DNA from: an uncultured Granulosicoccaceae bacterium | Lineage (GTDB): Bacteria > Pseudomonadota > Gammaproteobacteria > Granulosicoccales > Granulosicoccaceae | Length of the DNA: 64,000 bases | Direction: 5' to 3' | Assembly (NCBI GenBank): GCA_937927895.1 | Contig: CALGKA010000033.1 | Span: 1 to 64,000, forward strand | Shown: positions 1 through 64,000 of the stretch, piece by piece | Numbering within the stretch: position 1 is the first letter of the stretch | How the letters are laid out: every line of letters begins with the position of its first letter | The notes under the pieces: generated by a model | Databases searched by the model: none | Told to the model about the DNA's origin: nothing | What the model saw: only the letters and a program-made list of their open reading frames with translations | Program-made: the position numbers and the translations under genes

Positions 1-127
1 AAGAGCGCCAAAAAATCACCTTTAAGCACTGCAATAAGGTCAAAATTTTCAGGTTTTTTGAATTCTTGCCGTTACACCGGCCAACAAATCAAAAGTGGTG
101 ACCACACCACTAACGCTGGAGAATAAT

Positions 128-1096
128 ATGGGTCTTCCTCAAATCGCAGGGTCGGGCTTCACACTTGATACGTCAAGACGTTATCGTCTGATCACCCGAA
201 GTGACTTCGACGGTTTAGCATGTGCAGTACTATTGAAGCATCTAGACATTATTGACGATATCAAATTCGTGCATCCTAAAGACATGCAAGATGGCACGAT
301 CGAAATAGATGAAAACGATATCACTACTAATGTCCCTTACGTTTCAGGGTGCTACTTAGCTTTTGATCACCACCTCAGTGAAACAATAAGAAACGGTGCG
401 CATGACAATCACATCATTGACCCTGACGCGCCCTCTGCGGCGCGTGTAGTTTACGACTACTTCGGTGGTGCTGATACATTCCCAAAAGAATGGGAAGGCA
501 TGATGGTAGCTGTTGACAAAGCAGACTCTGCACAATACGTTCGCAGTGAAATACTAGACCCAACTGACTGGACACTACTTAACTACTTAATGGATGCTAG
601 AACAGGCCTGGGTAGATTTAGAGAGTTCACAGTCTCTAACTACGAACTAATGATGCACCTTATTGACTACTGTGCAGAACACAACATAAATGAAATACTG
701 GAACTACCCGATGTTATGGAGCGTATAGAGCTATACGTTTCTATGAAGAATAAAGCGAAAGAACAGATAAAGCGTTGCGCTACTGTGCACAACAATCTTG
801 TCGTTCTCGATCTGCGCGATGAGGAAATTATTTACCCGACTAATCGCTTCATGATTTACGCACTTTTCCCAGAGTGCAATATATCAATCCACCAAATGTG
901 GGGGCTCAAAAAGCAGAACGTTGTATTTGCTATTGGCAAATCAATCTTAGACCGTGGATCGAAGACCAGCGTCGGCGAACTTTGCCTACGTTATGGTGGC
1001 GGTGGACACCAGGCTGCTGGTACCTGCCAGGTAAGCACAGATCGCTGCGATGTTGTTCTGGGAGAACTCATCACTGAAATCAATAAAGACGGCTAA
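128..1096 (+). CDS. DHH-family phosphoesterase (exopolyphosphatase-like)
   Basis: Members of this superfamily are metal-dependent hydrolases of phosphoester or phosphoanhydride bonds (RecJ, nanoRNase, exopolyphosphatase types). Visible motifs are the metal-binding SDFDG at residues 25-29, FDHH at 79-82, and a C-terminal DHHA1-type loop YGGGGHQAAG near 289-298. An earlier in-frame start exists at 95. I prefer the ATG at 128 because GGAG (118-121) sits at normal spacing before it, giving 322 aa. The gene stands alone and is followed by a hairpin. The family is clear; the substrate cannot be read from the sequence. Confidence 0.8.
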   Translation: MGLPQIAGSGFTLDTSRRYRLITRSDFDGLACAVLLKHLDIIDDIKFVHPKDMQDGTIEIDENDITTNVPYVSGCYLAFDHHLSETIRNGAHDNHIIDPDAPSAARVVYDYFGGADTFPKEWEGMMVAVDKADSAQYVRSEILDPTDWTLLNYLMDARTGLGRFREFTVSNYELMMHLIDYCAEHNINEILELPDVMERIELYVSMKNKAKEQIKRCATVHNNLVVLDLRDEEIIYPTNRFMIYALFPECNISIHQMWGLKKQNVVFAIGKSILDRGSKTSVGELCLRYGGGGHQAAGTCQVSTDRCDVVLGELITEINKDG

Positions 1097-1112
1097 ACCT
1101 AAGCCTAATCTT

Positions 1113-1137
1113 GCGCACCCGGGCTATCAGGGTGCGC
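1113..1137. terminator. Stem-loop after the DHH gene
   Basis: A perfect 8-bp inverted repeat, GCGCACCC and GGGTGCGC, with a 9-nt loop lies 16 bases after the stop of the DHH gene. No T-run follows, so a factor-independent terminator is only a possibility. It may instead protect the mRNA 3' end. Confidence 0.4.
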
Positions 1138-1295
1138 GTACCACCAAAGCACAGCATCAGCAGACTGCTTTGAACATAAAGTTCAGCTCAACACTTCTAC
1201 TCTTTACAATAGCTTAAAACGTCCTATATCTGCGACAGCTATCATCTGAACCGACAAACTATTAAGATGACTCTCATCACTAGTTAATCGAACAG

Positions 1296-2471
1296 ATGAA
1301 CTCCATGAGCAAAACTTTAAAAAACCGACGCGGCTTTACCACGCGCACTATCCACGCAGGTCAGTCACCAGACCCGTCGACCGGCGCAATTATGCCGCCA
1401 ATCTATGCAACATCAACTTACGTGCAATCTAGCCCGGGTGTGCATCAGGGTTATGAATACAGTCGCTCACAAAACCCTACTCGCATGGCGTATGAACGCT
1501 GCATAGCAGACCTTGAAAGTGGCACGCGCGGTTACGCTTTTGCCTCAGGCCTTGCGTCGATCTCAACCCTGCTCGATCACTTCAAACCGGGTGATCACAT
1601 TATTGCCATGAATGATTTATACGGCGGTTCATTCAGACTGTTTGAAAATGTCAGGCGTGGCTCTCAAGGGCTTGAATTTTCATTTGTCGATCTTGCCAAC
1701 ACCGATTTACTAGAAGCCGCCATTACCAGTAAAACCAAAATGATCTGGGTAGAGACTCCAACCAACCCACTACTTAAGTTAGCTGATCTAGAAAAGATAG
1801 CAAAAATCGCAAAATCAAAAGGCATTTTGTGTTGTTGTGATAACACTTTTGCAAGCCCTTATGTTCAGCGCCCCTTAGAATTCGGTTTTGACCTGGTGAT
1901 GCACTCCGCCACAAAATACCTTAACGGCCACAGTGATATGGTCGGCGGTGTATTGGTTGTGGGTGATAACAGCGAACTTGAAGAAAGCCTGACATTCTTA
2001 CAAAACTCAGTCGGCGCTATTCAAGGCCCGTTTGATAGTTTCCTTGCATTGCGTGGTTTAAAAACACTTGCACTCAGAATGCAACGCCATTGTGAAAGCG
2101 CATTAGAAGTAGCTAAACATCTGGAGGCACATTCAAAAGTTGAAAAAGTCTACTACCCGGGCCTCAAGAGCCACCCACAGTACGAACTCGCTCAAAGACA
2201 AATGGACGGCCCAGGCGGCATGGTGACCGTAGTACTAAAAGGCGGTCTACCGGCAGCCACCAAGTTCTTAGAGAAAGTAGAAATATTTTCACTAGCAGAA
2301 AGCTTAGGCGGTGTTGAGAGCTTAATTGAACACCCTGCCATTATGACCCATGCATCAATACCGGCAGCGCAACGCGCGGAACTAGGTATAGACGATGGCT
2401 TGGTACGATTATCAGTAGGCATAGAAGATCTAGATGATCTACTATCTGATATTGATCAAGCGCTCGCTTAA
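1296..2471 (+). CDS. PLP-dependent trans-sulfuration enzyme (cystathionine gamma-lyase/synthase/beta-lyase family)
   Basis: A 391-aa Cys/Met-metabolism PLP enzyme that forms or breaks cystathionine or related thioethers in the cytoplasm. The Schiff-base lysine lies in SATKYLNGHSD (Lys207). Other family signatures are YSRSQNPT (56-63), ASGLASIS (83-90), the WVETPTNP segment (151-158) and the C-terminal SLGG-ESLIEHP stretch. The full length is present. Lyase and synthase types cannot be told apart by eye, so no symbol is given. A second Met three codons in (1305) is an equally possible start. No SAM riboswitch or MetJ-like box was seen upstream. Confidence 0.85.
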   Translation: MNSMSKTLKNRRGFTTRTIHAGQSPDPSTGAIMPPIYATSTYVQSSPGVHQGYEYSRSQNPTRMAYERCIADLESGTRGYAFASGLASISTLLDHFKPGDHIIAMNDLYGGSFRLFENVRRGSQGLEFSFVDLANTDLLEAAITSKTKMIWVETPTNPLLKLADLEKIAKIAKSKGILCCCDNTFASPYVQRPLEFGFDLVMHSATKYLNGHSDMVGGVLVVGDNSELEESLTFLQNSVGAIQGPFDSFLALRGLKTLALRMQRHCESALEVAKHLEAHSKVEKVYYPGLKSHPQYELAQRQMDGPGGMVTVVLKGGLPAATKFLEKVEIFSLAESLGGVESLIEHPAIMTHASIPAAQRAELGIDDGLVRLSVGIEDLDDLLSDIDQALA

Positions 2472-2519
2472 TAACTTATTAAAATTAATAGGAAACACAA
2501 CAACCTTTAAGGACAAAGA

Positions 2520-2921
2520 ATGAAAGGCGCCGCCGGAACACCAGGTGGAATAATTACATTTTTAGCAGGCTTAGTGATGGCCTGCGGTGGCTTCTACCTA
2601 CTATTAAACTCAATAGTAATGCGCGCCAGTTTTGGCTTTGGTTATCGGGTGTATTCCATTGGTGGTTATGGCATTACCAGCGGCATGATCATGATCCCCT
2701 TTTTGTTTGGGGTCGCTATGGTGTTTTATGATCGCCGCAGCTCCCTGGGGTGGCTACTTACGGTTGGGTCCTTAGTCGCTCTTGTTTTTGGTGTCTTATC
2801 GAGCGTTAACTTTACTCTGCGTGGCATGACCGCATTTGATCTAATAGTGACGCTAGTGCTGTCTTTCGGCGGCATAGGCCTTTTATTAAGATCCCTTAGT
2901 GATCAACCCGACTTAAAGTAG
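2520..2921 (+). CDS. Small four-helix membrane protein, function unknown
   Basis: A 133-aa hydrophobic protein. About four transmembrane segments are visible, roughly residues 9-30, 47-68, 75-97 and 103-125, separated by short loops. A good ribosome site (AAGGA, 6 bases before the ATG) supports the start. It lies 48 bases after the PLP enzyme in the same direction and may be co-transcribed with it. It is convergent with lipA. I recognise no family. Confidence 0.65.
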   Translation: MKGAAGTPGGIITFLAGLVMACGGFYLLLNSIVMRASFGFGYRVYSIGGYGITSGMIMIPFLFGVAMVFYDRRSSLGWLLTVGSLVALVFGVLSSVNFTLRGMTAFDLIVTLVLSFGGIGLLLRSLSDQPDLK

Positions 2922-2952
2922 CTAAAATGCGGCGCCACTACAACACGTGCAC

Positions 2953-3966
2953 TTATAGCCCTACATTATTAAGCTCTAATACTCTTTCAGCGCGATAGCT
3001 TGATCGTACCAATGGCCCGGAGACCACTTCCAGGAACCCTTTATCAAGGCCGATCTTTCTATATTTTTCAAACTCATCTGGAGTGACATAACGCTGCACA
3101 TCAAGATGGTTAACGGTCGGCCTTAAGTACTGACCCATGGTTAATATATCTACCTTCGCGGCACGCAGATCATCCATTGTTTCGATAATCTCAGCTTCTG
3201 TTTCACCCAGGCCTAACATCAAACTGGTTTTAGTCAGTACTTTAGGGCGAAACTTTTTTGCATGCGCAAGTACATTAATAGTTTGCTCATAGCCCGCTCT
3301 TATATCTCTTACAGGGTGAGTCAACCTGCGTACGGTTTCAACGTTTTGTGCAAACACTTCAAGCCCTGAATCAACCACCATCTCTACAAGTTCAGTTCGA
3401 CCATCAAAATCCGGGGTCAGTGCTTCAACAGCGGTTTGTGGGCGTAGATCTTTTATTGCCTTAACACACGCCGCGTAATGTGCCGCACCGCCATCAGCCA
3501 GATCATCACGATCAACCGATGTGATCACTATGTATTTTAGATCCATCAGCTCAACAGACTTGGCCGTATTAGCAGGCTCTAGTTCATCTAGCCAGCCATT
3601 CGGGTTGCCTGTATCAACTGAGCAAAATCGACAAGCACGCGTACAGACAGCACCCATAACCATAATGGTGGCCGTGCCTGATGTCCAACACTCGCCTATA
3701 TTCGGACACTTAGATTCTTCACATACAGTCGCGAGCTTGTGCTCACGAACGTTGTCTCGCACAGCTTCATACTTACCACCACCCGGAACACGTGCTCGCA
3801 GCCATGAAGGTTTTCGAGAAACGTTTGAAGGATCGTCTGATGCCGAATTTTTTATACCGTCTTTAATCGCCTTAAAGCCAATATCAGTCACATACTTTTG
3901 GCCAGAGCTTACGACTATTGGAATATCATTGAGTGCTGTGGTTTTTTTAGAGGGTTGATCACTCAT
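2953..3966 (-). CDS. lipA: Lipoyl synthase
   Basis: A radical-SAM enzyme that inserts two sulfurs into protein-bound octanoyl groups to make the lipoyl cofactor of 2-oxoacid dehydrogenases and the glycine cleavage system. The 337-aa protein has the auxiliary-cluster cysteines in [12 protein letters not shown] (C82, C87, C93) and the radical-SAM cluster in CTRACRFC (C108, C112, C115). The conserved RSSYRAE is near the C-terminus. Its ATG overlaps the lipB stop by 4 bases (ATGA), so the two are translationally coupled. The N-terminal 50 residues are low-complexity and variable, as is common in the family. Confidence 0.96.
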
Positions 3967-4604
3967 ACTGAAGGCCGATCCATACTAAGCTGATCAATAA
4001 GTAAATTCGCTAATTGATCACCGATTTTACTAATATTGGGTTCTTTTGCATGCTCTGCAATTTGTGTCACTGATAGTCCTTCAAACCCACAAGGGTTAAT
4101 TCGAGAAAATGGCTCAAGGTCCATATCTACGTTGACGGACAAGCCATGAAAACTACAACCGCGCCGGATGCGTAACCCAAGCGCTGCGATTTTCGCACCA
4201 TCAACATAAACCCCTGGTGCATCGCGCCGATTACTGGCCTCTATTGAGTATTCTTTTAACATCAAAATAACGATATTTTCTAATAATTCAACCAGACTTC
4301 GAACACCCAGTTTGTAACGGCGTAAGTCAATCAACGGGTAAACAATAAGCTGCCCCGGGCCATGATACGTCACTTGGCCACCACGGTCAGACTTGATCAC
4401 TGGTATCGCTCCCGCATTTAGTATATGCGCAGGGTCCCCGGCCTGGCCCAGAGTATAAACAGGCGAATGTTGCAAAACCCAGACTTCATCCGGGGTCTCA
4501 GCAGTTCTTGTATCGGTGAAGCGCTGCATATCGCTAAAGACTACATCGTAGGGCTGAAGGCCTAAGTGTTTAAGCGTTGGTTTTGTAAAAATAGGTGGGC
4601 TCAT
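3963..4604 (-). CDS. lipB: Octanoyl-ACP:protein octanoyltransferase
   Basis: Transfers octanoyl groups from acyl carrier protein to lipoyl domains, the step before LipA. The 213-aa protein carries the family motif [12 protein letters not shown] (74-85), the active-site lysine in GAKIAALG (Lys138) and the acyl-carrying cysteine in PCGFEGLS (Cys172). Order and strand match dacA-ybeD-lipB-lipA of other gammaproteobacteria. The start at 4604 has no competing upstream Met of note. Confidence 0.95.
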
Positions 4605-4649
4605 GAAGCCTTATTTGTTGACGGACGTTGTTTTGCCCAGCGGTGCAGA

Positions 4650-4916
4650 CTATAGCACCCAAACTACCCGTTCATCAGCATTCACGGTGGTGAATACCCG
4701 ATCTAGCTCGTCTTGATCCAGCGCCGTAAAGTATATTGTCACAGAAAGGTAGGCCCCACCTTTACTCTCACGGGTTTTGTGCGTGATCGACTTTTTGCTT
4801 TCAATAACAGATTCAACAATACCGCAGGCGTGAGCTGCAAAATCATTTTGATCTTTACCCAGTGCCTTGATCGAGTAGGCATCCGGGAAATTTCGAATCG
4901 GACGACCGTCATCCAT
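4650..4916 (-). CDS. ybeD: DUF493 (YbeD) family protein
   Basis: An 88-aa protein of the YbeD/DUF493 family, a small ACT-like fold whose role is not settled. It begins with the FPDAYSIKALGK stretch and ends with the TTVNADERVVWVL type of C-terminus seen in the family. It sits between dacA and lipB exactly as in E. coli and Pseudomonas, which strengthens the call. The spacing to dacA (41 bases) and lipB (45 bases) fits an operon. Confidence 0.88.
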   Translation of the reverse strand: MDDGRPIRNFPDAYSIKALGKDQNDFAAHACGIVESVIESKKSITHKTRESKGGAYLSVTIYFTALDQDELDRVFTTVNADERVVWVL

Positions 4917-4957
4917 AACAGGGCAAACCTATATAAAAGGCATCAGCAACCACAAGA

Positions 4958-6112
4958 TTAATCGAACAACCGCTTAAAGGTGTCAGTGGTGCGGGTAAAA
5001 AAGCCACCACGTTCCACACCATCGGTGGCGACTATCGGCAGCTCAGCTAGTAGTTCGTTATCAAGCTTAACCTTAAGCATGCCTACTTCCTGCCCTTTAG
5101 CGATAGGTGCTACTAGATCACGTGATAGATGCATCTCACGTGTTATTGCACCACTTTGACCAGTAGTAAGGGTAACAAATTTATCTTCAGCTGCGGCCAT
5201 TGCAACATTATCTGAAGCACCACCCCAGACTTTAACATCACCAAGTTTTTTCTCAGCTGATGATAGCTTTACCGTCTCGAAAAATCTGAAACCATAATTT
5301 AATGCACGCAGACTTTCTGTTTCACGCGTTTGTTTACTACGCGCACCAAGCAGTACACTGATTAAACGCATATCGCCGCGCTTCGCAGATGACACCAAAC
5401 AATAGCCGGCAGATTCAGTATGGCCTGTTTTTATACCATCAACCGTTGGGTCTCGTAACAACAAGGTGTTGCGATTTTTTTGGTTAATGCCGTTGTACTC
5501 AAATTCACCCACTGAATAGAGCTTATAATGATTCGGGTGATCCCTGATAACAGCGCGTGCAAGAACCGCCATATCGCGGGCTGTCGTGTAGTGCTCAGGC
5601 CCCGGCAAACCAGTTGAATTAGTAAAGTTGGTATCGTTCATTCCAAGACGCTTTGCCATCTGATTCATCATTGACACAAAGCCGTCTTCGCTGCCACCAA
5701 TGTGCTCAGCCAACGCAATACTGGCATCGTTTCCAGACTGCACAACCAGGCCATACATTAGATCCCGAATAGACACGGGGTCTCGCATCTCAAGAAACAT
5801 TCTAGAGCCCGGCGCTTTAAAAGCGTTGTGACTCACAGGCACCATGGTGTCTGGCTTTAAGCCGCGAAACTTTATTTCTGACGAGACTAAATACGCTGTC
5901 ATAAGCTTGGTTAAACTAGCAGGCTCCAAGCGCTCATTTGAATTGTGTTCCGCAATCACTTTGCCAGTTTGGTAGTCAATCAACAGATAGCTTTTAGCAG
6001 CCAGGCCAGGCGGCGCTGGTATTGGCATCGCGGCGCTCGTTTGCGCAAAGCCCTCTCTTATAAAAAGGCAAAATACGAATACTAAAACTATAGATTTGAA
6101 TCGAACTGGCAC
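4958..6112 (-). CDS. dacA: D-alanyl-D-alanine carboxypeptidase (PBP5/6 type)
   Basis: A periplasmic, C-terminally membrane-attached penicillin-binding protein that trims the terminal D-Ala from peptidoglycan pentapeptides. The three active-site motifs are intact: SLTK (66-69), SGN (126-128) and KTG (228-230). A signal peptide (about residues 1-23, ending GFAQ) precedes the catalytic domain. The small PBP5 C-terminal beta domain and an amphipathic tail (TRTTDTFKRLFD) follow. The start is a GTG at 6112 with GGAAG upstream. In many relatives the symbol is dacC; the biochemistry is the same. Confidence 0.93.
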   Translation of the reverse strand: MPVRFKSIVLVFVFCLFIREGFAQTSAAMPIPAPPGLAAKSYLLIDYQTGKVIAEHNSNERLEPASLTKLMTAYLVSSEIKFRGLKPDTMVPVSHNAFKAPGSRMFLEMRDPVSIRDLMYGLVVQSGNDASIALAEHIGGSEDGFVSMMNQMAKRLGMNDTNFTNSTGLPGPEHYTTARDMAVLARAVIRDHPNHYKLYSVGEFEYNGINQKNRNTLLLRDPTVDGIKTGHTESAGYCLVSSAKRGDMRLISVLLGARSKQTRETESLRALNYGFRFFETVKLSSAEKKLGDVKVWGGASDNVAMAAAEDKFVTLTTGQSGAITREMHLSRDLVAPIAKGQEVGMLKVKLDNELLAELPIVATDGVERGGFFTRTTDTFKRLFD

Positions 6113-6145
6113 AGAGCTTCCGGGATACGTACAACGTAACGGGAG

Positions 6146-6165
6146 GGTGGGCTGTAACGCCCACC
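6146..6165. promoter_or_regulatory. Intercistronic hairpin between rlpA and dacA
   Basis: A perfect 7-bp stem, GGTGGGC and GCCCACC, with a 6-nt loop lies in the 75-base gap between rlpA and dacA. No T-run is adjacent on either side, so I read it as an mRNA-processing or stabilising hairpin or a weak attenuator rather than a terminator. Confidence 0.35.
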
Positions 6166-6187
6166 GGAATGATTACAGCGAACTAGA

Positions 6188-7507
6188 TTATTTTACTTTG
6201 ACAGTAAAGTTTTCTATTCCTGCTTTCGTGAGTACCTTAGATACTTTTGTAGAATGCTCAAAGCTTACTATTGGGCCAACAGTAATGCGATACATATGTG
6301 AATCTTTAAGTGGCTTCACATGTACCTCTTCACCTGGTGCCGCAAGCACCGCATCTACAGCGATTCGCTCAGCGTCTGCAACGTCTGCAAACACACCTGC
6401 TTGAATATAGTAACCACTGCGATCTTTATCCGATGGCAACTGAACCGATTGCACAGCAGCCGGCACAGTCGCAAGCCCTTGTACATTTGCATCTACAATA
6501 CCGGGTAACACAGCGGTTTCAAGCGCTGGCGTATTATCAGCTACTGGCACTACCTGTGGAGTTGCTGCTGCCTGCACAACTTCTATGTTGCTAACGGCCG
6601 TGTTGGTACTGGCAATATTGTCGGCGGCAAAAATACCGCCATCTGATTCCGCAGCTGCCACCTGCTTAACAACAGCTGGTGGCTCATCGTCTGTAAACAA
6701 CGATTGAATCGCGGCAGTATCCGGATCAACGGCTGCCACCGTGTTACTAATTGGCTGCGGCCTAATAGGTTTATCATCTACCTCTACGGCAGACACACTG
6801 ATCACATTAGAATCTATGTCATCAGTATTCGTCTCAGCAATGGGCATCTCTTGCGTTTCATCTTCACCGGCTGCGTAGTAGAACTCAATGCCCAGTGTGT
6901 TTTCAGGGCCACTGATCACCGCCATCTCTTCAGGGCTAAGCACTTGTATATCTACCAGGCCGGTACCGTCATTCACCATACCCAAACGCAATGCCGCGGC
7001 AAATGATAAATCAATTATACGATCACCAGAAAAAGGACCACGATCATTAATTTTCACAATCACCTCTCGGCCATTATCTACGTGCGTCACACGCGCATAG
7101 GTCGGAAGCGGTAACGTTTTGTGTGCCGCCGTGAGCCGGTACATGTCATAGACTTCACCATTCGATGCCGTTCTGCCATGGAAGTTTGGTCCATACCAGG
7201 AAGCCATCCCTCGCGCGGAGTAACCCTCAGCGCTATCTAAAGTGTAGTAACGCTGACCACGCACAACATATGATTCCATGTTGCCACGCTTACTTTTTTT
7301 AATCTGCAAACCTGTAGCAGGTGCAGCAGGTGTTGAAGAAGTACCGCCGGATACCTGGCTATCTGTGGTTGAGATAAACAGCTTATCGGCAGGTGTCTGG
7401 TTGGTTCTAGACGGATAGCCCTTAGGCAAATACTCCGATGGAATAAAGGCACAACCTGACGCACCCGCCAATAAGACACCAACAACAACGGCATTGCTGA
7501 ATTTCAT
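6188..7507 (-). CDS. rlpA: RlpA-like septal lytic transglycosylase lipoprotein
   Basis: An outer-membrane lipoprotein that cleaves naked glycan strands at the septum. The lipobox ASGC puts the modified cysteine at residue 19. A double-psi beta-barrel RlpA domain covers about residues 95-190 and includes ASWYGPNFHGRTASNG and KINDRGPF. A long, low-complexity Ala/Val/Thr-rich linker (about 200-355) follows. A SPOR domain at the C-terminus (about 360-439) should target peptide-free septal glycan. The 439-aa length reflects the extended linker. It lies 38 bases after mltB and upstream of dacA on the same strand. Confidence 0.92.
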   Translation of the reverse strand: MKFSNAVVVGVLLAGASGCAFIPSEYLPKGYPSRTNQTPADKLFISTTDSQVSGGTSSTPAAPATGLQIKKSKRGNMESYVVRGQRYYTLDSAEGYSARGMASWYGPNFHGRTASNGEVYDMYRLTAAHKTLPLPTYARVTHVDNGREVIVKINDRGPFSGDRIIDLSFAAALRLGMVNDGTGLVDIQVLSPEEMAVISGPENTLGIEFYYAAGEDETQEMPIAETNTDDIDSNVISVSAVEVDDKPIRPQPISNTVAAVDPDTAAIQSLFTDDEPPAVVKQVAAAESDGGIFAADNIASTNTAVSNIEVVQAAATPQVVPVADNTPALETAVLPGIVDANVQGLATVPAAVQSVQLPSDKDRSGYYIQAGVFADVADAERIAVDAVLAAPGEEVHVKPLKDSHMYRITVGPIVSFEHSTKVSKVLTKAGIENFTVKVK

Positions 7508-7545
7508 TAAATTTACCCTCGAAACGCGCTTACTTTTCGCCCTGG

Positions 7546-8520
7546 TCAGCGATTGTTTTTACGCGATTTTATTTCTTGGCTGAGCTGGTGCACGGCCATA
7601 GCGTAGAGGTTGCTGTGGTTGTAGCGCGTGATCACATAGAAGTTGTGATGCGCTACCCAATACTCAGCCCCCGATTCAGCCTCTAACTTTAATAAGGAGT
7701 ACTTGCCAGTGCCTTTACGTTTTGGATAGATGCCAGCCTTCTTGAGCGCGCCCGCAGTGGTCTTTGGCTTCGGACTATCGACGACTAATTTTTTGCCAGC
7801 GGCAGTAATTTTCGTCTGCTCAACAACCGCCTGGCCGTTCTTCCAGCCATGACGGTAAAAATAATTTCCAACACTACCGACCACATCCGGAATGCTTTGC
7901 CACAGGTCTCTTTCGCCGTCATCATCAAAGTCAACCGAGTAGCGACGATAGCTGCTAGAGATAAACTGCGGCAAGCCGAATGCGCCCGCATAAGAACCTT
8001 CAAGCTCATTGATATCGAGTTTATTTTCTTGCGCCAATAAAAATAACTGCTCTAACTCACCGCTAAAGAATTTAGCACGCGGTGGATAATCAAACGCTAA
8101 GGTAGCCAATGCATCTAGTGCTGGAAACCCACCTTTAATACGACCGTAAAACGTCTCTACACCTATAATGGCAACAATTACCGATGCAGGAACACCGTAG
8201 CGGAGTTGCGCTTTTTCTAGAATATCTTCGTGTTCATTCCAAAAATCAACACCGGCATTTATTCTTTCATTGGTTAGAAATATTTTACGATAACCACTCC
8301 ACTCTAAGCGCTTCTCAGCCGGCGTAGTAATAAGCTCTAGCACTCTTTCACTGCGCTTGGCTTTGCGTAGAGCCGCAATCACATCAGCTGAATTAAGCTT
8401 GTGCTCGACCACCATATTGGCAACAAACTTTTTCGCTTTTGGATGCGCACTGTAGTCAGCATGCGCCACACTTATACACAAAAAACAGAAAATCAGAGCG
8501 CGTTGTATCATCCACTTCAC
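7546..8520 (-). CDS. mltB: Membrane-bound lytic murein transglycosylase B
   Basis: A lytic transglycosylase (SltB/MltB type) that cuts the MurNAc-GlcNAc bond with formation of 1,6-anhydroMurNAc. The catalytic glutamate is in IIGVETFYGR (Glu122). YAGAFGLPQFISSSY and the DFDDDGERDLW calcium-site segment follow. An N-terminal signal peptide ends near SVAHA (about residue 21). No cysteine lipobox is present, so this version is probably soluble periplasmic. It is the first gene of the mltB-rlpA-dacA-ybeD-lipB-lipA run. The pbpA-rodA genes that often precede it are absent. Confidence 0.92.
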   Translation of the reverse strand: MKWMIQRALIFCFLCISVAHADYSAHPKAKKFVANMVVEHKLNSADVIAALRKAKRSERVLELITTPAEKRLEWSGYRKIFLTNERINAGVDFWNEHEDILEKAQLRYGVPASVIVAIIGVETFYGRIKGGFPALDALATLAFDYPPRAKFFSGELEQLFLLAQENKLDINELEGSYAGAFGLPQFISSSYRRYSVDFDDDGERDLWQSIPDVVGSVGNYFYRHGWKNGQAVVEQTKITAAGKKLVVDSPKPKTTAGALKKAGIYPKRKGTGKYSLLKLEAESGAEYWVAHHNFYVITRYNHSNLYAMAVHQLSQEIKSRKNNR

Positions 8521-8674
8521 AACCGAAAAAAATGTAACAAATATGATGCGATATTTAAAATTTGTGGGCGGGCTTTTTTACCTTTCGCTATTTCATTTTT
8601 CCGTTGTGTAACCTATACGCGCCCGGAAAACAGTACAGGCAGGCTTACAACGCGACGAATAAGAGCACCAACAA

Positions 8675-8700
8675 AAAAACCCGGCCAAAGCCGGGTTTTT
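8675..8700 (-). terminator. Rho-independent terminator of hppA
   Basis: Inverted repeat AAAAACCCGGC / GCCGGGTTTTT with a CAAA loop. On the minus strand the stem is followed by a run of seven T, just past the hppA stop, which is a textbook intrinsic terminator. The symmetric A/T arms mean it could also work on the plus strand, but no plus-strand gene ends here. Confidence 0.88.
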
Positions 8701-8727
8701 CGAAACCATCTACCACTTAAGGAAGAA

Positions 8728-10731
8728 CTAAGTAAGCAACGGAGCAATAACCAGTGAGACGATTGCCATCACGTTGATCAGAATGTTCATTGCCGGGCCC
8801 GAAGTATCTTTGAACGGGTCGCCGACGGTGTCGCCTACAACGGTTGCTGCATGAGTTTCAGTACCCTTGCCACCCAGGTTGCCTTTTTCAACATACTTTT
8901 TCGCGTTGTCCCAGGCACCACCGGCATTGGCCATCATGAGCGCCAACATCACACAGCCAACCAGTGCACCACCTAGGAAACCACCCAGCGCTTCCGGGCC
9001 TAAGCCAAAACCAATAACAGGCGGCGCACAGATCGCAAGAATGCCCGGCAAGATCATGCGTTTTAAAGCCGCCGTGGTTGCGATAGCAACACACCGTGCG
9101 TTATCAGGCTTACCTGTACCTTCCAGCAACCCTGGAATCTCGCGGAACTGACGACGAATTTCTTTGATCATATCGAAGGCTGCAGCACCAACCGCGCGCA
9201 TGGTAATAGCACTGACCAGAAACGGGAAGATACCACCGATAAACATACCCACAAGCACTACCGGATTGCCGATATCAAGGACAAAGTCAGGTTTGCTGAG
9301 TTTAATTGTTTGAATAAACGCTGCGATAATCGCAAGCGCCGCCAAGCCCGCAGCACCGATCGCAAAGCCCTTACCGATAGCAGCTGTGGTGTTACCAACC
9401 TCATCAAGCCCATCTGTAATGCGACGGGTCTCTTCACCCATACCAGCCATTTCAGCAATTCCACCAGCGTTATCAGCAACCGGTCCGTATGCATCAATTG
9501 CCATGGTTATACCAACGGTTGCCAACATACCAACTGCCGCAATACCTACCCCGTATAAACCCACCATTGCACTGGTAGAGTAGATGATTACACAAAGAGT
9601 CAAGACTGGAACCACAACTGATTCCATCCCCAACGCTAAGCCTGAGATCATTATCGTAGCCGGGCCGGTTTCACCGTCTTTGGCTAAACGTCTAACCGGT
9701 GCACCACCAGTGTAGAATTCGGTCACCAGTCCTATCACCATACCGCCGACTGCACCCGCCACCACACAAGCCCATACCGATAACGATATGCCGCTCATCA
9801 TAGTGACCACAAAAGCGGCAACGATAAAAATAAGCGTCGCACCTATGGTGCCGTAACGAAGCGCTTTTTCAGGCGATTCATCAGACATTCGCTTAACAAG
9901 ATAAATTCCCATCATTGAGCACAGCAAACCCACTGAAGAAAGTGCCAAAGGCAGGAAGCTAAGTGTGCTTGTTGCCGCACCGTCTCCTAGCCTGGCCATT
10001 TCAGCCACCGACATAGTGGAGGCGATCGCGATAGTGGCGATCATGCTGCCACAATAGGATTCAAAAATATCAGACCCCATACCGGCAATGTCACCAACGT
10101 TGTCACCAACGTTATCGGCAATAACACCAGGGTTACGTGGATCATCTTCTGGAATGCCCGCTTCAATTTTACCGACTAAGTCAGCACCAACGTCTGCACT
10201 CTTGGTAAAAATGCCACCACCAACACGTGAGAAAAGCGCTACCGATGAAGCCCCCATCCCAAAGCCGTGAATCGCTTCCGCGTGCTCAACACCCCAGAGC
10301 CAATACAATAAACCAAGCCCGAGCAAACCTGCAGCGGCAACAGTAAGCCCCATTATAGAACCACCAAAAAACGCTACCGTTAAGGCTTCAGAAGCGCCTT
10401 TTTCAGAGGCTGCAATGGTGGTACGAACATTGGCGCGCGTGGCGGTATACATACCGAACCAACCAGCGACTGCTGAGAAAAAAGCCCCAGCTAAAAAAGC
10501 AATACCTGTGTGTGAGCTTTCAAATGCATAAAACAGCACTGCCGCAACAATTGCCACGAAGATGGCTAAAATAGTGTATTCACGCAGCAAAAACGCCATG
10601 GCACCTTTTTGAATTTCGCGCGCAATTTCTGCCGCTTTACCATCGCCTTGCGGATATTTCAGCACTATCGTGTATAGGTACACGGCCATGACCAGCCCAA
10701 ATACACCAAGTACTACCGGTATTAACTCCAT
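8728..10731 (-). CDS. hppA: Membrane-bound ion-translocating pyrophosphatase
   Basis: An integral membrane pump that couples hydrolysis of pyrophosphate to H+ and/or Na+ export. About 16 helices are expected, and the PPi/Mg site motifs are visible: [27 protein letters not shown] and the C-terminal [12 protein letters not shown]. The [10 protein letters not shown] segment has Ala rather than Lys after GNTTA, the signature usually linked to K+-dependent enzymes. Ion specificity cannot be decided by eye. The ATG at 10731 has AGGGGA 7 bases upstream and is preferred over the in-frame TTG at 10737. Monocistronic, with its own terminator. Confidence 0.95.
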
Positions 10732-10761
10732 CAGCAAATCCCCCTGCCTATAAATTTAAAT

Positions 10762-10780
10762 TGTAGTTATTCGAACTACA
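10762..10780. promoter_or_regulatory. Operator-like palindrome upstream of hppA
   Basis: A perfect inverted repeat, TGTAGTT-ATTCG-AACTACA, lies 31 bases upstream of the hppA ATG. It is next to a second AT-rich palindrome, AATTTAAATT (10753-10762). It could be a repressor site or a 5'-UTR hairpin. No clear -10/-35 pair was placed with confidence. Confidence 0.4.
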
Positions 10781-10987
10781 GACTATTTGTATCTGCGGTT
10801 TCTGGTTGGGGCAAAAGTGCCTCACCCTTTCCTAATACTGAATAATCTCTGATTCCCACTGTAACTTCGCGATCAACGCGAGATTATCCACCATTGAATA
10901 CTGCCTTATGCAGCGCCGAAGGCCAAGCGCCAGATAAAAAAAACCACCCAATACAACCAAATAGAGCCGCTTTACGATTAGTTCGCA

Positions 10988-11701
10988 CTAGACTACCGGC
11001 TCACCATCAGACAGTATGTTTTCTGGCAACTGCCACTCGATTGCCGTACGTCCGCACGCAAGCAAGTAATCATTGGCCTTAGAAAAATGCTTGCAGCCGG
11101 TAAAGCCCCTTACCGACAATGGCGACGGATGAGCACATTGCAGCACTAAATGACGTTTTTGATCGATCATCTGCCCTTTGCGTTTGGCGTAGCCACCCCA
11201 CAACATAAAGACCGTGTTTTCTGTGTGCGTATTGAGCGTATCAATGACAGCATCAGTGAATATTTCCCAACCAAGCCCCTGATGCGATGCGGCTTCACCG
11301 TCCTCAACCGTTAAAACACTATTAAGTAGAAAAACGCCCTGCGTTGCCCACGATTCAAGATAACCATGCGAAACCGGCTTGTGCCCTAAGTCGCTATCCA
11401 GCTCTTTATAGATGTTGCGCAACGACGGTGGAATTTTCACCCCGGGCAAGACCGAAAAACATAGGCCATGCGCCTGATTCGGCCCGTGGTAGGGGTCTTG
11501 ACCCAGAATCACCACTGATACCTGATCAAATGGGGTCAAATTAAATGCCGTAAACCACTGATCCGCGGGTGGGTAAATGGTTGCTCCAGCCTTGCTTCGT
11601 GCCAGCAAATGGGATCGCAAATCTTTCATATACGGCTGGTTAAATTGCGATATAAGCTGCGATTTCCAACCTGCTTCCATTTTTATTGTCTTAGCCGACA
11701 C
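10988..11701 (-). CDS. ung: Uracil-DNA glycosylase (family 1)
   Basis: Removes uracil from DNA to start base-excision repair. The water-activating motif GQDPYHG and the second motif HPSPLS are both present, with HGLCFSV between them. I choose the GTG at 11701 because TAGGGG sits at good spacing before it. The TTG at 11707 would overlap the ribosome site. This gives 237 aa, normal for the family. It is divergent from lptD, with about 120 bases between them. Confidence 0.94.
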   Translation of the reverse strand: MSAKTIKMEAGWKSQLISQFNQPYMKDLRSHLLARSKAGATIYPPADQWFTAFNLTPFDQVSVVILGQDPYHGPNQAHGLCFSVLPGVKIPPSLRNIYKELDSDLGHKPVSHGYLESWATQGVFLLNSVLTVEDGEAASHQGLGWEIFTDAVIDTLNTHTENTVFMLWGGYAKRKGQMIDQKRHLVLQCAHPSPLSVRGFTGCKHFSKANDYLLACGRTAIEWQLPENILSDGEPVV

Positions 11702-11825
11702 CAACAACCCCTATTAATTCGCCCATTCAGCAGGCCATTCTTGATCAATTCCAGATAGATTGACACGTTGTAGACCTTCGCGCAGCAGCAAAACCCCGTT
11801 ATTCTTGCACCTATTCTAAATACTG

Positions 11826-14132
11826 TTGCCATACCGCTTGAAAGTTTTGCTCATTGCCGACCCTCCCCATCGCGCAGCCTCCTCTGCTGGCTTGCGCCGA
11901 AGCATTTTAACGCATGTTATTCACATGGCTGTTTGCTGTGCTTTGGCTGTGGGCACCGCCAGCGCCTACGGGCAATCGTTGGCTCAAACCCAGGACTTAT
12001 CAAAGTTCGGACACTGCGCAACCGAAAGCACTTTGCGGTTCGCAAAAGCTTCGAACAGTTTTCCAGATACCTCACTCACTGATGAAGTCGTGTTATCTGC
12101 AGACTCAGCTGAGAGTGATCCAGCCAACCCTGAACAAATATTGTTAAACGGCACCATCGCAATCAAACACCGAGACGGCGCACTGAAAGCAGAAAACGCA
12201 CGCTACGATCCTGAATCTAACATCGCAACCGTTGGTGGCGAGATGTCTTACGAGTCAGCGGGTCTTCAAGTGCGAAGTTCAAACGCAACCATCGATGTTA
12301 AAGAAGGCACGTTTGAACTCGGTGAGTCAGGTTATGAATTAAGCAACGGGGATGTCATCTCACAAGGTCGTGCTGGCGGCATATTGCGCGATGCCGATGG
12401 CAACCTGAATTTAGACAACGCTACCTACTCCAGTTGCCCACCTGGTGACAACGGCTGGCTTATCCGCTCAGATAATATCAAACTCGACCCAAAGAACGGT
12501 ATTGGGACTGCGCGTGATATCACTTTACGATTTAAAGATGTTCCCATTTTCTATGCACCTGTATTTAGCTTCCCGATAAGCAACCAACGTAAAACCGGTT
12601 TTTTATCACCGCGTTTTGATCAAAACGATAAAACAGGCCTTGAATACAGACAACCGTTTTACTGGAACATAAGACCCGATACCGACGCTACTTTTGTAGC
12701 ACGAGCCATGACAGAACGCGGCATACAAATACAAACTGAACTGCGGCATCTTAATCGCATCGGCACGTGGACAATCAACCAGGAGTTCATGAGTGACGAT
12801 GATCGATTCACATCAGGCGTTAACCGCTACTTTGGTCGATTTCGTCACGACGGCGCCTTATCAAATCGCTGGACGACACAAATAGATTTAAGCAGCGTCA
12901 GTGATAAAAGCTACTTTGAAGATCTTGGCGACACTTTAAAAATTGCTAGTATCACCCACTTACAACGACGAGCAGACCTCGTATACACCGCTAAAGACTA
13001 CAAATTTCGAACAAGATTACTAAGCTATCAAACAGTTGACGACACCATCGCTCCAGATCAGCGACCATACAAGCAGCTACCACAGCTAACGTTAAACTAT
13101 AGAAAATTAAAACCAAGGCTTGGTTTAAGTGCGACCGTCGATTCTGAATGGGTCTATTTTGACCGTGACGATTCCGTCACTGGATCACGCCTGGACATCA
13201 ATCCAAAATTAGAATGGAAAAAAAATCGCGCCTCTTGGTTCTCTGCACTAGCGGCGAGTGTAAGACAAACCAACTACGACGTTACGAATGGCTCGCACAG
13301 CAGAACAGTCCCGACTATTTCAGCTGACGCAGGCCTATACTTGGATAGCTTTAGAGAAACGGATGGCAGCTTATTAACACTAGAACCCAGGCTATTTTAC
13401 TTATACGCCAAACGAACCAACCAAGATCAAATTCCAGTGTTTGATACAGGCGCATTAGATTTTAATTTCTCACAACTATTTCGCGAAAATAGATTTGCAG
13501 GCGCCGATAGAATCAATGACGCCAACCAACTGAGCTTTGCATTAAGCTCACGAATGATAAACCCACAAGGTCGAGAAAAATTCCAGGCAAGCGTTGGTCA
13601 AATTTTATATTTTGAGGATCGCACAGTAACACTTCCCGACGAGGAGCCCGTCAGCTCTTCACGTTCAGACGTTGTGGCAGAACTTAAGCTTGAATTTGAT
13701 CAAAACTGGAGCGGCCAAACTGCCCTACAGTGGAACTCAGATACCAACACCACAGAGCGCTCATCAGCCGCGATTCGTTACCGTGATGGCTCAGACCGCT
13801 TGGTCAACATTGGCCATCGATATCTCGACGAGCAAGGTGAAACTTTAAGCGCGTCTTTCGCATGGCCGATTAAAAATAACTGGAAGGTCGCCAGCGGCTG
13901 GAACTATTCGCTGGATGATAAAAAATCGATCGAAACCGTATTAGGCGTAGAATACGAAAGCTGTTGCTGGGCTTTTCGCACCGCCGCGCGCCGCTATATC
14001 ACTGACAGCGGCGAAGACCACAACACCGCCTTCTTTTTCCAACTGGTATTGAAAGGCCTGGCACCGGTCGGCCAAAATGTCACTGAGGTATTGCGTGAGG
14101 CGGTCGGCGGCTACACTTACAGTAACGAATAA
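11826..14132 (+). CDS. lptD: LPS-assembly outer-membrane protein LptD
   Basis: The beta-barrel that inserts lipopolysaccharide into the outer-membrane outer leaflet together with LptE. The sequence shows a signal region (RRSILTHVIHMAVCCALAVG), the OstA-like N-terminal beta-taco (about residues 85-215), and a long barrel ending in alternating aromatic strands. The conserved cysteines that form inter-domain disulfides are visible as SSCPPGDNGW and the CC pair in YESCCWAF. No ATG starts the frame before the signal. TTG 11826 is the first usable codon after an in-frame stop, so the exact start is uncertain. First gene of lptD-surA-pdxA-rsmA. Confidence 0.94.
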   Translation: MPYRLKVLLIADPPHRAASSAGLRRSILTHVIHMAVCCALAVGTASAYGQSLAQTQDLSKFGHCATESTLRFAKASNSFPDTSLTDEVVLSADSAESDPANPEQILLNGTIAIKHRDGALKAENARYDPESNIATVGGEMSYESAGLQVRSSNATIDVKEGTFELGESGYELSNGDVISQGRAGGILRDADGNLNLDNATYSSCPPGDNGWLIRSDNIKLDPKNGIGTARDITLRFKDVPIFYAPVFSFPISNQRKTGFLSPRFDQNDKTGLEYRQPFYWNIRPDTDATFVARAMTERGIQIQTELRHLNRIGTWTINQEFMSDDDRFTSGVNRYFGRFRHDGALSNRWTTQIDLSSVSDKSYFEDLGDTLKIASITHLQRRADLVYTAKDYKFRTRLLSYQTVDDTIAPDQRPYKQLPQLTLNYRKLKPRLGLSATVDSEWVYFDRDDSVTGSRLDINPKLEWKKNRASWFSALAASVRQTNYDVTNGSHSRTVPTISADAGLYLDSFRETDGSLLTLEPRLFYLYAKRTNQDQIPVFDTGALDFNFSQLFRENRFAGADRINDANQLSFALSSRMINPQGREKFQASVGQILYFEDRTVTLPDEEPVSSSRSDVVAELKLEFDQNWSGQTALQWNSDTNTTERSSAAIRYRDGSDRLVNIGHRYLDEQGETLSASFAWPIKNNWKVASGWNYSLDDKKSIETVLGVEYESCCWAFRTAARRYITDSGEDHNTAFFFQLVLKGLAPVGQNVTEVLREAVGGYTYSNE

Positions 14133-14222
14133 CATTCACGCAGTTAATATTGCCATGAAATCGTCGCGCTATATAACTCTGGCAATGTAACAATCAACGA
14201 TCACTAATCGAATACAACACGC

Positions 14223-15551
14223 ATGAACAATAACATCAGACAACCAGCTCCAAAATTGATGCGCAATATAATATTGGCCGTGCCATTTCTATTGTCAACT
14301 CTACTAGCGACCCCGATGCTCGCTAATGCTGAATCCGAGATTGACAGCATCCTCGCAGTGGTCAACGACGATATCATTCTCACCAGTGAATTTGTTCGCG
14401 AACGAGATACGATGATTAAACAAAATCAACCAGGACTACCGCGCGGCGATGAGCTCAATAGACTACTGGTAGAAAGATTAATAGTACGCTCTATTCAGCT
14501 ACAGGAAGCCGAGCGCCGAAACATTCGAATTGATGACAGCCGATTACAAAGGGCCATAGAAGACATGGCACGTAATAACAATATGTCATTAACACAACTT
14601 CGTGCATCCATTACCGGCCAGGGTCTCGACTTCCTACAGTTCCGTGAAGATCTCCGAAAAGACATGCTCGTATCTACTCTCACCCGTCGAGAAATCGAAT
14701 CTAACTTATTTGTCTCTGAAGCAGAGATTGAAGACCTACTGAATAATGAAAAAGCGATTACAGGTGAGTATCGCTATAACCTTGAACATATTTTAGTCAA
14801 GCTTCCGCAACAAGCCGATTCCCAACAAGATGCAGCGGCATTAGCAGTGGCACAAAACATTGCAAGCAGAGCGCGCAATAATGAACTTTTTGTAGACCTT
14901 GTACGCAGTGCACGCAGCAACGGCACCGATATCGAAGGCGGCAATCTTGGCACTCGCACCCTGAAAGATATGCCTGATCTATTCGCACAAGCTGTGAAAA
15001 CCGTTGAAGAAGGCGATATCACCCAACCTCTTAGAAGTGTTGCGGGCTACCACATATTAAAATTAGCCACTAAAACCACCATCAGCCAAGCCACTCCAAG
15101 TAAGGTACGCGCACGACATATATTGGTTAGCACGCGCTCTGGTCGAAGCAACACAGAGGCACAACAACGCATAAGAGATGTTCAACAGCAACTCAGCAGC
15201 GGTGCAGACTTTGCCGAGATCGCACGCACCTTCTCTGATGATTCTGCAAGCGCTGCCCGTGGCGGTGATCTAAGTTGGTTTGGCCCGGGTGAAATGGTAG
15301 CTGAATTTGAACAAGTGGCATTTTCAACACCCACCAATGCGATTAGCCAGCCTTTTAAAACAGCATTCGGCTGGCACATTGTTGAAGTACTAGAGCAACA
15401 ACTACCCGACAACCCACAGGCTGAACTAAAAAATAAAGCCCGTGATCAACTCAGACAACAAAAGGCTGAAGACGCCTTTCAGAGCTGGTTAAGTACTCTA
15501 CGCAGCAATGCTTATGTAGAGCTGCGTGGTTTTGCCAAAGAATATCAATGA
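14223..15551 (+). CDS. surA: Periplasmic chaperone / peptidyl-prolyl isomerase SurA
   Basis: A chaperone for outer-membrane proteins, including LptD encoded just upstream. The 442-aa protein has a signal peptide (cleavage after about residue 38, MLANA), the SurA N-terminal chaperone domain, and two parvulin (PPIC) domains. The second parvulin domain is the clearer one (RARHILVSTRSG through AFGWHIVEVLE). The stop overlaps the pdxA start by 4 bases. Starts with ATG 14223. Confidence 0.95.
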   Translation: MNNNIRQPAPKLMRNIILAVPFLLSTLLATPMLANAESEIDSILAVVNDDIILTSEFVRERDTMIKQNQPGLPRGDELNRLLVERLIVRSIQLQEAERRNIRIDDSRLQRAIEDMARNNNMSLTQLRASITGQGLDFLQFREDLRKDMLVSTLTRREIESNLFVSEAEIEDLLNNEKAITGEYRYNLEHILVKLPQQADSQQDAAALAVAQNIASRARNNELFVDLVRSARSNGTDIEGGNLGTRTLKDMPDLFAQAVKTVEEGDITQPLRSVAGYHILKLATKTTISQATPSKVRARHILVSTRSGRSNTEAQQRIRDVQQQLSSGADFAEIARTFSDDSASAARGGDLSWFGPGEMVAEFEQVAFSTPTNAISQPFKTAFGWHIVEVLEQQLPDNPQAELKNKARDQLRQQKAEDAFQSWLSTLRSNAYVELRGFAKEYQ

Positions 15552-16534
15552 GTAACTCTCGCGCTGTTCGGATAGCAATTACAGCTGGTGAACCAGCCGG
15601 TATTGGCCCGGATTTATGTGCCGCCTTAAAAGGCCGAACAAACGCAGAACTCGTGATCATCGCTGATCCAAAAGTACTGCAAGCACGTGCTACTGCACTA
15701 GGGCTCACAACCGAATTCCAACCATTTGACGCCAATACTTCTGCACCCATATCAGTACTGCCACTTGATACCAATGCTGCTGTAGTTGCCGGAGAACTTA
15801 ACTCTGCAAATTCGGGCTATGTTCTTGAGTCTATCAGCACCGCCGTCAGTGGCTGCCATGACGGTCTGTTTGATGCGATGGTCACAGCGCCGGTACATAA
15901 AGGGGTAATCAATGATGCAGGCATTCCTTTTTCCGGTCATACCGAGTACATAGCCGAACAACTAAATGCCACACCTTTGATGGTATTGGCGGCGGACTCA
16001 TTGCGGGTCGCATTGGTAACCACTCACCTACCATTAAAAGATGTTGCAGCGGCCATTACACACGAAGCCATTGTTGATTCACTCAGTATTTTAAACAACG
16101 ATCTAAAATCAAAGTATCAAATTGAATCGCCTCATATTTTAGTTTGTGGCTTAAACCCACATGCCGGTGAATCGGGCCATTTAGGTCATGAAGAAATAGA
16201 CACCATAATTCCCGCCATTGAATATGCTAAAACACTCGGCATAAACGCCACCGGTCCACTACCAGCAGATACGCTATTCACCCCGCGCCACCTACAAAAT
16301 GCAGATGCGGTACTTGCGATGTATCACGATCAAGGGCTTCCGGTATTAAAATACGCAGGCTTTGGCAAGGCAGTTAACATAACCTTCGGCCTACCAATTA
16401 TTCGAACCTCTGTTGATCACGGCACAGCATTAGACTTAGCAGGCAGCGGCCAAGCGGAAGACGGCAGCCTACATGCTGCAATAGATCTCAGTATTAGCCT
16501 GGCACGAAGTAGTACAATATCGAACGCTGCATAG
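15548..16534 (+). CDS. pdxA: 4-hydroxythreonine-4-phosphate dehydrogenase
   Basis: Catalyses the NAD-dependent oxidation that supplies 3-amino-1-hydroxyacetone phosphate for pyridoxal-phosphate synthesis. The 328-aa protein shows the family opening ITAGEPAGIGPDL, the GHTEYIAEQ segment, the metal ligands in CGLNPHAGE and YHDQGLPVLKY, and the C-terminal TSVDHGTALDLAG. ATGA overlap with surA indicates coupled translation. Confidence 0.95.
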   Translation: MSNSRAVRIAITAGEPAGIGPDLCAALKGRTNAELVIIADPKVLQARATALGLTTEFQPFDANTSAPISVLPLDTNAAVVAGELNSANSGYVLESISTAVSGCHDGLFDAMVTAPVHKGVINDAGIPFSGHTEYIAEQLNATPLMVLAADSLRVALVTTHLPLKDVAAAITHEAIVDSLSILNNDLKSKYQIESPHILVCGLNPHAGESGHLGHEEIDTIIPAIEYAKTLGINATGPLPADTLFTPRHLQNADAVLAMYHDQGLPVLKYAGFGKAVNITFGLPIIRTSVDHGTALDLAGSGQAEDGSLHAAIDLSISLARSSTISNAA

Positions 16535-16569
16535 ATTACGCCCGCAGTTAACTCAACGCTAGCAATTAC

Positions 16570-17352
16570 ATGTCACGGCACCAAGCACGTAAACGATTCG
16601 GCCAAAACTTTCTTGTCGACGCTCAAGTTATCAATCAAATCGCTTCCTTGTTTGATAATACCGTGCTTGATGAGCACACACTTATTGAAATAGGCCCAGG
16701 TAGAGGCGCGCTCACTGAAGCTTTACTGCGCAATAATCAAGCGCTCACAGCGGTAGAGCTCGACAAAGATCTCATTCCAATTTTGCAAACTAAGTTTTCA
16801 CACCATCGGCAATTTGAGCTTTACCAAGGTGATGCTCTTCGGGCAGATTTTTCTGAGTTAAGCAAAGGTTTACCACTACGACTGGTCGGCAACCTACCCT
16901 ACAACGTAGCGACACCACTAATTTTCATATTACTAGAAAACATCGAAAATATTATTGACATGCACTTTATGTTGCAATGGGAAGTAGTAGCAAGGCTATG
17001 CGCCAAACCAGGTGATGCACACTTTGGGCAGTTGTCGCTTGTGGTGCAGAACTTATGCGAAACAAGAGCTATGTTTAATGTGCCACCCAGCGCTTTTTCA
17101 CCAGCGCCTAAAGTGGAATCAGGTTTTATAGCCCTCACACCAAGAGCCGAGCCACTAGTGAAAAAAGAGCTTCATGGTGGGTTTAATAAAATAGTCAAAA
17201 TCTCTTTTATGCATCGGCGTAAAACCCTACGCAACAATCTCAAAGGCATTTTGACAGAGCAGCAAATAGCAGATGTTGGTATAGACCCGGGGGCTCGGGC
17301 TGAAACACTCAACATTGAAAACTATGCCGCACTTGCTGAGCTTACAGCCTAA
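16570..17352 (+). CDS. rsmA: 16S rRNA dimethyladenosine transferase
   Basis: Dimethylates A1518 and A1519 of 16S rRNA, a late step of small-subunit maturation (KsgA). Visible features are RFGQNFLVD at the N-terminus, the SAM-binding IEIGPGRGALTEAL, and the catalytic NLPYNVATP. The length of 260 aa is typical. It ends the lptD operon here. In E. coli the next genes would be apaG and apaH, but in this window they lie 8.8 kb further on. Confidence 0.95.
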   Translation: MSRHQARKRFGQNFLVDAQVINQIASLFDNTVLDEHTLIEIGPGRGALTEALLRNNQALTAVELDKDLIPILQTKFSHHRQFELYQGDALRADFSELSKGLPLRLVGNLPYNVATPLIFILLENIENIIDMHFMLQWEVVARLCAKPGDAHFGQLSLVVQNLCETRAMFNVPPSAFSPAPKVESGFIALTPRAEPLVKKELHGGFNKIVKISFMHRRKTLRNNLKGILTEQQIADVGIDPGARAETLNIENYAALAELTA

Positions 17353-17354
17353 GC

Positions 17355-17765
17355 CTATTTTTTAGGGCGTGCTTCATCATACTTTGGCAGTTCATCAGTG
17401 ATATCCCACCACTGTGCCTTGTATGCTACAAACTGATGTAATGCAATATCACTCGCGAAAGGCTCATCCAGGGTTCCCACTCTAACCCTAACCACACCGG
17501 GCGATGAATCAAGCTTGCTTATAATAGGTGACCCACAACAGCGACAAAAAATGCGAATCTTACCCGCAATCGTTTGAGACTCAAACTCGCTTAGAAACTC
17601 TTCACCCTTAACGATTGTAAAATCATCAGTATTAACCGCAAGATTTGCCGCAAACGGCCCACCTTGCGCTTTACGACATTGCTGGCAGTGACACAACTGT
17701 ATTTTATTTGGTTGCCCAACAACTTGAAATTGGATCCCACCACACAAACAGCCTCCGGTCAGCAT
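17355..17765 (-). CDS. GFA / CENP-V family zinc protein
   Basis: A small zinc-binding protein of the glutathione-dependent formaldehyde-activating (GFA) fold; most members have no proven reaction. Cysteine pairs that bind zinc are clear: GGCLCGG near the N-terminus, LCHCQQC about 25 residues later, and FCRCCGSP in the middle. The ATG at 17765 is preferred over the TTG at 17774 because AAGGGG lies at normal spacing before it. This gives 136 aa. Convergent with rsmA, with only 2 bases between stops. Confidence 0.82.
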   Translation of the reverse strand: MLTGGCLCGGIQFQVVGQPNKIQLCHCQQCRKAQGGPFAANLAVNTDDFTIVKGEEFLSEFESQTIAGKIRIFCRCCGSPIISKLDSSPGVVRVRVGTLDEPFASDIALHQFVAYKAQWWDITDELPKYDEARPKK

Positions 17766-17827
17766 AGCTCGCAACCCCTTATATTGATTTCCAGCAATCT
17801 ATCAGCCACAGAGCGCAAGCTCAATTA

Positions 17828-18112
17828 TCAGTGCTGGGAATTTGCGTACAAATATTCAGCAATGCTAATTCTGTAAAGAATATTTCTGCGACACCGTGAG
17901 GTAATGTTGTCCCACTTTACAATACCGGTGACATCAGCTCTATTTCTACTAATATCCCGGACGCCTGTTATTTCCGGAGCAGTGGCATTAGTTCGCGATG
18001 AATTAGATCTGCTTGCTTCGTTGCCATCATCGCTGCTGCTATTGCAGGCTACGAGGAAAAAACAGCCAAATACACCGCAGACATCCAACACACCTGAATA
18101 TGAAAGCTTCAT
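17828..18112 (-). CDS. Possible small lipoprotein
   Basis: A 94-aa reading frame that begins with a hydrophobic stretch ending in a plausible lipobox (FFLVAC, Cys23) and a Ser/Asp/Gly-rich linker (NSSSDDG), as in many small lipoproteins. GGTGAG lies close before the ATG. The rest matches nothing I recognise, and a plus-strand frame (17904-18236) also looks partly protein-like in the same DNA. The stretch may hold a decayed gene. Confidence 0.3.
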   Translation of the reverse strand: MKLSYSGVLDVCGVFGCFFLVACNSSSDDGNEASRSNSSRTNATAPEITGVRDISRNRADVTGIVKWDNITSRCRRNILYRISIAEYLYANSQH

Positions 18113-18282
18113 AACGCTCACCCACGTTGGGTCTAATATGCGACCCGGAAATAACACTACAAATACGACTTCATTCAGTGTGTATGCTACCGCCAGTGAA
18201 CCAATCTTCTATGCATCTGTCACTGTATTAGCGTAATCTCCCTAACATTTCCGAATAACAGTGCCAGAGCCCGCCCCACCCA

Positions 18283-19659
18283 ATGACTTACCTTTTACCC
18301 GTGTTTGCGACTATTGTCGCGCTAGCTTCTCTTGCCCTAACACGTAAAACTTCAAGCACCGACTCATTCTTTGACGGCAAATCAGAATCAGGTGCCGCGC
18401 CAAAACTTTGGACCCTGGTGTTGTCACAAACCACCACCTGGATATTCGCCCGCAGCTTAATGAACGCCGCCATACTTGGCTACTACTATGGACTGTGGGG
18501 CACACTTGCCTATGCGGCATACTATCTATCATTTTTAACCGGCGCGGTGATTGTTGATCAGGTTCGCTTTCGCTACGGCCACGATTCAATCCAGAATTTT
18601 CTACGCGAACGATTCGGAAGCGCTGGCCCATGGTGCTACAACTTCGTTATCGCGCTACGTCTGATCAGTGAAGTATTTGCCAATCTGTTGGTAATTGGCA
18701 TTCTCTTTGGCGCTGTCGGCGGCACTGCCTATAGTTTAAGCATTGTGGCATTTGCGGTAGTCACCTTGCTGTATGCCATGATGGGCGGCTTGCAAGCGTC
18801 TCTTCGAACAGACGTATTTCAAATGCTGTTATTCATGGCAACCCTCGTTATCCTTATGCTGATCACAGCAAGCGGCAGCCACTTCAGCACAGAAGCCATT
18901 CTGTTTAAGCCATTTGTCATTAGTGATCCAGGGCCAATCTTATTGCTCGTCGCACTGCTGCAAGTCGTCAGTTACCCAATGCATGATCCTGTCATGATGG
19001 ACCGCGGTTTTCTAGCGGATCGAAAAACCACCCGTAAAAGCTTTTACCATGCAGCCTGGATTAGCATTGTGTGCATACTATGCTTTGGTTCGCTGGGTAT
19101 CGTGGCGGGCTCTCAAGCGATGGAAGGTGAGCAACTCACCACTACACTTACGCGCATGCTAGGTGAGTTCCCGATGCTATTCTTTAGCGCAGCCTTAGTA
19201 ATCTCTGCAATGTCTACGCTCGACAGCACGCTATCAAGCTCAGCCAAGCTTGTGGTCATCGATATGGGCGCTGCCAAGAAAAGCATATTCAATGGTCGAG
19301 TAGTAATGGCACTGTTTATGTTAATGGGGCTCGGTTTTGTTTTCCTGAACAACAAAGATCTATTTAGCGCTGTTGCAGTTAGCGGTACCGCTTCAATGTA
19401 TCTGTTTCCCGTTATTGTTTTTTCATTGCTCGGTAACAACCGCAATGTTCCCGTGACAAGTTATCTGTTTTCGTTTGCTGTCGCGATTGCTGGTGCGGCA
19501 CTGTACTTTTTTGAGACAACTGCTGGCACCGGCCTATTGGGAGAGGCGCATAAGTACACCAAGCTTCTGTGGATCTGCTGTTTTGTTCTGGCCAGCAGCT
19601 GCCTGAGTTTTTGGCTTGGTATAAAAGCCCACAGCCCTCGCTTGCAGGCTGCAAGCTAG
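18283..19659 (+). CDS. Sodium:solute symporter (SSS family)
   Basis: A polytopic inner-membrane transporter of 458 aa with about 12-13 hydrophobic segments, of the family that couples Na+ influx to uptake of sugars, amino acids or organic acids. Support comes from the pattern of helices, the LRLISEVFANLLVIG segment and the helix with SAMSTLDSTLSS, the usual position of Na+-coordinating Ser/Thr. The substrate cannot be predicted. No strong ribosome site precedes the ATG. Convergent with the yaeQ-like gene. Confidence 0.75.
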   Translation: MTYLLPVFATIVALASLALTRKTSSTDSFFDGKSESGAAPKLWTLVLSQTTTWIFARSLMNAAILGYYYGLWGTLAYAAYYLSFLTGAVIVDQVRFRYGHDSIQNFLRERFGSAGPWCYNFVIALRLISEVFANLLVIGILFGAVGGTAYSLSIVAFAVVTLLYAMMGGLQASLRTDVFQMLLFMATLVILMLITASGSHFSTEAILFKPFVISDPGPILLLVALLQVVSYPMHDPVMMDRGFLADRKTTRKSFYHAAWISIVCILCFGSLGIVAGSQAMEGEQLTTTLTRMLGEFPMLFFSAALVISAMSTLDSTLSSSAKLVVIDMGAAKKSIFNGRVVMALFMLMGLGFVFLNNKDLFSAVAVSGTASMYLFPVIVFSLLGNNRNVPVTSYLFSFAVAIAGAALYFFETTAGTGLLGEAHKYTKLLWICCFVLASSCLSFWLGIKAHSPRLQAAS

Positions 19660-19670
19660 AGGTTAGCCGA

Positions 19671-20201
19671 CTAGGGTTCATGCAGGGTTACAGACACTGA
19701 AAAGTGATGATCATCATTGCTTAGCGACACAGTTCCGTCGTCAATATTGCACTGCAGTTGCATGTTTCGACTGACCAACACCTCCGTGCCCTCTGCTGCA
19801 ATATGGTAGACAGATAAGTTATTGTGTCGAGCAAGCTTTTGCTTGCTCTGCTGCCACCAAACGGAAGCTTTACGTTCGTGGTAGGTGTAAATGATTACTT
19901 CTTTTGCACGCCCACAGGCTTTGCGCACGCGTTTTTCATCTACTTGCCCAAAATCAATCCAAACCTCAATATCATCGCTTAATGTTTTTTGCCATACCTC
20001 TGGCTCATCGTCTGTAGAAAGACCCTTAGTAAAAGCTAAATGCTCGTGCGCGTTAAGCGCAAATGCAATAACTTTAATAATAAAACGAAATTCGTTTTCT
20101 GAAGGATGCATGGCCATGGTCAGCTCATGCTGCTGATAATATTGACGATCCATATCAGCAACATTGAGAGATACTTTATGGATACTGGCACTTAACGCCA
20201 T
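19671..20201 (-). CDS. yaeQ: YaeQ family protein
   Basis: Proteins of this family have a PD-(D/E)XK nuclease-like fold; YaeQ was first described as a multicopy suppressor linked to RfaH. The 176-aa form chosen here starts MALSASIHKVSLNVADMDRQ, the typical YaeQ beginning, rather than at the in-frame upstream codon (20252). Also family-typical are the DEPEVWQKTLSDDIEVWIDFGQ region and the RKACGRAKEV segment. Its molecular role remains uncertain. Confidence 0.85.
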   Translation of the reverse strand: MALSASIHKVSLNVADMDRQYYQQHELTMAMHPSENEFRFIIKVIAFALNAHEHLAFTKGLSTDDEPEVWQKTLSDDIEVWIDFGQVDEKRVRKACGRAKEVIIYTYHERKASVWWQQSKQKLARHNNLSVYHIAAEGTEVLVSRNMQLQCNIDDGTVSLSNDDHHFSVSVTLHEP

Positions 20202-20290
20202 AGTGAATTCACTTATATTTTTTGCAAGTGTAACCCACGCACTGGCGATCATGCTACGGCATCCAATACACCGTATTAATCCAACAGCAC

Positions 20291-20941
20291 TTAAAGGGCT
20301 TCAATTAGCGCAGGCAACTCGCGAAAGTGCGAAAACGACACTGTATAGCTCATATTCTCTATAGCTTGTTTACGATAGCCTTCGGTATACAAAAGAAAAG
20401 GCACAGAGGCACGCGCGGCCGTTTCCGCATCCACTTCGCTATCGCCTACATAAACCTCAACACCGTCTGGCAACTCGTTAAACGCCGCGTGCAGAGGTGC
20501 CGGGTCAGGTTTACGAACCGAGAGACTGTCACCACCCCACACTGAAGAAAAGTAATTTGCAAGCTTAAGATGCTTCAGTACCGCCTGCGCCGGGCGAATA
20601 GGCTTGTTGGTACAAATGCCAAGTGCATGCCCGTTGGCGGTAAGTTTTTCTAATGCAGCCTCAACCCCTGGATAAATACAGGTAAGGGATACTGCATCTT
20701 CATAGAGGGCAATAAATTCAGTCAGTAATTTCGTGTGCTCCTGATCAGCAATACCTGCTGCCTGACGCATTTTCGTCACAAAAACATCAGCGCCATTACC
20801 GATGAAGTCTCTAGTCTGCTGCAGGGTTATAGAGCCAGCACCCTGCTGTGCAAGAACAATATTGGCTGTGCTGTGTATATCCGCGGCACTATCGATTAGC
20901 GTGCCATCAAGATCAAAAACAATACGCGCGCCTTGCTTCAT
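20291..20941 (-). CDS. HAD-family phosphatase, phosphoglycolate-phosphatase-like
   Basis: A 216-aa haloacid-dehalogenase hydrolase. Motif I (FDLDGTLIDSA) has the nucleophilic Asp, motif II is the CTNKP stretch, and motif III/IV is YVGDSEVDAETAARA. The alpha-helical cap after motif I is of the Gph/subclass-I type. Most relatives dephosphorylate 2-phosphoglycolate or similar small phosphates, but the substrate is not certain, so no symbol is given. Same strand as and 21 bases after the SNF2 gene, so probably co-transcribed with it. Confidence 0.82.
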   Translation of the reverse strand: MKQGARIVFDLDGTLIDSAADIHSTANIVLAQQGAGSITLQQTRDFIGNGADVFVTKMRQAAGIADQEHTKLLTEFIALYEDAVSLTCIYPGVEAALEKLTANGHALGICTNKPIRPAQAVLKHLKLANYFSSVWGGDSLSVRKPDPAPLHAAFNELPDGVEVYVGDSEVDAETAARASVPFLLYTEGYRKQAIENMSYTVSFSHFRELPALIEAL

Positions 20942-20962
20942 ACAGCTGTCCCTAACTCGATT

Positions 20963-23900
20963 TTAACTTTCAGATTCATCTTCCGCTGATTCATCATCTA
21001 TTAGGCCTATTAACTCATCTACAGAGAGTCTCGAACCACCGTCAGTGCCTTCAAGTAATGCATTGGCTAGGTCACGCTTTTGTTCGTGTAGTTTTACTAT
21101 TTTTTCTTCTATAGTATCTTTCACTACCATTCTATAAATAGTGACTGGTCTCTTCTGCCCCATGCGATAAGCACGATCAGAAGCCTGATCTTCCACCGCC
21201 GGGTTCCACCATGGGTCCATATGAATAACATAGTCCGCCTCGGTAAGATTCAAGCCTGAACCCCCGGCCTTAAGGCTAATTAAAAACAGCTCGCCGGCTC
21301 CCGCTTGAAAATCATCTACCGCCTTCTTGCGGTTTTTAACACTAGTGGATCCATCTAGATATTGGTAGCTAATGTTATTGCTATCAAGATGATTTCTAAT
21401 AAGTGACAAATGACCTACAAACTGGCTAAACACTAAACAGCGATGCCCGTTGTGCCTGAGCTCATCAACAATTTGCGCAAAGGCACGCAACTTAGCGCTG
21501 CCACACGGTGGATTTTCTTCAACCAACTTCGGATGACAGCAGGCCTGGCGCAGAACAGTGATCTCTGCCAACACTCTAAAGCGCTGCTCATGATCAAGAT
21601 CAGTCAGTTCACTAATGCGCTGAAGTGCACTTAAGCGCAAGCTATCGTAAAAGCTCTTCTCTTCATCATTAAACTCAACCATGTGAGTTATTTCAGTGCG
21701 TGGTGGTAACTCTGTCAGCACCTCACGCTTTAAGCGACGCAAGATAAAAGGCTTAATAAGCGTTTTTAAGCGTTGACGCGCCATATCATCATCGTTGTGT
21801 TCAATCGGGTGCGCATAACGATCTTTAAACTTTCTGGCAGAACCCAGAAGCCCGGGATTTATAAAGCGAAACAGATTCCACAGCTCACCCAAATGATTTT
21901 CAATCGGTGTGCCGGTGGCTGCCATTCTAAAATTGCCTTGCAATGACATCATTGCTTGTGATCTTCTGGTTGCCGGATTCTTAAATGACTGCGCTTCATC
22001 AGCCACAATGGTATTCCATTGAATCTCTTGCAACAGCTCAATTTCATTTTGCAATACGCCATAACTGCAAACGAATAAGTCATAGGGCTTTGCGCCATCA
22101 AGCTTCTGCTTACGGTTGCCATCGCCTAGCCAGTGCAGGTTCAAACCAGGTGCGAATTTTTCAGCCTCTGCCAACCAGTTACCGCACACAGAGGTGGGTG
22201 CGATCACCAACGCTGGTCCGTCAACTGCTCGCATTAGCATTAGAGATAAGCTTTGCATGGTTTTACCAAGCCCCATATCATCAGCCAAACAAGCACCCGC
22301 TCCCCAATGCGCCAAGCGTGTCATCCAACGAAAACCTTCAAGCTGGTAGTCGCGTAACTCTGCCTGTAGCTCTACCGGAGTGTTAACCATTAGCGCCTCT
22401 GCTTCACGCAGTTTATCTAGTTGTTCATCCCAGCTGGCATCTTCACGCAACACCATGCCACGAGATACCTCAGCAAGCACAGGCACTGTAAGATGGTGCG
22501 CCGTACCTTCATCAGATAACGCATTTAATGCATCTAATTGCATGCGTAGACGGTAACTCAACTGTAAAATCTTGCCGTCATCAAGCCTTAAGAATCGACC
22601 CTCTGCTACATCTAAAGATGCCAGTAGTTTTTTAAGATCTATTTTCTTCGATGCAAAAGCACATTGTTCTGATCCTGCGTGGTAAGACCCCGAGGCTAGA
22701 TTCTGATCACCCTCTTCTAGCTTAAGCTCACCGGCCACACCGATACCATTAAGATTAGAATTAAAGTGAATGTGCATATTGTCGCTATCAATCACCTGGC
22801 TGAGCAAAATACTCTCACCCGCTGGCCACATTAGAACCACCTTATTTTCAAGACCTTGCAGCGCCGCTAACACTTCTAAAGCAGGCTCAGCCTCTGATAC
22901 TAACCACTGCCACTTATCAGTGTCTGAAGCACTCAGTTCTGGCAACGGTAGAGTGCTAAGCAGCTCTTTTGAATCATGCCGTTCAGCGCTAAGGTCTCGC
23001 GTGGTATTACACGGTTGATTACCGACCATGGCATAAAGACTCGGCCTACCCAGGCCCGGTGTCACACACGGCCCTGCTTCACCTAACGGATAAATATAAG
23101 CCGTAATATCAAGACCCTTATCTAACGGGCGCAAGTGAAAGGCCAAGCGCCTACTAGCAACCACTGTGTTGCTATCGATAGAATTTATATCCGAATGAAT
23201 TTCAACCAGCGCCGCCATCTCACGCAATGATTCAAGCAAATTCTCCGCTGCGTCATCCGGTACGCTTAAACCGTTATAGGAAAGCGCACGTGCGATATCA
23301 AGCTGCCCTTCGGTATAGCTACTAATAGCCAGCACGTTATCGTGTTGCCATTCACATAGAAAATCGCTAGACGACTTTATGGCCGTTGATGGGTACGGCT
23401 CCATCGATATATTGATCTCTTGCATTGAATGATCTGCCACCACTTGCAACGTAGACTGACATTCGACCATGGTAATCCGAACTGGCTCTGGCAGCTCTTC
23501 AAGATCGTTTTCTTCATCATCTGGCAAAAACCTATAAAGCCTTGGATGATTAAGTATTAACTGTAGTGATTCTGCATCTGAAAAGGTAAAGGTTTTTTCA
23601 AAATGTAGCGCATGATTGAGCTGCAGCTGGTTACGCAGATGGGTACATATTTTCAGGTCAAAGTCACAAAGAAAATCTAATGTGCCACACTCATCAAGCA
23701 GTAACTTAAGCGGAAAATGCTTGCCATGGTCCCAGGTTTTATTTCGCTGTAACCTCTGCTCACGTGGCTCGACAAGTATGCGTGAGCCTTCAGCCGACAC
23801 CCACCACGTTAGACGGCGGTTGTCTGTTTTAGCGCCCATACCAGCAACGCGCGCGTGCCGATTAACCGTTAACGATAATGCATCTAAACCAGCGCGCCAG

Positions 23901-25000
23901 TCAGCTTGTGGCTTATAGACTGTGAGTAGCCAACCGGTTGACCTCATTTGCGGTTGAAATTCACAATTCTCACGCTGCAATCCACAAGCAGATAGAAGTG
24001 TTAATCCTTCATCTACAAACCAATGCAAGCCTGCCACTGATGCAGCATCGACATGATCAGCCAATCTTGCCACTTGCGACTCTTCAGGCTTATCACCCAA
24101 CCAGTGGTGTATAAGATTTAAGAACAGATCAAGCCATGGACTGGCATCAATGTGAACACCACCCAGCCAAAAGGTATCTTTTATTTCACGTGTCTTTGCC
24201 ACCACACGGACGAAGTCTGTCAGCACATGCAACACAGGTAAAAATACATCACCTTGGAACTGCCGCTGATAAAGACCTGCAAATGTATTGAGCTTAGTAA
24301 TGAGTTTTATAAGCCTTGCACAATCAGACTCTGAGAACTCACCGGCACTGTTGCTTGCCATACTCTGGGTAGTTTGCTGAATAAGTGACAAAACGTAGAC
24401 AACCGCCGATAAGCCCTGCTGGACTTCAGGAGCACTTTCAGCGCCATCCGCAAGCCCGTAAGCCTGCTCGTAGAGATCAACTGCAAGCTTGGGTTGGTGG
24501 CCGAAAAATGCCAACGTAGAACGCAGCGCACCGGCGTTTTTATCATTACAGACGGCAAGCCAAGCGTCCATAGTGTCCAGGCGACTCTGTTCCGTATCAC
24601 CCATTAACAAGGCAAGCTGCACGCCGCTGTAAACAGTAGACCAATCAGCCCTGGTTGGCTGAGTAAAGGCTAACTCTTTGAAGTGCTGGTGTTTTTCGAC
24701 ACACCCGGAAAAGACCGTTTCAGACCATTCCTGGTACAGTGACTCGGTCTTCGGCACGAACGCCAAAGCAGCCTTTAAAATGCTAGTGCCGCTATCATCC
24801 GACACGGCCGCCACACGCAGTCCGCCCTGACTTTTAAGCGCTTCATTTTGCAAGGGTGCTTCTACTTCTACTACATCATCAAGTTGGTACTTAGACACGT
24901 TTAGTATTTTTCTTAAGGCCCATTCAGATGCGTATATTAGCCCCGACAGAAAAGCAAAATTGCAACGTATTACCTCAGGTTGCAGCCCTGTCACAGCCAT
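20963..25000 (-). CDS. Large SNF2-family DEAD/DEAH-like helicase
   Basis: A 1345-aa protein with a C-terminal SWI2/SNF2 ATPase core. Walker A is DDMGLGKTMQSL (about residue 906), the Walker B box is ADEAQ (about 998), and TGTPIENHLGELW follows. Helicase motifs V and VI are GGSGLNLTEADYVIHMDPWW and DRAYRMGQ (about 1243-1278). Such proteins use ATP to translocate on double-stranded DNA and displace bound proteins, including RNA polymerase. The first 850 residues are acidic and match no domain I recognise; no SWIM zinc motif was seen. It lies in the block that separates rsmA from apaG. Confidence 0.88.
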   Translation of the reverse strand: MAVTGLQPEVIRCNFAFLSGLIYASEWALRKILNVSKYQLDDVVEVEAPLQNEALKSQGGLRVAAVSDDSGTSILKAALAFVPKTESLYQEWSETVFSGCVEKHQHFKELAFTQPTRADWSTVYSGVQLALLMGDTEQSRLDTMDAWLAVCNDKNAGALRSTLAFFGHQPKLAVDLYEQAYGLADGAESAPEVQQGLSAVVYVLSLIQQTTQSMASNSAGEFSESDCARLIKLITKLNTFAGLYQRQFQGDVFLPVLHVLTDFVRVVAKTREIKDTFWLGGVHIDASPWLDLFLNLIHHWLGDKPEESQVARLADHVDAASVAGLHWFVDEGLTLLSACGLQRENCEFQPQMRSTGWLLTVYKPQADWRAGLDALSLTVNRHARVAGMGAKTDNRRLTWWVSAEGSRILVEPREQRLQRNKTWDHGKHFPLKLLLDECGTLDFLCDFDLKICTHLRNQLQLNHALHFEKTFTFSDAESLQLILNHPRLYRFLPDDEENDLEELPEPVRITMVECQSTLQVVADHSMQEINISMEPYPSTAIKSSSDFLCEWQHDNVLAISSYTEGQLDIARALSYNGLSVPDDAAENLLESLREMAALVEIHSDINSIDSNTVVASRRLAFHLRPLDKGLDITAYIYPLGEAGPCVTPGLGRPSLYAMVGNQPCNTTRDLSAERHDSKELLSTLPLPELSASDTDKWQWLVSEAEPALEVLAALQGLENKVVLMWPAGESILLSQVIDSDNMHIHFNSNLNGIGVAGELKLEEGDQNLASGSYHAGSEQCAFASKKIDLKKLLASLDVAEGRFLRLDDGKILQLSYRLRMQLDALNALSDEGTAHHLTVPVLAEVSRGMVLREDASWDEQLDKLREAEALMVNTPVELQAELRDYQLEGFRWMTRLAHWGAGACLADDMGLGKTMQSLSLMLMRAVDGPALVIAPTSVCGNWLAEAEKFAPGLNLHWLGDGNRKQKLDGAKPYDLFVCSYGVLQNEIELLQEIQWNTIVADEAQSFKNPATRRSQAMMSLQGNFRMAATGTPIENHLGELWNLFRFINPGLLGSARKFKDRYAHPIEHNDDDMARQRLKTLIKPFILRRLKREVLTELPPRTEITHMVEFNDEEKSFYDSLRLSALQRISELTDLDHEQRFRVLAEITVLRQACCHPKLVEENPPCGSAKLRAFAQIVDELRHNGHRCLVFSQFVGHLSLIRNHLDSNNISYQYLDGSTSVKNRKKAVDDFQAGAGELFLISLKAGGSGLNLTEADYVIHMDPWWNPAVEDQASDRAYRMGQKRPVTIYRMVVKDTIEEKIVKLHEQKRDLANALLEGTDGGSRLSVDELIGLIDDESAEDESES

Positions 25001-25265
25001 GCTGTGTCGCTACCACGAATTGATTTTGAGCTGTATTACAGCCAATGCATAGACTACTATTTGCTAATCTTTCCGGGTGTTTTTTAACTTGACGAATGGC
25101 ATAGAAAAGCTTCTATTTTGTCACCCTTAATAGCCCACCAACCGAACCAGGCCTTGCTTAGTTTTTTTACAATTTTTACTAGTGACTTTTCTTGCAAATT
25201 TAAATGTGATTTTGTCAACAGCTTGACTCACATATGACGCTTTCGTGTGTCAATCTTGCAGCCCG

Positions 25266-25931
25266 TTAGGGAATCTCGCGGTTAGCGCAGAACCAACCTG
25301 CAATGGAATACCGATCGCGATTGGTCACCAGCACTTCATGGGGTATTTCCTCACTAAGAAATGCCACCACGGTGCCGAACTCTGGCTTCACTTTTACCGG
25401 CACTTTTAATTCACCTTCAGTGAATAAAACCAACTCTCCGGCATCGGCCGCTAACCAACTGTGATTTAAGTAGATCACTAAAGAGAGAATTCTATTTCTA
25501 CTGCCTTTAAACGCATCAACGTGGGTTTTATAGAATCCACCCGGGTGATACAAGGCGTAGTGACTTTCAAAAGAAAATAAACCTAAATAGAGACTTGAAT
25601 TTAATTTGCGCTGTAACTCCGCCGCCCACGCTACCCACTCACAGCCAATGCTGGTGGAACTGTCTATCCAGGCTATTTTATCTGAGCGTACTGACTGATC
25701 GATCTTAAGGTCAGATTGGCGACCAATACCCGCTGCTTTCAAAGATGAACAAGCACTGTCATGGGATTGAACCCACAAGCTTTTACCCAGGGTATTGGGC
25801 AACGCATTGGTGTGAATGCTATACCCCACATTACTGAGATTAGACACCATTTCGTCAAACAAATTTTCATTATTTACCGCCGCTATTCCCAAGCGCTCAG
25901 CGACCAGGGCAACATCAAACTCTGATCGCAA
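25266..25931 (-). CDS. 2-oxoglutarate/Fe(II) oxygenase, prolyl-4-hydroxylase type
   Basis: A 221-aa protein with a P4Hc-type jelly-roll. The iron ligands are H137 and D139 in YKTHVDAFKG and H198 in EIPHEV, with R207 (DRYSIAGWF) as the 2-oxoglutarate-binding arginine. Bacterial relatives hydroxylate proteins or small molecules; the substrate is unknown. The start is doubtful. TTG 25931 is the first canonical codon, yet the frame stays open and protein-like for about 35 codons upstream without ATG or GTG. The true N-terminus may be longer, use a rare codon, or be damaged. Confidence 0.75.
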   Translation of the reverse strand: MRSEFDVALVAERLGIAAVNNENLFDEMVSNLSNVGYSIHTNALPNTLGKSLWVQSHDSACSSLKAAGIGRQSDLKIDQSVRSDKIAWIDSSTSIGCEWVAWAAELQRKLNSSLYLGLFSFESHYALYHPGGFYKTHVDAFKGSRNRILSLVIYLNHSWLAADAGELVLFTEGELKVPVKVKPEFGTVVAFLSEEIPHEVLVTNRDRYSIAGWFCANREIP

Positions 25932-26189
25932 TGCATCAGTACGTTCTTGTTCAAGCTTTGCGTCGGCGTCAATAGCATTTAACCAATTGATCGAGTAAAG
26001 ATTAACCCGGCTCCACTGTATAGGATTAATACCGCTGTCGTGTATTTAATGCTTGCAAACCCGACATCAGCGAAGGCGTCACCCGAGGCAAAAAGCAGAT
26101 ACAATAAAATCAGCTGGACAACGTCCAACCACCCATCGCAAATTATGTGTGGGTGGCTCATGAACCTCACTTAGCTTTACAGGTACCCA

Positions 26190-26615
26190 GTGACTGATTC
26201 AGACCAAAATGAAAACGAATATCCAGATAATTTGCACGCAGACACCGCCGACAGCATTAAAGTGGAAGTCGCTACTCGCTATTTAGAGGCAGATTCTGAC
26301 CCCGAAGATGAACGCTTTGTATTTGCTTATACCATCACCATTACGAATCACGGCGATACACCAGCACGCTTACTAACGCGCCACTGGATTATTACCCATG
26401 GCAATGGCAAAACACAGGAGGTCAAAGGTGAAGGTGTGGTCGGTGAACAACCACTGATAAAACCAGGGCAAGGCTACCAGTACACCAGTGGCACAATTTT
26501 AGAAACTCCGATGGGCACCATGAGTGGAAGTTACCAAATGATCAGCGATAACGGCGATCACTTTGATGCAACCATTCCAGATTTTCTGTTAGCAACACCC
26601 CACACACTTCATTAA
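26190..26615 (+). CDS. apaG: ApaG protein
   Basis: A 141-aa single-domain immunoglobulin-like protein of the ApaG family (also called a Co2+/Mg2+ efflux-associated protein). Diagnostic parts are FVFAYTITITNHGDTPARLLTRHWIITHGNG, GEGVVGEQP and GTILETPMGTMSGSYQM. It is slightly longer than usual because of an acidic 20-residue N-terminus. A GTG start with AGG about 6 bases upstream is used. It lies 17 bases upstream of apaH. In E. coli this gene follows rsmA directly. Confidence 0.92.
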   Translation: MTDSDQNENEYPDNLHADTADSIKVEVATRYLEADSDPEDERFVFAYTITITNHGDTPARLLTRHWIITHGNGKTQEVKGEGVVGEQPLIKPGQGYQYTSGTILETPMGTMSGSYQMISDNGDHFDATIPDFLLATPHTLH

Positions 26616-26632
26616 ACGTAGTTTTTGCGATC

Positions 26633-27439
26633 ATGGCAACTTACGTTATCGGTGACATTCACGGCTGCTACGAACCACTCTGTAGGTTACTTAATAAAAT
26701 CAATTTCAATGAAGCCAATGATCAACTTTGGCTTACCGGTGACCTGGTCAATAAGGGGCCACAGTCGCTAGAGACGCTTCGACTTGTTATGTCACTTGGC
26801 GAAAGCTGCATTACGGTACTTGGCAACCACGATATCCATTTACTAGCACTACACTACGGCCTGCGAGCTCGAAAAGAAAAAGACAGCAAGATCTTTCAAG
26901 TACTTGACGCAGACGATGCAGAAACCCTAATGGGCTGGTTGCAAAGTCGGCCAATAATACATATCGAACATCAAACAATTCTGGTACACGCAGGCATTCA
27001 TCCGCAGTGGTCGTTAGAGACCTTAAAAAGTCTCAAGCAAGAACTAGAGCCCGCAATAAAAAAAGTAAGCAGCAAAGAAGCACTAAGCGACCTCTACGGC
27101 AACACTGAAGGCCCATGGGCAAACGCTGAAAATTCTTCAACAAGATCGCGCTACGCAATGAACTGCTTAACCCGAATGCGTTTTTGCGATTTTCAAGGCA
27201 CCCCTGAGTACCAGCACAATGGCCCACCTGGCAGCCAGCCAGATCATTTTGTACCGTGGTTTACACTAGACAATCAAGCCATTGCCAGCCACACCGTATT
27301 GTTCGGTCACTGGGCGGCCCTTGGCTATCACCAGCACAATAATATTGTTGGACTTGATACCGGCTGCGCATGGGGCAATTCACTTACCGCGTTAAACCTT
27401 GAAGAGAACACCATCGTATCGGTAAGCGCTGAAAGCTAA
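26633..27439 (+). CDS. apaH: Symmetrical bis(5'-nucleosyl)-tetraphosphatase
   Basis: Hydrolyses Ap4A to two ADP and also removes Np4 caps from RNA 5' ends. The metallophosphatase motifs are complete: GDIHGCYEPL (residues 7-16), GDLVNKGPQS and LGNHDIHLL, with the later HAGIHP and FGHWA histidines. The length of 268 aa is normal. Convergent with folA, 46 bases between stops, the same arrangement as in E. coli. Confidence 0.95.
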   Translation: MATYVIGDIHGCYEPLCRLLNKINFNEANDQLWLTGDLVNKGPQSLETLRLVMSLGESCITVLGNHDIHLLALHYGLRARKEKDSKIFQVLDADDAETLMGWLQSRPIIHIEHQTILVHAGIHPQWSLETLKSLKQELEPAIKKVSSKEALSDLYGNTEGPWANAENSSTRSRYAMNCLTRMRFCDFQGTPEYQHNGPPGSQPDHFVPWFTLDNQAIASHTVLFGHWAALGYHQHNNIVGLDTGCAWGNSLTALNLEENTIVSVSAES

Positions 27440-27485
27440 AGCCAGTTTACTTACTAAACCAGGTTTCTTACTAAATTAAGTCCTA

Positions 27486-27995
27486 CTAAGTCGCTTCAGC
27501 GTTTGCGCGCTCCAGGACGTGGTAAGTAAATCGATAACCACCCTGGTCTGTTTCATCTATTGACTGCTGGGAAATATTGACCCAATCACTGGTTTCAAAA
27601 CTTGAAAGCCAGGTATCCCCACCCTCAAACTCATGATCAATCACAGTTAGATAAAGACGCTCAATATGTGGCATAGCTAGTTGGCACAGCGCGGCACCAC
27701 CGATGACCATCATCTCGCAAGCGTCATGTTGCTGAGCGAGTTCTATGGCACCTTCAAGGCTGCTTGCAACCTGAACCTGCGCAGCCGCCCAGTCAGGGTT
27801 TCTACTAACAACAATACTTTGCCTACCGGGAAGTGGCTTACCAATAGATTCATAAGTCTTGCGACCCATTATCATGGGCTTACCCATGGTGATGCGCTTA
27901 AAGTATTGTAGATCGGCAGATATATGCCACGGCATACCTCCGTCTTTACCAATTAGGCGGTTGCTATCCATAGCCATAACCATCGAGATACGCAC
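27486..27995 (-). CDS. folA: Dihydrofolate reductase
   Basis: Reduces dihydrofolate to tetrahydrofolate with NADPH; it recycles the folate oxidised by ThyA, encoded nearby at 29261-30178. The 169-aa protein has the opening MVMAMDSNRLIGKDGGMPW, the active-site acid in SADLQYFKR, the NADPH loop MGRKTYESIGKPLPGR, and MVIGGAAL near the middle. The GTG start at 27995 has AGAGGA 8 bases upstream. Confidence 0.94.
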   Translation of the reverse strand: MRISMVMAMDSNRLIGKDGGMPWHISADLQYFKRITMGKPMIMGRKTYESIGKPLPGRQSIVVSRNPDWAAAQVQVASSLEGAIELAQQHDACEMMVIGGAALCQLAMPHIERLYLTVIDHEFEGGDTWLSSFETSDWVNISQQSIDETDQGGYRFTYHVLERANAEAT

Positions 27996-28054
27996 ACTAA
28001 GATCCTCTTTTATAGATGCAGCTGTCGAGAAAAAAAGCCATCACTACTATGCGC

Positions 28055-28897
28055 TTATTCTTTTACTTCTCGAAGCTCTGCTAATCGCTCAGCAAGGTAA
28101 CTGCCTGCTGTATGACGCTCAGACAATACCACCTCCGGGCGCGGGTGCAAAAACAACGGAATAGACACACGTGAGTTATTGTGCGACGCGCCTTCAGGGT
28201 TAACCACACGGTGCGTGGTTGACGGAAAGTAACCGCCCGACGCCTCTTGCAGCATATCGCCTATATTGACAATCAGGTTGCCAAAGTCACAAGGTACATC
28301 AAGCCAACTGCCATCGCGTGCCTTTACTTGCAGACCCGGCTCATTGGCTGCGGGCAATATAGTAATAAGGTTGATGTCTTCATGTGCACTTGCACGTATC
28401 GCATCTGGAGTTTCATCACCACTCAATGGCGGATAATGCAACAGACGCAACAAAGACTGCTTGCTGCCTTCCATCATTGCAGGTAACGGCTCACTGTAAG
28501 CCGCCTTAACATCATCAGGGCTGTGTGCCTCGATCCACGATAACAACGTGCCACCCAATTCTCCGGCAAATTGGTAGTAGTCATCTAATTCTTGTTTCAG
28601 GTGACCCGGGCACTGACCCCATGGGTAGTAGTGGTAGTACTCCTTAATATCTCGAACCAACCGGCCTTTTGCAGCCTCGGCTTCTTGCGCTGGAAAAAAA
28701 CCATCAAACTTCTCAGCGCTAAAATGGAAATCGTGCTTTGTTTCATCGCCGAAAAATTGCAGCCAATTCTGATAGATAGAATCGACGCGGGCCTGCGGAA
28801 TCGGGTGATTGCGAAGGACGCCAAATCCGGTCTCTCGAAGCGACTTAACGAATCGTGCCGGGGCGTCTGCATCAGCGTAATTTACGGTTTCAAGCAT
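28055..28897 (-). CDS. Isopenicillin-N-synthase-like 2OG/Fe(II) dioxygenase
   Basis: A 280-aa oxygenase with the DIOX_N plus 2OG-FeII_Oxy architecture. Iron ligands are H172 and D174 (HEDINLITIL) and H229 (STTHRVVNP). The RVSIPLF motif (R243, S245) binds 2-oxoglutarate or an equivalent. The N-terminal RETGFGVLRNHPIP stretch is standard. Such enzymes hydroxylate or desaturate small molecules, and the substrate is unknown. Same strand as folA, but separated by 59 bases, with the folA ribosome site in the gap. Confidence 0.84.
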   Translation of the reverse strand: MLETVNYADADAPARFVKSLRETGFGVLRNHPIPQARVDSIYQNWLQFFGDETKHDFHFSAEKFDGFFPAQEAEAAKGRLVRDIKEYYHYYPWGQCPGHLKQELDDYYQFAGELGGTLLSWIEAHSPDDVKAAYSEPLPAMMEGSKQSLLRLLHYPPLSGDETPDAIRASAHEDINLITILPAANEPGLQVKARDGSWLDVPCDFGNLIVNIGDMLQEASGGYFPSTTHRVVNPEGASHNNSRVSIPLFLHPRPEVVLSERHTAGSYLAERLAELREVKE

Positions 28898-29260
28898 GGT
28901 TCACGAGCCTGCTAGCTATTTGCCGCTCAGATTACCACACCGATGCTGTAGATAACTTCATAATAATCCAGCGATTACGGCCACACTTATCATTTGCCGC
29001 GTCTGGAAATAACCACAATACACATGCCGCCAATGACCGAACTGGCTACGATGATATTTCCGGCGTTACTTTGTAGCAATGACAACATAATACAGACAAC
29101 TATTGGAGGAACGAGACCCAACTATCGGCGCGCTGACCACTTTATTGACGCGATTATAATTCCCGCAATAGCATCAGTTTTTGTAGGTAGTTAATTTCAT
29201 TGAAAAAAGCAAAAAAACGCTGCGATTAATTCACAAGATGTAACGTGAAAAGCGCCGCAC
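28898..29260. other. 363-base intergenic stretch
   Basis: This holds the presumed promoter of the oxygenase (minus strand) and the 3' flank of thyA. I found no RNA gene and no convincing terminator. A 32-codon minus-strand frame (28990-29088) could encode a single-helix peptide ending in SRRGK, but it has no ribosome site, so it is not annotated as a gene. Confidence 0.5.
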
Positions 29261-30178
29261 TCACACTGCCACTGAGGCCGCTATCGCACCGTGAGATTGA
29301 TAATTAACTAAATCAAGATGTTCCATTTTGTAGTCGAACAACGAATTCACTGACGGATCAATCGTAAGTTCTGCAAATGGCATTGGCTCACGCAGCAGCT
29401 GTTCTTTTGCTTGCTCTATATGATTCAAGTACAAATGAACATCCATTCCAAACCAGACTATCTCACCTGGCTGGTAGCCACATTGACGAGCAAGCAAGTG
29501 AGTCACTAATGCCAGGTTGGCAATATTCCATGCAAGACCCAAAAATGCATCTGCACTACGCTGCACCATGGCGCCACTTAATGTATTGGTGTTTTGATTA
29601 ACGTAAAACTGATAGTGCTTGTGGCAAGGTGGCAACGCCATTTGATCAAGCTCCGCTACGTTCCAGCCATCCCAAATTATTCTTCTAGAAGTTGGGTTAT
29701 TTTTTAAATCATCAATGACTTGCTGTACTTGATCAATCTCTCTGCCATCGTTGGTTTTCCAACGCCGCCATTGACTACCGTATACAGGCCCAAGATCACC
29801 CCATTTTTTTGCAAAGGTTTCATCGTCTAGTACGCATTGTTCAAACTCTGCTTGTGATATGTCAGAGTCATTTTGCTCGCGATACTTTTTAAGTGGCCAG
29901 TCAGTCCATATTTTTACGTTTTGCTGTAGCAACTCACGAATGTTCTCACCACCGCTCAACATCCATAACATCTCTTTGAATGCCGTTTTCCAATAAACTT
30001 GTTTAGTGGTAAATACTGGAAAACCATCGCTTAAGTTAAAACGCATTTGATGACCAAACACCGCCCGTGTTCCGACACCGGTTCGATCAACACGTTCATC
30101 ACCCCGATCGATCAATAACTGCAATAGATCCAGGTACTGTTGCTCCGGATGAATTTGAGGGTGAGCTTGAGTATTCAT
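29261..30178 (-). CDS. thyA: Thymidylate synthase
   Basis: Methylates dUMP to dTMP using methylene-tetrahydrofolate, producing dihydrofolate for FolA. The catalytic cysteine is in ALPPCHKHYQFYV (Cys185). Also visible are RTGVGTRAVFG near the N-terminus, QRSADAFLGLAWNIA, and YLNHIEQAKEQL. At 305 aa it is longer than the 264-aa E. coli enzyme because of inserts around residues 95-150, as in other families. It starts 6 bases after lgt, so lgt-thyA is an operon as in E. coli. Confidence 0.95.
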   Translation of the reverse strand: MNTQAHPQIHPEQQYLDLLQLLIDRGDERVDRTGVGTRAVFGHQMRFNLSDGFPVFTTKQVYWKTAFKEMLWMLSGGENIRELLQQNVKIWTDWPLKKYREQNDSDISQAEFEQCVLDDETFAKKWGDLGPVYGSQWRRWKTNDGREIDQVQQVIDDLKNNPTSRRIIWDGWNVAELDQMALPPCHKHYQFYVNQNTNTLSGAMVQRSADAFLGLAWNIANLALVTHLLARQCGYQPGEIVWFGMDVHLYLNHIEQAKEQLLREPMPFAELTIDPSVNSLFDYKMEHLDLVNYQSHGAIAASVAV

Positions 30179-30184
30179 AAACGC

Positions 30185-31000
30185 TTAAGATTTTTGGGCA
30201 GTTGCAGGATTACTAGCGGCGCGGCGATAGGCAAGCCATATTAAAAACGCACCTAATAATACCATTGGTATACACAGCTGTTGCCCACGAGTCATCCAAT
30301 TGAAAGCCACATATCCTAAGTGACTATCGGGCTCTCTAAAAAATTCCACAAAGAAGCGGAATAATCCGTAGCACAATAAGAACATACCAGACACTGCCAT
30401 GGTCGGGCGTGGCTTGCGCGAGTAAATCCAAATAACCAGAAATAACAACACACCCTCAAGTAAAAATTGATACAACTGCGACGGGTGGCGAGGCAAATTG
30501 CCTGCTCTTTCAAACGGGAACACCATGCCCCAGGGAACTTCAGTCACGCGGCCCCATAACTCACCATTAATAAAGTTACCGATCCGCCCGGCACCAAGCC
30601 CAATGGCGGTTACCGGCGCCACCATATCGGCAACTTGAAAAAACTCGCGCCCACGCAGTCTGGCGAAAACAAACATGGCGACGATCACGCCAATAAAGCC
30701 ACCATGAAACGACATGCCGCCTTGCCAGATTCTGAGAATCATTAATGGGTCTTGAAGGAAGGCTGAAAAGTTGTAAAACAAAACACTGCCCAGGCGCCCG
30801 CCAAGTATGACCCCAAGCGCGCAAAAGAAAACCAGGTCGGCCAGGTCTTCTTTGTCAAAAGGCAGATTTAATCGTTTGGTGTGCACGCCGGCTAAAAACC
30901 ACGCCGCTGCAAAACCGATCAGATACGTTATCCCGTACCAGTGAATGGAAAACGGACCCAGTGAAATGGCCACTGGATCGATATTCGGATATTGAAGCAT
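30185..31000 (-). CDS. lgt: Prolipoprotein diacylglyceryl transferase
   Basis: An inner-membrane enzyme that attaches diacylglycerol to the lipobox cysteine of prolipoproteins. About seven helices are visible. The signature [16 protein letters not shown] (the Lgt signature arginines and asparagine) and the preceding SFHGGFIG motif are intact, with [12 protein letters not shown] following. The length of 271 aa is standard. Several substrates are in the window (RlpA, the OmpA-type lipoprotein, the 61.1-kb lipoprotein). Confidence 0.95.
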
Positions 31001-31135
31001 CTGGTTTCCATAGAGTGCAGGGCGTGCCGTGATTATACATTGCCGACAGCCAAAGACGCAGTGGATTAAGCTCTTTTGGCGTTGTCATTCCGTCATTAAG
31101 GGCAAGCCACATTAGCGGCCTATACAGCGGCCGAG

Positions 31136-32377
31136 TTATCGCAGCAGACGACCAAAAACCGCCTTCAGATATTCCGTTTCAGGAATGGCCGCATGCACTG
31201 GATGATCTCGCCCCTGATGCCCGCGGGCGAGAATTTGCAAGCCCTGCCCGACACCACGTGCTGATTGCAAAGCCACGCGCTGAAGCTCTGCATCTGTTAG
31301 ATGATGCGAGCAAGAAGCCGAAACCAACAAACCATTTTCAGCTAACAGCTGAGCGGCCAGTGAATTAATCTTGCGATACATTTCAGTGCCTTTGCGCTTA
31401 TCTTTGGCACGTTGAATAAATGCTGGCGGGTCTAATACAATTACATCAAACTTATCTGTGGTGGTATCACGTAACTTTGCTAAACAGTCGGCGACATCAC
31501 CTTTCATTGCCTTGAATTTATCTTCCCCAAAACCGTTTAACCCGGCATTCACTACAGCACCGTCACAGGCAGCTTGCGAACTATCAATGGCAAGCACTTC
31601 ACTAGCGCCCCCAGCTAAAGCATTAATACCCCATGCGCCCAAATAACTAAATGCATCAAGCACACGTTTGCCTTCGCAGAACTCCTGTAGCGTTTTTCGA
31701 TTGTCTCGGTGATCATAAAACCAACCGGTCTTTTGCCCGGCTTGTATGGGCACATCAAATTCAAGATCGTTTTCTTTGATACGTACCACGTCAGGCACAG
31801 TACCAAATACAGCTTCTTCTCGTGGCTCTAAGCCTTCAAGTTTTCGCATAGAGCTGGTGCTTCGAACAAGAATACCTTTTGGCTTTATGCAGTCTACCAA
31901 TGCGTCTATTACTTCTGCTTCCATCGCTTGCATGCCGGCAGTGCTAATTTGCACCACCAGCACATCGTTATAACGATCAACTACTAACCCTGGAAGCAGA
32001 TCTCCCTCACCGTGCACCAAACGATAGGCAGGAAAAGTATAGAGTGATTCACGCAGCTTAAGCGCCGCCGTTAAACGCTTAACTAAAAGTTCTTTATCAA
32101 ACGCCTGACCCTGCCTAAAGCTATATACACGACCGTATATTAACGAGTGCGGATTCACATAAGCGTTGCCGCAAAACTTGCCGCGATCGGAAAACAAGGC
32201 CACGGTAGACCCGGCTTCTAATTCTTTTACGGCACTTTTTTTGTTATCTACCTCATTGCTATATACCCAAAGATGGCCAGCATTCAGCCTACGCTCTTCG
32301 TTTTTCTTGAGATAAAGCTTGGGTAGTTCATTGGCTTTTTCAGAAGCTTGTTCGGTAACAATCTGATCGTCAGACAC
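31136..32377 (-). CDS. rlmI: 23S rRNA (cytosine-C5) methyltransferase, RlmI family
   Basis: A class-I SAM methyltransferase that modifies C1962 of 23S rRNA in E. coli. An N-terminal PUA-like domain starts at LKKNEERRLNAGHLWVYSNE. The middle domain runs to about residue 200, and the Rossmann core contains VLDAFSYLGAWGINAL and VLDPPAFIQ, with the VSASCSHHL motif near the end. The GTG start has AGGA 8 bases upstream. 413 aa. Confidence 0.9.
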   Translation of the reverse strand: MSDDQIVTEQASEKANELPKLYLKKNEERRLNAGHLWVYSNEVDNKKSAVKELEAGSTVALFSDRGKFCGNAYVNPHSLIYGRVYSFRQGQAFDKELLVKRLTAALKLRESLYTFPAYRLVHGEGDLLPGLVVDRYNDVLVVQISTAGMQAMEAEVIDALVDCIKPKGILVRSTSSMRKLEGLEPREEAVFGTVPDVVRIKENDLEFDVPIQAGQKTGWFYDHRDNRKTLQEFCEGKRVLDAFSYLGAWGINALAGGASEVLAIDSSQAACDGAVVNAGLNGFGEDKFKAMKGDVADCLAKLRDTTTDKFDVIVLDPPAFIQRAKDKRKGTEMYRKINSLAAQLLAENGLLVSASCSHHLTDAELQRVALQSARGVGQGLQILARGHQGRDHPVHAAIPETEYLKAVFGRLLR

Positions 32378-32592
32378 TGGTCATTCCTGTGAAAATCTAT
32401 TTGAGATAAAAGTAAACTGTGGCCAGCACATCGAATATCACTAACCACTAATAATATAAGCAGCCATATGTGAGCGGCCAATATAAGCGGTCAGGAAGTT
32501 AAGGTCACCGTGAAAGGCTGGGGCACGAACGTCATGGTTCAACTAAGCATATGGGCAGAAAACAAGGAATCTATGCCAAGCCTATGCAGACT

Positions 32593-33081
32593 CTATATCT
32601 TACCACCCAATTGATGATAAGCGCTGCCGTAGTAAAGTAACGGCGCTTTGTTTGGATTGATATCAACCGCAAGCACTCTTCCAATAAGAATTTTGTGATC
32701 GCCTGCATCGTGGCAATCCACGGTTTCACACTGCAAACATAAAGAACAATCAGCAATAACCGGCAACTGATGCTCAGAAGTATCCCATTGCACACCTTCA
32801 AATTTATCAATGCCAGGTGTCGCAAAACGATTAGACAGCGCAACCTGGGCGTCACTGAGTACGTGCACGGCAAATTTGGTACAGGCCGCAAAGCCCTCAA
32901 ACTCCGGCGCCTGAGCTCCGGCACTCCACAACACCATGGGCGGGTCAAGAGAGACCGAATTAAAACTGCTGGCGGTCATTCCTAGCTGTGCACCATTGGC
33001 ATCGGTAGAGGTAACAATGGTCACACCCGTAGCAAAGTGGCCGAATGCGGCTCGAACAAGTTCTGGATCTAGCAAAGTCAT
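32593..33081 (-). CDS. Flavin reductase-like FMN-binding protein
   Basis: A 162-aa split-barrel flavoprotein of the flavin reductase (HpaC/DIM6-type) family. It opens FGHFATGVTIVT with the GMTASSFNSVSLDPP flavin-binding segment and FAVHVLS, and ends ILIGRVLAVD...PLLYYGSAYHQLGG. Such proteins supply reduced flavin to two-component monooxygenases. I use the internal Met at 33081 because the family begins there; the frame is open further upstream. It is divergent from an ABM-domain gene 127 bases away. Confidence 0.82.
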   Translation of the reverse strand: MTLLDPELVRAAFGHFATGVTIVTSTDANGAQLGMTASSFNSVSLDPPMVLWSAGAQAPEFEGFAACTKFAVHVLSDAQVALSNRFATPGIDKFEGVQWDTSEHQLPVIADCSLCLQCETVDCHDAGDHKILIGRVLAVDINPNKAPLLYYGSAYHQLGGKI

Positions 33082-33208
33082 ATGCGCATCTTTCAAGGGC
33101 TCACAGCAAGGAAGATCAAAGTCTGTGAATATTCTGAGAAGGTGAGTATTATCCACATTGTGCAGCACAAGACCATGCTCGATCACACTAAACCAAGGGA
33201 TACGCCTG

Positions 33209-33523
33209 ATGGGCATTGCAAAAACCCCAAAACCGCCCTACTACGTGGTGATTTTCACGAATATCCAAACGGACAATTTATCTGACTACGCAGAAACGGC
33301 CACCAAAATGGAGTCACTCGCGCAACAGCAACCGGGGTATTTAGGCATTGAATCCGCTCGCGACACCTTGGGTATCACGGTCTCCTATTGGCGCGATCTG
33401 CAATCCATCAAGCAATGGAAAGAAAATATTGAACACGAACGCGCCCAAGCCATGGGCAAGGCTAAGTGGTATTCAGACTACACAACACGGATCGCTCTGG
33501 TAGAGCGGGAGTATTGCAAATAG
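33209..33523 (+). CDS. ABM-domain (antibiotic biosynthesis monooxygenase-like) protein
   Basis: A 104-aa dimeric alpha-beta-barrel protein. It contains YYVVIFTNIQTDNLSDY, then MESLAQQQPGYLGIESARD and VSYWRDLQSIKQWKEN, the standard ABM pattern. Family members include cofactor-free monooxygenases and many of unknown role. AAGGGA 8 bases before the ATG supports 33209 over the in-frame upstream codon (33158). It sits head to head with the flavin reductase, so a joint oxidative role is possible but unproven. Confidence 0.78.
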   Translation: MGIAKTPKPPYYVVIFTNIQTDNLSDYAETATKMESLAQQQPGYLGIESARDTLGITVSYWRDLQSIKQWKENIEHERAQAMGKAKWYSDYTTRIALVEREYCK

Positions 33524-33535
33524 AGCTGTACATTT

Positions 33536-33561
33536 ATACCGCTATTCTATACCGCTATTCT
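33536..33561. repeat. Two tandem 13-bp repeats at a convergent gene junction
   Basis: ATACCGCTATTCT occurs twice back to back between the ABM gene and the DUF2878 gene, and the second copy includes the DUF2878 stop codon. Its small size and position suggest simple slippage duplication. Confidence 0.6.
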
Positions 33562-34067
33562 TTCGGCCGCATTTCAGCAGATAGCATTTTCTTAGCAATT
33601 GCTAAACACAGCGGAAAGACCACACACCACACTATAAAGATTACCGCCAGTGTTTTGAGAAGTGGGAGTTTAAGCGAAAAATCAGTAAGCCTGGTACCTG
33701 CAAGATAAGTTAACGTTCCAGCCACACCCCCCATCACGACCGATACCAGCAGGCGACTTTGAAACCATTTCATACTGTGATCAAGCGTTGTGGCAAATAG
33801 CGCCCAAAGTGAAACAAGCCACAGCGGTGGCCACAGACTTGCATCAGGTGCAATAAGCCAACCAGAACGTATCAGTGTAGTGTCAAGCATAAAGCCAATA
33901 AACGTTATTAGCGCTATAAAAGCTATTTCCTTGTGGTTATCAGAAAAATATTTTAAGTGAACAGCGACAACCACAATAGCCGCCAGCACGGCAATACCAT
34001 TGCCACCCAGCACGCATACTAGCCACGCTATATTAAACACCACTGCGTTATAGATTGTTTTTTTCAT
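33555..34067 (-). CDS. DUF2878 integral membrane protein
   Basis: A 170-aa protein with about five to six hydrophobic segments and the conserved IGFMLDTTLIRSGWL and PPLWLVSLWALFATTLDHS stretches of the DUF2878 family. In many proteobacteria it closes the same gene set seen here (Cfa-type methyltransferase, DUF1365, FAD oxidoreductase, SDR), so its role is probably linked to membrane-lipid modification. No enzymatic motif is visible. Confidence 0.78.
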   Translation of the reverse strand: MKKTIYNAVVFNIAWLVCVLGGNGIAVLAAIVVVAVHLKYFSDNHKEIAFIALITFIGFMLDTTLIRSGWLIAPDASLWPPLWLVSLWALFATTLDHSMKWFQSRLLVSVVMGGVAGTLTYLAGTRLTDFSLKLPLLKTLAVIFIVWCVVFPLCLAIAKKMLSAEMRPKE

Positions 34068-34101
34068 GTTCGCCAGTTACTAAAGCAAAGACTTACAGCA
34101 T

Positions 34102-35487
34102 TTAATACGCGGCTCTGTAATCTGGTTTAGCACTGACCACTTGATAAACCCCGATCACTCTTTCACGGAAGCCACCTTCGCAATAACAAAGGTAATACAT
34201 CCACATACGGATAAAGCGCTCATCAAAGCCTAGCGCTCGAATGTGGTCCAGATTCTCTGTAAATGACTCACGCCAGCGCTCAAGGGTCAGCGCATAATCA
34301 CGGGTCATGTCGGTCAGCGAGACAATATTCATATCAGTATGGTTTGCTGTTTGCTCGGCGATCACACCAACACTTGGCAAACAGCCCCCAGGAAAAATAT
34401 AGCGCTGAATAAAATCGACAGATTTTTTTGCTTGCTCATAACGCTGATCAGTAATGGTAATAGCTTGCAATGCCATCAAGCCGTCTGGTTTGAGCAAGCT
34501 AGAACACTTAGCAAAATATTCAGAGAAGTACTGGTGCCCGACGGCCTCTATCATTTCGATTGATACTAGTTTGTCGTAGGTACCTTTAAGTTCACGGTAA
34601 TCCTTCATTAGCACAGTGATTTTGTCTGACAAACCAGCCGCTTGCACCCGTTGCCTGGTATGCTCCATCTGCCGTTTCGACAAGGTAGTGGTGGTTACCT
34701 TACAGCCGTAGTGGGTCGCGGCATGAATCGCCATTCCACCCCAGCCGGTACCGATCTCAACCAAATGATCGGTTGATTGTAGCTGTAACTTTTTACAAAG
34801 CGCATCAAGCTTTGCGATAGACGCTTGCTCAAGAGTCATTGAATCGTCCGCAAACAGCGCTGACGAATACATCATTGTTGGATCAAGGAACAATTCAAAA
34901 AAATCGTTACCAAGATCATAGTGGGCCGAGATATTTTTCTTTGAGCCGCTGATGCTATTTCTAGTGACGCGTTCAAGCAAACTTAACGCTAATTTATTTG
35001 ACCAGCTACGCTCTCCATCCATAGTTTTAAGCTGCCCAATATTACTTACAAAAAACCTAATCACAGCAACCAGATCAGGCGTAGTCCAGAAGCCTTCCAT
35101 ATAAGCTTCAGCGGCACCAACCACACCATTAACAGCTATCATTTTATAAGTGGCGGGATCAGTCACTACAATATGCGCATTGATATCGCTACCGACCGAT
35201 TCATGAACATCAGCATCAGAGCTGGCGCCAAAGTAGAAAGTCTCACCCTGCTCTTTTATTTCAAGAGCGCCACGGTTCATTGTACTGAGGTGGCGATGAA
35301 CCAATGACCTTAACCATTTACCAGAACCTGAAGATTTAGCTGAGCGCTTGCCACCGCCAAAACCACCAAACAAATCAGACCAACGCCTAACGTTTTCAGG
35401 CAAGGCCGTATCCGCCACACCATACTCGCGCCGCTCACGCTGCGTGTTGACAAAATTACCTCTACTTTCAGTTTCTGATGTACTCAT
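34102..35487 (-). CDS. Cyclopropane-fatty-acyl-phospholipid synthase family methyltransferase
   Basis: A 461-aa SAM-dependent enzyme that transfers a methyl or methylene group to the double bond of phospholipid acyl chains. The SAM site is VEIGTGWGGMAIHAATHYG, preceded by ISAHYDLGNDFFELFLDPTMMYSSA, typical of the Cfa family. SIEMIEAVGHQYFSEYF and YIFPGGCLPS follow. Because of the neighbouring FAD oxidoreductase and DUF1365 genes, it may make a methyl-branched or other modified acyl chain rather than a plain cyclopropane, so I give no symbol. Confidence 0.88.
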   Translation of the reverse strand: MSTSETESRGNFVNTQRERREYGVADTALPENVRRWSDLFGGFGGGKRSAKSSGSGKWLRSLVHRHLSTMNRGALEIKEQGETFYFGASSDADVHESVGSDINAHIVVTDPATYKMIAVNGVVGAAEAYMEGFWTTPDLVAVIRFFVSNIGQLKTMDGERSWSNKLALSLLERVTRNSISGSKKNISAHYDLGNDFFELFLDPTMMYSSALFADDSMTLEQASIAKLDALCKKLQLQSTDHLVEIGTGWGGMAIHAATHYGCKVTTTTLSKRQMEHTRQRVQAAGLSDKITVLMKDYRELKGTYDKLVSIEMIEAVGHQYFSEYFAKCSSLLKPDGLMALQAITITDQRYEQAKKSVDFIQRYIFPGGCLPSVGVIAEQTANHTDMNIVSLTDMTRDYALTLERWRESFTENLDHIRALGFDERFIRMWMYYLCYCEGGFRERVIGVYQVVSAKPDYRAAY

Positions 35488-35573
35488 CTAATACTCACCA
35501 ACATTATTGTTCATAGCTAACCGGTCCACTAAGGCTATACAAATCCTGCCTGCCATTGCATTCACCTCATAAC

Positions 35574-36476
35574 CTACTGTGACGTGTTTGCTTTAGCATT
35601 AGGGTGTGGCACAAACGGTATTTTCTTTAACCATATCTTTAGTGCCTGCCAATAAATGGCAGACAGCACCTTTAGGGTCATAAACGGAAATCGCAACAAC
35701 ACACTGTTAAGCGCCTTCGCATTAATGGCCTGGCGATCGAATACCACACCAGAATCAAAATGTTTTTGATTCTCAATCGACTGCGCGGAACTACCCGTTT
35801 TACTGCTCGCAGCATCACCCATGACCAAAGACGCCAGTGTATAACGTAATTTTTGCGCAGGCATTTCACCTTGCCAACGGTAGTTTCTGTCCATTGGCAT
35901 GAACGGTGACACATGCATTTTCTTTTCGAACTCTACAGCCCGGCTAACACCATGCTTTCGCAGATCGAGCACATAGTGATGCCGCTCTCCCCACGGTGTA
36001 TTGGTAACTTCAATCAGTAACGCCTGCAACTGACTGTTATCCGCGTTGAAGCAATAGTAACAACTGATAGGATTAGTAATGTAGCCAAAGTACTTCAGAT
36101 TGGTTAATAAACATATAGACCCGGTTACGTCAAAGCCTAACTGCCGCTTAACCTCCTGCTTGACCGCAGTATCAATATTTTGCGCGTAGTCAGAATCTAT
36201 TGAAAAATAATCAGAACGTTTAAAGCGAGCCAGGTGATACCAATGACGCCCCCAAAACTTGCTCAATGAAAGCACAGAATCGATCTCGGTAAGCTCGAGG
36301 TACATCATAAAAACACGATAGCGAAACTTGTGCGACTTCGGCAAGTATCGGTGATGCCACACCCAGCCCTGGTATATCGCACTGTGCAAGTTATCGGGCT
36401 TTTCAGCTTCGACTTGCAACGCGGTGTTATTTTGCAATGTACTTCGCTCAGGCAACTTCAGCGCCTTCCTGAACAC
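35574..36476 (-). CDS. DUF1365 protein
   Basis: A 300-aa protein of the DUF1365 family. The diagnostic opening HSAIYQGWVWHHRYLPKSHKF is at about residues 31-50, followed by YFGYITNPISCYYCF and VSPFMPMDRNYRWQ. The biochemical activity of the family is unknown, but it is nearly always found between an FAD oxidoreductase and a Cfa-type methyltransferase. Its start overlaps the end of the FAD oxidoreductase gene by 29 bases, so expression is tightly coupled. Confidence 0.85.
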   Translation of the reverse strand: MFRKALKLPERSTLQNNTALQVEAEKPDNLHSAIYQGWVWHHRYLPKSHKFRYRVFMMYLELTEIDSVLSLSKFWGRHWYHLARFKRSDYFSIDSDYAQNIDTAVKQEVKRQLGFDVTGSICLLTNLKYFGYITNPISCYYCFNADNSQLQALLIEVTNTPWGERHHYVLDLRKHGVSRAVEFEKKMHVSPFMPMDRNYRWQGEMPAQKLRYTLASLVMGDAASSKTGSSAQSIENQKHFDSGVVFDRQAINAKALNSVLLRFPFMTLKVLSAIYWQALKIWLKKIPFVPHPNAKANTSQ

Positions 36477-37755
36477 TTCGATCTTGAGCGCTCACCCCGC
36501 CTATTGACTCAACCACGCGCAAGGCACTTACTACACCGTCTTCGTGGAAGCCATTAGCCCAATACGCACCGCAATACCAGGTATTCTTTATACCGGCTAT
36601 TTCCGCCCAGCGGTTTTGTGCAGTGATGGCATTCGCTGTAAAAACCGGATGACTATAGTGGTAAATACCAAGAATTTTTTGCGAGTCAATCTCATCTGTC
36701 TGATTAAGACTCACACAGAATACTGTATCGGAGCGTATGCCCTGCAAAATATTCATGTTGTAGGTTAACTTTGCAAGTGATTCAGTACTATCTTTCACTT
36801 TTGGCAGTCGATAGTTCCAACTAGACCATGCGCGCTCACGCCATGGAAGACGCGTGGTATCGGTATGTAAAACCACCTCATTATTGCGATAGGCAATGCC
36901 TGATAATATTTCATTTTCTTTTGTTGTGGCATCACTGAGTAATTCCAAAGCGACGTCACTGTGGGTGGCAAACACTAATTTATCAAAAACCCGTTGTTGC
37001 ATGCCTTGCACATCTTTAAAGTCAATAATCACATCAGTGTCTGTTCTTACAATACGGCTTATATCAACAGAAGTTAGAATCGAATCTTTAAACGACTCCG
37101 TAAGCGCTGGTAAATAACTCTTTGAGCCACCCACAATGGTGTGCCATTGGGGGCGATTCTTTATAGACAACAATCCATGATTCTTAAAAAACCTTACAAA
37201 AAATAAGGCCGGAAAATCATTCATCTCTTCAGTGGTAGCAGACCAAATAGCGGCCCCCATAGGCACAAGATACTTTTCGGCAAACAATTTTCCGAAATTC
37301 TTATCTGCCAGGTAGTCACGTAACGTAAGCTCTGGTGACAAATGCCCAGTTTCAAGATCTACAATGGCGTTACGGTTAAAACGCACAATATCTTTCAGTA
37401 GACGCCAGTAACTTGGGCGCAATAGATTTGTTCGATCAGCAAACAGAGTATTTAGATTGCTGCCAGCATACTCCAGGCCCGATTGCTCACAAGTGACACT
37501 AAAGCTCATCTCGGATGGGCGCGCTTGCACATTTATTTCATCTAACAACTTCATGAAATTTGGGTAAGTCCAATCGTTGTAAACAATAAAGCCAGTATCT
37601 ACATTGTGGGTTTCATTGTTGACAGTCACCGACTTGGTAGCCGTGTGTCCACCAATCTCCTCTTCAGACTCAAATACAGTCACTTGATGATCACGCGCAA
37701 GATAATAGGCACAAGCAAGCCCAGAGATACCCGCTCCGATTATGGCTATCTTCAA
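36448..37755 (-). CDS. FAD-dependent amine-oxidase-like oxidoreductase
   Basis: A 435-aa flavoprotein. It begins with the dinucleotide-binding GAGISGLACAYYLARDH followed by the VFESEEEIGGHTATK acidic strand. The C-terminal GAYWANGFHEDGVVSALRV is the second FAD contact of this family. In lipid clusters of this type the flavoprotein is a candidate desaturase or reductase acting on a methylated acyl chain; this is inference from context. The start is TTG with AAGGTG about 8 bases upstream. Confidence 0.85.
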   Translation of the reverse strand: MKIAIIGAGISGLACAYYLARDHQVTVFESEEEIGGHTATKSVTVNNETHNVDTGFIVYNDWTYPNFMKLLDEINVQARPSEMSFSVTCEQSGLEYAGSNLNTLFADRTNLLRPSYWRLLKDIVRFNRNAIVDLETGHLSPELTLRDYLADKNFGKLFAEKYLVPMGAAIWSATTEEMNDFPALFFVRFFKNHGLLSIKNRPQWHTIVGGSKSYLPALTESFKDSILTSVDISRIVRTDTDVIIDFKDVQGMQQRVFDKLVFATHSDVALELLSDATTKENEILSGIAYRNNEVVLHTDTTRLPWRERAWSSWNYRLPKVKDSTESLAKLTYNMNILQGIRSDTVFCVSLNQTDEIDSQKILGIYHYSHPVFTANAITAQNRWAEIAGIKNTWYCGAYWANGFHEDGVVSALRVVESIGGVSAQDRSVQEGAEVA

Positions 37756-37819
37756 CTTATTTTCACCTTAATTATTTTCATATTTTTATAACTTTTTTGT
37801 ATTTTCAAGTATTGCCTGG

Positions 37820-38611
37820 CTATTGAGACCTAACCAACCTGGGCCCTAACCAGCGATACCATACAGCAGGTATAAGCGATGGAATTTTTAATGACAACCA
37901 AAGTCGCAACGGAAAATTTACCGTGAGTTTTCTTTTCTCAACTCCCTTGATAATACATTTTGCCGCCTCGGGTGGCTGCATCATAAAAGGCATTGGAAAG
38001 TCATTTTGTTTGGTCATTTCTGTGGCAACAAAACCTGGATTCACCACCGTTACATCAATGCGCTTTTGTAAATCAAGCCTTAACGTATTAAACAAATAAA
38101 TCATCGCAGCCTTCGATGCACCATAAGCTTCAGCACGCGGCAACCCTGTCACTGCAGACAAGCTAGCAACGGCGACAATTTGAGGCTTGCCAACCGCATT
38201 GATTCTATTCACATCAGCGGCCGCCGCCTCAAGCAAAGGCAAGGCCGCAGCTGCAGAATTAACTGCACCAAAAACATTCACATCAAAGACGCGTCGAAAC
38301 ATGTTCGTTTCGAGCACAGCATTGTCAACGTATTCACAGCGGCCCGCACAGATAATTACCATGTCTAGCCCTCCCGCTAAAACCTTTAGTTGCGCAGTTA
38401 TCGATTCTGTCTTGCTATCTTCTGTGACGTCGTAGACCAGAGGTATCAATTGCCCGGACACCGCACTCGATTTTTTCGCTAAGGCAGTTAGCTTGTCCTC
38501 GCTACGGGCACTCACTACGACACAATGCCCTTCAGATGCCAACTGCAATGCCAACTCAGAACCAATCCCGGAGCTAGCGCCTGTAATCCAAATTCGTTTT
38601 TTAGTTGTCAT
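37820..38611 (-). CDS. Short-chain dehydrogenase/reductase
   Basis: A 263-aa classical SDR. The cofactor motif is ITGASSGIGSELAL, with a following SARSEDK that suggests NADP(H). The catalytic tyrosine and lysine are in YGASKAAM. A C-terminal extension with VNFPLRLWLSLKIPSLIPAVW may be membrane-associated. It belongs to the six-gene minus-strand cluster. The substrate is unknown. Confidence 0.86.
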   Translation of the reverse strand: MTTKKRIWITGASSGIGSELALQLASEGHCVVVSARSEDKLTALAKKSSAVSGQLIPLVYDVTEDSKTESITAQLKVLAGGLDMVIICAGRCEYVDNAVLETNMFRRVFDVNVFGAVNSAAAALPLLEAAAADVNRINAVGKPQIVAVASLSAVTGLPRAEAYGASKAAMIYLFNTLRLDLQKRIDVTVVNPGFVATEMTKQNDFPMPFMMQPPEAAKCIIKGVEKRKLTVNFPLRLWLSLKIPSLIPAVWYRWLGPRLVRSQ

Positions 38612-38643
38612 TGATTATCAACAATACCTGAGGGTATGGACGC

Positions 38644-39084
38644 CTAGGCCTTAACCGCTACATTGTGTGCACGTCGCTTTAGCCATTTGACCGGCGTACC
38701 AAGCACAGGAATATTTTCATACATGAGAGCTCCAACATCATAAATATCTTCATGAACATGGACTTTCTCATTAAACTCTAGCAGCGATACGCCACGGACT
38801 TTAATTTCCTTACCTGCGGCAAGTCGTGGATGCTTAAAAAACATATCCCACTTAATAGAAGCGCTTGTTTCTGTAGTTATCTCATCAAGATAATCAAATC
38901 GACAGCTGGTGACATTCTTATACACACCATCAAAGTAGTGAGAAAGATTGTCCAGCCCATCTATACGGCCAAGAGGGTCAATAAAGGTAATATCTGGCGC
39001 ATATATACTGGCCAGATCTTCTGCTGTTAACCTGTCTGCAACCGCAAACGTTCGCTTTAGTGTTTCTATTACTGATTCAGTCAT
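38644..39084 (-). CDS. NTF2-like / SnoaL-like protein
   Basis: A 146-aa cone-shaped alpha+beta protein of the nuclear-transport-factor-2 superfamily, judged by the TFAVADRLTAEDLASIYAPD start, TFIDPLGRIDG and the curved-sheet pattern after it. It is the promoter-proximal gene of the lipid cluster. The Met at 39084 is preferred to 39144 because the family begins there. It may bind a hydrophobic intermediate or act as a small isomerase; no active site is evident. Confidence 0.7.
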   Translation of the reverse strand: MTESVIETLKRTFAVADRLTAEDLASIYAPDITFIDPLGRIDGLDNLSHYFDGVYKNVTSCRFDYLDEITTETSASIKWDMFFKHPRLAAGKEIKVRGVSLLEFNEKVHVHEDIYDVGALMYENIPVLGTPVKWLKRRAHNVAVKA

Positions 39085-39249
39085 ATTTATTATTGTCGTT
39101 GGCAGTCGTAAGCTATGACGGTGCGTAAGCCTACAAGTCGGCATTCAACCTGAGGCATTAAACTAACAAAGTGATTGTGTACGGCGTGTAGATGAAGCGT
39201 TTCTATGGCCCACCTTTAGTTGCTTTGTCAAGCTAAAGTATAGCGCACA

Positions 39250-39417
39250 TTGGCCGCCGGGCTGCTAGAACAGGCGCTGCTAGATTACTTTGACAACCAC
39301 CGCGGGAGCCCAGAGCAACAACCCAGCGCTGTCACAAACTACGCGGGAGATAAAGTTGCTGTAAAAGCGGAAACATGTGTTGCACACATGTGCGGCCAAT
39401 CTTCATACGCTGAATAG
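39250..39417 (+). CDS. Possible short or decayed reading frame (55 codons)
   Basis: Reading from TTG 39250 gives a peptide that begins LLEQALLDYFDNHRG after four residues and ends CGQSSYAE at a TAG, with composition like real protein. The upstream codon two triplets before is a stop. No ribosome site is visible, so it may be a remnant of a longer gene rather than an active small protein. Very low confidence. Confidence 0.2.
   Translation: MAAGLLEQALLDYFDNHRGSPEQQPSAVTNYAGDKVAVKAETCVAHMCGQSSYAE
39373..39391. promoter_or_regulatory. Perfect 19-bp palindrome
   Basis: ACATGTGT-TGC-ACACATGT, an 8-bp inverted repeat with a 3-nt spacer, about 290 bases upstream of the lipid cluster start. It could be a regulator site or a small hairpin, and lies inside the cryptic frame. 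Confidence 0.3.
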
Positions 39418-39451
39418 GGTGAAGCGTTGGGTGACGATTCACACGCTAAAA

Positions 39452-39484
39452 CAAAAAAACTTGATCTGCATTGTGCAGATCAAG
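39452..39484 (-). terminator. Rho-independent terminator of the 154-aa gene
   Basis: Perfect 11-bp stem CTTGATCTGCA / TGCAGATCAAG with a TTG loop (39460-39484). On the minus strand it is followed by a T-run (A-run at 39453-39459 on plus), 120 bases after the stop of the gene at 39607. Confidence 0.85.
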
Positions 39485-39606
39485 CTATGCCGTTCGCCTT
39501 GTTGTACTGGTACCGACCGCAAAGAGGTATACCACTGACATGCCAATGAAAAGTCACCAATAAAAAATTACCAATAAAAATCGTCAGTAAAAACTACTAC
39601 CAATCA

Positions 39607-40071
39607 TTACTCAACGCGAATAATGGTAAATCCAAAACCTTCAGCTACCGTGCCATCCACCTTGCTTACTTGCCACGAGTCACCATCAGCTGCGGCTTTT
39701 ATTCCGCCAATATCTTTCCCTGATTTTGTACCCTTAACTAAAAGTAATCTGCACCTTAATTCATTTGCAAGTGCATCGGTAACCGCATCAAACAAATCTT
39801 GCGCATGACTGATGCTTACCGTGGCATCTCCGTTTTCTTTACTGGTAGGAGGCACGTTCTTAGTAAATACGCCCTCACCGTGGTTGTAGACATTATTTTC
39901 TTTATCTACGTGATCAATCTCAGCGGTAAATACGTAGCTCTCTTCCGACTTCGCAACCCATGAGTACTGGCCTTTTTGCTTTGCACCCAATGATGCGAAG
40001 GCAACTTTAAGACCTGCTATCCACTCAACTTTTTTCGTAGGTTTAATTTCTACATCCTCTTTATTAGACAC
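39607..40071 (-). CDS. Hypothetical protein, 154 aa
   Basis: A soluble-looking, lysine- and aspartate-rich protein with no signal peptide or transmembrane segment. The middle reads as alternating strands (YSWVAKSEESYVFTAEIDHV), and the end includes SWQVSKVDGTVAEGFGFTII. The start is a GTG without a clear ribosome site, so the N-terminus is uncertain. It has its own terminator. I recognise no family. Confidence 0.6.
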   Translation of the reverse strand: MSNKEDVEIKPTKKVEWIAGLKVAFASLGAKQKGQYSWVAKSEESYVFTAEIDHVDKENNVYNHGEGVFTKNVPPTSKENGDATVSISHAQDLFDAVTDALANELRCRLLLVKGTKSGKDIGGIKAAADGDSWQVSKVDGTVAEGFGFTIIRVE

Positions 40072-40845
40072 TTAACGTTCACGGTCTGTACCCGCAAAAT
40101 GCTTAGTGCCCATTTTAAATGCCCAGCCCAACACTGGATTATTGCTTGGTGCAAAACAGTAAAGTGTCAGAATTATTATGATCGGGTTGACCCGCGTGTG
40201 AATAAATATTCGCTCAAATATGAACTACAGCCACGCTTAAAAAAGGAGCTCAGTAACCTTCGCCGAACTCTTCGAAAATCTATCTTACTGCTTATGCTCG
40301 ATTACAGCTTTCAACACGTAAAGCGGAAATTACAGAAACTGCTCGCCGCACTAAGTATGACATTTATTTCGCAGATCGGCTTTTTTTACTTTCGGGCTTT
40401 CTGTCGGCACGCCGGCCCCACCAGCGTAACTAACGCCTCAGCCTGAAACCGTAACACTAATAACTAGCAATAACAATAGCTTAGATGATTCTGAAGCACT
40501 GCACTTCAAAGTAAATATGCCCATTTTGAGCTTACCTATTATATTAGCGTTTACTTAGAAGATCGACGTTTCAAACTCAAAAACGCTTATACGTAAGACC
40601 TTGAATCAATAAGCCGACTAAATATTCAAAATTTAATACCCAAAACCGCGTGGCGGTGAAAGGATAAGAGAGCGCTAAAGCGAGAGTGGCGATGGTCCGC
40701 GCGAATGGGCAGACAGCACTGTACTTACTTCTTCAAAATCTACTGAGCAATAGATTAAGGCGCAATAAATTGTGGCTCACTACCTGGGGCCTGGGCCTTG
40801 CTCTTTTTCGAAAATCAAAAATGGAAGGTACTACCGCCGCTTGAG
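40072..40845. other. 774-base gene-poor stretch
   Basis: No supported gene. A plus-strand frame at 40099-40446 is open but has unusual composition. A 43-codon open stretch ending near 40558 reads PETVTLITSNNNSLDDSEAL and could be a relic of an exported protein. No terminator, RNA gene or mobile-element end was recognised. Confidence 0.5.
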
Positions 40846-41052
40846 TCACAGCGTTGAAATATACAACGCCTCTACCTTCTCTCTGGCCCACGGGGTTTTG
40901 CGTAAAAATTTCAACGAAGACTTTATCGATGGATCATTTTTAAAGCAATTGATATTAATTTTCTGCGCCAGACCATCCCAACCAATTTGATCGACCAGCA
41001 CTGTCAGTAACGCTTCAAGGGTCACACCATGCAATGGATCTTTTGAGCTCAC
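40846..41052 (-). CDS. VF530 (DUF2132) family DNA-binding protein
   Basis: A 68-aa protein matching the VF530 family along its length: [16 protein letters not shown], then [15 protein letters not shown] and [16 protein letters not shown]. The family has a helical fold proposed to bind DNA. A GTG start with AGGCGG upstream fits. Stand-alone gene. Confidence 0.88.
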
Positions 41053-41200
41053 ATCTGCCGCCTGATTTCATCGGATTAAACATTGTACTGCATAAAAGCC
41101 ATAACATCGCCTGACCATTTTTTTACCACAAAATCCAATGCGAAACGCATAACAAACTCTTGCAAATTTTTTAACAATACCGAGCTAACAAAATATTTTA

Positions 41201-41470
41201 TTAGTCTCCCCGGTTAATAGGTACATCACTAAACTGTCGTTGACTCTCATGTATGGCCTGCACGCGATCTATACCAATATCTTTAAGCTCTTTATCAGTA
41301 AGGTTAGCAAGAACCTTACGCTCATTACTAATGGCACAACGATACAAGTAGCGCTCAAAACACCCATAAACGTAAGCCTTAACGCGCAACACTGAAGCTA
41401 ACACCAGCTCAAGCGGCGATAAACCCAAGTTATGGAGCAATACGCTTTTTCCGTTACTATCAAATTTCAT
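41201..41470 (-). CDS. DUF1127 small protein
   Basis: An 89-aa protein with the C-terminal DUF1127 motif ERKVLANLTDKELKDIGIDR. Members bind RNA or control phosphate, carbon and stress physiology in alphaproteobacteria; the role here is unknown. AGGGGA 6 bases before the ATG at 41470 fixes the start and rules out the Met five codons upstream. Divergent from the LysR gene, 140 bases apart. Confidence 0.82.
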   Translation of the reverse strand: MKFDSNGKSVLLHNLGLSPLELVLASVLRVKAYVYGCFERYLYRCAISNERKVLANLTDKELKDIGIDRVQAIHESQRQFSDVPINRGD

Positions 41471-41610
41471 GATGTCCCCTATCAATGCTATTGATCTCTG
41501 TATAGATTTAATTGATGCATTGACTATAGGGGTTAATGGCGATACAACTGAATCGAATAATTTTGATAGCGCCTTACACTTTTATTGATACCCACCTGGG
41601 GACCACCAAA

Positions 41611-42483
41611 ATGAATGCCCGCCGTGATCTAGATCTAGGTGCTTTAAGAAGCTTCGTTACCATTGCAGAAGTTGGTAGCATGACGCGCGCAGCCAACCAC
41701 CTACATAAAACTCAGTCAGCTATTAGCATGCAAATAAAACGCTTGGAAGATGTTTTAGATATCACTTTATTTGAGCGCAACGCAAAAGGCATGGCACCTA
41801 CATCATCCGGTGATCAACTACTGCGCTATGCCAACCAGATATTGTCACTGAACGATGAAGCATGGAACAAAATGACGTCGCCAGAGTACGAAGGGAAAAT
41901 CACTTTAGGGGTGCCGGTAGATATAATTACCCCATACATCCCCAAAGTATTATGCGCTTTTAATCGCAGCTTCCCGCGGGTCAGAGTCAACTTAAAATCA
42001 TCCCGAACACTCGAACTACTAGAAGAGTTTCAACAAGGCCTACACGATATAGTCTTGACCACTGAAGTACACCCGGGCGAAAATGGTAAGGTATTATCAA
42101 AGCAAAGAGTCGTATGGACCGGTGCTATTAATGGTGAAGCATGGCGCCAACGACCGCTGCCTATAAGTATTTCTAAGAACTGCTTTTTCCGCACACAAGT
42201 CACCGAACAGCTAGATAACAAAGGCATCGCATGGCAAAATATCATAGACACCGACGACGACCTCGCTGGTCTTGCAATGGTGTCAGCTGATCTTGCAGTT
42301 ACAGCAGAACTAGAACACGCCGCGAGCCAAAGTAGCGGCCCGACTCCAGAACGCGAAATTGTCAATCATGAAGATCAACTGCCTGTACTACCAGAGCACT
42401 CTATAGTGATGTACTGCGCTAAAGGATCCAACCAGGATCTAATTGGCAAGCTGGCCGAATATTTAACGGATGAATTCAGATGA
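41611..42483 (+). CDS. LysR-family transcriptional regulator
   Basis: A 290-aa regulator. The winged helix-turn-helix covers residues 5-65 (LGALRSFVTIAEVGSMTRAANHL, then SAISMQIKRLED), and the substrate-binding domain follows (GKITLGVPVDIITPYIP). I begin at Met 41611, where family similarity begins, not at 41536. Its last codon overlaps the TauD-like gene (ATGA), so it probably controls that oxygenase and perhaps the divergent DUF1127 gene. Confidence 0.88.
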   Translation: MNARRDLDLGALRSFVTIAEVGSMTRAANHLHKTQSAISMQIKRLEDVLDITLFERNAKGMAPTSSGDQLLRYANQILSLNDEAWNKMTSPEYEGKITLGVPVDIITPYIPKVLCAFNRSFPRVRVNLKSSRTLELLEEFQQGLHDIVLTTEVHPGENGKVLSKQRVVWTGAINGEAWRQRPLPISISKNCFFRTQVTEQLDNKGIAWQNIIDTDDDLAGLAMVSADLAVTAELEHAASQSSGPTPEREIVNHEDQLPVLPEHSIVMYCAKGSNQDLIGKLAEYLTDEFR

Positions 42484-43538
42484 ACAACAGTGCAAACCTA
42501 CCAGAGTGTTTCGAAGGCCCTGCAACCTGGATCGCAGCAGATCTGGCAACACAGCCAGACGCATGGCTTACCACTCTAACTAATGCACAAGTCACAGAAC
42601 TACACAGTGCTGCAGAGCGCTATCTGGCTAGCGGTAAAGACATAGGCGAAATTACCGCCAGGGACTTTACCCTACCCTCACTGGCACCTTACTTTAAAGA
42701 CCTACAAAATAAACTATTGCATGGAAACGGTTTATCCGTCATTCGCGGACTGCCTGCCATTGACTACTCACTAGAGGTATCAGCTTGCATATTTTGCGGA
42801 ATAGGCTCACACCTTGGTAGCGCACGATCGCAGAATGCACAAGGCCATGTACTCGGTCATGTTCGCGATATGGGTTTAAGCTCCAGTGACCCAAACACTC
42901 GAATTTATCAAACCTCCGAAAGACAAAGCTTCCATACAGACAGCGCCGATGTCGTCGGTTTGTTGTGCTTAAAAGAAGCAAAGGCTGGTGGTGATTCGCT
43001 GTTAGTAAGTGCGCTTTCTATTTATAACCGCATGAATCGCACCCGCCCCGATCTATTGAAACTTCTGTTTGAGCCAATCGCAACCGATCGCCGTGGTGAG
43101 ATACCAGCAGGCGCCAGGCCTTACATGCAAATACCAGTATTCAACTGGCACCACGGGTTTTTATCTGTATTTTATCAAAGACAATATATTGAAAGTGCAC
43201 AACGGTTAGAGGGTGTAGCACCACTAACAACTCAACAGATTGAAGCGCTAGATCTATTCGATTCATTAGCGAATGATCCAGAACTGCATTTTAAAATGCG
43301 CCTGCAGCCTGGTGATATGCAATTTGTTTACAACCACTCACAGCTGCATGATCGTACCGGCTTTGAAGACTGGCCAGCCATTGAAGATCGCCGACACCTA
43401 CTGCGCCTGTGGCTGTCAATTGAAGGCGATAGGCCATTGCCAGAGTGCTTTAAAGAACGCTATGGATCAATAGAAATTGGTAATCGTGGTGGCATTGTTA
43501 CAGATCAAACGCATTTACATGCACCACTGAATATTTAG
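42480..43538 (+). CDS. TauD/TfdA-family 2OG/Fe(II) dioxygenase
   Basis: A 352-aa oxygenase of the TauD/clavaminate-synthase type. The first iron-ligand motif is SFHTDSADVVGLLCL, the second histidine is in NHSQLHDRTGF, and RRHLLRLWLSIEG provides the 2-oxoglutarate arginine. The enzyme probably hydroxylates a small carboxylated or sulfonated compound, with no specificity visible. Translationally coupled to the LysR gene upstream. Confidence 0.86.
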   Translation: MNNSANLPECFEGPATWIAADLATQPDAWLTTLTNAQVTELHSAAERYLASGKDIGEITARDFTLPSLAPYFKDLQNKLLHGNGLSVIRGLPAIDYSLEVSACIFCGIGSHLGSARSQNAQGHVLGHVRDMGLSSSDPNTRIYQTSERQSFHTDSADVVGLLCLKEAKAGGDSLLVSALSIYNRMNRTRPDLLKLLFEPIATDRRGEIPAGARPYMQIPVFNWHHGFLSVFYQRQYIESAQRLEGVAPLTTQQIEALDLFDSLANDPELHFKMRLQPGDMQFVYNHSQLHDRTGFEDWPAIEDRRHLLRLWLSIEGDRPLPECFKERYGSIEIGNRGGIVTDQTHLHAPLNI

Positions 43539-43559
43539 CTTGATTTCGAATACAGCAAG

Positions 43560-43602
43560 CTGCCTTGTGAAAGGCAGAAAGTGACGCGATGATTCGCGTC
43601 AC
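43560..43602. terminator. Two adjacent perfect hairpins between convergent genes
   Basis: CTGCCTT-GTGA-AAGGCAG (43560-43577) is followed three bases later by GTGACGCGA-TGAT-TCGCGTCAC (43581-43602). Both have 4-base loops. They lie between the stops of the TauD-like gene and the minus-strand membrane protein gene and can form on either transcript. No T-run is present, so termination is likely but not certain. Confidence 0.55.
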
Positions 43603-43621
43603 TAAGGTGAACAATCAAACT

Positions 43622-44029
43622 TTACGCTTTCGCCCTATTCCTGGTATTCGGCAAAGGCGTGGTATCTTCAGGCTCGTGTTTTTTATCTCGGTTCATCTGC
43701 TCATTTCTGTAACGCCCAATCAGAAACAAATTAAACATATGCATCACACCAACGACCAGTAAAACAAGGCCGATATTCTGGGTCAGAAACACGATCGCCG
43801 CCTCCAGCGTTTCTATCGCTCGACGGCTATCCATCCGAATTAAGGCAAAGCCCAAATTAATCAAATAAAAGCCAACCACCAACAAATGGTTAACAGATCT
43901 TGCCAGCGGCTCATTGCCGTTAAATCCATCAATTAAAAATAACACACCATTTTTACTTAAGGTTCGCGCCACTAAAACAGTGATCAAAATAACTAAGACG
44001 ATATAGGCAATATAGGTTGTTGCAGTCAT
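43622..44029 (-). CDS. Small three-helix membrane protein
   Basis: A 135-aa protein with three hydrophobic segments at about residues 5-24, 45-66 and 82-104, followed by a charged C-terminal tail. AGGAG about 8 bases before the ATG at 44029 fixes the start (the frame is open to 44074). It follows the AraC-type regulator gene on the same strand and may be its target or partner. Family not recognised. Confidence 0.65.
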   Translation of the reverse strand: MTATTYIAYIVLVILITVLVARTLSKNGVLFLIDGFNGNEPLARSVNHLLVVGFYLINLGFALIRMDSRRAIETLEAAIVFLTQNIGLVLLVVGVMHMFNLFLIGRYRNEQMNRDKKHEPEDTTPLPNTRNRAKA

Positions 44030-44206
44030 GGAAATACTCCTCAGGTTTAAGTAACTGAGGCCAAGTATCGGCATTGCAGGGGTGGTTATCTTCCGCGATG
44101 CTCGTTCCTGAACAGTTTTATTAATATCGCCTTATAAACAACGACTTACCTTATTCCGGAATGATCATTCGAGAATCCAAATTGGCTTTCGAGTCGCTAT
44201 GCTGGC

Positions 44207-45214
44207 CTATTTAAGGTGGCGGATGCGGTATTTCCCCGGCGACTCTCCCACCAGCTGACCAAAGGCTGTATAAAAACTTGATTGTGAGGTGAAGCCAGAT
44301 GCCAACCCCACAGACAACACGCTCGCTTTAGGCTCAGCCAACAGTTGCAGTTTGGCGTGATTAATTCGATGCTCACGGATATATTGCGAAAATCCATGGC
44401 CGTATTCAGCATTGATCAGTTCCGACAATTGATGCGCGGTAAGCCCTAATTGCTCAGCCACATCGGCAAGACTCAAACCCTCATTCCGATATAAGCCTTC
44501 TTCCTGCATAAGAATCTCAAGCCGCGACACTGCCCCGGCCCGATCAACCTGTGTCAGTGTACTTCGCGCATAGCGATTCTCTGCCGCCTCACTAATATTT
44601 TGCGCAGTCTCAGGCACCAACAACAGTAGCGCCACTACCGCTAAAAATGAAAGCCCAATTAAAAAAGTGTAGCCCGTAATAAACCAGTAAGGATTCACCG
44701 ATACAAGTGCCGCAAGCACCCCAACGATAACGGCTAACAGTAAAAAGCACGAGATCGCAATGATCTCAATCTTAAAACGCTTACGCCGACCTTGAAGCAG
44801 TACGATCTGATAAACACAAACACCGGCGTATACAGTGCCCAAAATAAATGAAGCAGGAATACTCCAACGGTTCGGTAGAAACAGATTAACCACTAGAGGT
44901 ATCACATGCAGTGGCATAAAGTGCAGCTTCTCTGGCTGCGCATGAATGTAATCTCGCACAAATAAATAAAATGCTGGCGCGGTTAGTATGACCAGAAACG
45001 AATACCATTTAGAGGCATACAATTCAGCGGGTTCAGCAAACCAGTGCCAATGCATGGTTTGCAATGCCACAAAACTAAGCAACAAAACAGTAGCCGCGGC
45101 TATTGACCGCCAAGGCTTATTCCAAACTCTGTAAAGCCAAACGTAGATACACAGCAGCAGAGCGGCCGCCACCACAGAGAAGCCAACCGATAAGGTTACT
45201 AAATATTCAATCAC
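44207..45214 (-). CDS. Membrane-anchored AraC-family regulator
   Basis: A 335-aa protein with about seven N-terminal helices (residues 5-205) and a C-terminal AraC/XylS DNA-binding domain (about 230-335; LADVAEQLGLTAHQLSELIN and VGLASGFTSQSSFYTAF). This 7TM-HTH design senses a signal at the membrane and binds DNA directly. A GTG start is used, with no strong ribosome site. The likely target is the small membrane gene downstream. Confidence 0.85.
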   Translation of the reverse strand: MIEYLVTLSVGFSVVAAALLLCIYVWLYRVWNKPWRSIAAATVLLLSFVALQTMHWHWFAEPAELYASKWYSFLVILTAPAFYLFVRDYIHAQPEKLHFMPLHVIPLVVNLFLPNRWSIPASFILGTVYAGVCVYQIVLLQGRRKRFKIEIIAISCFLLLAVIVGVLAALVSVNPYWFITGYTFLIGLSFLAVVALLLLVPETAQNISEAAENRYARSTLTQVDRAGAVSRLEILMQEEGLYRNEGLSLADVAEQLGLTAHQLSELINAEYGHGFSQYIREHRINHAKLQLLAEPKASVLSVGLASGFTSQSSFYTAFGQLVGESPGKYRIRHLK

Positions 45215-45317
45215 CTATTGAATACCAAATACAGAAAGCCAGTAGCCATGGTTAATACCTCAAAGTCTGTTCAAGCAGACTGCAGTATAACAAGCATCTG
45301 CAAAGTACTTCGTCCCG

Positions 45318-45341
45318 GAATAGGTGGCTTGAATAGGTGGC
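45318..45341. repeat. Direct repeat of 11 bp
   Basis: GAATAGGTGGC occurs twice with a TT spacer, upstream of the AraC-type gene and downstream of the glycosidase-like gene. It could be a pair of regulator half-sites or a slippage product. Confidence 0.4.
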
Positions 45342-45457
45342 AGCGATATGCGCCTCGGATAGTGCCTTTTATTATCGCGTGACCCAGGCAACGGCAGATG
45401 TAAAAAGCACAGTCACACTAGCTCAACATGCAAAAATCAGCTAGTCAAGCGCAGTAT

Positions 45458-47296
45458 CTACAGCCGTTTTCGCACATAGCCAATAAACTCTACTACTGCA
45501 TCATTACCACACCCGTATTCGTCGCTGCTATACACCTGCGATCCATTTCTGCACGTAAACAATGCTGTGGTATTAGCAGAGCCGTGCTCAGAAACATACC
45601 CTATTGGCCCATAAGACCGAGCACCACTGCAATAAACATCGGTACTAATATAAGAGCTCTGCCCCGACTGACATTCGTAAGCCATATAAGCACCAGGCTG
45701 ATAGTCACGCAACAGAAACCATTGATCAACTGTAGAGTATGAATCCCCTACAACACGGGTAGATGCACGATAATCACCACTCGCATTAACACTACTCACA
45801 AGCTTTGTATAAGGTAGATTTTCAAAACCACAGTCCAGGTTATCGCGCTGACTCCCACGACCACTCATACTTTCCCAAGTATACCAGGCAGGTTTTGCAG
45901 AACCGTCATCACGTCGCAAACCAAGTGCCACACCATGCACTGCTTCCAGCGGATGATCTTTCATGCGGTGGTAAATATAGTTTTCAATGCCTGGCGTACC
46001 CAAAGTATTTCTATAGGAATTACAAACAGCAATACGCTGACTGTATTCATCAGACAAACCAGCTGAGCTAACGCCATTCTCTGTTAAGTGAACTTCCCAT
46101 GACTCTGGTTGGTACGGAAACTCTTGACGTAACCACCCTGACAACACACCGATATTGCCGAATGTCACATAAGGCAGATCATCAAACGAAGCGGCAGCAC
46201 TATCAAGTCGCTTATGATAAGGATGATACGCAATACGCCACTTACGCCCGGCGGCGCGTGCATGTAGACCACGGATAAACGTTTTAACTGATAAAACGGG
46301 GTTACTACCGGTAGGATTATCAAAGGTGGTATCAAATTGATGAGCCAGTGAAATTAAAACTCGCGCCGCAGGCTGAATTGATTTAATTCGATCATAAGCG
46401 GCGTTAAAGTTATTTGAATAATCTGCAATCCATTTTTCTGTATCACACGGCACGCCAGATCCACATTCAACCTTGTACCATTGGTTCATGTTGACTTCGT
46501 TGTGGATAACAAAATCTGCTATTCGACCATGACCATTTAAGCCGTTATAGCGCTCGGCAATCATTGCCGCAAAGCGCGCGTAGTCATTAGCATTATTGGT
46601 ACTGCAAAACTTTTCAGTTGATTCGCTGGTGGCAGTACACACATTATTGTTACGCGCCCAGGCTGGCACGCCATACAAAATACCGGTGACGGTTTTGCCC
46701 TGCGCTGACCAATATTTAATTTTTTGATCAAACGGTGATTGCACAGTGAAGCAAGCGCCGTCAAACTTTATCTGCGACGAAGTACAATTATTCGAGCGCG
46801 AGGGCTGCCAACTCTCCCATACAAGGTTAACACCTATACCCGCCGTGTTGGCATCAAGTAGCTCCTGGCTGTTTGGCCAAAAATCTGTGTTAACCGATTT
46901 AATATCAAAACCCGTTCTATTTGGATAAGCCAGACTGCCATTAAGATCTATTGCTTGCGGCAGGCGTTCTATGCGGCGCTCATAAGGAACAGAGTACTCA
47001 GCATTTTGCGCAACTTGACTACTTGGACTAGCGCCTTGAACTGTGACCGTTGCACCTGAGCCCACACGACAAGATTCCACACCATTCCAACCCCATCCGT
47101 CACCATCTGTATCTATGCAGGCTGTGGTCGCTGCTCGCGCGATACTTTGCATGACGCACGACTGCTGGCCATCCCACCCCCAGCCATCACCATCTGTGTC
47201 TACACATTCCCCGGCACTTTGTGCACTGGAGATCACTGGGATTAATGCGGTACCAATAGAAAATATAACTGCACTTATTGCTGTTCTAATTTTCAT
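45458..47296 (-). CDS. Exported clan-A glycosidase-like protein with WGWDG modules
   Basis: A 612-aa secreted protein. The signal peptide ends near ISSAQSA (about residue 28). Two type-A modules follow (C31-C47 and C60-C76; CVDTDGDGWGWDG, CIDTDGDGWGWNG). A TIM-barrel-like domain covers about residues 100-480 with the clan-A pattern: candidate acid/base E267 in IHNEVN and nucleophile E406 in HLTENG. IENYIYHRMKDHP and SAKPAWYTW recall the DUF5722 group, from memory. The C-terminus has two repeats of about 40 residues (C542-V568, C582-V608). A Met five codons upstream is possible. The reaction is inferred only. Confidence 0.7.
   Translation of the reverse strand: MKIRTAISAVIFSIGTALIPVISSAQSAGECVDTDGDGWGWDGQQSCVMQSIARAATTACIDTDGDGWGWNGVESCRVGSGATVTVQGASPSSQVAQNAEYSVPYERRIERLPQAIDLNGSLAYPNRTGFDIKSVNTDFWPNSQELLDANTAGIGVNLVWESWQPSRSNNCTSSQIKFDGACFTVQSPFDQKIKYWSAQGKTVTGILYGVPAWARNNNVCTATSESTEKFCSTNNANDYARFAAMIAERYNGLNGHGRIADFVIHNEVNMNQWYKVECGSGVPCDTEKWIADYSNNFNAAYDRIKSIQPAARVLISLAHQFDTTFDNPTGSNPVLSVKTFIRGLHARAAGRKWRIAYHPYHKRLDSAAASFDDLPYVTFGNIGVLSGWLRQEFPYQPESWEVHLTENGVSSAGLSDEYSQRIAVCNSYRNTLGTPGIENYIYHRMKDHPLEAVHGVALGLRRDDGSAKPAWYTWESMSGRGSQRDNLDCGFENLPYTKLVSSVNASGDYRASTRVVGDSYSTVDQWFLLRDYQPGAYMAYECQSGQSSYISTDVYCSGARSYGPIGYVSEHGSANTTALFTCRNGSQVYSSDEYGCGNDAVVEFIGYVRKRL
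47069..47206 (-). repeat. Two type-A WGWDG disulfide modules
   Basis: Two copies, each with 15 residues between cysteines, in the pattern C-[IV]-D-T-DGDGWGW-[DN]-G-x3-C, separated by 12 residues right after the signal peptide. The D-x-D-x-D-G spacing resembles calcium-binding loops such as those of dockerins and thrombospondin type 3 repeats. Confidence 0.8.
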
Positions 47297-47854
47297 AACA
47301 ACAAATACCATTTTTAATTTAAGCGTGCTGTGGTCGTGCTGGTTAATACAAAAGCAAGACTCACAAATAGTGCACGACCATAGAAGCCGAACGCTTACAC
47401 GTACTCACACCACTTCACAAAAACCCGACCGTTATTCGTTACCAAAAAGAAACCTGATAGATAATGTTGAGAGGCTTATTCACTTCAAAAGTAGAACGAT
47501 CAAAAGGCGTGTAGGCACTGGTACTTTTTTGTAACTATTGAATTACCGATAATCAAACACAAATATTGTCCGGCACCTCCCAGACCCATTCGACAGCATT
47601 GCTTAAGAATCAAAATTTCTAATACATCGAACTTGTGTATCTATTAGCTGACAATTTAAATTGGCGGATCGTGCTGGATAGACGGCGTTTTGTACGAACT
47701 GTTTTCAACAACATTCATTATCTCATTTCAGTATCCGAACTTTCATTCGTTGGCAAGGGAATGCAAACACAACACATGATAAACTAGCGTTATAATTCAA
47801 ATGGACACGGGTACTACGGTGTTAAAATCCACACAACCGCGAGACACTTACATC
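47297..47854. other. 560-base divergent intergenic region
   Basis: It lies between the glycosidase-like gene (minus) and the OmpA-type lipoprotein gene (plus), so it should hold both promoters. A consensus -10, TATAAT, lies at 47791-47796, with no good -35 at 17 bases. No promoter was placed for the minus gene. Open frames here have no coding character. Confidence 0.5.
47791..47796 (+). promoter_or_regulatory. Candidate -10 box for the OmpA-type gene
   Basis: A perfect TATAAT 58 bases before the ATG at 47855. Transcription from here would start at or after the upstream in-frame ATG at 47801, which supports 47855 as the start codon. The -35 region is poor. Confidence 0.35.
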
Positions 47855-48787
47855 ATGCGACAACAGCTGCCAGTGGCATCAGATCGACTTAATCGTTTTG
47901 CACTTGCACCAATGTTTTTTGCGTGGTTGTTAAGCAGTGGCTGTACAGCTAACCTACCCGATGCGCCAACGACCCTGGAATTCGATCCAGTTATTGCAGC
48001 GCCTGAGCCAGAAGCACTCCCGACAAACCAGACAGCACTTCCCTCACCAGAACAACAGTTACCAGAGCCATCACTGCAAGTCACACCTCAGTTTGACGAC
48101 CTCACAGTGCCGAACGGTTTAACTACCGACACTAGTTCCTCTATCGACACTCTAAACACAGCATCACCCTTAGTCACCGACAATGTCATTCAACCTGCAA
48201 CAGAAGCATCTACATCAGAAGCGGTAGTACCCGAAGTAGCATTGATCGAAAGCACCGTCATCAACCAACCCGCTGACCCAATAATAGATCTGAGCAGCAT
48301 AGGCCAAAGCCAGCCCAGCAATGATAAATTCAATAATGATCAATTCAATAGTGAAGTAACGATCAGTGCTAACGAATCCGCATTAAGCACTACATCTGGC
48401 TGTCCGAATATCGCAGAACTACAACCATTAGAAGACGGTGGCTGCACTTTAACAATGGATGCGCAACTGGCAGTTACCTTTTTTATAAACTCAGACAAGC
48501 TAACAAAAGAAGCTTTCAGAACGCTAGACAGAGTGACAGATGCATTGGCTACCTGGCCTGTGAGCACCATAGAAATAGACGCACACACCGATAACCGAGG
48601 TGACCCAGCCAAAAACCTTGCCTTATCAATTAGCCGCGGCAGAGCTGTAGCAAAGTACTTTGAAAGCAAAGGGTTTGCTTTGGACTCAATCGAAGCCAGA
48701 GCGTTTGCCGGTGAAAGACCAATAGCCAGCAACGAGACCGCCACCGGACGCCGTACTAACCGACGCGTAGAACTAAGGTTTTTCTAG
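47855..48787 (+). CDS. OmpA-family outer-membrane lipoprotein
   Basis: A 310-aa lipoprotein: lipobox LSSGC with Cys30, a long Pro/Thr/Ser/Glu-rich linker (about 31-200), then an OmpA C-terminal peptidoglycan-binding domain. Key residues are in TFFINSDKLT, IEIDAHTDNRGDP and LSISRGRAVAKYF, ending with TGRRTNRRVEL. It should anchor the outer membrane to peptidoglycan. A lipoprotein of this design may also display or support the neighbouring secreted proteins, but that is speculation. Confidence 0.88.
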   Translation: MRQQLPVASDRLNRFALAPMFFAWLLSSGCTANLPDAPTTLEFDPVIAAPEPEALPTNQTALPSPEQQLPEPSLQVTPQFDDLTVPNGLTTDTSSSIDTLNTASPLVTDNVIQPATEASTSEAVVPEVALIESTVINQPADPIIDLSSIGQSQPSNDKFNNDQFNSEVTISANESALSTTSGCPNIAELQPLEDGGCTLTMDAQLAVTFFINSDKLTKEAFRTLDRVTDALATWPVSTIEIDAHTDNRGDPAKNLALSISRGRAVAKYFESKGFALDSIEARAFAGERPIASNETATGRRTNRRVELRFF

Positions 48788-48954
48788 TCACACAAAGCTG
48801 TTTACTAAATATCGTCGCGCGCAATAGCCGCGCTGTGTCAAAAAGCTCCCTGGATGCACCAATAAGCTCTCACTAAACGAGCAGTTCTAGTGACGAACTC
48901 ACGTGTAATATGAGACTATCACTCCTCCCATCAGCATAGAAATAATGGGTAGGT

Positions 48955-49656
48955 ATGATCAAATTCAAAAATGAAATCACCAATCGTGAGTGGATTTTCG
49001 GCTCTGCCGTAATAACCACAATGATATGGGTTAATTACTTATTCCCGGTATTTTCAAGCAATGGCACCATGGTGATTCAAAAAATACCCAACGGCGCTAT
49101 AAACTACTTACTGCTCTACCCGCAAAATTTCAAATCGATTCCGTTCGGAATAATCACCTCGCAGTTTTACCATCTAAATAATCTACATCTATCTTCGAAT
49201 ATTTCAATGTTGATTATATTTATGATTATTTTGGCAAAAATATCGACGCGCTTTATCGCTATTATTTGCATGTGTGCGTTGTTGTCTGGTGCACTTACAT
49301 GGATGTTTCATCCAGTAGAAAACGAATACACCAATCTTCTTGGTGCATCAGGCTTAATATTCGCCATTTTGGGCTACATTTGCTTGCGTATAATCGTTAA
49401 CATTGATCTATACCAAGAGATGAAAACCAAGTACTCCTTAAAAGCATCTACTGCAATAGCCACCAACTTCTGGGTATCGTTTGTCAGCCTCAGCATAATA
49501 ATGATCTACTGGGAGAACATGGTAAGCCTGATGATTGTGCAAAACGATACCTCATCAATATCTTTTCATGGTCACCTTATTGGCTTTATTTCCGGTTTGA
49601 TTATCTACGCACTAGAAATTATTTATATGTTATTCAAGCGCTCTAAAGAAAATTAG
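48955..49656 (+). CDS. Rhomboid-family intramembrane serine protease
   Basis: A 233-aa polytopic protein. The catalytic serine is in LLGASGLIF (Ser132) and the catalytic histidine is H205 or H207 in FHGHLIGFISG. LHLSSN (His78, Asn82) on the earlier helix matches the rhomboid oxyanion-side motif. About six helices are present. Substrates are unknown. Lies between an OmpA-type lipoprotein and a nucleotidyltransferase. The protein is AT-rich in coding compared with neighbours. Confidence 0.75.
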   Translation: MIKFKNEITNREWIFGSAVITTMIWVNYLFPVFSSNGTMVIQKIPNGAINYLLLYPQNFKSIPFGIITSQFYHLNNLHLSSNISMLIIFMIILAKISTRFIAIICMCALLSGALTWMFHPVENEYTNLLGASGLIFAILGYICLRIIVNIDLYQEMKTKYSLKASTAIATNFWVSFVSLSIIMIYWENMVSLMIVQNDTSSISFHGHLIGFISGLIIYALEIIYMLFKRSKEN

Positions 49657-49703
49657 CCACTCTATTAAATTCGCCACTCTATTTTAGCGCTAAATTTGTA
49701 GTG

Positions 49704-50621
49704 CTAAATTCCCTTAGGCGCGGCTAGTTTTAACAACGAGTTTCTTACAACGGCTACATCCTGGGAGTAAGTTATGCCCATCCATTTTTCAAACGAATCA
49801 ATGACCTTCACCTGTAGCAATTCAGACTTTATAGCGGCATTTACCGTATCGGAAAGATAGAATTCATCTTGAATTAGATCAGGTGTATTTTTTAAAAAAG
49901 TTTGAAATTCTTTTTCTAGTATGCCAAATATTGACGGCACAAAACCCCAAAAGGTCATTGATACAATAGAATCAGCGCTTATCACAGCACTGCTATCAGC
50001 ATCTCCATTTCGTATAGCCCCTGACGGACCAGCTGAAATATTAATGACCTCCTTTATTGATTCAAGATAACCGTCACTACTGACTGTACAAATACCCCGA
50101 TTTACCCCGCCAGTACCACTTAATGTATTCTTCAATTTATAGCCAGACATAGCACATGCCTTAGAACAGCACACATGCTCTAAAAGGTATTTTGCCATTT
50201 TCTGGTAATTTTCCACCCCATAGTAGTCGTCAGCATTAATCACTAAGAATGGGTTGCGAATGTGTTCTTTACACACCAACACCGCATGCGCTGTACCCCA
50301 TGGTTTGACTCTGGAACGCCACTCACGATTTAGGCACGGCTTCACAAAGGCCGCTTGCGTTTGAATGACAAACTCAACTTTAAGCGCCTCACCATAAGCG
50401 CTTAAACTTGTAGAAAATTCATTGCTGTTTTGCTCTTCACTAACAATAAACACTACGTGGTTAAATCCAGCCTTAAAGGCATCATGCACGCTGTACTCAA
50501 ACAGTGATTCGCCATTAGGTCCAACGGCGGCCAACGGCTTGTCACCTCCGAATCTTGAGCCCCTGCCCGCCGCCAGAATTATTAGCGAGAGCGGGCGCTT
50601 TTTGTAGCCAGTGTTTTGCAT
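49704..50621 (-). CDS. Nucleotidyltransferase (sugar-phosphate NTP transferase family)
   Basis: A 305-aa NTP_transferase fold. The opening IILAAGRGSRFGGDKPLAAVG holds the G-x-G-x-R nucleotide loop and signature lysine. VINADDYYGVENY carries the metal-binding Asp. Members activate sugar-1-phosphates or related molecules to NDP derivatives, for polysaccharide, lipid or cell-wall synthesis. The acceptor sugar cannot be read. The gene is monocistronic between two divergent secreted-protein genes. Confidence 0.82.
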   Translation of the reverse strand: MQNTGYKKRPLSLIILAAGRGSRFGGDKPLAAVGPNGESLFEYSVHDAFKAGFNHVVFIVSEEQNSNEFSTSLSAYGEALKVEFVIQTQAAFVKPCLNREWRSRVKPWGTAHAVLVCKEHIRNPFLVINADDYYGVENYQKMAKYLLEHVCCSKACAMSGYKLKNTLSGTGGVNRGICTVSSDGYLESIKEVINISAGPSGAIRNGDADSSAVISADSIVSMTFWGFVPSIFGILEKEFQTFLKNTPDLIQDEFYLSDTVNAAIKSELLQVKVIDSFEKWMGITYSQDVAVVRNSLLKLAAPKGI

Positions 50622-50814
50622 AGGCCATTATTAGCATAAATATGGACACATAGTTTTATTGCCACACGACCTCTCGCGACCGACTGTACATGCACGAAAC
50701 CTTTTTCACTTAGAGGCTGCACTAGACTCCAGCAGTACTACCAACGTTCATTCCCATTTCGCATTAACCCGCCAATAAACATAACGATGACCTCTCTTTA
50801 CACCGCACTAAAAC

Positions 50815-50843
50815 TTGCAATTGAAGGACAGCGGCGTTATAAA
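50815..50843 (+). promoter_or_regulatory. Candidate sigma-70 promoter of the WGWDG protein gene
   Basis: TTGCAA (50815-50820), exactly 17 bases, then TATAAA (50838-50843). Predicted transcription start is near 50850, inside the ATTGTCATGAC motif, with a 5' leader of about 28 bases before the ATG at 50878. Confidence 0.5.
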
Positions 50844-50846
50844 TTA

Positions 50847-50857
50847 ATTGTCATGAC
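50847..50857. promoter_or_regulatory. Shared motif ATTGTCATGAC, copy 1
   Basis: Contains the palindrome GTCATGAC just after the -10 box. The same 11-mer occurs at the corresponding place upstream of the second WGWDG/domain protein gene (59587-59597), so it may be a common operator. Confidence 0.4.
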
Positions 50858-50877
50858 GATAAATTTGGTGATTCAAT

Positions 50878-51996
50878 ATGAACACGCTAATTTGCAAGCA
50901 TACAAAATATCTAGCAGCCGCTCATGTACTGCTATTGCTGTGTAGTTTTAATGCAACCGCAGCCGATGCCCCAATATGGCCTTGTGATGCTCAGTCAGAT
51001 GATCACGATGGCAATGGATTTGGTGGCGCTGGTTCCTCTTGTCTAGTGACCGTAGAATCACGTCCACCACCGCAAATAACTGACCTCGAAACTGGCGAAA
51101 GCATCTTGCCATTGCGCGCCTATTGGACAGAATCAGATCTAGCGAGTAAACCTATTGAATGCCAACTGTATGACTGGATAAGTTTTCAAAACGCTTATAT
51201 TCCCTACGATTGGACCACCACCTATACACACTTGCAATGGGGCTTTGATGGCGACGCCTTCATTGGACGTGTGGTCGAAGATTACAATGAACCGTCACGC
51301 AATATCGCAACCACCACAGCAGACCAATATTGGCAATTAGACAATGGCTACTACTATGGTCCCGGGCCATTTGGTGATTCACGCTATGTCGAATTAATAG
51401 AAGGCGACAACCCAAATACCAATGCTATACGTATCTGGCGCTTTGGCTCATCAAAGCAGTTCTGGTCGTGCAAACCTATTGATCCGAATGAATTCCTATG
51501 GCCTTGGGTCTTTCCTCCCACAACCAATACAATCACCGATCTATACTTTGTGAGATGTGACGACTCTGCACCCATAGGCGACGGCTGGGGTTGGGATGGC
51601 TATGGTTCCTGCATTTATGAAGAAGGCACCGACAACTATCGATACGTTAAACCAGAGTACGTGGGTGCAACACCTTTACCCCCTGGTGACACTGTGAGTG
51701 ATGGCTGTGACTATACCGACGCGGATCTATACCAGGGCTGGGGCTGGAATATCTATTTAAAAGAAAGCTGCCCACCAAAAGGCTCACAAACAGAACAACC
51801 CACTGATCCGGCAACAGAACAACCCGGCAACGAACTGGAGTGCATCGATTCTGATGGCGACGGTTGGGGCTGGGATGGCTTTGCCACTTGCATACCCGAA
51901 TCATCGGCATCGGGTCAATGCGATTACAGCGATGCAGGCATCTATAACGGATGGGGCTGGAATGCCACAACCCGGGAAAGCTGCCCGCCCGGATAA
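50878..51996 (+). CDS. Exported WGWDG-module protein with one unknown domain
   Basis: A 372-aa protein with a signal peptide (cleavage near ATAADA, residue 29). In order: a divergent type-A module (C36-C55), one copy of an unrecognised domain of about 130 residues (69-198, begins LETGESILPLRAYW), a type-A module (C227-C245), type-B (C277-C298), a linker with repeated EQPTDPATEQP, type-A (C322-C338) and type-B (C348-C369). Seven Trp-Gly-Trp-like motifs and many paired cysteines point to an extracellular disulfide-stabilised protein. Closest relative in the window is the 59657-61078 gene. No catalytic motif is seen. Confidence 0.75.
   Translation: MNTLICKHTKYLAAAHVLLLLCSFNATAADAPIWPCDAQSDDHDGNGFGGAGSSCLVTVESRPPPQITDLETGESILPLRAYWTESDLASKPIECQLYDWISFQNAYIPYDWTTTYTHLQWGFDGDAFIGRVVEDYNEPSRNIATTTADQYWQLDNGYYYGPGPFGDSRYVELIEGDNPNTNAIRIWRFGSSKQFWSCKPIDPNEFLWPWVFPPTTNTITDLYFVRCDDSAPIGDGWGWDGYGSCIYEEGTDNYRYVKPEYVGATPLPPGDTVSDGCDYTDADLYQGWGWNIYLKESCPPKGSQTEQPTDPATEQPGNELECIDSDGDGWGWDGFATCIPESSASGQCDYSDAGIYNGWGWNATTRESCPPG
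51556..51984 (+). repeat. Alternating type-A and type-B modules
   Basis: Order A-B-A-B: A at 51556-51612 and 51841-51891, B at 51706-51771 and 51919-51984. All type-B copies have exactly 20 residues between cysteines (CDYTDADLYQGWGWN, CDYSDAGIYNGWGWN). The 20-nt stretch at 51856-51875 is identical to 60935-60954 in the other gene. Confidence 0.8.
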
Positions 51997-52013
51997 ATAG
52001 AACCAACCACTGA

Positions 52014-53324
52014 TTAGGTGACTGCGTTAAGCCTTTCTTTTATTTCCATAAAAGAGGGGCGCTTTATAACATTCGCTTGCATACAAGAATCTTTGAGTGA
52101 CACTAGTGCTGCAAAAGGCTCATGAGACTCCACGGCCCTACTACAACAGCCCAGTAAATCTTCCAACAAACAACCAAAGGCTCGCACCTCTATTGCTTGC
52201 ATTGCACGCTTTTGCGATTCACTTAAGGACGCATAGTTAGACGCCGCGCCAAAATCACCAAACAATATATCACCGCTACTATTAAACAATATATTGTGGG
52301 CGTAGAGATCACCATGAGAAATGCCTTTCTCGTATAGATGCAACATGGTGTGTACTATGCCCAATGTTATTTTCCCTAATGCAGTAACGGTTAACACAAA
52401 CTCTTCGGAAAAATGATCACGAGTACAGCTTTCAAATGTGGGTGGCTCACCGAGATTACTAAAACCCGTCTCAATTAATGCCATCACCAACCCCAGCTGT
52501 TGAGGCTCTTCAACTTTTGCTACTAGCTTAACTAAATTAGCGTGCGATCCAGCGGCAATACAGGCGCTCAGTTCGTCCTGTGGATAACCATCACTGGTGA
52601 TTTCACCTTTATATTTTTTTAGCGCAACGGGCTGATTTACTATTCCCTGCGGGGTATTCACCCAACCAGCCTCACTGATCACCCCTGAAGCTCCCTGCCC
52701 CAATACTTTACCCAATTTAAGATCACTAAAACAAACGGTGGGAAGAGAACTACTTTCAAACGTTTTGCAAAAGGGATTACCCGCAAATGCCAACCACGCT
52801 AACTTTGGCAAGTGCAACAAAAAATCAGGCAATGCATCAAATCGATTAGCTGAAATTCTTAGCAATTCTAGTGCTTTGCACTGACTCATAGAATCTGGTA
52901 GCTCTGTAAGCTTATTACCAGCAAGCATTAGCTTCTGTAACGTAGCCAACGAACCCATCGAATCTGGCAGTGCGGAAATTTTATTATCGGTTAAGATCAA
53001 CCAACGGGTGGCAGGCGGCAAAGCACCGTCAGGCACTGTATGTATTTCATTAGCTTTAAAACCAATCATGCTAAGCGCTGAACACTCAGCCAATACACTT
53101 GGCAACACTTCAAATTGGTTATCGGACAAAAACAGTATTTTAAGTTTCTTCAGACAAGCAAACTCTTTTGGCAACGCTTTTAAGCTATTACCGGAAAGAT
53201 CTAATATCTCTAGAGTGTCTGCAAGATCCAATATTTCAGTTGGAAACTCAGTGAGGTTTTCTGAAATCTTTACACGGGCAGCCCCATTTAGAGCGCCTGC
53301 GTTTAATTCTGCAATAGTTTGCAC
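52014..53324 (-). CDS. Leucine-rich-repeat protein kinase
   Basis: A 436-aa cytoplasmic protein. LRRs of about 23 residues (LDLSGNSLKALP and similar) cover residues 36-182. A eukaryotic-like kinase domain (203-430) follows with the Gly loop LGQGASGVI, Lys236 in VALKKY, catalytic HGDLYAHN (Asp339, Asn344) and metal-binding DFG (Asp357), so all catalytic residues are present. It should phosphorylate Ser/Thr of an unknown target. The GTG start is taken from the first in-frame codon. It converges with the WGWDG gene, 17 bases between stops. Confidence 0.86.
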   Translation of the reverse strand: MQTIAELNAGALNGAARVKISENLTEFPTEILDLADTLEILDLSGNSLKALPKEFACLKKLKILFLSDNQFEVLPSVLAECSALSMIGFKANEIHTVPDGALPPATRWLILTDNKISALPDSMGSLATLQKLMLAGNKLTELPDSMSQCKALELLRISANRFDALPDFLLHLPKLAWLAFAGNPFCKTFESSSLPTVCFSDLKLGKVLGQGASGVISEAGWVNTPQGIVNQPVALKKYKGEITSDGYPQDELSACIAAGSHANLVKLVAKVEEPQQLGLVMALIETGFSNLGEPPTFESCTRDHFSEEFVLTVTALGKITLGIVHTMLHLYEKGISHGDLYAHNILFNSSGDILFGDFGAASNYASLSESQKRAMQAIEVRAFGCLLEDLLGCCSRAVESHEPFAALVSLKDSCMQANVIKRPSFMEIKERLNAVT

Positions 53325-53425
53325 GCGAGCATATTCTTATTATTAAGTAATAGGCAATTATACTTGAATACCTGGAGCACTACTGCACGGCTTACTTTAT
53401 AGTTGCCCCACCCTTTTAAACCACG

Positions 53426-54367
53426 TTAACCCATACGCAGTAAAAACCACGACCAGAAACTAACACTAAACACCGCCACACAAGTACTGAGTAACACGGT
53501 TGCAGCAGCTGTACCTTCCGCACGACCATACATGTTCGCAAACATATAGGAGTTAACACCCGGCGACATAGCAGCCAACAATACAACAATGGTGCGATTC
53601 ATCCCTTCCACATCAAAGGCTGCACAAAGCATTAGTGCTAGCAGCGGCTGTAACAATAACGAAATGATCGCGACCGTCACAGTTTCCGCGATTCGCTCAG
53701 TGAGTTTGTAACGAGTCAAAATACCACCCAGCCCAACAAGCGCTAGCGGCAAAGCCGAGCTGGCAACCATATCAAATGCAGTAGCTGCCACGCTTGGCAA
53801 TGGCAGTTTCGCAAAATTAAATAAAAACCCCAGACCTATACCCACCATAATGCTGTTACTAAAGATAGATCGAAAAACAACAGCAATGGTGTCTAATAAA
53901 GGCCGCCCATCAGCACGCAGAGACTCCATGGCAATGATACCAATGAGGTAACAAAACGGCGCATGCAAGGAGACAATCGCGTAAGCGGCAGGCATGGCCT
54001 TTTCACCGAGGGTCATGTTAATGACTGGCAGACCAAGCAATACCAGATTTGAAAACAAACCTGCAAACCCTACCGCCACCGCTTCACCCGGGCGTCGATC
54101 AAAAACCTTCCATGCCGCCAACAAACCAACGGTAAAACACACAAACGCCGCACCATAGAAAGAGCTAAGCGAGCGCCAGTCGTAGGCTGCCCCCAGATCA
54201 ATGGTTGAAACTGCTCTGAAGAGTAAGCACGGAATGGCAAATTTAATTGCATAACGCATCAATGCATCAATAGTGGCCGCATCGAATAAAGAGCGCTTAA
54301 CCGCTATGTAGCCGACCAGTACCAATAAAAATACTGGGCCGACGGTATTGAGTAGATGGGATATCAC
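53426..54367 (-). CDS. AEC-family membrane transporter
   Basis: A 313-aa transporter with ten hydrophobic segments of the auxin-efflux-carrier family. Its N-terminus (LLNTVGPVFLLVLVGYIAVKR) and the ALVGLGGILTRYKL and SPGVNSYMFANMYG stretches are typical. Members export or import organic acids such as malonate or malate; the substrate is not predictable. Monocistronic. Confidence 0.84.
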   Translation of the reverse strand: MISHLLNTVGPVFLLVLVGYIAVKRSLFDAATIDALMRYAIKFAIPCLLFRAVSTIDLGAAYDWRSLSSFYGAAFVCFTVGLLAAWKVFDRRPGEAVAVGFAGLFSNLVLLGLPVINMTLGEKAMPAAYAIVSLHAPFCYLIGIIAMESLRADGRPLLDTIAVVFRSIFSNSIMVGIGLGFLFNFAKLPLPSVAATAFDMVASSALPLALVGLGGILTRYKLTERIAETVTVAIISLLLQPLLALMLCAAFDVEGMNRTIVVLLAAMSPGVNSYMFANMYGRAEGTAAATVLLSTCVAVFSVSFWSWFLLRMG

Positions 54368-54445
54368 GTGCAGGCGCTATAGAATTGTATAATTACCGCA
54401 CAGAATAACACGAACTTAGCACCGATCCTTTGAGTCCTTTAAGAA

Positions 54446-54501
54446 AGCAAGTGAGAAAAAGCAAGTAAGAGAAAGCAAGTAAGGGAGAGCACGTAAGGGG
54501 C
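54446..54501. repeat. Four tandem 14-bp repeats
   Basis: Unit AGCAAGTAAGRGAR: AGCAAGTGAGAAAA, AGCAAGTAAGAGAA, AGCAAGTAAGGGAG, AGCACGTAAGGGGC. It lies in the 194-base gap between the AEC transporter and the methyltransferase genes. Purine-rich on the plus strand. A short minus-strand frame across it is a by-product of the repeat. Confidence 0.85.
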
Positions 54502-54561
54502 ATACCAAATTCAATACTACGGATTATGTTACTACACAGGAACCCCACACTTGCAATGCAG

Positions 54562-55716
54562 CTAACCCTCAAGCTTAACAACACATTCTAAATGCGAAGT
54601 CTGTGGAAACATATCAAGCGGCTGCACAGAGCCTACTTGATAGCCATTATTGACAAGCAACTTAAGGTCACGAGCAAGAGTTGCCGCGTGACAAGAAACA
54701 TAGATTAGTTCTTTTGCCGGGCGCTTGCACAACGCTTCACAAACAGCAGTATCCAGCCCTGCCCGTGGTGGATCAACAATACAAAAGCTTTTTTTAACCT
54801 TGATTTTATCTAACGCCTCTTCTACTTTCGCCAATAGATACTTAACATTCTGCAACCCCTGTTGCCTTGCACGAGATTGAGCCAAAGTAATATTGTCTGG
54901 CATTGCATCAATACCCAACACCGCGGCTTCAGGCAATTTTTTTGCTATCGTATTTGTCCAATCACCACGACCACAGTACAAATCATTCACGATTGTAGTA
55001 TCGCTATTGCTCACCGCTTCAAGAACAATATCATTCAGTACCTGGCCCATTTCGGTATTGACTTGCCGAAAACCCAAGGCACTTGTCTGTTTAGGTTTTA
55101 GCGCCTCCACAGACACTTTATTTTCGGTCACCCCAATTTCTACCTTAGCAGCCGCCATACCTGCAAAGCCTTTTTCAAGCCGCTGGTTAATTAGATCATC
55201 CGCGATCTCACACTTAGCTATAGCAATTAGCTTATTACTCTTTTTACGCATAAAGTGAAAACCACCATCACGAATTTGACCCTGGATTCGATTCCGATAG
55301 CGTGTCGGCTTTGGTGAAGAGATGATCGGCTTAATTTCAATATCAGCCAGCCCACCAATGCGGGCCAGCGTTTCACGCAGCTCTGCAACCTTTACCTCCA
55401 GTTGCATTTGATACGGAATATGCAACCAATCGCAGCCACCACATTTACCAAAGTAGCTGCACGACGGTTCTATGCGATCCGCACTTGGTTCTACCACCTC
55501 TAGCAACTCAGCGATCAAAAAAGAGCCTTTATCTTGCTGCACTTTTATACGTACCTGATCACCGGGCATGGTGTACGGTACAAAAACTACCTGCTCATCC
55601 AGATGCCCCAAGCCATCTCCAGCATTGGTGAGAGCGGTAATAGCAAGGGTTAGCTCGCGCCCCTTATATTTTCCAGACGCTTGATGCCGCTTACTTTTTA
55701 TTCTGTTAATGTTCAT
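54562..55716 (-). CDS. rlmD: RlmD/RumA-type RNA uridine-C5 methyltransferase
   Basis: A 384-aa SAM-dependent methyltransferase. A TRAM domain covers residues 16-80. The iron-sulfur cysteines are CSYFGKCGGC (C86, C92, C95) plus a later Cys near 173. The SAM-binding/catalytic region has LYCGRGDWTN and DPPRAGLD, and the nucleophile is in YVSCHAATLARD (Cys342). E. coli RlmD methylates U1939 of 23S rRNA; this protein is shorter than the usual 430 aa, so RlmC/RumA-like specificity is not excluded. Confidence 0.85.
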   Translation of the reverse strand: MNINRIKSKRHQASGKYKGRELTLAITALTNAGDGLGHLDEQVVFVPYTMPGDQVRIKVQQDKGSFLIAELLEVVEPSADRIEPSCSYFGKCGGCDWLHIPYQMQLEVKVAELRETLARIGGLADIEIKPIISSPKPTRYRNRIQGQIRDGGFHFMRKKSNKLIAIAKCEIADDLINQRLEKGFAGMAAAKVEIGVTENKVSVEALKPKQTSALGFRQVNTEMGQVLNDIVLEAVSNSDTTIVNDLYCGRGDWTNTIAKKLPEAAVLGIDAMPDNITLAQSRARQQGLQNVKYLLAKVEEALDKIKVKKSFCIVDPPRAGLDTAVCEALCKRPAKELIYVSCHAATLARDLKLLVNNGYQVGSVQPLDMFPQTSHLECVVKLEG

Positions 55717-55857
55717 TGTCTTAATGTTATACGAGCGATCAGTCAGACACCTAGTACTTTACTCAGTAAAAGTGCCTATTTGCTTCTACAAGCTGCTTAT
55801 CGTAAATCTCGTGTAAGATCATTCAATGATCCTCACATCAACAACAACGACCGCAAA

Positions 55858-56310
55858 ATGAAAATCTGGGTAGATGCCGATGCGTGCCCCGTGGCGATGC
55901 GCAAAATTCTTTTCAAAGCTGCGCTACGCACGGGCACACAAGTAACACTGATCGCCAATCACGCGGTATCAGTACCACCATCACCACTAGTCACCATGCG
56001 ACAAGTGCCGCAGGGATTTGATGTTGCCGACGACGAAATCGTACGCCTGGTAGAGTCAGGGCACCTTGTTATCACCAGCGACATCCCCCTTGCCAGCGAG
56101 GCTATTGAAAAGGGCGCAACAGTAATTAACGGCCGCGGCGAATTACTAGACAAACAAAATATACGCGGCTTACTCAGTATGCGTGATTTCATGGATACGC
56201 TACGCGGCAGCGGTATTCAAACAGGCGGGCAATCAGCATTAGGACAAACAGAAATAAAAGCATTTGCCGATCAACTGGATCGCTGGCTAGCACGCCAGGC
56301 CAATAAATAG
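55858..56310 (+). CDS. yaiI: YaiI/YqxD (UPF0178, DUF188) family protein
   Basis: A 150-aa PIN-like fold protein. It starts MKIWVDADACPVAMRKILFK, the typical family opening, and has PQGFDVADDEIVRLVESGHLVITSDIPLA split by a short turn, and INGRGELLDKQNIRGLLSMRDFMD. Members are putative nucleases of unknown target. The internal ATG at 55858 is used because family similarity starts there; the frame is open to 55681. Confidence 0.86.
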   Translation: MKIWVDADACPVAMRKILFKAALRTGTQVTLIANHAVSVPPSPLVTMRQVPQGFDVADDEIVRLVESGHLVITSDIPLASEAIEKGATVINGRGELLDKQNIRGLLSMRDFMDTLRGSGIQTGGQSALGQTEIKAFADQLDRWLARQANK

Positions 56311-56456
56311 ACATACTTGGCAGACGAAGTGGCGCATTCCTTATAGCCGATAAAAATGCTCAGCGAAATTCTTAACCCATACCCTTAATCAACAACCCAA
56401 GAACGCACCTATTCATATAAATGTAGTACGATCCACCGTAGGGAATGGGAACACCA

Positions 56457-57433
56457 ATGATTACCGAAAAGCTCCAACACAAGCTTAATAAGATCAAATC
56501 CGGTCAGTATAAGAGCACCGATTTTATTATCGCCGATGCCAAAGATGCTGATATGGCATTCGGAATAGCTGCCCCTGGACCAGCTGCCAACGGTACTCAC
56601 TACAAAACCCGTGAAGACTACCTAACCGCCATGTCTGCCATGGCAGAAAGTGAGCTTATCGATATTCTTTTAATGTCTGCATCATCGGCTGAAGCACTCC
56701 ATTCACGCAACCTGTTCAAACAAGTACAGGTCACACCCGCAGTCAGACTAAACGACACAACCGATATCTGGTCGGCACGCGGTTCAAACTACCGTGAAAG
56801 TCCCTCTATGCCTTTTGCAACTGCCGACCTCGATGCAATCAAGGGATTGTGCCAACTAGGGTTATATTCGATAACATTCAGCAATAATCTAAAAGCAGAT
56901 AAAGCGACCCTTGAAAGCTATCGCGATTTCGGCTAGCTATCAGAGACACAGGCATTAAACATTTTCTAGAGGTGTTTAATCCGGCATTTGATATAAAGCT
57001 TAATAATGCATCACCTGGTGACTACATCAACGACATGATTTTAAAAACGCTTGCCGGTGTCACCCAAATAGACGCGCCGCTGTTTCTAAAAATGCAATTC
57101 AATGGTCAACAAGCAATGGCTGATTTGTGCGCTTATGACCCAAGTAATTTAATTGTTGGTATCCTTGGAGGGTCAGCAGGCACCACCCGCGACACCTTCG
57201 AGCTTGCACAACAGGCAGAACAAGCAGGTGCACGTGTAGCGTTGTTTGGACGAAAAATAAACCTTGCAGAATCTCCCATTGAACTAGTAAGGCTTATGAG
57301 GTCTGTGATTGAAGGCGACCTTACCGCATCACAAGCGGTTATTGCCTACCACGATCACCTGGCTGAATTTTTAATCACGCCTCTGCGAACACTCAAAGAA
57401 GACAACTTGATTACTGAACAGGTATTACACTAA
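56457..57433 (+). pseudogene. Aldolase-like (beta/alpha-barrel) gene broken by a frameshift
   Basis: Frame one runs from 56457 to TAG 56934-56936, ending YRDFG. The next frame continues directly from 56933 (LAIRDTGIKHFLEVF) to 57433. One extra base in the GGC near 56933 would join them into one protein of about 325 aa without loss. The C-terminal part (GGSAGTTRDTFELAQQAEQ, GARVALFGRKIN) resembles class-I aldolase-like proteins. No slippery heptamer is at the junction, so programmed frameshifting is unlikely; mutation or sequencing error is favoured. Start chosen by GGGAA upstream of 56457. First gene of an operon with a PfkB kinase and SMP-30 lactonase. Confidence 0.65.
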
Positions 57434-57451
57434 CCAAGGCTGGCCACGCAT

Positions 57452-58486
57452 ATGCTAACGTCAGAACGAAAAGGCATTATAAGCGCTGGCACGTGGGCGC
57501 TTGATCGAATCAAATTAATTGACTGCTGGCCTCAAGAGGAACACTTAGCACAAATTATAGCAACCGATATGCAAGGCGGTGGTTCCGGGTACAATTTAGC
57601 GGTAGACATTGCATGCCTCGACCCTCACCTACCCGTACAAGCGATTGGCCTGGTGGGAAACGATACCGACGGTGATTTTCTATTATCACTTGCTGCAAAA
57701 AAAGGCATAGACACAAGCCAACTGCATAAAACCAAAAATGAACGCACATCGTATACAGATGTCATGAGTGATCACAATACTGGCAAGCGAACGTTCTTTC
57801 ACTACCCAGGCACCAGCCACTTACTTTCACCTGATCATTTCGATTTTAGCCAATGCAGCGGCAGACAGTTGCATCTAGGCTTACTCGGCTTGCATAACAC
57901 CATGGACTCGCCCTGGAAGGACTTTGAAAACGGCTGGGTAGCGGTGCTTGCTGCCGCCAGGGAATATGGCATAAAAACCAATCTGGAGCTTGTCTCAATT
58001 GAAAGCCAAAAAATTCGTGATATAGCACTGCCGTGCCTACCCTTTCTGGACTCTCTGATTATCAACGAATATGAACTGAGTGCTTTATCCAATAAACCAG
58101 TCTCTAACGCTAATGGTCAAGTAGACACGGCACTGTGTACAGCGGCGGCAGAATCATTAATGCAAAAGAGCGCAATGCAATACATGGTTGTGCACTTTCC
58201 ACAAGCTGCTATTGCAATCACCACTGACGGCACAGTCACCACCAAAGAGAGTTTCAATGTTCACTCATCCTGGGTTAAAAGCACAGTAGGTGCTGGTGAT
58301 GCCTTCGCCGCAGGTATGCTATACGGACAACATGAAAACTGGGCTATAGAAAAATCGTTAGAGCTTGCACACGCAGCCGCCGCTGCCAGCTTACGGGCCG
58401 CAACCGCTACGGGTTCAGTTGATAACGTGCAGGCATGCTTAGCATTTGCACAATGTGCTGATACCAAAAAGCGTCAAATTAAATAA
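57452..58486 (+). CDS. PfkB-family carbohydrate kinase
   Basis: A 344-aa sugar or nucleoside kinase. The ATP/substrate signature STVGAGDAFAAGML is near residue 275 with the catalytic Asp. The N-terminal GGGSGYNLAVDIACLD matches the first PfkB signature. The substrate is unknown. It starts 18 bases after the aldolase-like gene and is followed by the lactonase, so a sugar-catabolic unit with steps of lactone opening, phosphorylation and aldol cleavage is plausible. Confidence 0.85.
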   Translation: MLTSERKGIISAGTWALDRIKLIDCWPQEEHLAQIIATDMQGGGSGYNLAVDIACLDPHLPVQAIGLVGNDTDGDFLLSLAAKKGIDTSQLHKTKNERTSYTDVMSDHNTGKRTFFHYPGTSHLLSPDHFDFSQCSGRQLHLGLLGLHNTMDSPWKDFENGWVAVLAAAREYGIKTNLELVSIESQKIRDIALPCLPFLDSLIINEYELSALSNKPVSNANGQVDTALCTAAAESLMQKSAMQYMVVHFPQAAIAITTDGTVTTKESFNVHSSWVKSTVGAGDAFAAGMLYGQHENWAIEKSLELAHAAAAASLRAATATGSVDNVQACLAFAQCADTKKRQIK

Positions 58487-58512
58487 ATTCATAACTAGTT
58501 CGGAGATACGAG

Positions 58513-59472
58513 TTGCCACCACATAAAGACCAAAATGACTGGAAACCAAGCCAACGATATCCAGATCCACGTGTAGTGACACTAGAGCCTGAGTTCAACA
58601 AATTGATTTTGCCATTAGCAAAAGTAGAACGCTTAGCAACAGGCTTCAGGTGGTGTGAAGGTCCGGTGTGGTTCGGTGATACCCGCCAACTTATATGGAG
58701 TGATGTACCAGGCAACTGTATGTATAAGTGGGATGAACAAAGCGGCCAGACTTCAGATTTTAGAAAGCCTTCAGACAACGGTAACGGCAACACTCGAGAT
58801 CGCCACGGGCGGCTAATCACTTGCGAACACCTTAACCGGCGGGTAGTACGCACCGAATACGATGGCAACACTACTGTGATTGCAGATGCCTATAACGGTA
58901 AGCGCCTGAATTCACCTAACGATGTTATCTGTAAATCGGATGGATCAATTTGGTTTACTGACCCGGTATTCGGCATACTGGGTAACTACGAAGGTATCGT
59001 GGCAGAGCCTGAACTACCGACAAATGTTTATCGTGTAGATACTGATGGCAGTATATCCATTGTGGCAGAAGGTATTAATCAACCCAACGGTTTAGCATTT
59101 TCACCGGATGAATCAGTTTTATATATTGTTGAATCACGCAGCGAACCAAGAAATATTCTGGCTTACGATGTCAGTAATAAAAATGAACTAAGCAATAAAC
59201 GTGTTTTTATTGACTCAGGGCCAAACGGCACACCCGATGGATTCCGCGTTGATACCCATGGCAATTTATGGTGCGGCTGGGGCATGGGCCAAGACACCCT
59301 TGACGGTGTGCATGTGTTTAACAATACCGGCAAACGCATTGGTAGAATTGACCTACCAGAGCGATGCGCCAATGTTTGCTTTGGCGGTTTGCATCGCAAC
59401 CGATTATTTATGGCAGCCAGCACATCGGTCTATTCACTGTTCGTGAATACCCAGGGTGTTGCCGGCGGATAA
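58513..59472 (+). CDS. SMP-30/gluconolactonase/LRE-family protein
   Basis: A 319-aa six-bladed beta-propeller lactonase. Metal-ligand segments are visible: WCEGPVWFGDTRQLIW, NSPNDVICKSDGSIWFTDP, NQPNGLAFSPDES and TPDGFRVDTHGNLWCGWG. It would hydrolyse a sugar lactone in a periplasmic or cytoplasmic oxidative sugar pathway; no signal peptide is seen. The start is TTG, supported by GGAG at 58502-58505. Last gene of the sugar operon. Confidence 0.85.
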   Translation: MPPHKDQNDWKPSQRYPDPRVVTLEPEFNKLILPLAKVERLATGFRWCEGPVWFGDTRQLIWSDVPGNCMYKWDEQSGQTSDFRKPSDNGNGNTRDRHGRLITCEHLNRRVVRTEYDGNTTVIADAYNGKRLNSPNDVICKSDGSIWFTDPVFGILGNYEGIVAEPELPTNVYRVDTDGSISIVAEGINQPNGLAFSPDESVLYIVESRSEPRNILAYDVSNKNELSNKRVFIDSGPNGTPDGFRVDTHGNLWCGWGMGQDTLDGVHVFNNTGKRIGRIDLPERCANVCFGGLHRNRLFMAASTSVYSLFVNTQGVAGG

Positions 59473-59561
59473 AACACCCACTCTGATTTTGCCAACCGAA
59501 GACTTTGTTGCGATGTCATTTACAAGAGACCATTTTTAACAAAATAGCGCACTGCTGCCTA

Positions 59562-59589
59562 CTTACAGTGGCAGAGAACGTGCTATATT
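59562..59589 (+). promoter_or_regulatory. Candidate promoter of the second WGWDG protein gene
   Basis: CTTACA (59562-59567), 16 bases, then TATATT (59584-59589), directly followed by GTCATGAC. Weaker than the promoter at 50815-50843 but with the shared motif at nearly the same place. Confidence 0.3.
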
Positions 59590-59597
59590 GTCATGAC
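59587..59597. promoter_or_regulatory. Shared motif ATTGTCATGAC, copy 2
   Basis: Identical to 50847-50857, upstream of the related gene. Includes the palindrome GTCATGAC overlapping the predicted -10/+1 region. No copy was seen upstream of the glycosidase-like gene. Confidence 0.4.
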
Positions 59598-59656
59598 ACA
59601 ACGAAACCAGATAATATCGTTAGTTTGATAAATAAGTAACATCAGCGAAGTCAGAT

Positions 59657-61078
59657 ATGAACAAAATCACCTTATTGTTAAGCGCACTTGTACTGGTGAA
59701 TGCCGCCCCACCAACAGCACATGCAGCCGAGACATTTCAACCTGGCTGTGACTACAGTGATTCCGCACTGTACGGTGGCTATGGTTGGCACCCAACTCTT
59801 AGACAATCTTGTGACCCGGTGATCAATGAAGAGCTCGGCACAGCAGTTGAATTAACACCTGTTGTGTGGGATGGCAACGCAGATATAGCTAACCGTACTA
59901 TTCAATGCGATTTATACCAGTTTGACTCCGCGCAGCAACAATATCAGCTTGACGCCAACGATGTTCGTCGACGCTACCAGCTACAACATCTGTCATTATC
60001 ACCAACCGCACCTTTCAATGGGTGGAAAACATACATCGCTACAAACAACAGTGACTATAACCTTGCCTATGAATTCTCGGAGTGGTCAATTGAGAACGGT
60101 GTCTACAAGGGCGGTGGACCATTAGATTCACCCTACTTCGAACTCATTACAAAAGCAGACGGCTCTAAAGCGGTACGTCGTTGGTTAAGCGATAAGTTCT
60201 CTGCATGGACTACCTTTGGAAGGAACAATCAAGTAGGCTTTGAGAACTCTGGATACTACGAGTGCAGAGACCTATCAGGTGCTAACTTCGAGCCTACAGG
60301 CACCGCGGGAAATCCAACGACTAATCCTGCCTCGCTTTCTAATCTTGAATTTAGCGTTTCTCCAAATCCAGATGCCGCCCAACCTGGTGCGCTAATTAAT
60401 CAAGAGACTGGCCAGGCAGTTGATCTTATAAAAGCACACTGGAACTACAACACTGACATTGCTGGAAAAAAAATTCAGTGTGAATCAGGCAGCTTCGCAA
60501 CTTACAATTCAACCTATCAGCTGAATGGCTTTAAGTCTATAACACACCCGTACCATTACACTGATTCAGAAAATAGAATCCATTACCGACTCAACCCGGG
60601 CCATGAAGGATTGTCTCCCATTGTCGGCAGCTATTCACTTACGAACAACACGCTACAGTTTTCACAGGTTAATAACGCTGCGGCGTGGGAATACAGCTTC
60701 CTGGTTAATCCAATTTTCTCATCCGAGTACGTTGAGTTAGTCGGCAATGGCATCAGGGTTTGGCATGACGCAGATAACTATGAACAATGCTACAACATAC
60801 AACCAACAGGCAACACAATCACTGTTAATGATTCATGCGACTACAGTAGTGCTGATCTATACAATGGCTGGGGGTGGAATCCAGTAACACGGCAATCATG
60901 TGCACCGCGCACTTCAGAATGTATTGATTCAGACGGCGACGGTTGGGGCTGGGACGGTACTAATTCTTGCGAGGTTAGCACTACAATCAGCACAATCAGC
61001 ACAATTGCGACCGAATGTATCGATACCGATGGCGACGGTTGGGGTTGGGATGGTAGCGCTTCCTGCCGACTACCCTAA
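59657..61078 (+). CDS. Exported WGWDG-module protein with two unknown domains
   Basis: A 473-aa protein with a signal peptide ending near AHAAE (residue 24). In order: type-B module (C31-C52), unknown domain copy 1 (about 57-203; LGTAVELTPVVWDGNADIA), Asn/Thr/Pro linker, unknown domain copy 2 (about 247-378; TGQAVDLIKAHWNYNTDIAG), type-B (C394-C415), type-A (C422-C438), a Ser/Thr linker and type-A (C454-C470) at the extreme C-terminus. The two domain copies have matching IQC cysteines and VELV/FELI plus IRVW/VRRW motifs. No enzymatic residues are apparent. Confidence 0.75.
   Translation: MNKITLLLSALVLVNAAPPTAHAAETFQPGCDYSDSALYGGYGWHPTLRQSCDPVINEELGTAVELTPVVWDGNADIANRTIQCDLYQFDSAQQQYQLDANDVRRRYQLQHLSLSPTAPFNGWKTYIATNNSDYNLAYEFSEWSIENGVYKGGGPLDSPYFELITKADGSKAVRRWLSDKFSAWTTFGRNNQVGFENSGYYECRDLSGANFEPTGTAGNPTTNPASLSNLEFSVSPNPDAAQPGALINQETGQAVDLIKAHWNYNTDIAGKKIQCESGSFATYNSTYQLNGFKSITHPYHYTDSENRIHYRLNPGHEGLSPIVGSYSLTNNTLQFSQVNNAAAWEYSFLVNPIFSSEYVELVGNGIRVWHDADNYEQCYNIQPTGNTITVNDSCDYSSADLYNGWGWNPVTRQSCAPRTSECIDSDGDGWGWDGTNSCEVSTTISTISTIATECIDTDGDGWGWDGSASCRLP
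60836..61066 (+). repeat. C-terminal B-A-A module tail
   Basis: Type-B at 60836-60901, type-A at 60920-60970 and 61016-61066. The two type-A copies share GGCGACGGTTGGGG at DNA level (60935-60948 and 61031-61044). Confidence 0.8.
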
Positions 61079-61103
61079 AAAGGGCTTAACGGCTTAAACC
61101 TGG

Positions 61104-61133
61104 TGCCAGTGCGAATAGAGTTCCGCACTGGCA
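61104..61133. terminator. Stem-loop between convergent genes
   Basis: A perfect 10-bp stem, TGCCAGTGCG and CGCACTGGCA, with a 10-nt loop, 25 bases after the WGWDG gene stop and 4 bases before the stop of the minus-strand lipoprotein gene. No T-run, so a bidirectional terminator is likely but not proven. Confidence 0.55.
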
Positions 61134-61137
61134 TACC

Positions 61138-61506
61138 CTAGTCGGCAATAATCTCACCCAGTTTATACATAAGAAAACCGGCCCCGATCAATCCCAGGCC
61201 AGATAAAGCCAGACTATGATCTTCTTCATAGTAACTGTTGTATCGATTTACATCATCAGTAAAATCATCGACAGCCATCGCGGCGACTCCTAATCCGAAC
61301 GCTACCACTCCTGCCGCTTTAAATGGAAATGCAACGATATCCCTAACAAAGTCATCATCCCTACTCCGCCGATTTTCCTGTAACTCGCCTACCTTCACCG
61401 TGTAGCCGGATTCCAGTTGTTGATTCGAACCCATTACACCGGTAGTACTACACGCAGCCAGCGATAAGAACAAACCCACCGCAATTATTTTCTTTAACCA
61501 CTTCAT
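61138..61506 (-). CDS. Small glycine/alanine-rich lipoprotein
   Basis: A 122-aa lipoprotein: MKWLKKIIAVGLFLSLAAC is a good type-II signal with Cys19. Two hydrophobic segments later (PFKAAGVVAFGLGVAAMAV and LALSGLGLIGAGFLMYKLG) are separated by an acidic loop. AAGGTG upstream of the Met at 61506 supports this start; the frame is open to 61662 but has no signal there. Function unknown. Confidence 0.68.
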   Translation of the reverse strand: MKWLKKIIAVGLFLSLAACSTTGVMGSNQQLESGYTVKVGELQENRRSRDDDFVRDIVAFPFKAAGVVAFGLGVAAMAVDDFTDDVNRYNSYYEEDHSLALSGLGLIGAGFLMYKLGEIIAD

Positions 61507-61673
61507 ATCAAACACACCTTGGTAGCTTGCCAAGCAGAAAATTCTCTGCTGCAACAACACCAGTTTACCAATGTATCGGTGAAAGTAAGTATATTGACAG
61601 TACACCAGAGGGTTAGATTTAGTCGACAAACGCTTTAAAACACACCCAACTACTAAAACCACCTAACCCGGAC

Positions 61674-62618
61674 TCACCCCTGATTTGGCACAGTGCTTCG
61701 AGCTTTTCCGGTGCGCTTAATACCTAACCTGCGCTCTCTTTCGATAATGATAATGCCCGCTACAATAATCAACGCAACGCCGACCATCATAATACCGGTG
61801 GGAAATTCATCGAAAACAAAGTAACCCACCAATAGAGCCAAAATAATGGAGCAATACTCAAACGGGGCTATAACGGCAACCTCTGCATAGCGATAGCTTT
61901 CAGTTAATAGAATCTGCCCGACACCACCAAGCAACCCGGCAACTATCAACATCAAGGCTTCATTGCCGCTGGGTACTTTCCAACCGAAAGGAATAGTCAG
62001 TAACGCAAGCAAGGTAGACATGACTGAGAAATAAAAAACGATTGAACCAGTCGTTTCGGTGGCAACAAGCTTTCTTGCGAACACCTGTGCAAGCGCTGAG
62101 AATATCGCACCCATTAGAGCCACCAGTGCGCCGATTGTTTGAAGGCGGTTAGTCAGTTCTGCATCAAACACCGTGAGCCTTGGCGATAAAATTAACATTA
62201 CCCCGAATAAGCCAAGCAGTAACGCTGAGAACCGCACCAGCCTGATCTTTTCGCCTAAGAACATCGCAGCCAACATAGTGACCAACAACGGTGCCGCATA
62301 GCCAATAGACACAACTTCAGGCAACGGTAATAAACCAATAGCCATAAAGCCAGACGCCATGGCAAGCGTTCCCATCAAGCCTCGCCAGACATGCCCCATT
62401 GGATCATTGGCTTTTAGATTAGCGGGAAAATCACCGCTACGAACCAACCACAAAATAAGCACAGGGATCGCAAATAGAGAACGGAAAAACACAGCCTCAC
62501 CAGCGGGAATCCCGGGTGCGGTAGCCTTTATGAATCCAAACATGGTAACAAACACAAATACCGACGATACTTTCAGGGCAATACCACGAACAGGATTCAA
62601 CGATTTTCCAAAGGCCAA
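61674..62618 (-). CDS. EamA/DMT-family transporter
   Basis: A 314-aa inner-membrane transporter with ten helices in two EamA repeats. The first repeat ends near residue 140 (LLGLFGVMLIL), and the second has GLLGGVGQILLTESYRYAEVAVIAPFEYCSII shortened around a turn. Members export amino acids, purines or other metabolites. The start is TTG (62618), with no strong ribosome site, so the N-terminus may be longer. Confidence 0.8.
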   Translation of the reverse strand: MAFGKSLNPVRGIALKVSSVFVFVTMFGFIKATAPGIPAGEAVFFRSLFAIPVLILWLVRSGDFPANLKANDPMGHVWRGLMGTLAMASGFMAIGLLPLPEVVSIGYAAPLLVTMLAAMFLGEKIRLVRFSALLLGLFGVMLILSPRLTVFDAELTNRLQTIGALVALMGAIFSALAQVFARKLVATETTGSIVFYFSVMSTLLALLTIPFGWKVPSGNEALMLIVAGLLGGVGQILLTESYRYAEVAVIAPFEYCSIILALLVGYFVFDEFPTGIMMVGVALIIVAGIIIIERERRLGIKRTGKARSTVPNQG

Positions 62619-62741
62619 AGCTAGTGAATCTTTACTATAGCATCTGCGTCTATTATTGATTCTTTCATTGTTAACCGAAGCGTCTTGTTAACCAAAAAGC
62701 TACTATTAACCTCAGAACCCTAAATATTTAACTAAAAAAAT

Positions 62742-64000
62742 CTACAGAGTACCTGCGTTCTGCGCGCTAATTGTCACAAGCCATGATGTGGCATCAAACA
62801 TATAGTTCTCAATGCCGCGCCCCACCTGCTGGTGCAACCTACGTACCTCTGGCGTGTTGAGATCTATGGCTAAATCTTGAAGTTCAAACAGAGTGTAGTC
62901 TGCAAATTGCCATGCCAATCCTTTAATCATCTCCTCTTTAATATGAGGCTTTACGTGGGGCAGCATATCTCGCATATCATCTGTATTGCGTCTGGTAAGC
63001 TGCTGCCCGCCATCACTCTTGAAGTCCACTACAGTAGAGGCCGCGACCTCTATTACGCTTTTTTGACCTTGCGTAAAAATCATCACCCCTAATTCATCCA
63101 AAGATAATATTTCAACTAGTTTCAAAAGCGCACTTCGACGCCTTGGGCCGGGTGGTTTATTTTCATAACTTGCCAGAAAAGAGTCGTGCAGCGCGGTACC
63201 ATTTTGCGCACTTGCAGCCGCTTCAATTGCGTTTCCTACCTTTGGCAGACTGTATGTCTCTATTAGAGTATCGATCTCATTTTCCTTCAGAGTCATTTGC
63301 AGCCAATTAGCCAATGCCACTGTAGCACCTTCTTCATTAAATGCATTAGGCACCATAGATATAGCGTACGCGGCATTCTCTGGAGTACCGCCTCGTTCCT
63401 TAACACCTTGCGGAAGCTTCTCGCGAAACAGCTGTTCCAGCTCTTTACCAAAACCTATAAAGATAGTATTTAAGCCTGCCGTCTGCATCAGCTGATTAAC
63501 TTTCGGACCAGCTTGACTTTTTTGTACAAACGAAGCGCCACTGACAGCAGTGCTATTAGCGGCCGGTTTCATCGCATTAAAAACACCGACAACCAATGCA
63601 ACACCTAACATAAACGCTATAGCATTTTTATACTTACCAACAGAAAGTTTGATACCACGGCCAGCATCATTTGCATTAACAACATCACCAGGCTCTGATT
63701 TATCTCTAGTGTGGTAATTCGGATCGCTGTATTTACAAAATATTAAGTGACACTTTTTGCAAGCATCTGCCCTGGGTTGCATAGTGCCGCACTTTGGGCA
63801 AATCGCTTGAGGCTCTATCGGCTCAGGTTTCTTTTGCGCAGAGTCAACCGGTGTTGTGTCCTCGTTTACGGGAATGGATTCAGCGCGCACTTCAGACGCG
63901 GGTGTAAGGGGGTCATTAACAGCATCCTCGCCGACCACAACAGTCACAAGACCTACCGCTTTGATCTGGTTGGTGTAATCAGTAACCTCAGATGAAGATA
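62742..64000 (-). CDS. Zinc-ribbon, single-helix membrane protein (N-terminus beyond window)
   Basis: At least 401 aa. After an acidic, Pro-rich stretch, a zinc ribbon is visible (CPKCG and CKKC). One transmembrane helix (NAIAFMLGVALVVGVF, about residues 109-124) is followed by a helical domain of about 260 residues with no family I know. A GTG at 63947 is a possible start, but the frame stays open and protein-like to the window edge (64000), so the true start is probably outside. Function unknown. Confidence 0.65.
   Translation of the reverse strand, partial: SSSEVTDYTNQIKAVGLVTVVVGEDAVNDPLTPASEVRAESIPVNEDTTPVDSAQKKPEPIEPQAICPKCGTMQPRADACKKCHLIFCKYSDPNYHTRDKSEPGDVVNANDAGRGIKLSVGKYKNAIAFMLGVALVVGVFNAMKPAANSTAVSGASFVQKSQAGPKVNQLMQTAGLNTIFIGFGKELEQLFREKLPQGVKERGGTPENAAYAISMVPNAFNEEGATVALANWLQMTLKENEIDTLIETYSLPKVGNAIEAAASAQNGTALHDSFLASYENKPPGPRRRSALLKLVEILSLDELGVMIFTQGQKSVIEVAASTVVDFKSDGGQQLTRRNTDDMRDMLPHVKPHIKEEMIKGLAWQFADYTLFELQDLAIDLNTPEVRRLHQQVGRGIENYMFDATSWLVTISAQNAGTL

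Follow-up and report, generated by a model that had tools for sequence, protein, structure and literature searches.

The window, i.e. the 64,000 nucleotides of contig CALGKA010000033.1 from an uncultured Granulosicoccaceae bacterium that were analysed here, harbors three open reading frames for exported proteins of 617, 372 and 473 amino acids (Table 1), which appear in the ORF list of the window where an earlier sequence-only reading had placed them. That reading described two short cysteine-bounded modules, A and B, in these proteins. The modules are real and lie at the positions given, but they are not confined to three genes, as the same genome contains at least 167 loops of this kind. A six-frame motif search of the window returned the two strict A modules that had been counted in each of the 617- and 473-residue proteins and one in the 372-residue protein. 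The two B modules each in the 372- and 473-residue proteins, always with 20 residues between the cysteines, were also counted correctly, and the 64 kb contain no further strict A or B match. The 372-residue protein had been credited with two clear and two looser A copies; it carries one clear A module, one A-like module of 19 residues (A') and one degenerate N-terminal module. The proteins of 372 and 473 residues also contain an unnamed domain, here called D; an AlphaFold2 model suggests that D domain 1 of the latter may be a beta barrel with a weak likeness to lipocalins. Neither the 72,556 plasmid records nor the 50,697 phage records that were searched contain a match to the tail of the 473-residue protein at E≤0.01.

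Table 1. Three exported proteins of the window and their modules and domains (positions in the window; aa, amino acids)
Feature	Position	Strand	Evidence
617-aa exported protein: signal-like N-terminus, two A modules, DUF5722 (PF18989) glycosidase-like domain	45458..47311	-	PF18989, E 1.7e-42
Type-A module CVDTDGDGWGWDGQQSC, 617-aa protein	47156..47206	-	motif search; PF02013 12.7 bits, E 1.2, cut-off 23
Type-A module CIDTDGDGWGWNGVESC, 617-aa protein	47069..47119	-	motif search; A profile 40.1 bits (profile built from 55 modules, this one among them)
372-aa exported protein, architecture degenerate module-D-A'-B-A-B	50878..51996	+	
Degenerate module CDAQSDDHDGNGFGGAGSSC, N-terminal, 372-aa protein	50983..51042	+	
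D domain (unnamed, about 150 aa), 372-aa protein	51067..51486	+	alignment; 117.5 bits
A' module (19 aa) CDDSAPIGDGWGWDGYGSC, 372-aa protein	51556..51612	+	
Type-B module, 372-aa protein	51706..51771	+	motif search; B profile 52.1 bits
Type-A module, 372-aa protein	51841..51891	+	motif search
Type-B module, C-terminus of 372-aa protein	51919..51984	+	motif search; B profile 50.3 bits
473-aa exported protein, B-D-D-B-A-A	59657..61078	+	ORF, motif search
Type-B module, N-terminal, 473-aa protein	59747..59812	+	motif search
D domain 1, 473-aa protein	59816..60301	+	AlphaFold2 mean pLDDT 84
D domain 2, 473-aa protein	60386..60811	+	alignment, profile search
Type-B module, second, 473-aa protein	60836..60901	+	motif search; 59.2 bits, top B match in 57 genomes (itself in the query alignment)
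Type-A module, 473-aa protein	60920..60970	+	motif search
Type-A module, C-terminus of 473-aa protein	61016..61066	+	motif search

The loops of the genome, each with a single cysteine pair, are distributed over 52 open frames, mostly as one to six tandem copies per protein with variable linkers (nine or more in L037). Their number is a lower bound, since the loci were collected from the GWGW DNA pattern (a minimum) and from PF02013 matches in a genome that is 92.6% complete. Three types differ in length: A with 17, B with 22 and C with 21 residues, where the regular expression for class C, as used in this tally and in the cargo and D-domain tallies below, takes in some 19-residue A' and one-aromatic copies. 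The second aromatic residue of A is tryptophan in 100% of the distinct A modules compared (55 own, 213 other), and each of the GWGW positions in B is 95-100% conserved. A and C have a nearly invariant acidic D-x-D-G-D-G stretch (94-100% for the three aspartates). It is absent from B, which has marks of its own: a C-D-Y start, an A-x4-G stretch before GWGW and a C-x-P end (proline in 33 of 34). Chance does not explain A and B, because the GWGW DNA pattern occurs 102 times in the genome as against 28 times for the reversed control, and in 368 further genomes of this class no match to the A profile reached E≤0.01 (at most 25 candidates scored per genome). The clustering of the three genes within 16 kb, which that reading had noted, is incidental, since they are found on either strand among unrelated genes, and 52 such frames exist genome-wide. 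For one preset stretch of 15.6 kb, 0.18 module-bearing frames are expected and the uncorrected Poisson probability of at least three is 0.0008.

Judged from profile comparisons, A is related to C and C to the carbohydrate-binding module CBM10 (PF02013; 1E8R, of a Cellvibrio xylanase), with which the modules share a G-W-G-W-[EDN] core followed by S/T-C, the form of a small cysteine-bearing unit that is often tandem, and a place on secreted carbohydrate-active enzymes. Type C exceeds the Pfam CBM_10 cut-off in 48 of 92 own-genome matches taken alone and in 60 of 92 when neighbours are counted, and its profile matches 1E8R at the NGWGWEDQRSC core (E 0.0043-0.0084). A and B stay below this cut-off, the only PF02013 match on the window contig being the first A module of Table 1, and a Pfam scan of the three window proteins gave no CBM_10 match at E≤10. 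The A profile met only the IDADGDGHGW segment of gingipain among solved structures (best E 0.13), and the B profile met none. Profile comparison of A with C is strong (probability 98, E 1e-13, 16 columns), A with B gives probability 93, and B with C is weak (probability 73, E 3e-5, 9 columns); part of the likeness is built in, since a C...GWGW...C pattern had served to gather the modules. The proposal that A and B are related mini-modules on exported proteins is supported, A matching C well and B matching it weakly. As to whether they are an already named domain, the family has a named member in CBM10, by way of type C, but A and B in the window proteins are recognised by no Pfam or NCBIfam model. 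We regard A and B as probably two new, stripped-down relatives of CBM10.

Unlike CBM10, all three types retain one cysteine pair, without the second disulfide, and two of the three residues of the Tyr-Trp-Trp binding face: the aromatic pair is kept and no segment holds the first tyrosine (Tyr8); A and C add the D-x-D-G-D-G stretch. A CBM10 of a Bifidobacterium mannanase likewise has one disulfide and the first tyrosine missing, with a five-residue insertion, according to the passages describing it in PMC8121702; this module and that of SdGH5CBM10-2 differ from ours in that they sit on mannanases, and neither a genome-wide pool nor an A or B form is described in those passages. A literature search found no paper on CBM10 expansion in marine gammaproteobacteria, on carbohydrate binding in Granulosicoccaceae, on the DGDGWGW motif or on CBM10 with CBM2 in metagenome-assembled genomes, and CBM10 is not mentioned in the texts of PMC5041132 (AB1), PMC8547425 and PMC9238374 (kelp MAGs). 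Type B could also resemble A by convergence on a GWGW loop, with A derived from C and B unrelated. The nine-column match of B to C, the missing acidic stretch and the C-D-Y and C-x-P marks are consistent with this; we consider it quite unlikely, as B sits in the same arrays as A and C in the own genome and replaces A on a homologue of the 473-residue protein in G384 (B-D-D-B-B-B, 55% identity over 406 aa).

On related cargo, A, B and C take one another's place. An AB1-2 homologue of the 617-residue protein (L172, 48% over 480 aa) has C+A where the window protein has A+A. When 201 ORFs were clustered with their modules masked, module types differed within at least 8 of the 30 cargo groups that had several members (10 mixed groups were listed, of which two that rest on the breadth of class C were dropped; some groups contain one gene fetched twice), and in trees, supported GH12 and SASA esterase clades unite A-tagged and C-tagged members. 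A docking pair formed by A and B, as had been suggested, is therefore rejected: the types replace one another on related cargo, no cohesin passes the cut-off in eight genomes, and all 14 genomes of the genus match A, two of them without a match to B (the A-profile counts, at E≤1 among at most 150 scored candidates per genome, include type C). The cargo comprises carbohydrate-active or similar-looking domains (PL14, GH12, GH5, SASA esterase and DUF5722). It reaches far past those enzymes, in contrast to CBM10, to leucine-rich repeat (LRR), CotH and fasciclin proteins, gamma-glutamyltranspeptidase, peptidases and propellers; Acidimicrobiales cargo consists mostly of peptidases or unknown proteins. 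Such non-carbohydrate cargo counts against a glycan tag; dockerins ride on it too.

The modules might instead work like dockerins and attach many secreted proteins to a receptor protein or a scaffold on the cell surface, in the manner of the CBM10-family dockerins of anaerobic fungi. Pfam describes PF02013 as a 'Cellulose or protein binding domain', and arrays that stand in for membrane anchors, as well as the D-x-D-G-D-G of A and C, would suit such a role. Fungal dockerins of the CBM10 type occur on many kinds of secreted proteins. The passages concerned in PMC12421816 consider CBM10 the dockerin in anaerobic fungi, once on an LRR protein, and the mix of LRR, CotH, peptidase, esterase and glycoside hydrolase cargo resembles the dockerin-bearing proteins of Ruminococcus flavefaciens, for which the table in PMC2930009 gives 28 leucine-rich-repeat and 16 peptidase modules. 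Against docking, cohesin PF00963 gave no match over the cut-off in eight of eight genomes (one match in G381, at E 0.006, falls below it), and the C profile, searched against solved chains at E≤10, had 1E8R and no fungal dockerin chain among the matches listed. Fungal dockerin chains exist in the PDB. Three swappable types in up to nine or more copies are unlike specific plugs, and a shared receptor would be needed across Gammaproteobacteria, Actinomycetota and Bdellovibrionales, so that we hold docking to be unlikely. The acidic stretch also recalls the D-x-D-x-D-G of type I dockerins and thrombospondin type 3 repeats, but the modules have an aromatic pair inside a Cys-Cys loop, and the window proteins match neither family in Pfam (type I dockerin at E≤10); EF-hand_5 reached at best E 1.2 in these proteins, and TSP3_bac gave a single match, below cut-off, in L028.

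Arrays and membrane anchors nearly exclude each other in two unrelated cargo families. Of 38 D-domain proteins, 27 have an array, nine a hydrophobic tail, one both and one neither (Fisher P 6e-7; two weak partial D matches, G374:C186 and G371:C22, left out), and the tree of 36 of them, which leaves out L275 and the truncated L271 (the protein with neither), implies five to six label changes, at least two forced by supported branches. The homologue of the 473-residue protein in G377 illustrates this, being B-D-D-GGG followed by a hydrophobic tail (48% over 383 aa). Single N-terminal modules occur alongside hydrophobic tails in L017, L042 and L205. Among 41 sampled SASA esterases, 16 have modules, 16 a lipobox, four both and five neither (Fisher P 5e-4), with eight label changes in the tree, at least seven of them forced. 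These were drawn from 130 matches in 14 genomes, obtained with a profile made from module-bearing own esterases, and comprise the ORFs of 30 loci and six own loci minus ORFs running off the locus and near-duplicates; in a separate tally that included open ORFs, 16 were with and 22 without modules. Three of the four esterases with both features look sound (L025, L036 and L304); L285 is doubtful, as are the lipobox calls of L001 and L027. The hydropathy and lipobox rules were devised for the present analysis, and in both Fisher tests related proteins count as independent observations. An anchoring role, one of those initially proposed, fits these comparative data, with arrays largely found where relatives have membrane anchors.

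Seven of the nine hydrophobic tails show a G-G run when read by eye, and an NCBIfam scan, with a library not confirmed to hold the GlyGly-CTERM model, gave no match to it in 10 tailed proteins. All 14 genomes of the genus have rhombosortase (TIGR03902) above the cut-off, as do 41 of 57 relatives, many of which are without modules. GlyGly-CTERM is a processed membrane tail; a similar-looking tail takes the same C-terminal place in homologues as the arrays, which in contrast consist of modules taken to be folded. That the modules mainly stabilise, as disulfide or calcium knobs and spacers that protect against proteolysis without a specific ligand, would agree with the one cysteine pair, the near-invariant D-x-D-G-D-G and glycines and the variable copy number. 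Yet the aromatic pair is nearly invariant and could hardly be buried in so short a loop, the near-exclusion with anchors in two families would be unexpected, and the modules are related to a binding family; we regard this explanation as very improbable.

Among relatives, the module set occurs almost exclusively in one genus and a sister genus; beyond these, modules are present in several phyla. In an Acidimicrobiales genome the A profile matches 65 times, on many contigs, of which C4, C10 and C15 also carry WhiB, and the module ORFs of G401 have a GC content of 0.52-0.60, close to their surroundings. These observations rule out that misbinning alone accounts for the copies in Acidimicrobiales, and modules on contigs with WhiB are what would be expected if the tag addresses a surface that these organisms share in their environment. 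The 16 matches in the 'Pacebacteria' bin G404 and the 10 in Bdellovibrionales G403 (two loci with GC 0.33-0.36) could be due to misbinning.

We favor, with somewhat better than even confidence, the explanation that A, B and C are CBM10-derived, interchangeable retention tags that replace a membrane anchor and probably bind polysaccharide. One cysteine pair would close a loop bearing the G-W-G-W aromatic pair of CBM10, preceded by D-x-D-G-D-G in A and C or by A-x4-G in B, and A, B and the more canonical CBM10-like C would form one pool of swappable tags. After export, the loops would fold via disulfide formation, presumably within each module, with calcium possibly bound by D-x-D-G-D-G. The paired aromatics of several loops may then bind a repetitive surface with avidity, the likely ligand being a polysaccharide of algal or plant walls or of a biofilm matrix, which would hold the protein in the required place with no need of a membrane anchor. 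A bolder reading, which we consider doubtful, takes the modules as a portable, genus-wide and cross-phylum surface-attachment code, in which a protein 'chooses' a lipobox, a rhombosortase-type tail or an array, and a large part of the secretome, from enzymes and peptidases to LRR proteins, CotH kinase and propellers, would gather on one shared surface or receptor, cellulosome-like but without cohesins.

Two module types without a model explain a sizeable share of the unannotated secretome in a Granulosicoccaceae genus. The results suggest that CBM10-like modules can serve as general attachment tags and not just as accessories of cellulases. Related proteins that exchange anchor and array provide a natural experiment, predicting that tags and anchors share one job, and a putative binding tag of 17 residues with one disulfide would be a useful laboratory tool.

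The three open reading frames picked out by the sequence-only reading proved correctly placed and encode polypeptides of 617, 372 and 473 amino acids. In the six frames of the 64 kb, strict motif matches to the modules, single-cysteine-pair loops around GWGW, comprised five of type A (17 residues) and four of type B (22 residues) and were confined to these proteins, all of which carry them. The 372-residue protein holds slightly fewer than the two clear and two looser A copies claimed: one clear A, one 19-residue A-like copy (A′) and one degenerate copy. The 617-residue protein matches DUF5722 (Pfam PF18989, E 1.7e-42); beyond this, no Pfam match over cut-off and no NCBIfam match was obtained for the three proteins. 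The other two share an unnamed domain of about 150 residues (D), present once and twice, respectively. Thirteen copies from the window's genome align with nine invariant columns, and D occurs in 12 of 57 relatives (11 of the 14 genomes of the genus and the sister-genus genome G384). The AlphaFold2 model of D is a beta barrel (mean pLDDT 84, pTM 0.83), for which Foldseek gave lipocalins as best matches (apoM 2wex, E 3.8e-3, TM 0.41) and no match at E ≤ 0.001; the model makes D a candidate, not an established, lipocalin-like ligand-binding domain. The window also holds an ORF (52014-53324, minus strand) in which leucine-rich repeats and, after them, a protein-kinase-like domain containing an HGDLYAHNI loop can be read by eye.

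Positions of the D domains in the window
Feature	Position	Strand
D domain, 372-aa protein	51067-51486	+
D domain 1, 473-aa protein	59816-60301	+
D domain 2, 473-aa protein	60386-60811	+

The window's genome has 102 occurrences of the GWGW DNA pattern vs 28 of the reversed control, and Pfam CBM_10 (PF02013) gave 92 matches, 48 over cut-off alone and a further 12 with their neighbours. Loci around these matches yielded 52 open frames with at least 167 modules, a lower bound (58 A, 22 B, 83 C or C-length, 4 A′). A methionine followed by a hydrophobic stretch was found in 40 of the 52 frames. In 39 frames no more than 110 residues separate the frame start from the first module, and in 14 the final module stops 40 residues or less before the C-terminus. 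Type C (21 residues, consensus C-x-S-x-x-S-D-x-D-G-D-G-W-G-W-E-N-N-x-S-C) is the CBM_10 type, and type A resembles C minus four residues, with W-D-G or W-N-G replacing W-E-N. Judged from these motifs, calcium binding via D-x-D-G-D-G is possible in A and C; it cannot hold for B. One protein (L037:2853-5456) has nine C-type modules by regular expression and about a dozen by eye, several without one aromatic (YEWENNQTC). Two others (L018:4293-6221 and L011:2300-4024) have a single C-x-x-C-H (CLACHTG, CQSCHSA) directly behind a signal-like stretch and ahead of the B modules, perhaps a candidate heme c site on tagged proteins.

Profile-profile comparison aligned A with C over 16 columns (probability 98, E 1e-13), A with B over 8 (probability 93) and B with C over 9 (probability 73). 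Since the modules were collected by a C...GWGW...C pattern, selection accounts for the GWGW share of this likeness, but not for the acidic stretch or the S-C end. The C profile matches the solved CBM10 1E8R at NGWGWEDQRSC (E 0.0084; 0.0043 with flanks). The available part of PMC8121702 gives Tyr8, Trp22 and Trp24 as CBM10 binding residues, with two disulfides, and describes subgroups lacking aromatics or having one disulfide, with an insertion of five to six residues; one such variant module was required for galactomannan binding and gave no cellulose binding. The modules described here are similar to those variants, with one cysteine pair and the aromatic pair retained. By module features and CBM_10 scores, type C is classed as CBM10 under Pfam's rule and types A and B as CBM10 relatives failing it.

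Among 369 genomes of the class, with at most 25 candidates scored per genome, only the window's own was positive for the A profile. At E ≤ 1, where the counts include C and at most 150 candidates per genome were scored, it matched 20 of 57 relatives: all 14 genomes of the genus (27-150 matches each), G384 (59), two third-genus genomes (4 each) and three more with a single weak match apiece (E 0.11-0.21). CBM_10 has a largely parallel distribution (17 of 57). The B profile matched 15 of 57, namely 12 of the 14 genus members, G384 and, at trace level, two more. Scanning named genomes gave 554 pattern stretches, 340 of them confirmed; the 80 retained are titled Granulosicoccaceae (58), Chromatiales (10; six MAG-68 and four 'ex Bugula neritina AB1' AB1-2), 'uncultured bacterium' (7), Acidimicrobiales (3), Bdellovibrionales (1) and Pacebacteria (1). 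The window's genome and G395, of another genus, share a SASA esterase gene bearing three A modules at 95.0% DNA identity over 821 nt (L012:4720-5540 vs L074:1211-2031), which points to recent horizontal transfer unless one contig is misbinned.

The A profile also matched the Acidimicrobiales genomes G401 (65) and G402 (8) and the Bdellovibrionales genome G403 (10). In G401, WhiB and module genes share contigs C4, C10 and C15, and the GC content of module ORFs is similar to that of the surrounding locus. The cargo of 30 module proteins of G401 and G402 includes Peptidase_M91 (4), RTX repeats (3), subtilase (2), Peptidase_M90, GH12 and GDSL lipase (1 each), at least 18 having no cargo-family match; this set is unlike that of the window's genome. 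The G401 GH12, with five A modules, was placed among C-tagged GH12s of the window's genome, on a long branch and unsurely. From these matches and cargo, the modules are shared between phyla, as is part of the cargo (GH12, SASA).

Clustering of 201 ORFs with the modules masked gave 86 groups, of which 30 have multiple members. Module types differ within at least eight of these 30, among them SASA (30 members), GH12 and the D-domain group (14 each) and an unnamed family, likewise of 14. Supported clades mix tags: L079, tagged with A, groups with the C-tagged L038 and L144 (99/98), and the C-tagged L004 with L143, L082 and L172, all tagged with A (98/93). The DUF5722 protein of the window carries A-A and its AB1-2 homologue (48%) C-A; the 473-residue protein is B-D-D-B-A-A and a 55% homologue B-D-D-B-B-B. 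Related cargo with different module types thus gives a pattern of interchangeable tags and no plug-and-socket, which speaks against the earlier idea that module types dock as partners.

The modules also appear to trade places with membrane anchors. A G377 homologue of the 473-residue protein (48%) is B-D-D followed by GGG, a hydrophobic stretch and a basic end, without C-terminal module. Among 38 distinct C-termini, covering nearly all D-domain proteins found by profile search, 27 have a module array only, nine a hydrophobic tail only (seven preceded by a G-G run), one both and one, a truncated frame, neither (Fisher P 6e-7, treating proteins as independent). A tree built from the last D domain has 36 rows, with good support for 10 of its 33 branches; 5-6 switches of label occur on it, two or more of them forced. 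One supported trio (99/96) joins the window's 473-residue protein and L250, with arrays, to L205, with a tail. Rhombosortase is the enzyme of GlyGly-CTERM tails; it scored over cut-off throughout the genus (14 of 14 genomes), but also in most relatives without modules (41 of 57 overall), and the tailed proteins scanned gave no tail-model match. The over-cut-off match of the window's genome is on contig C13; a rhomboid-type protease among the module genes (window 48955-49656, plus strand) scores 40 bits with the rhombosortase model, below the cut-off of 84. The SASA esterases, unrelated to the D-domain family, give a similar picture with a different anchor, the lipobox: in a sample of 41 from the genus, 16 have modules without lipobox, 16 a lipobox without modules, four both and five neither (P 5e-4, treating proteins as independent). 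Their tree (30 of 38 branches supported) has eight label changes, at least seven forced, and six tandem genes on contig C101 of the window's genome (L025) read lipobox, lipobox, modules, lipobox, modules, both. From both patterns, modules and anchors look like alternative means of keeping a secreted protein in place.

The main rival explanation is that the modules bind a protein receptor, as dockerins do. The cargo spectrum is similar to that of dockerin proteins as covered in part of PMC2930009, and CBM10 of anaerobic fungi is regarded as a dockerin in the portion of PMC12421816 consulted, but cohesin exceeded the cut-off in none of eight genomes searched. The most economical reading is that the modules are a retention tag, as suggested by the CBM10 ancestry, the aromatic pair, the tandem copies, some carbohydrate-active cargo and the sharing across phyla. 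A tagged secreted protein would be held via its modules on a repetitive, probably polysaccharide, surface.
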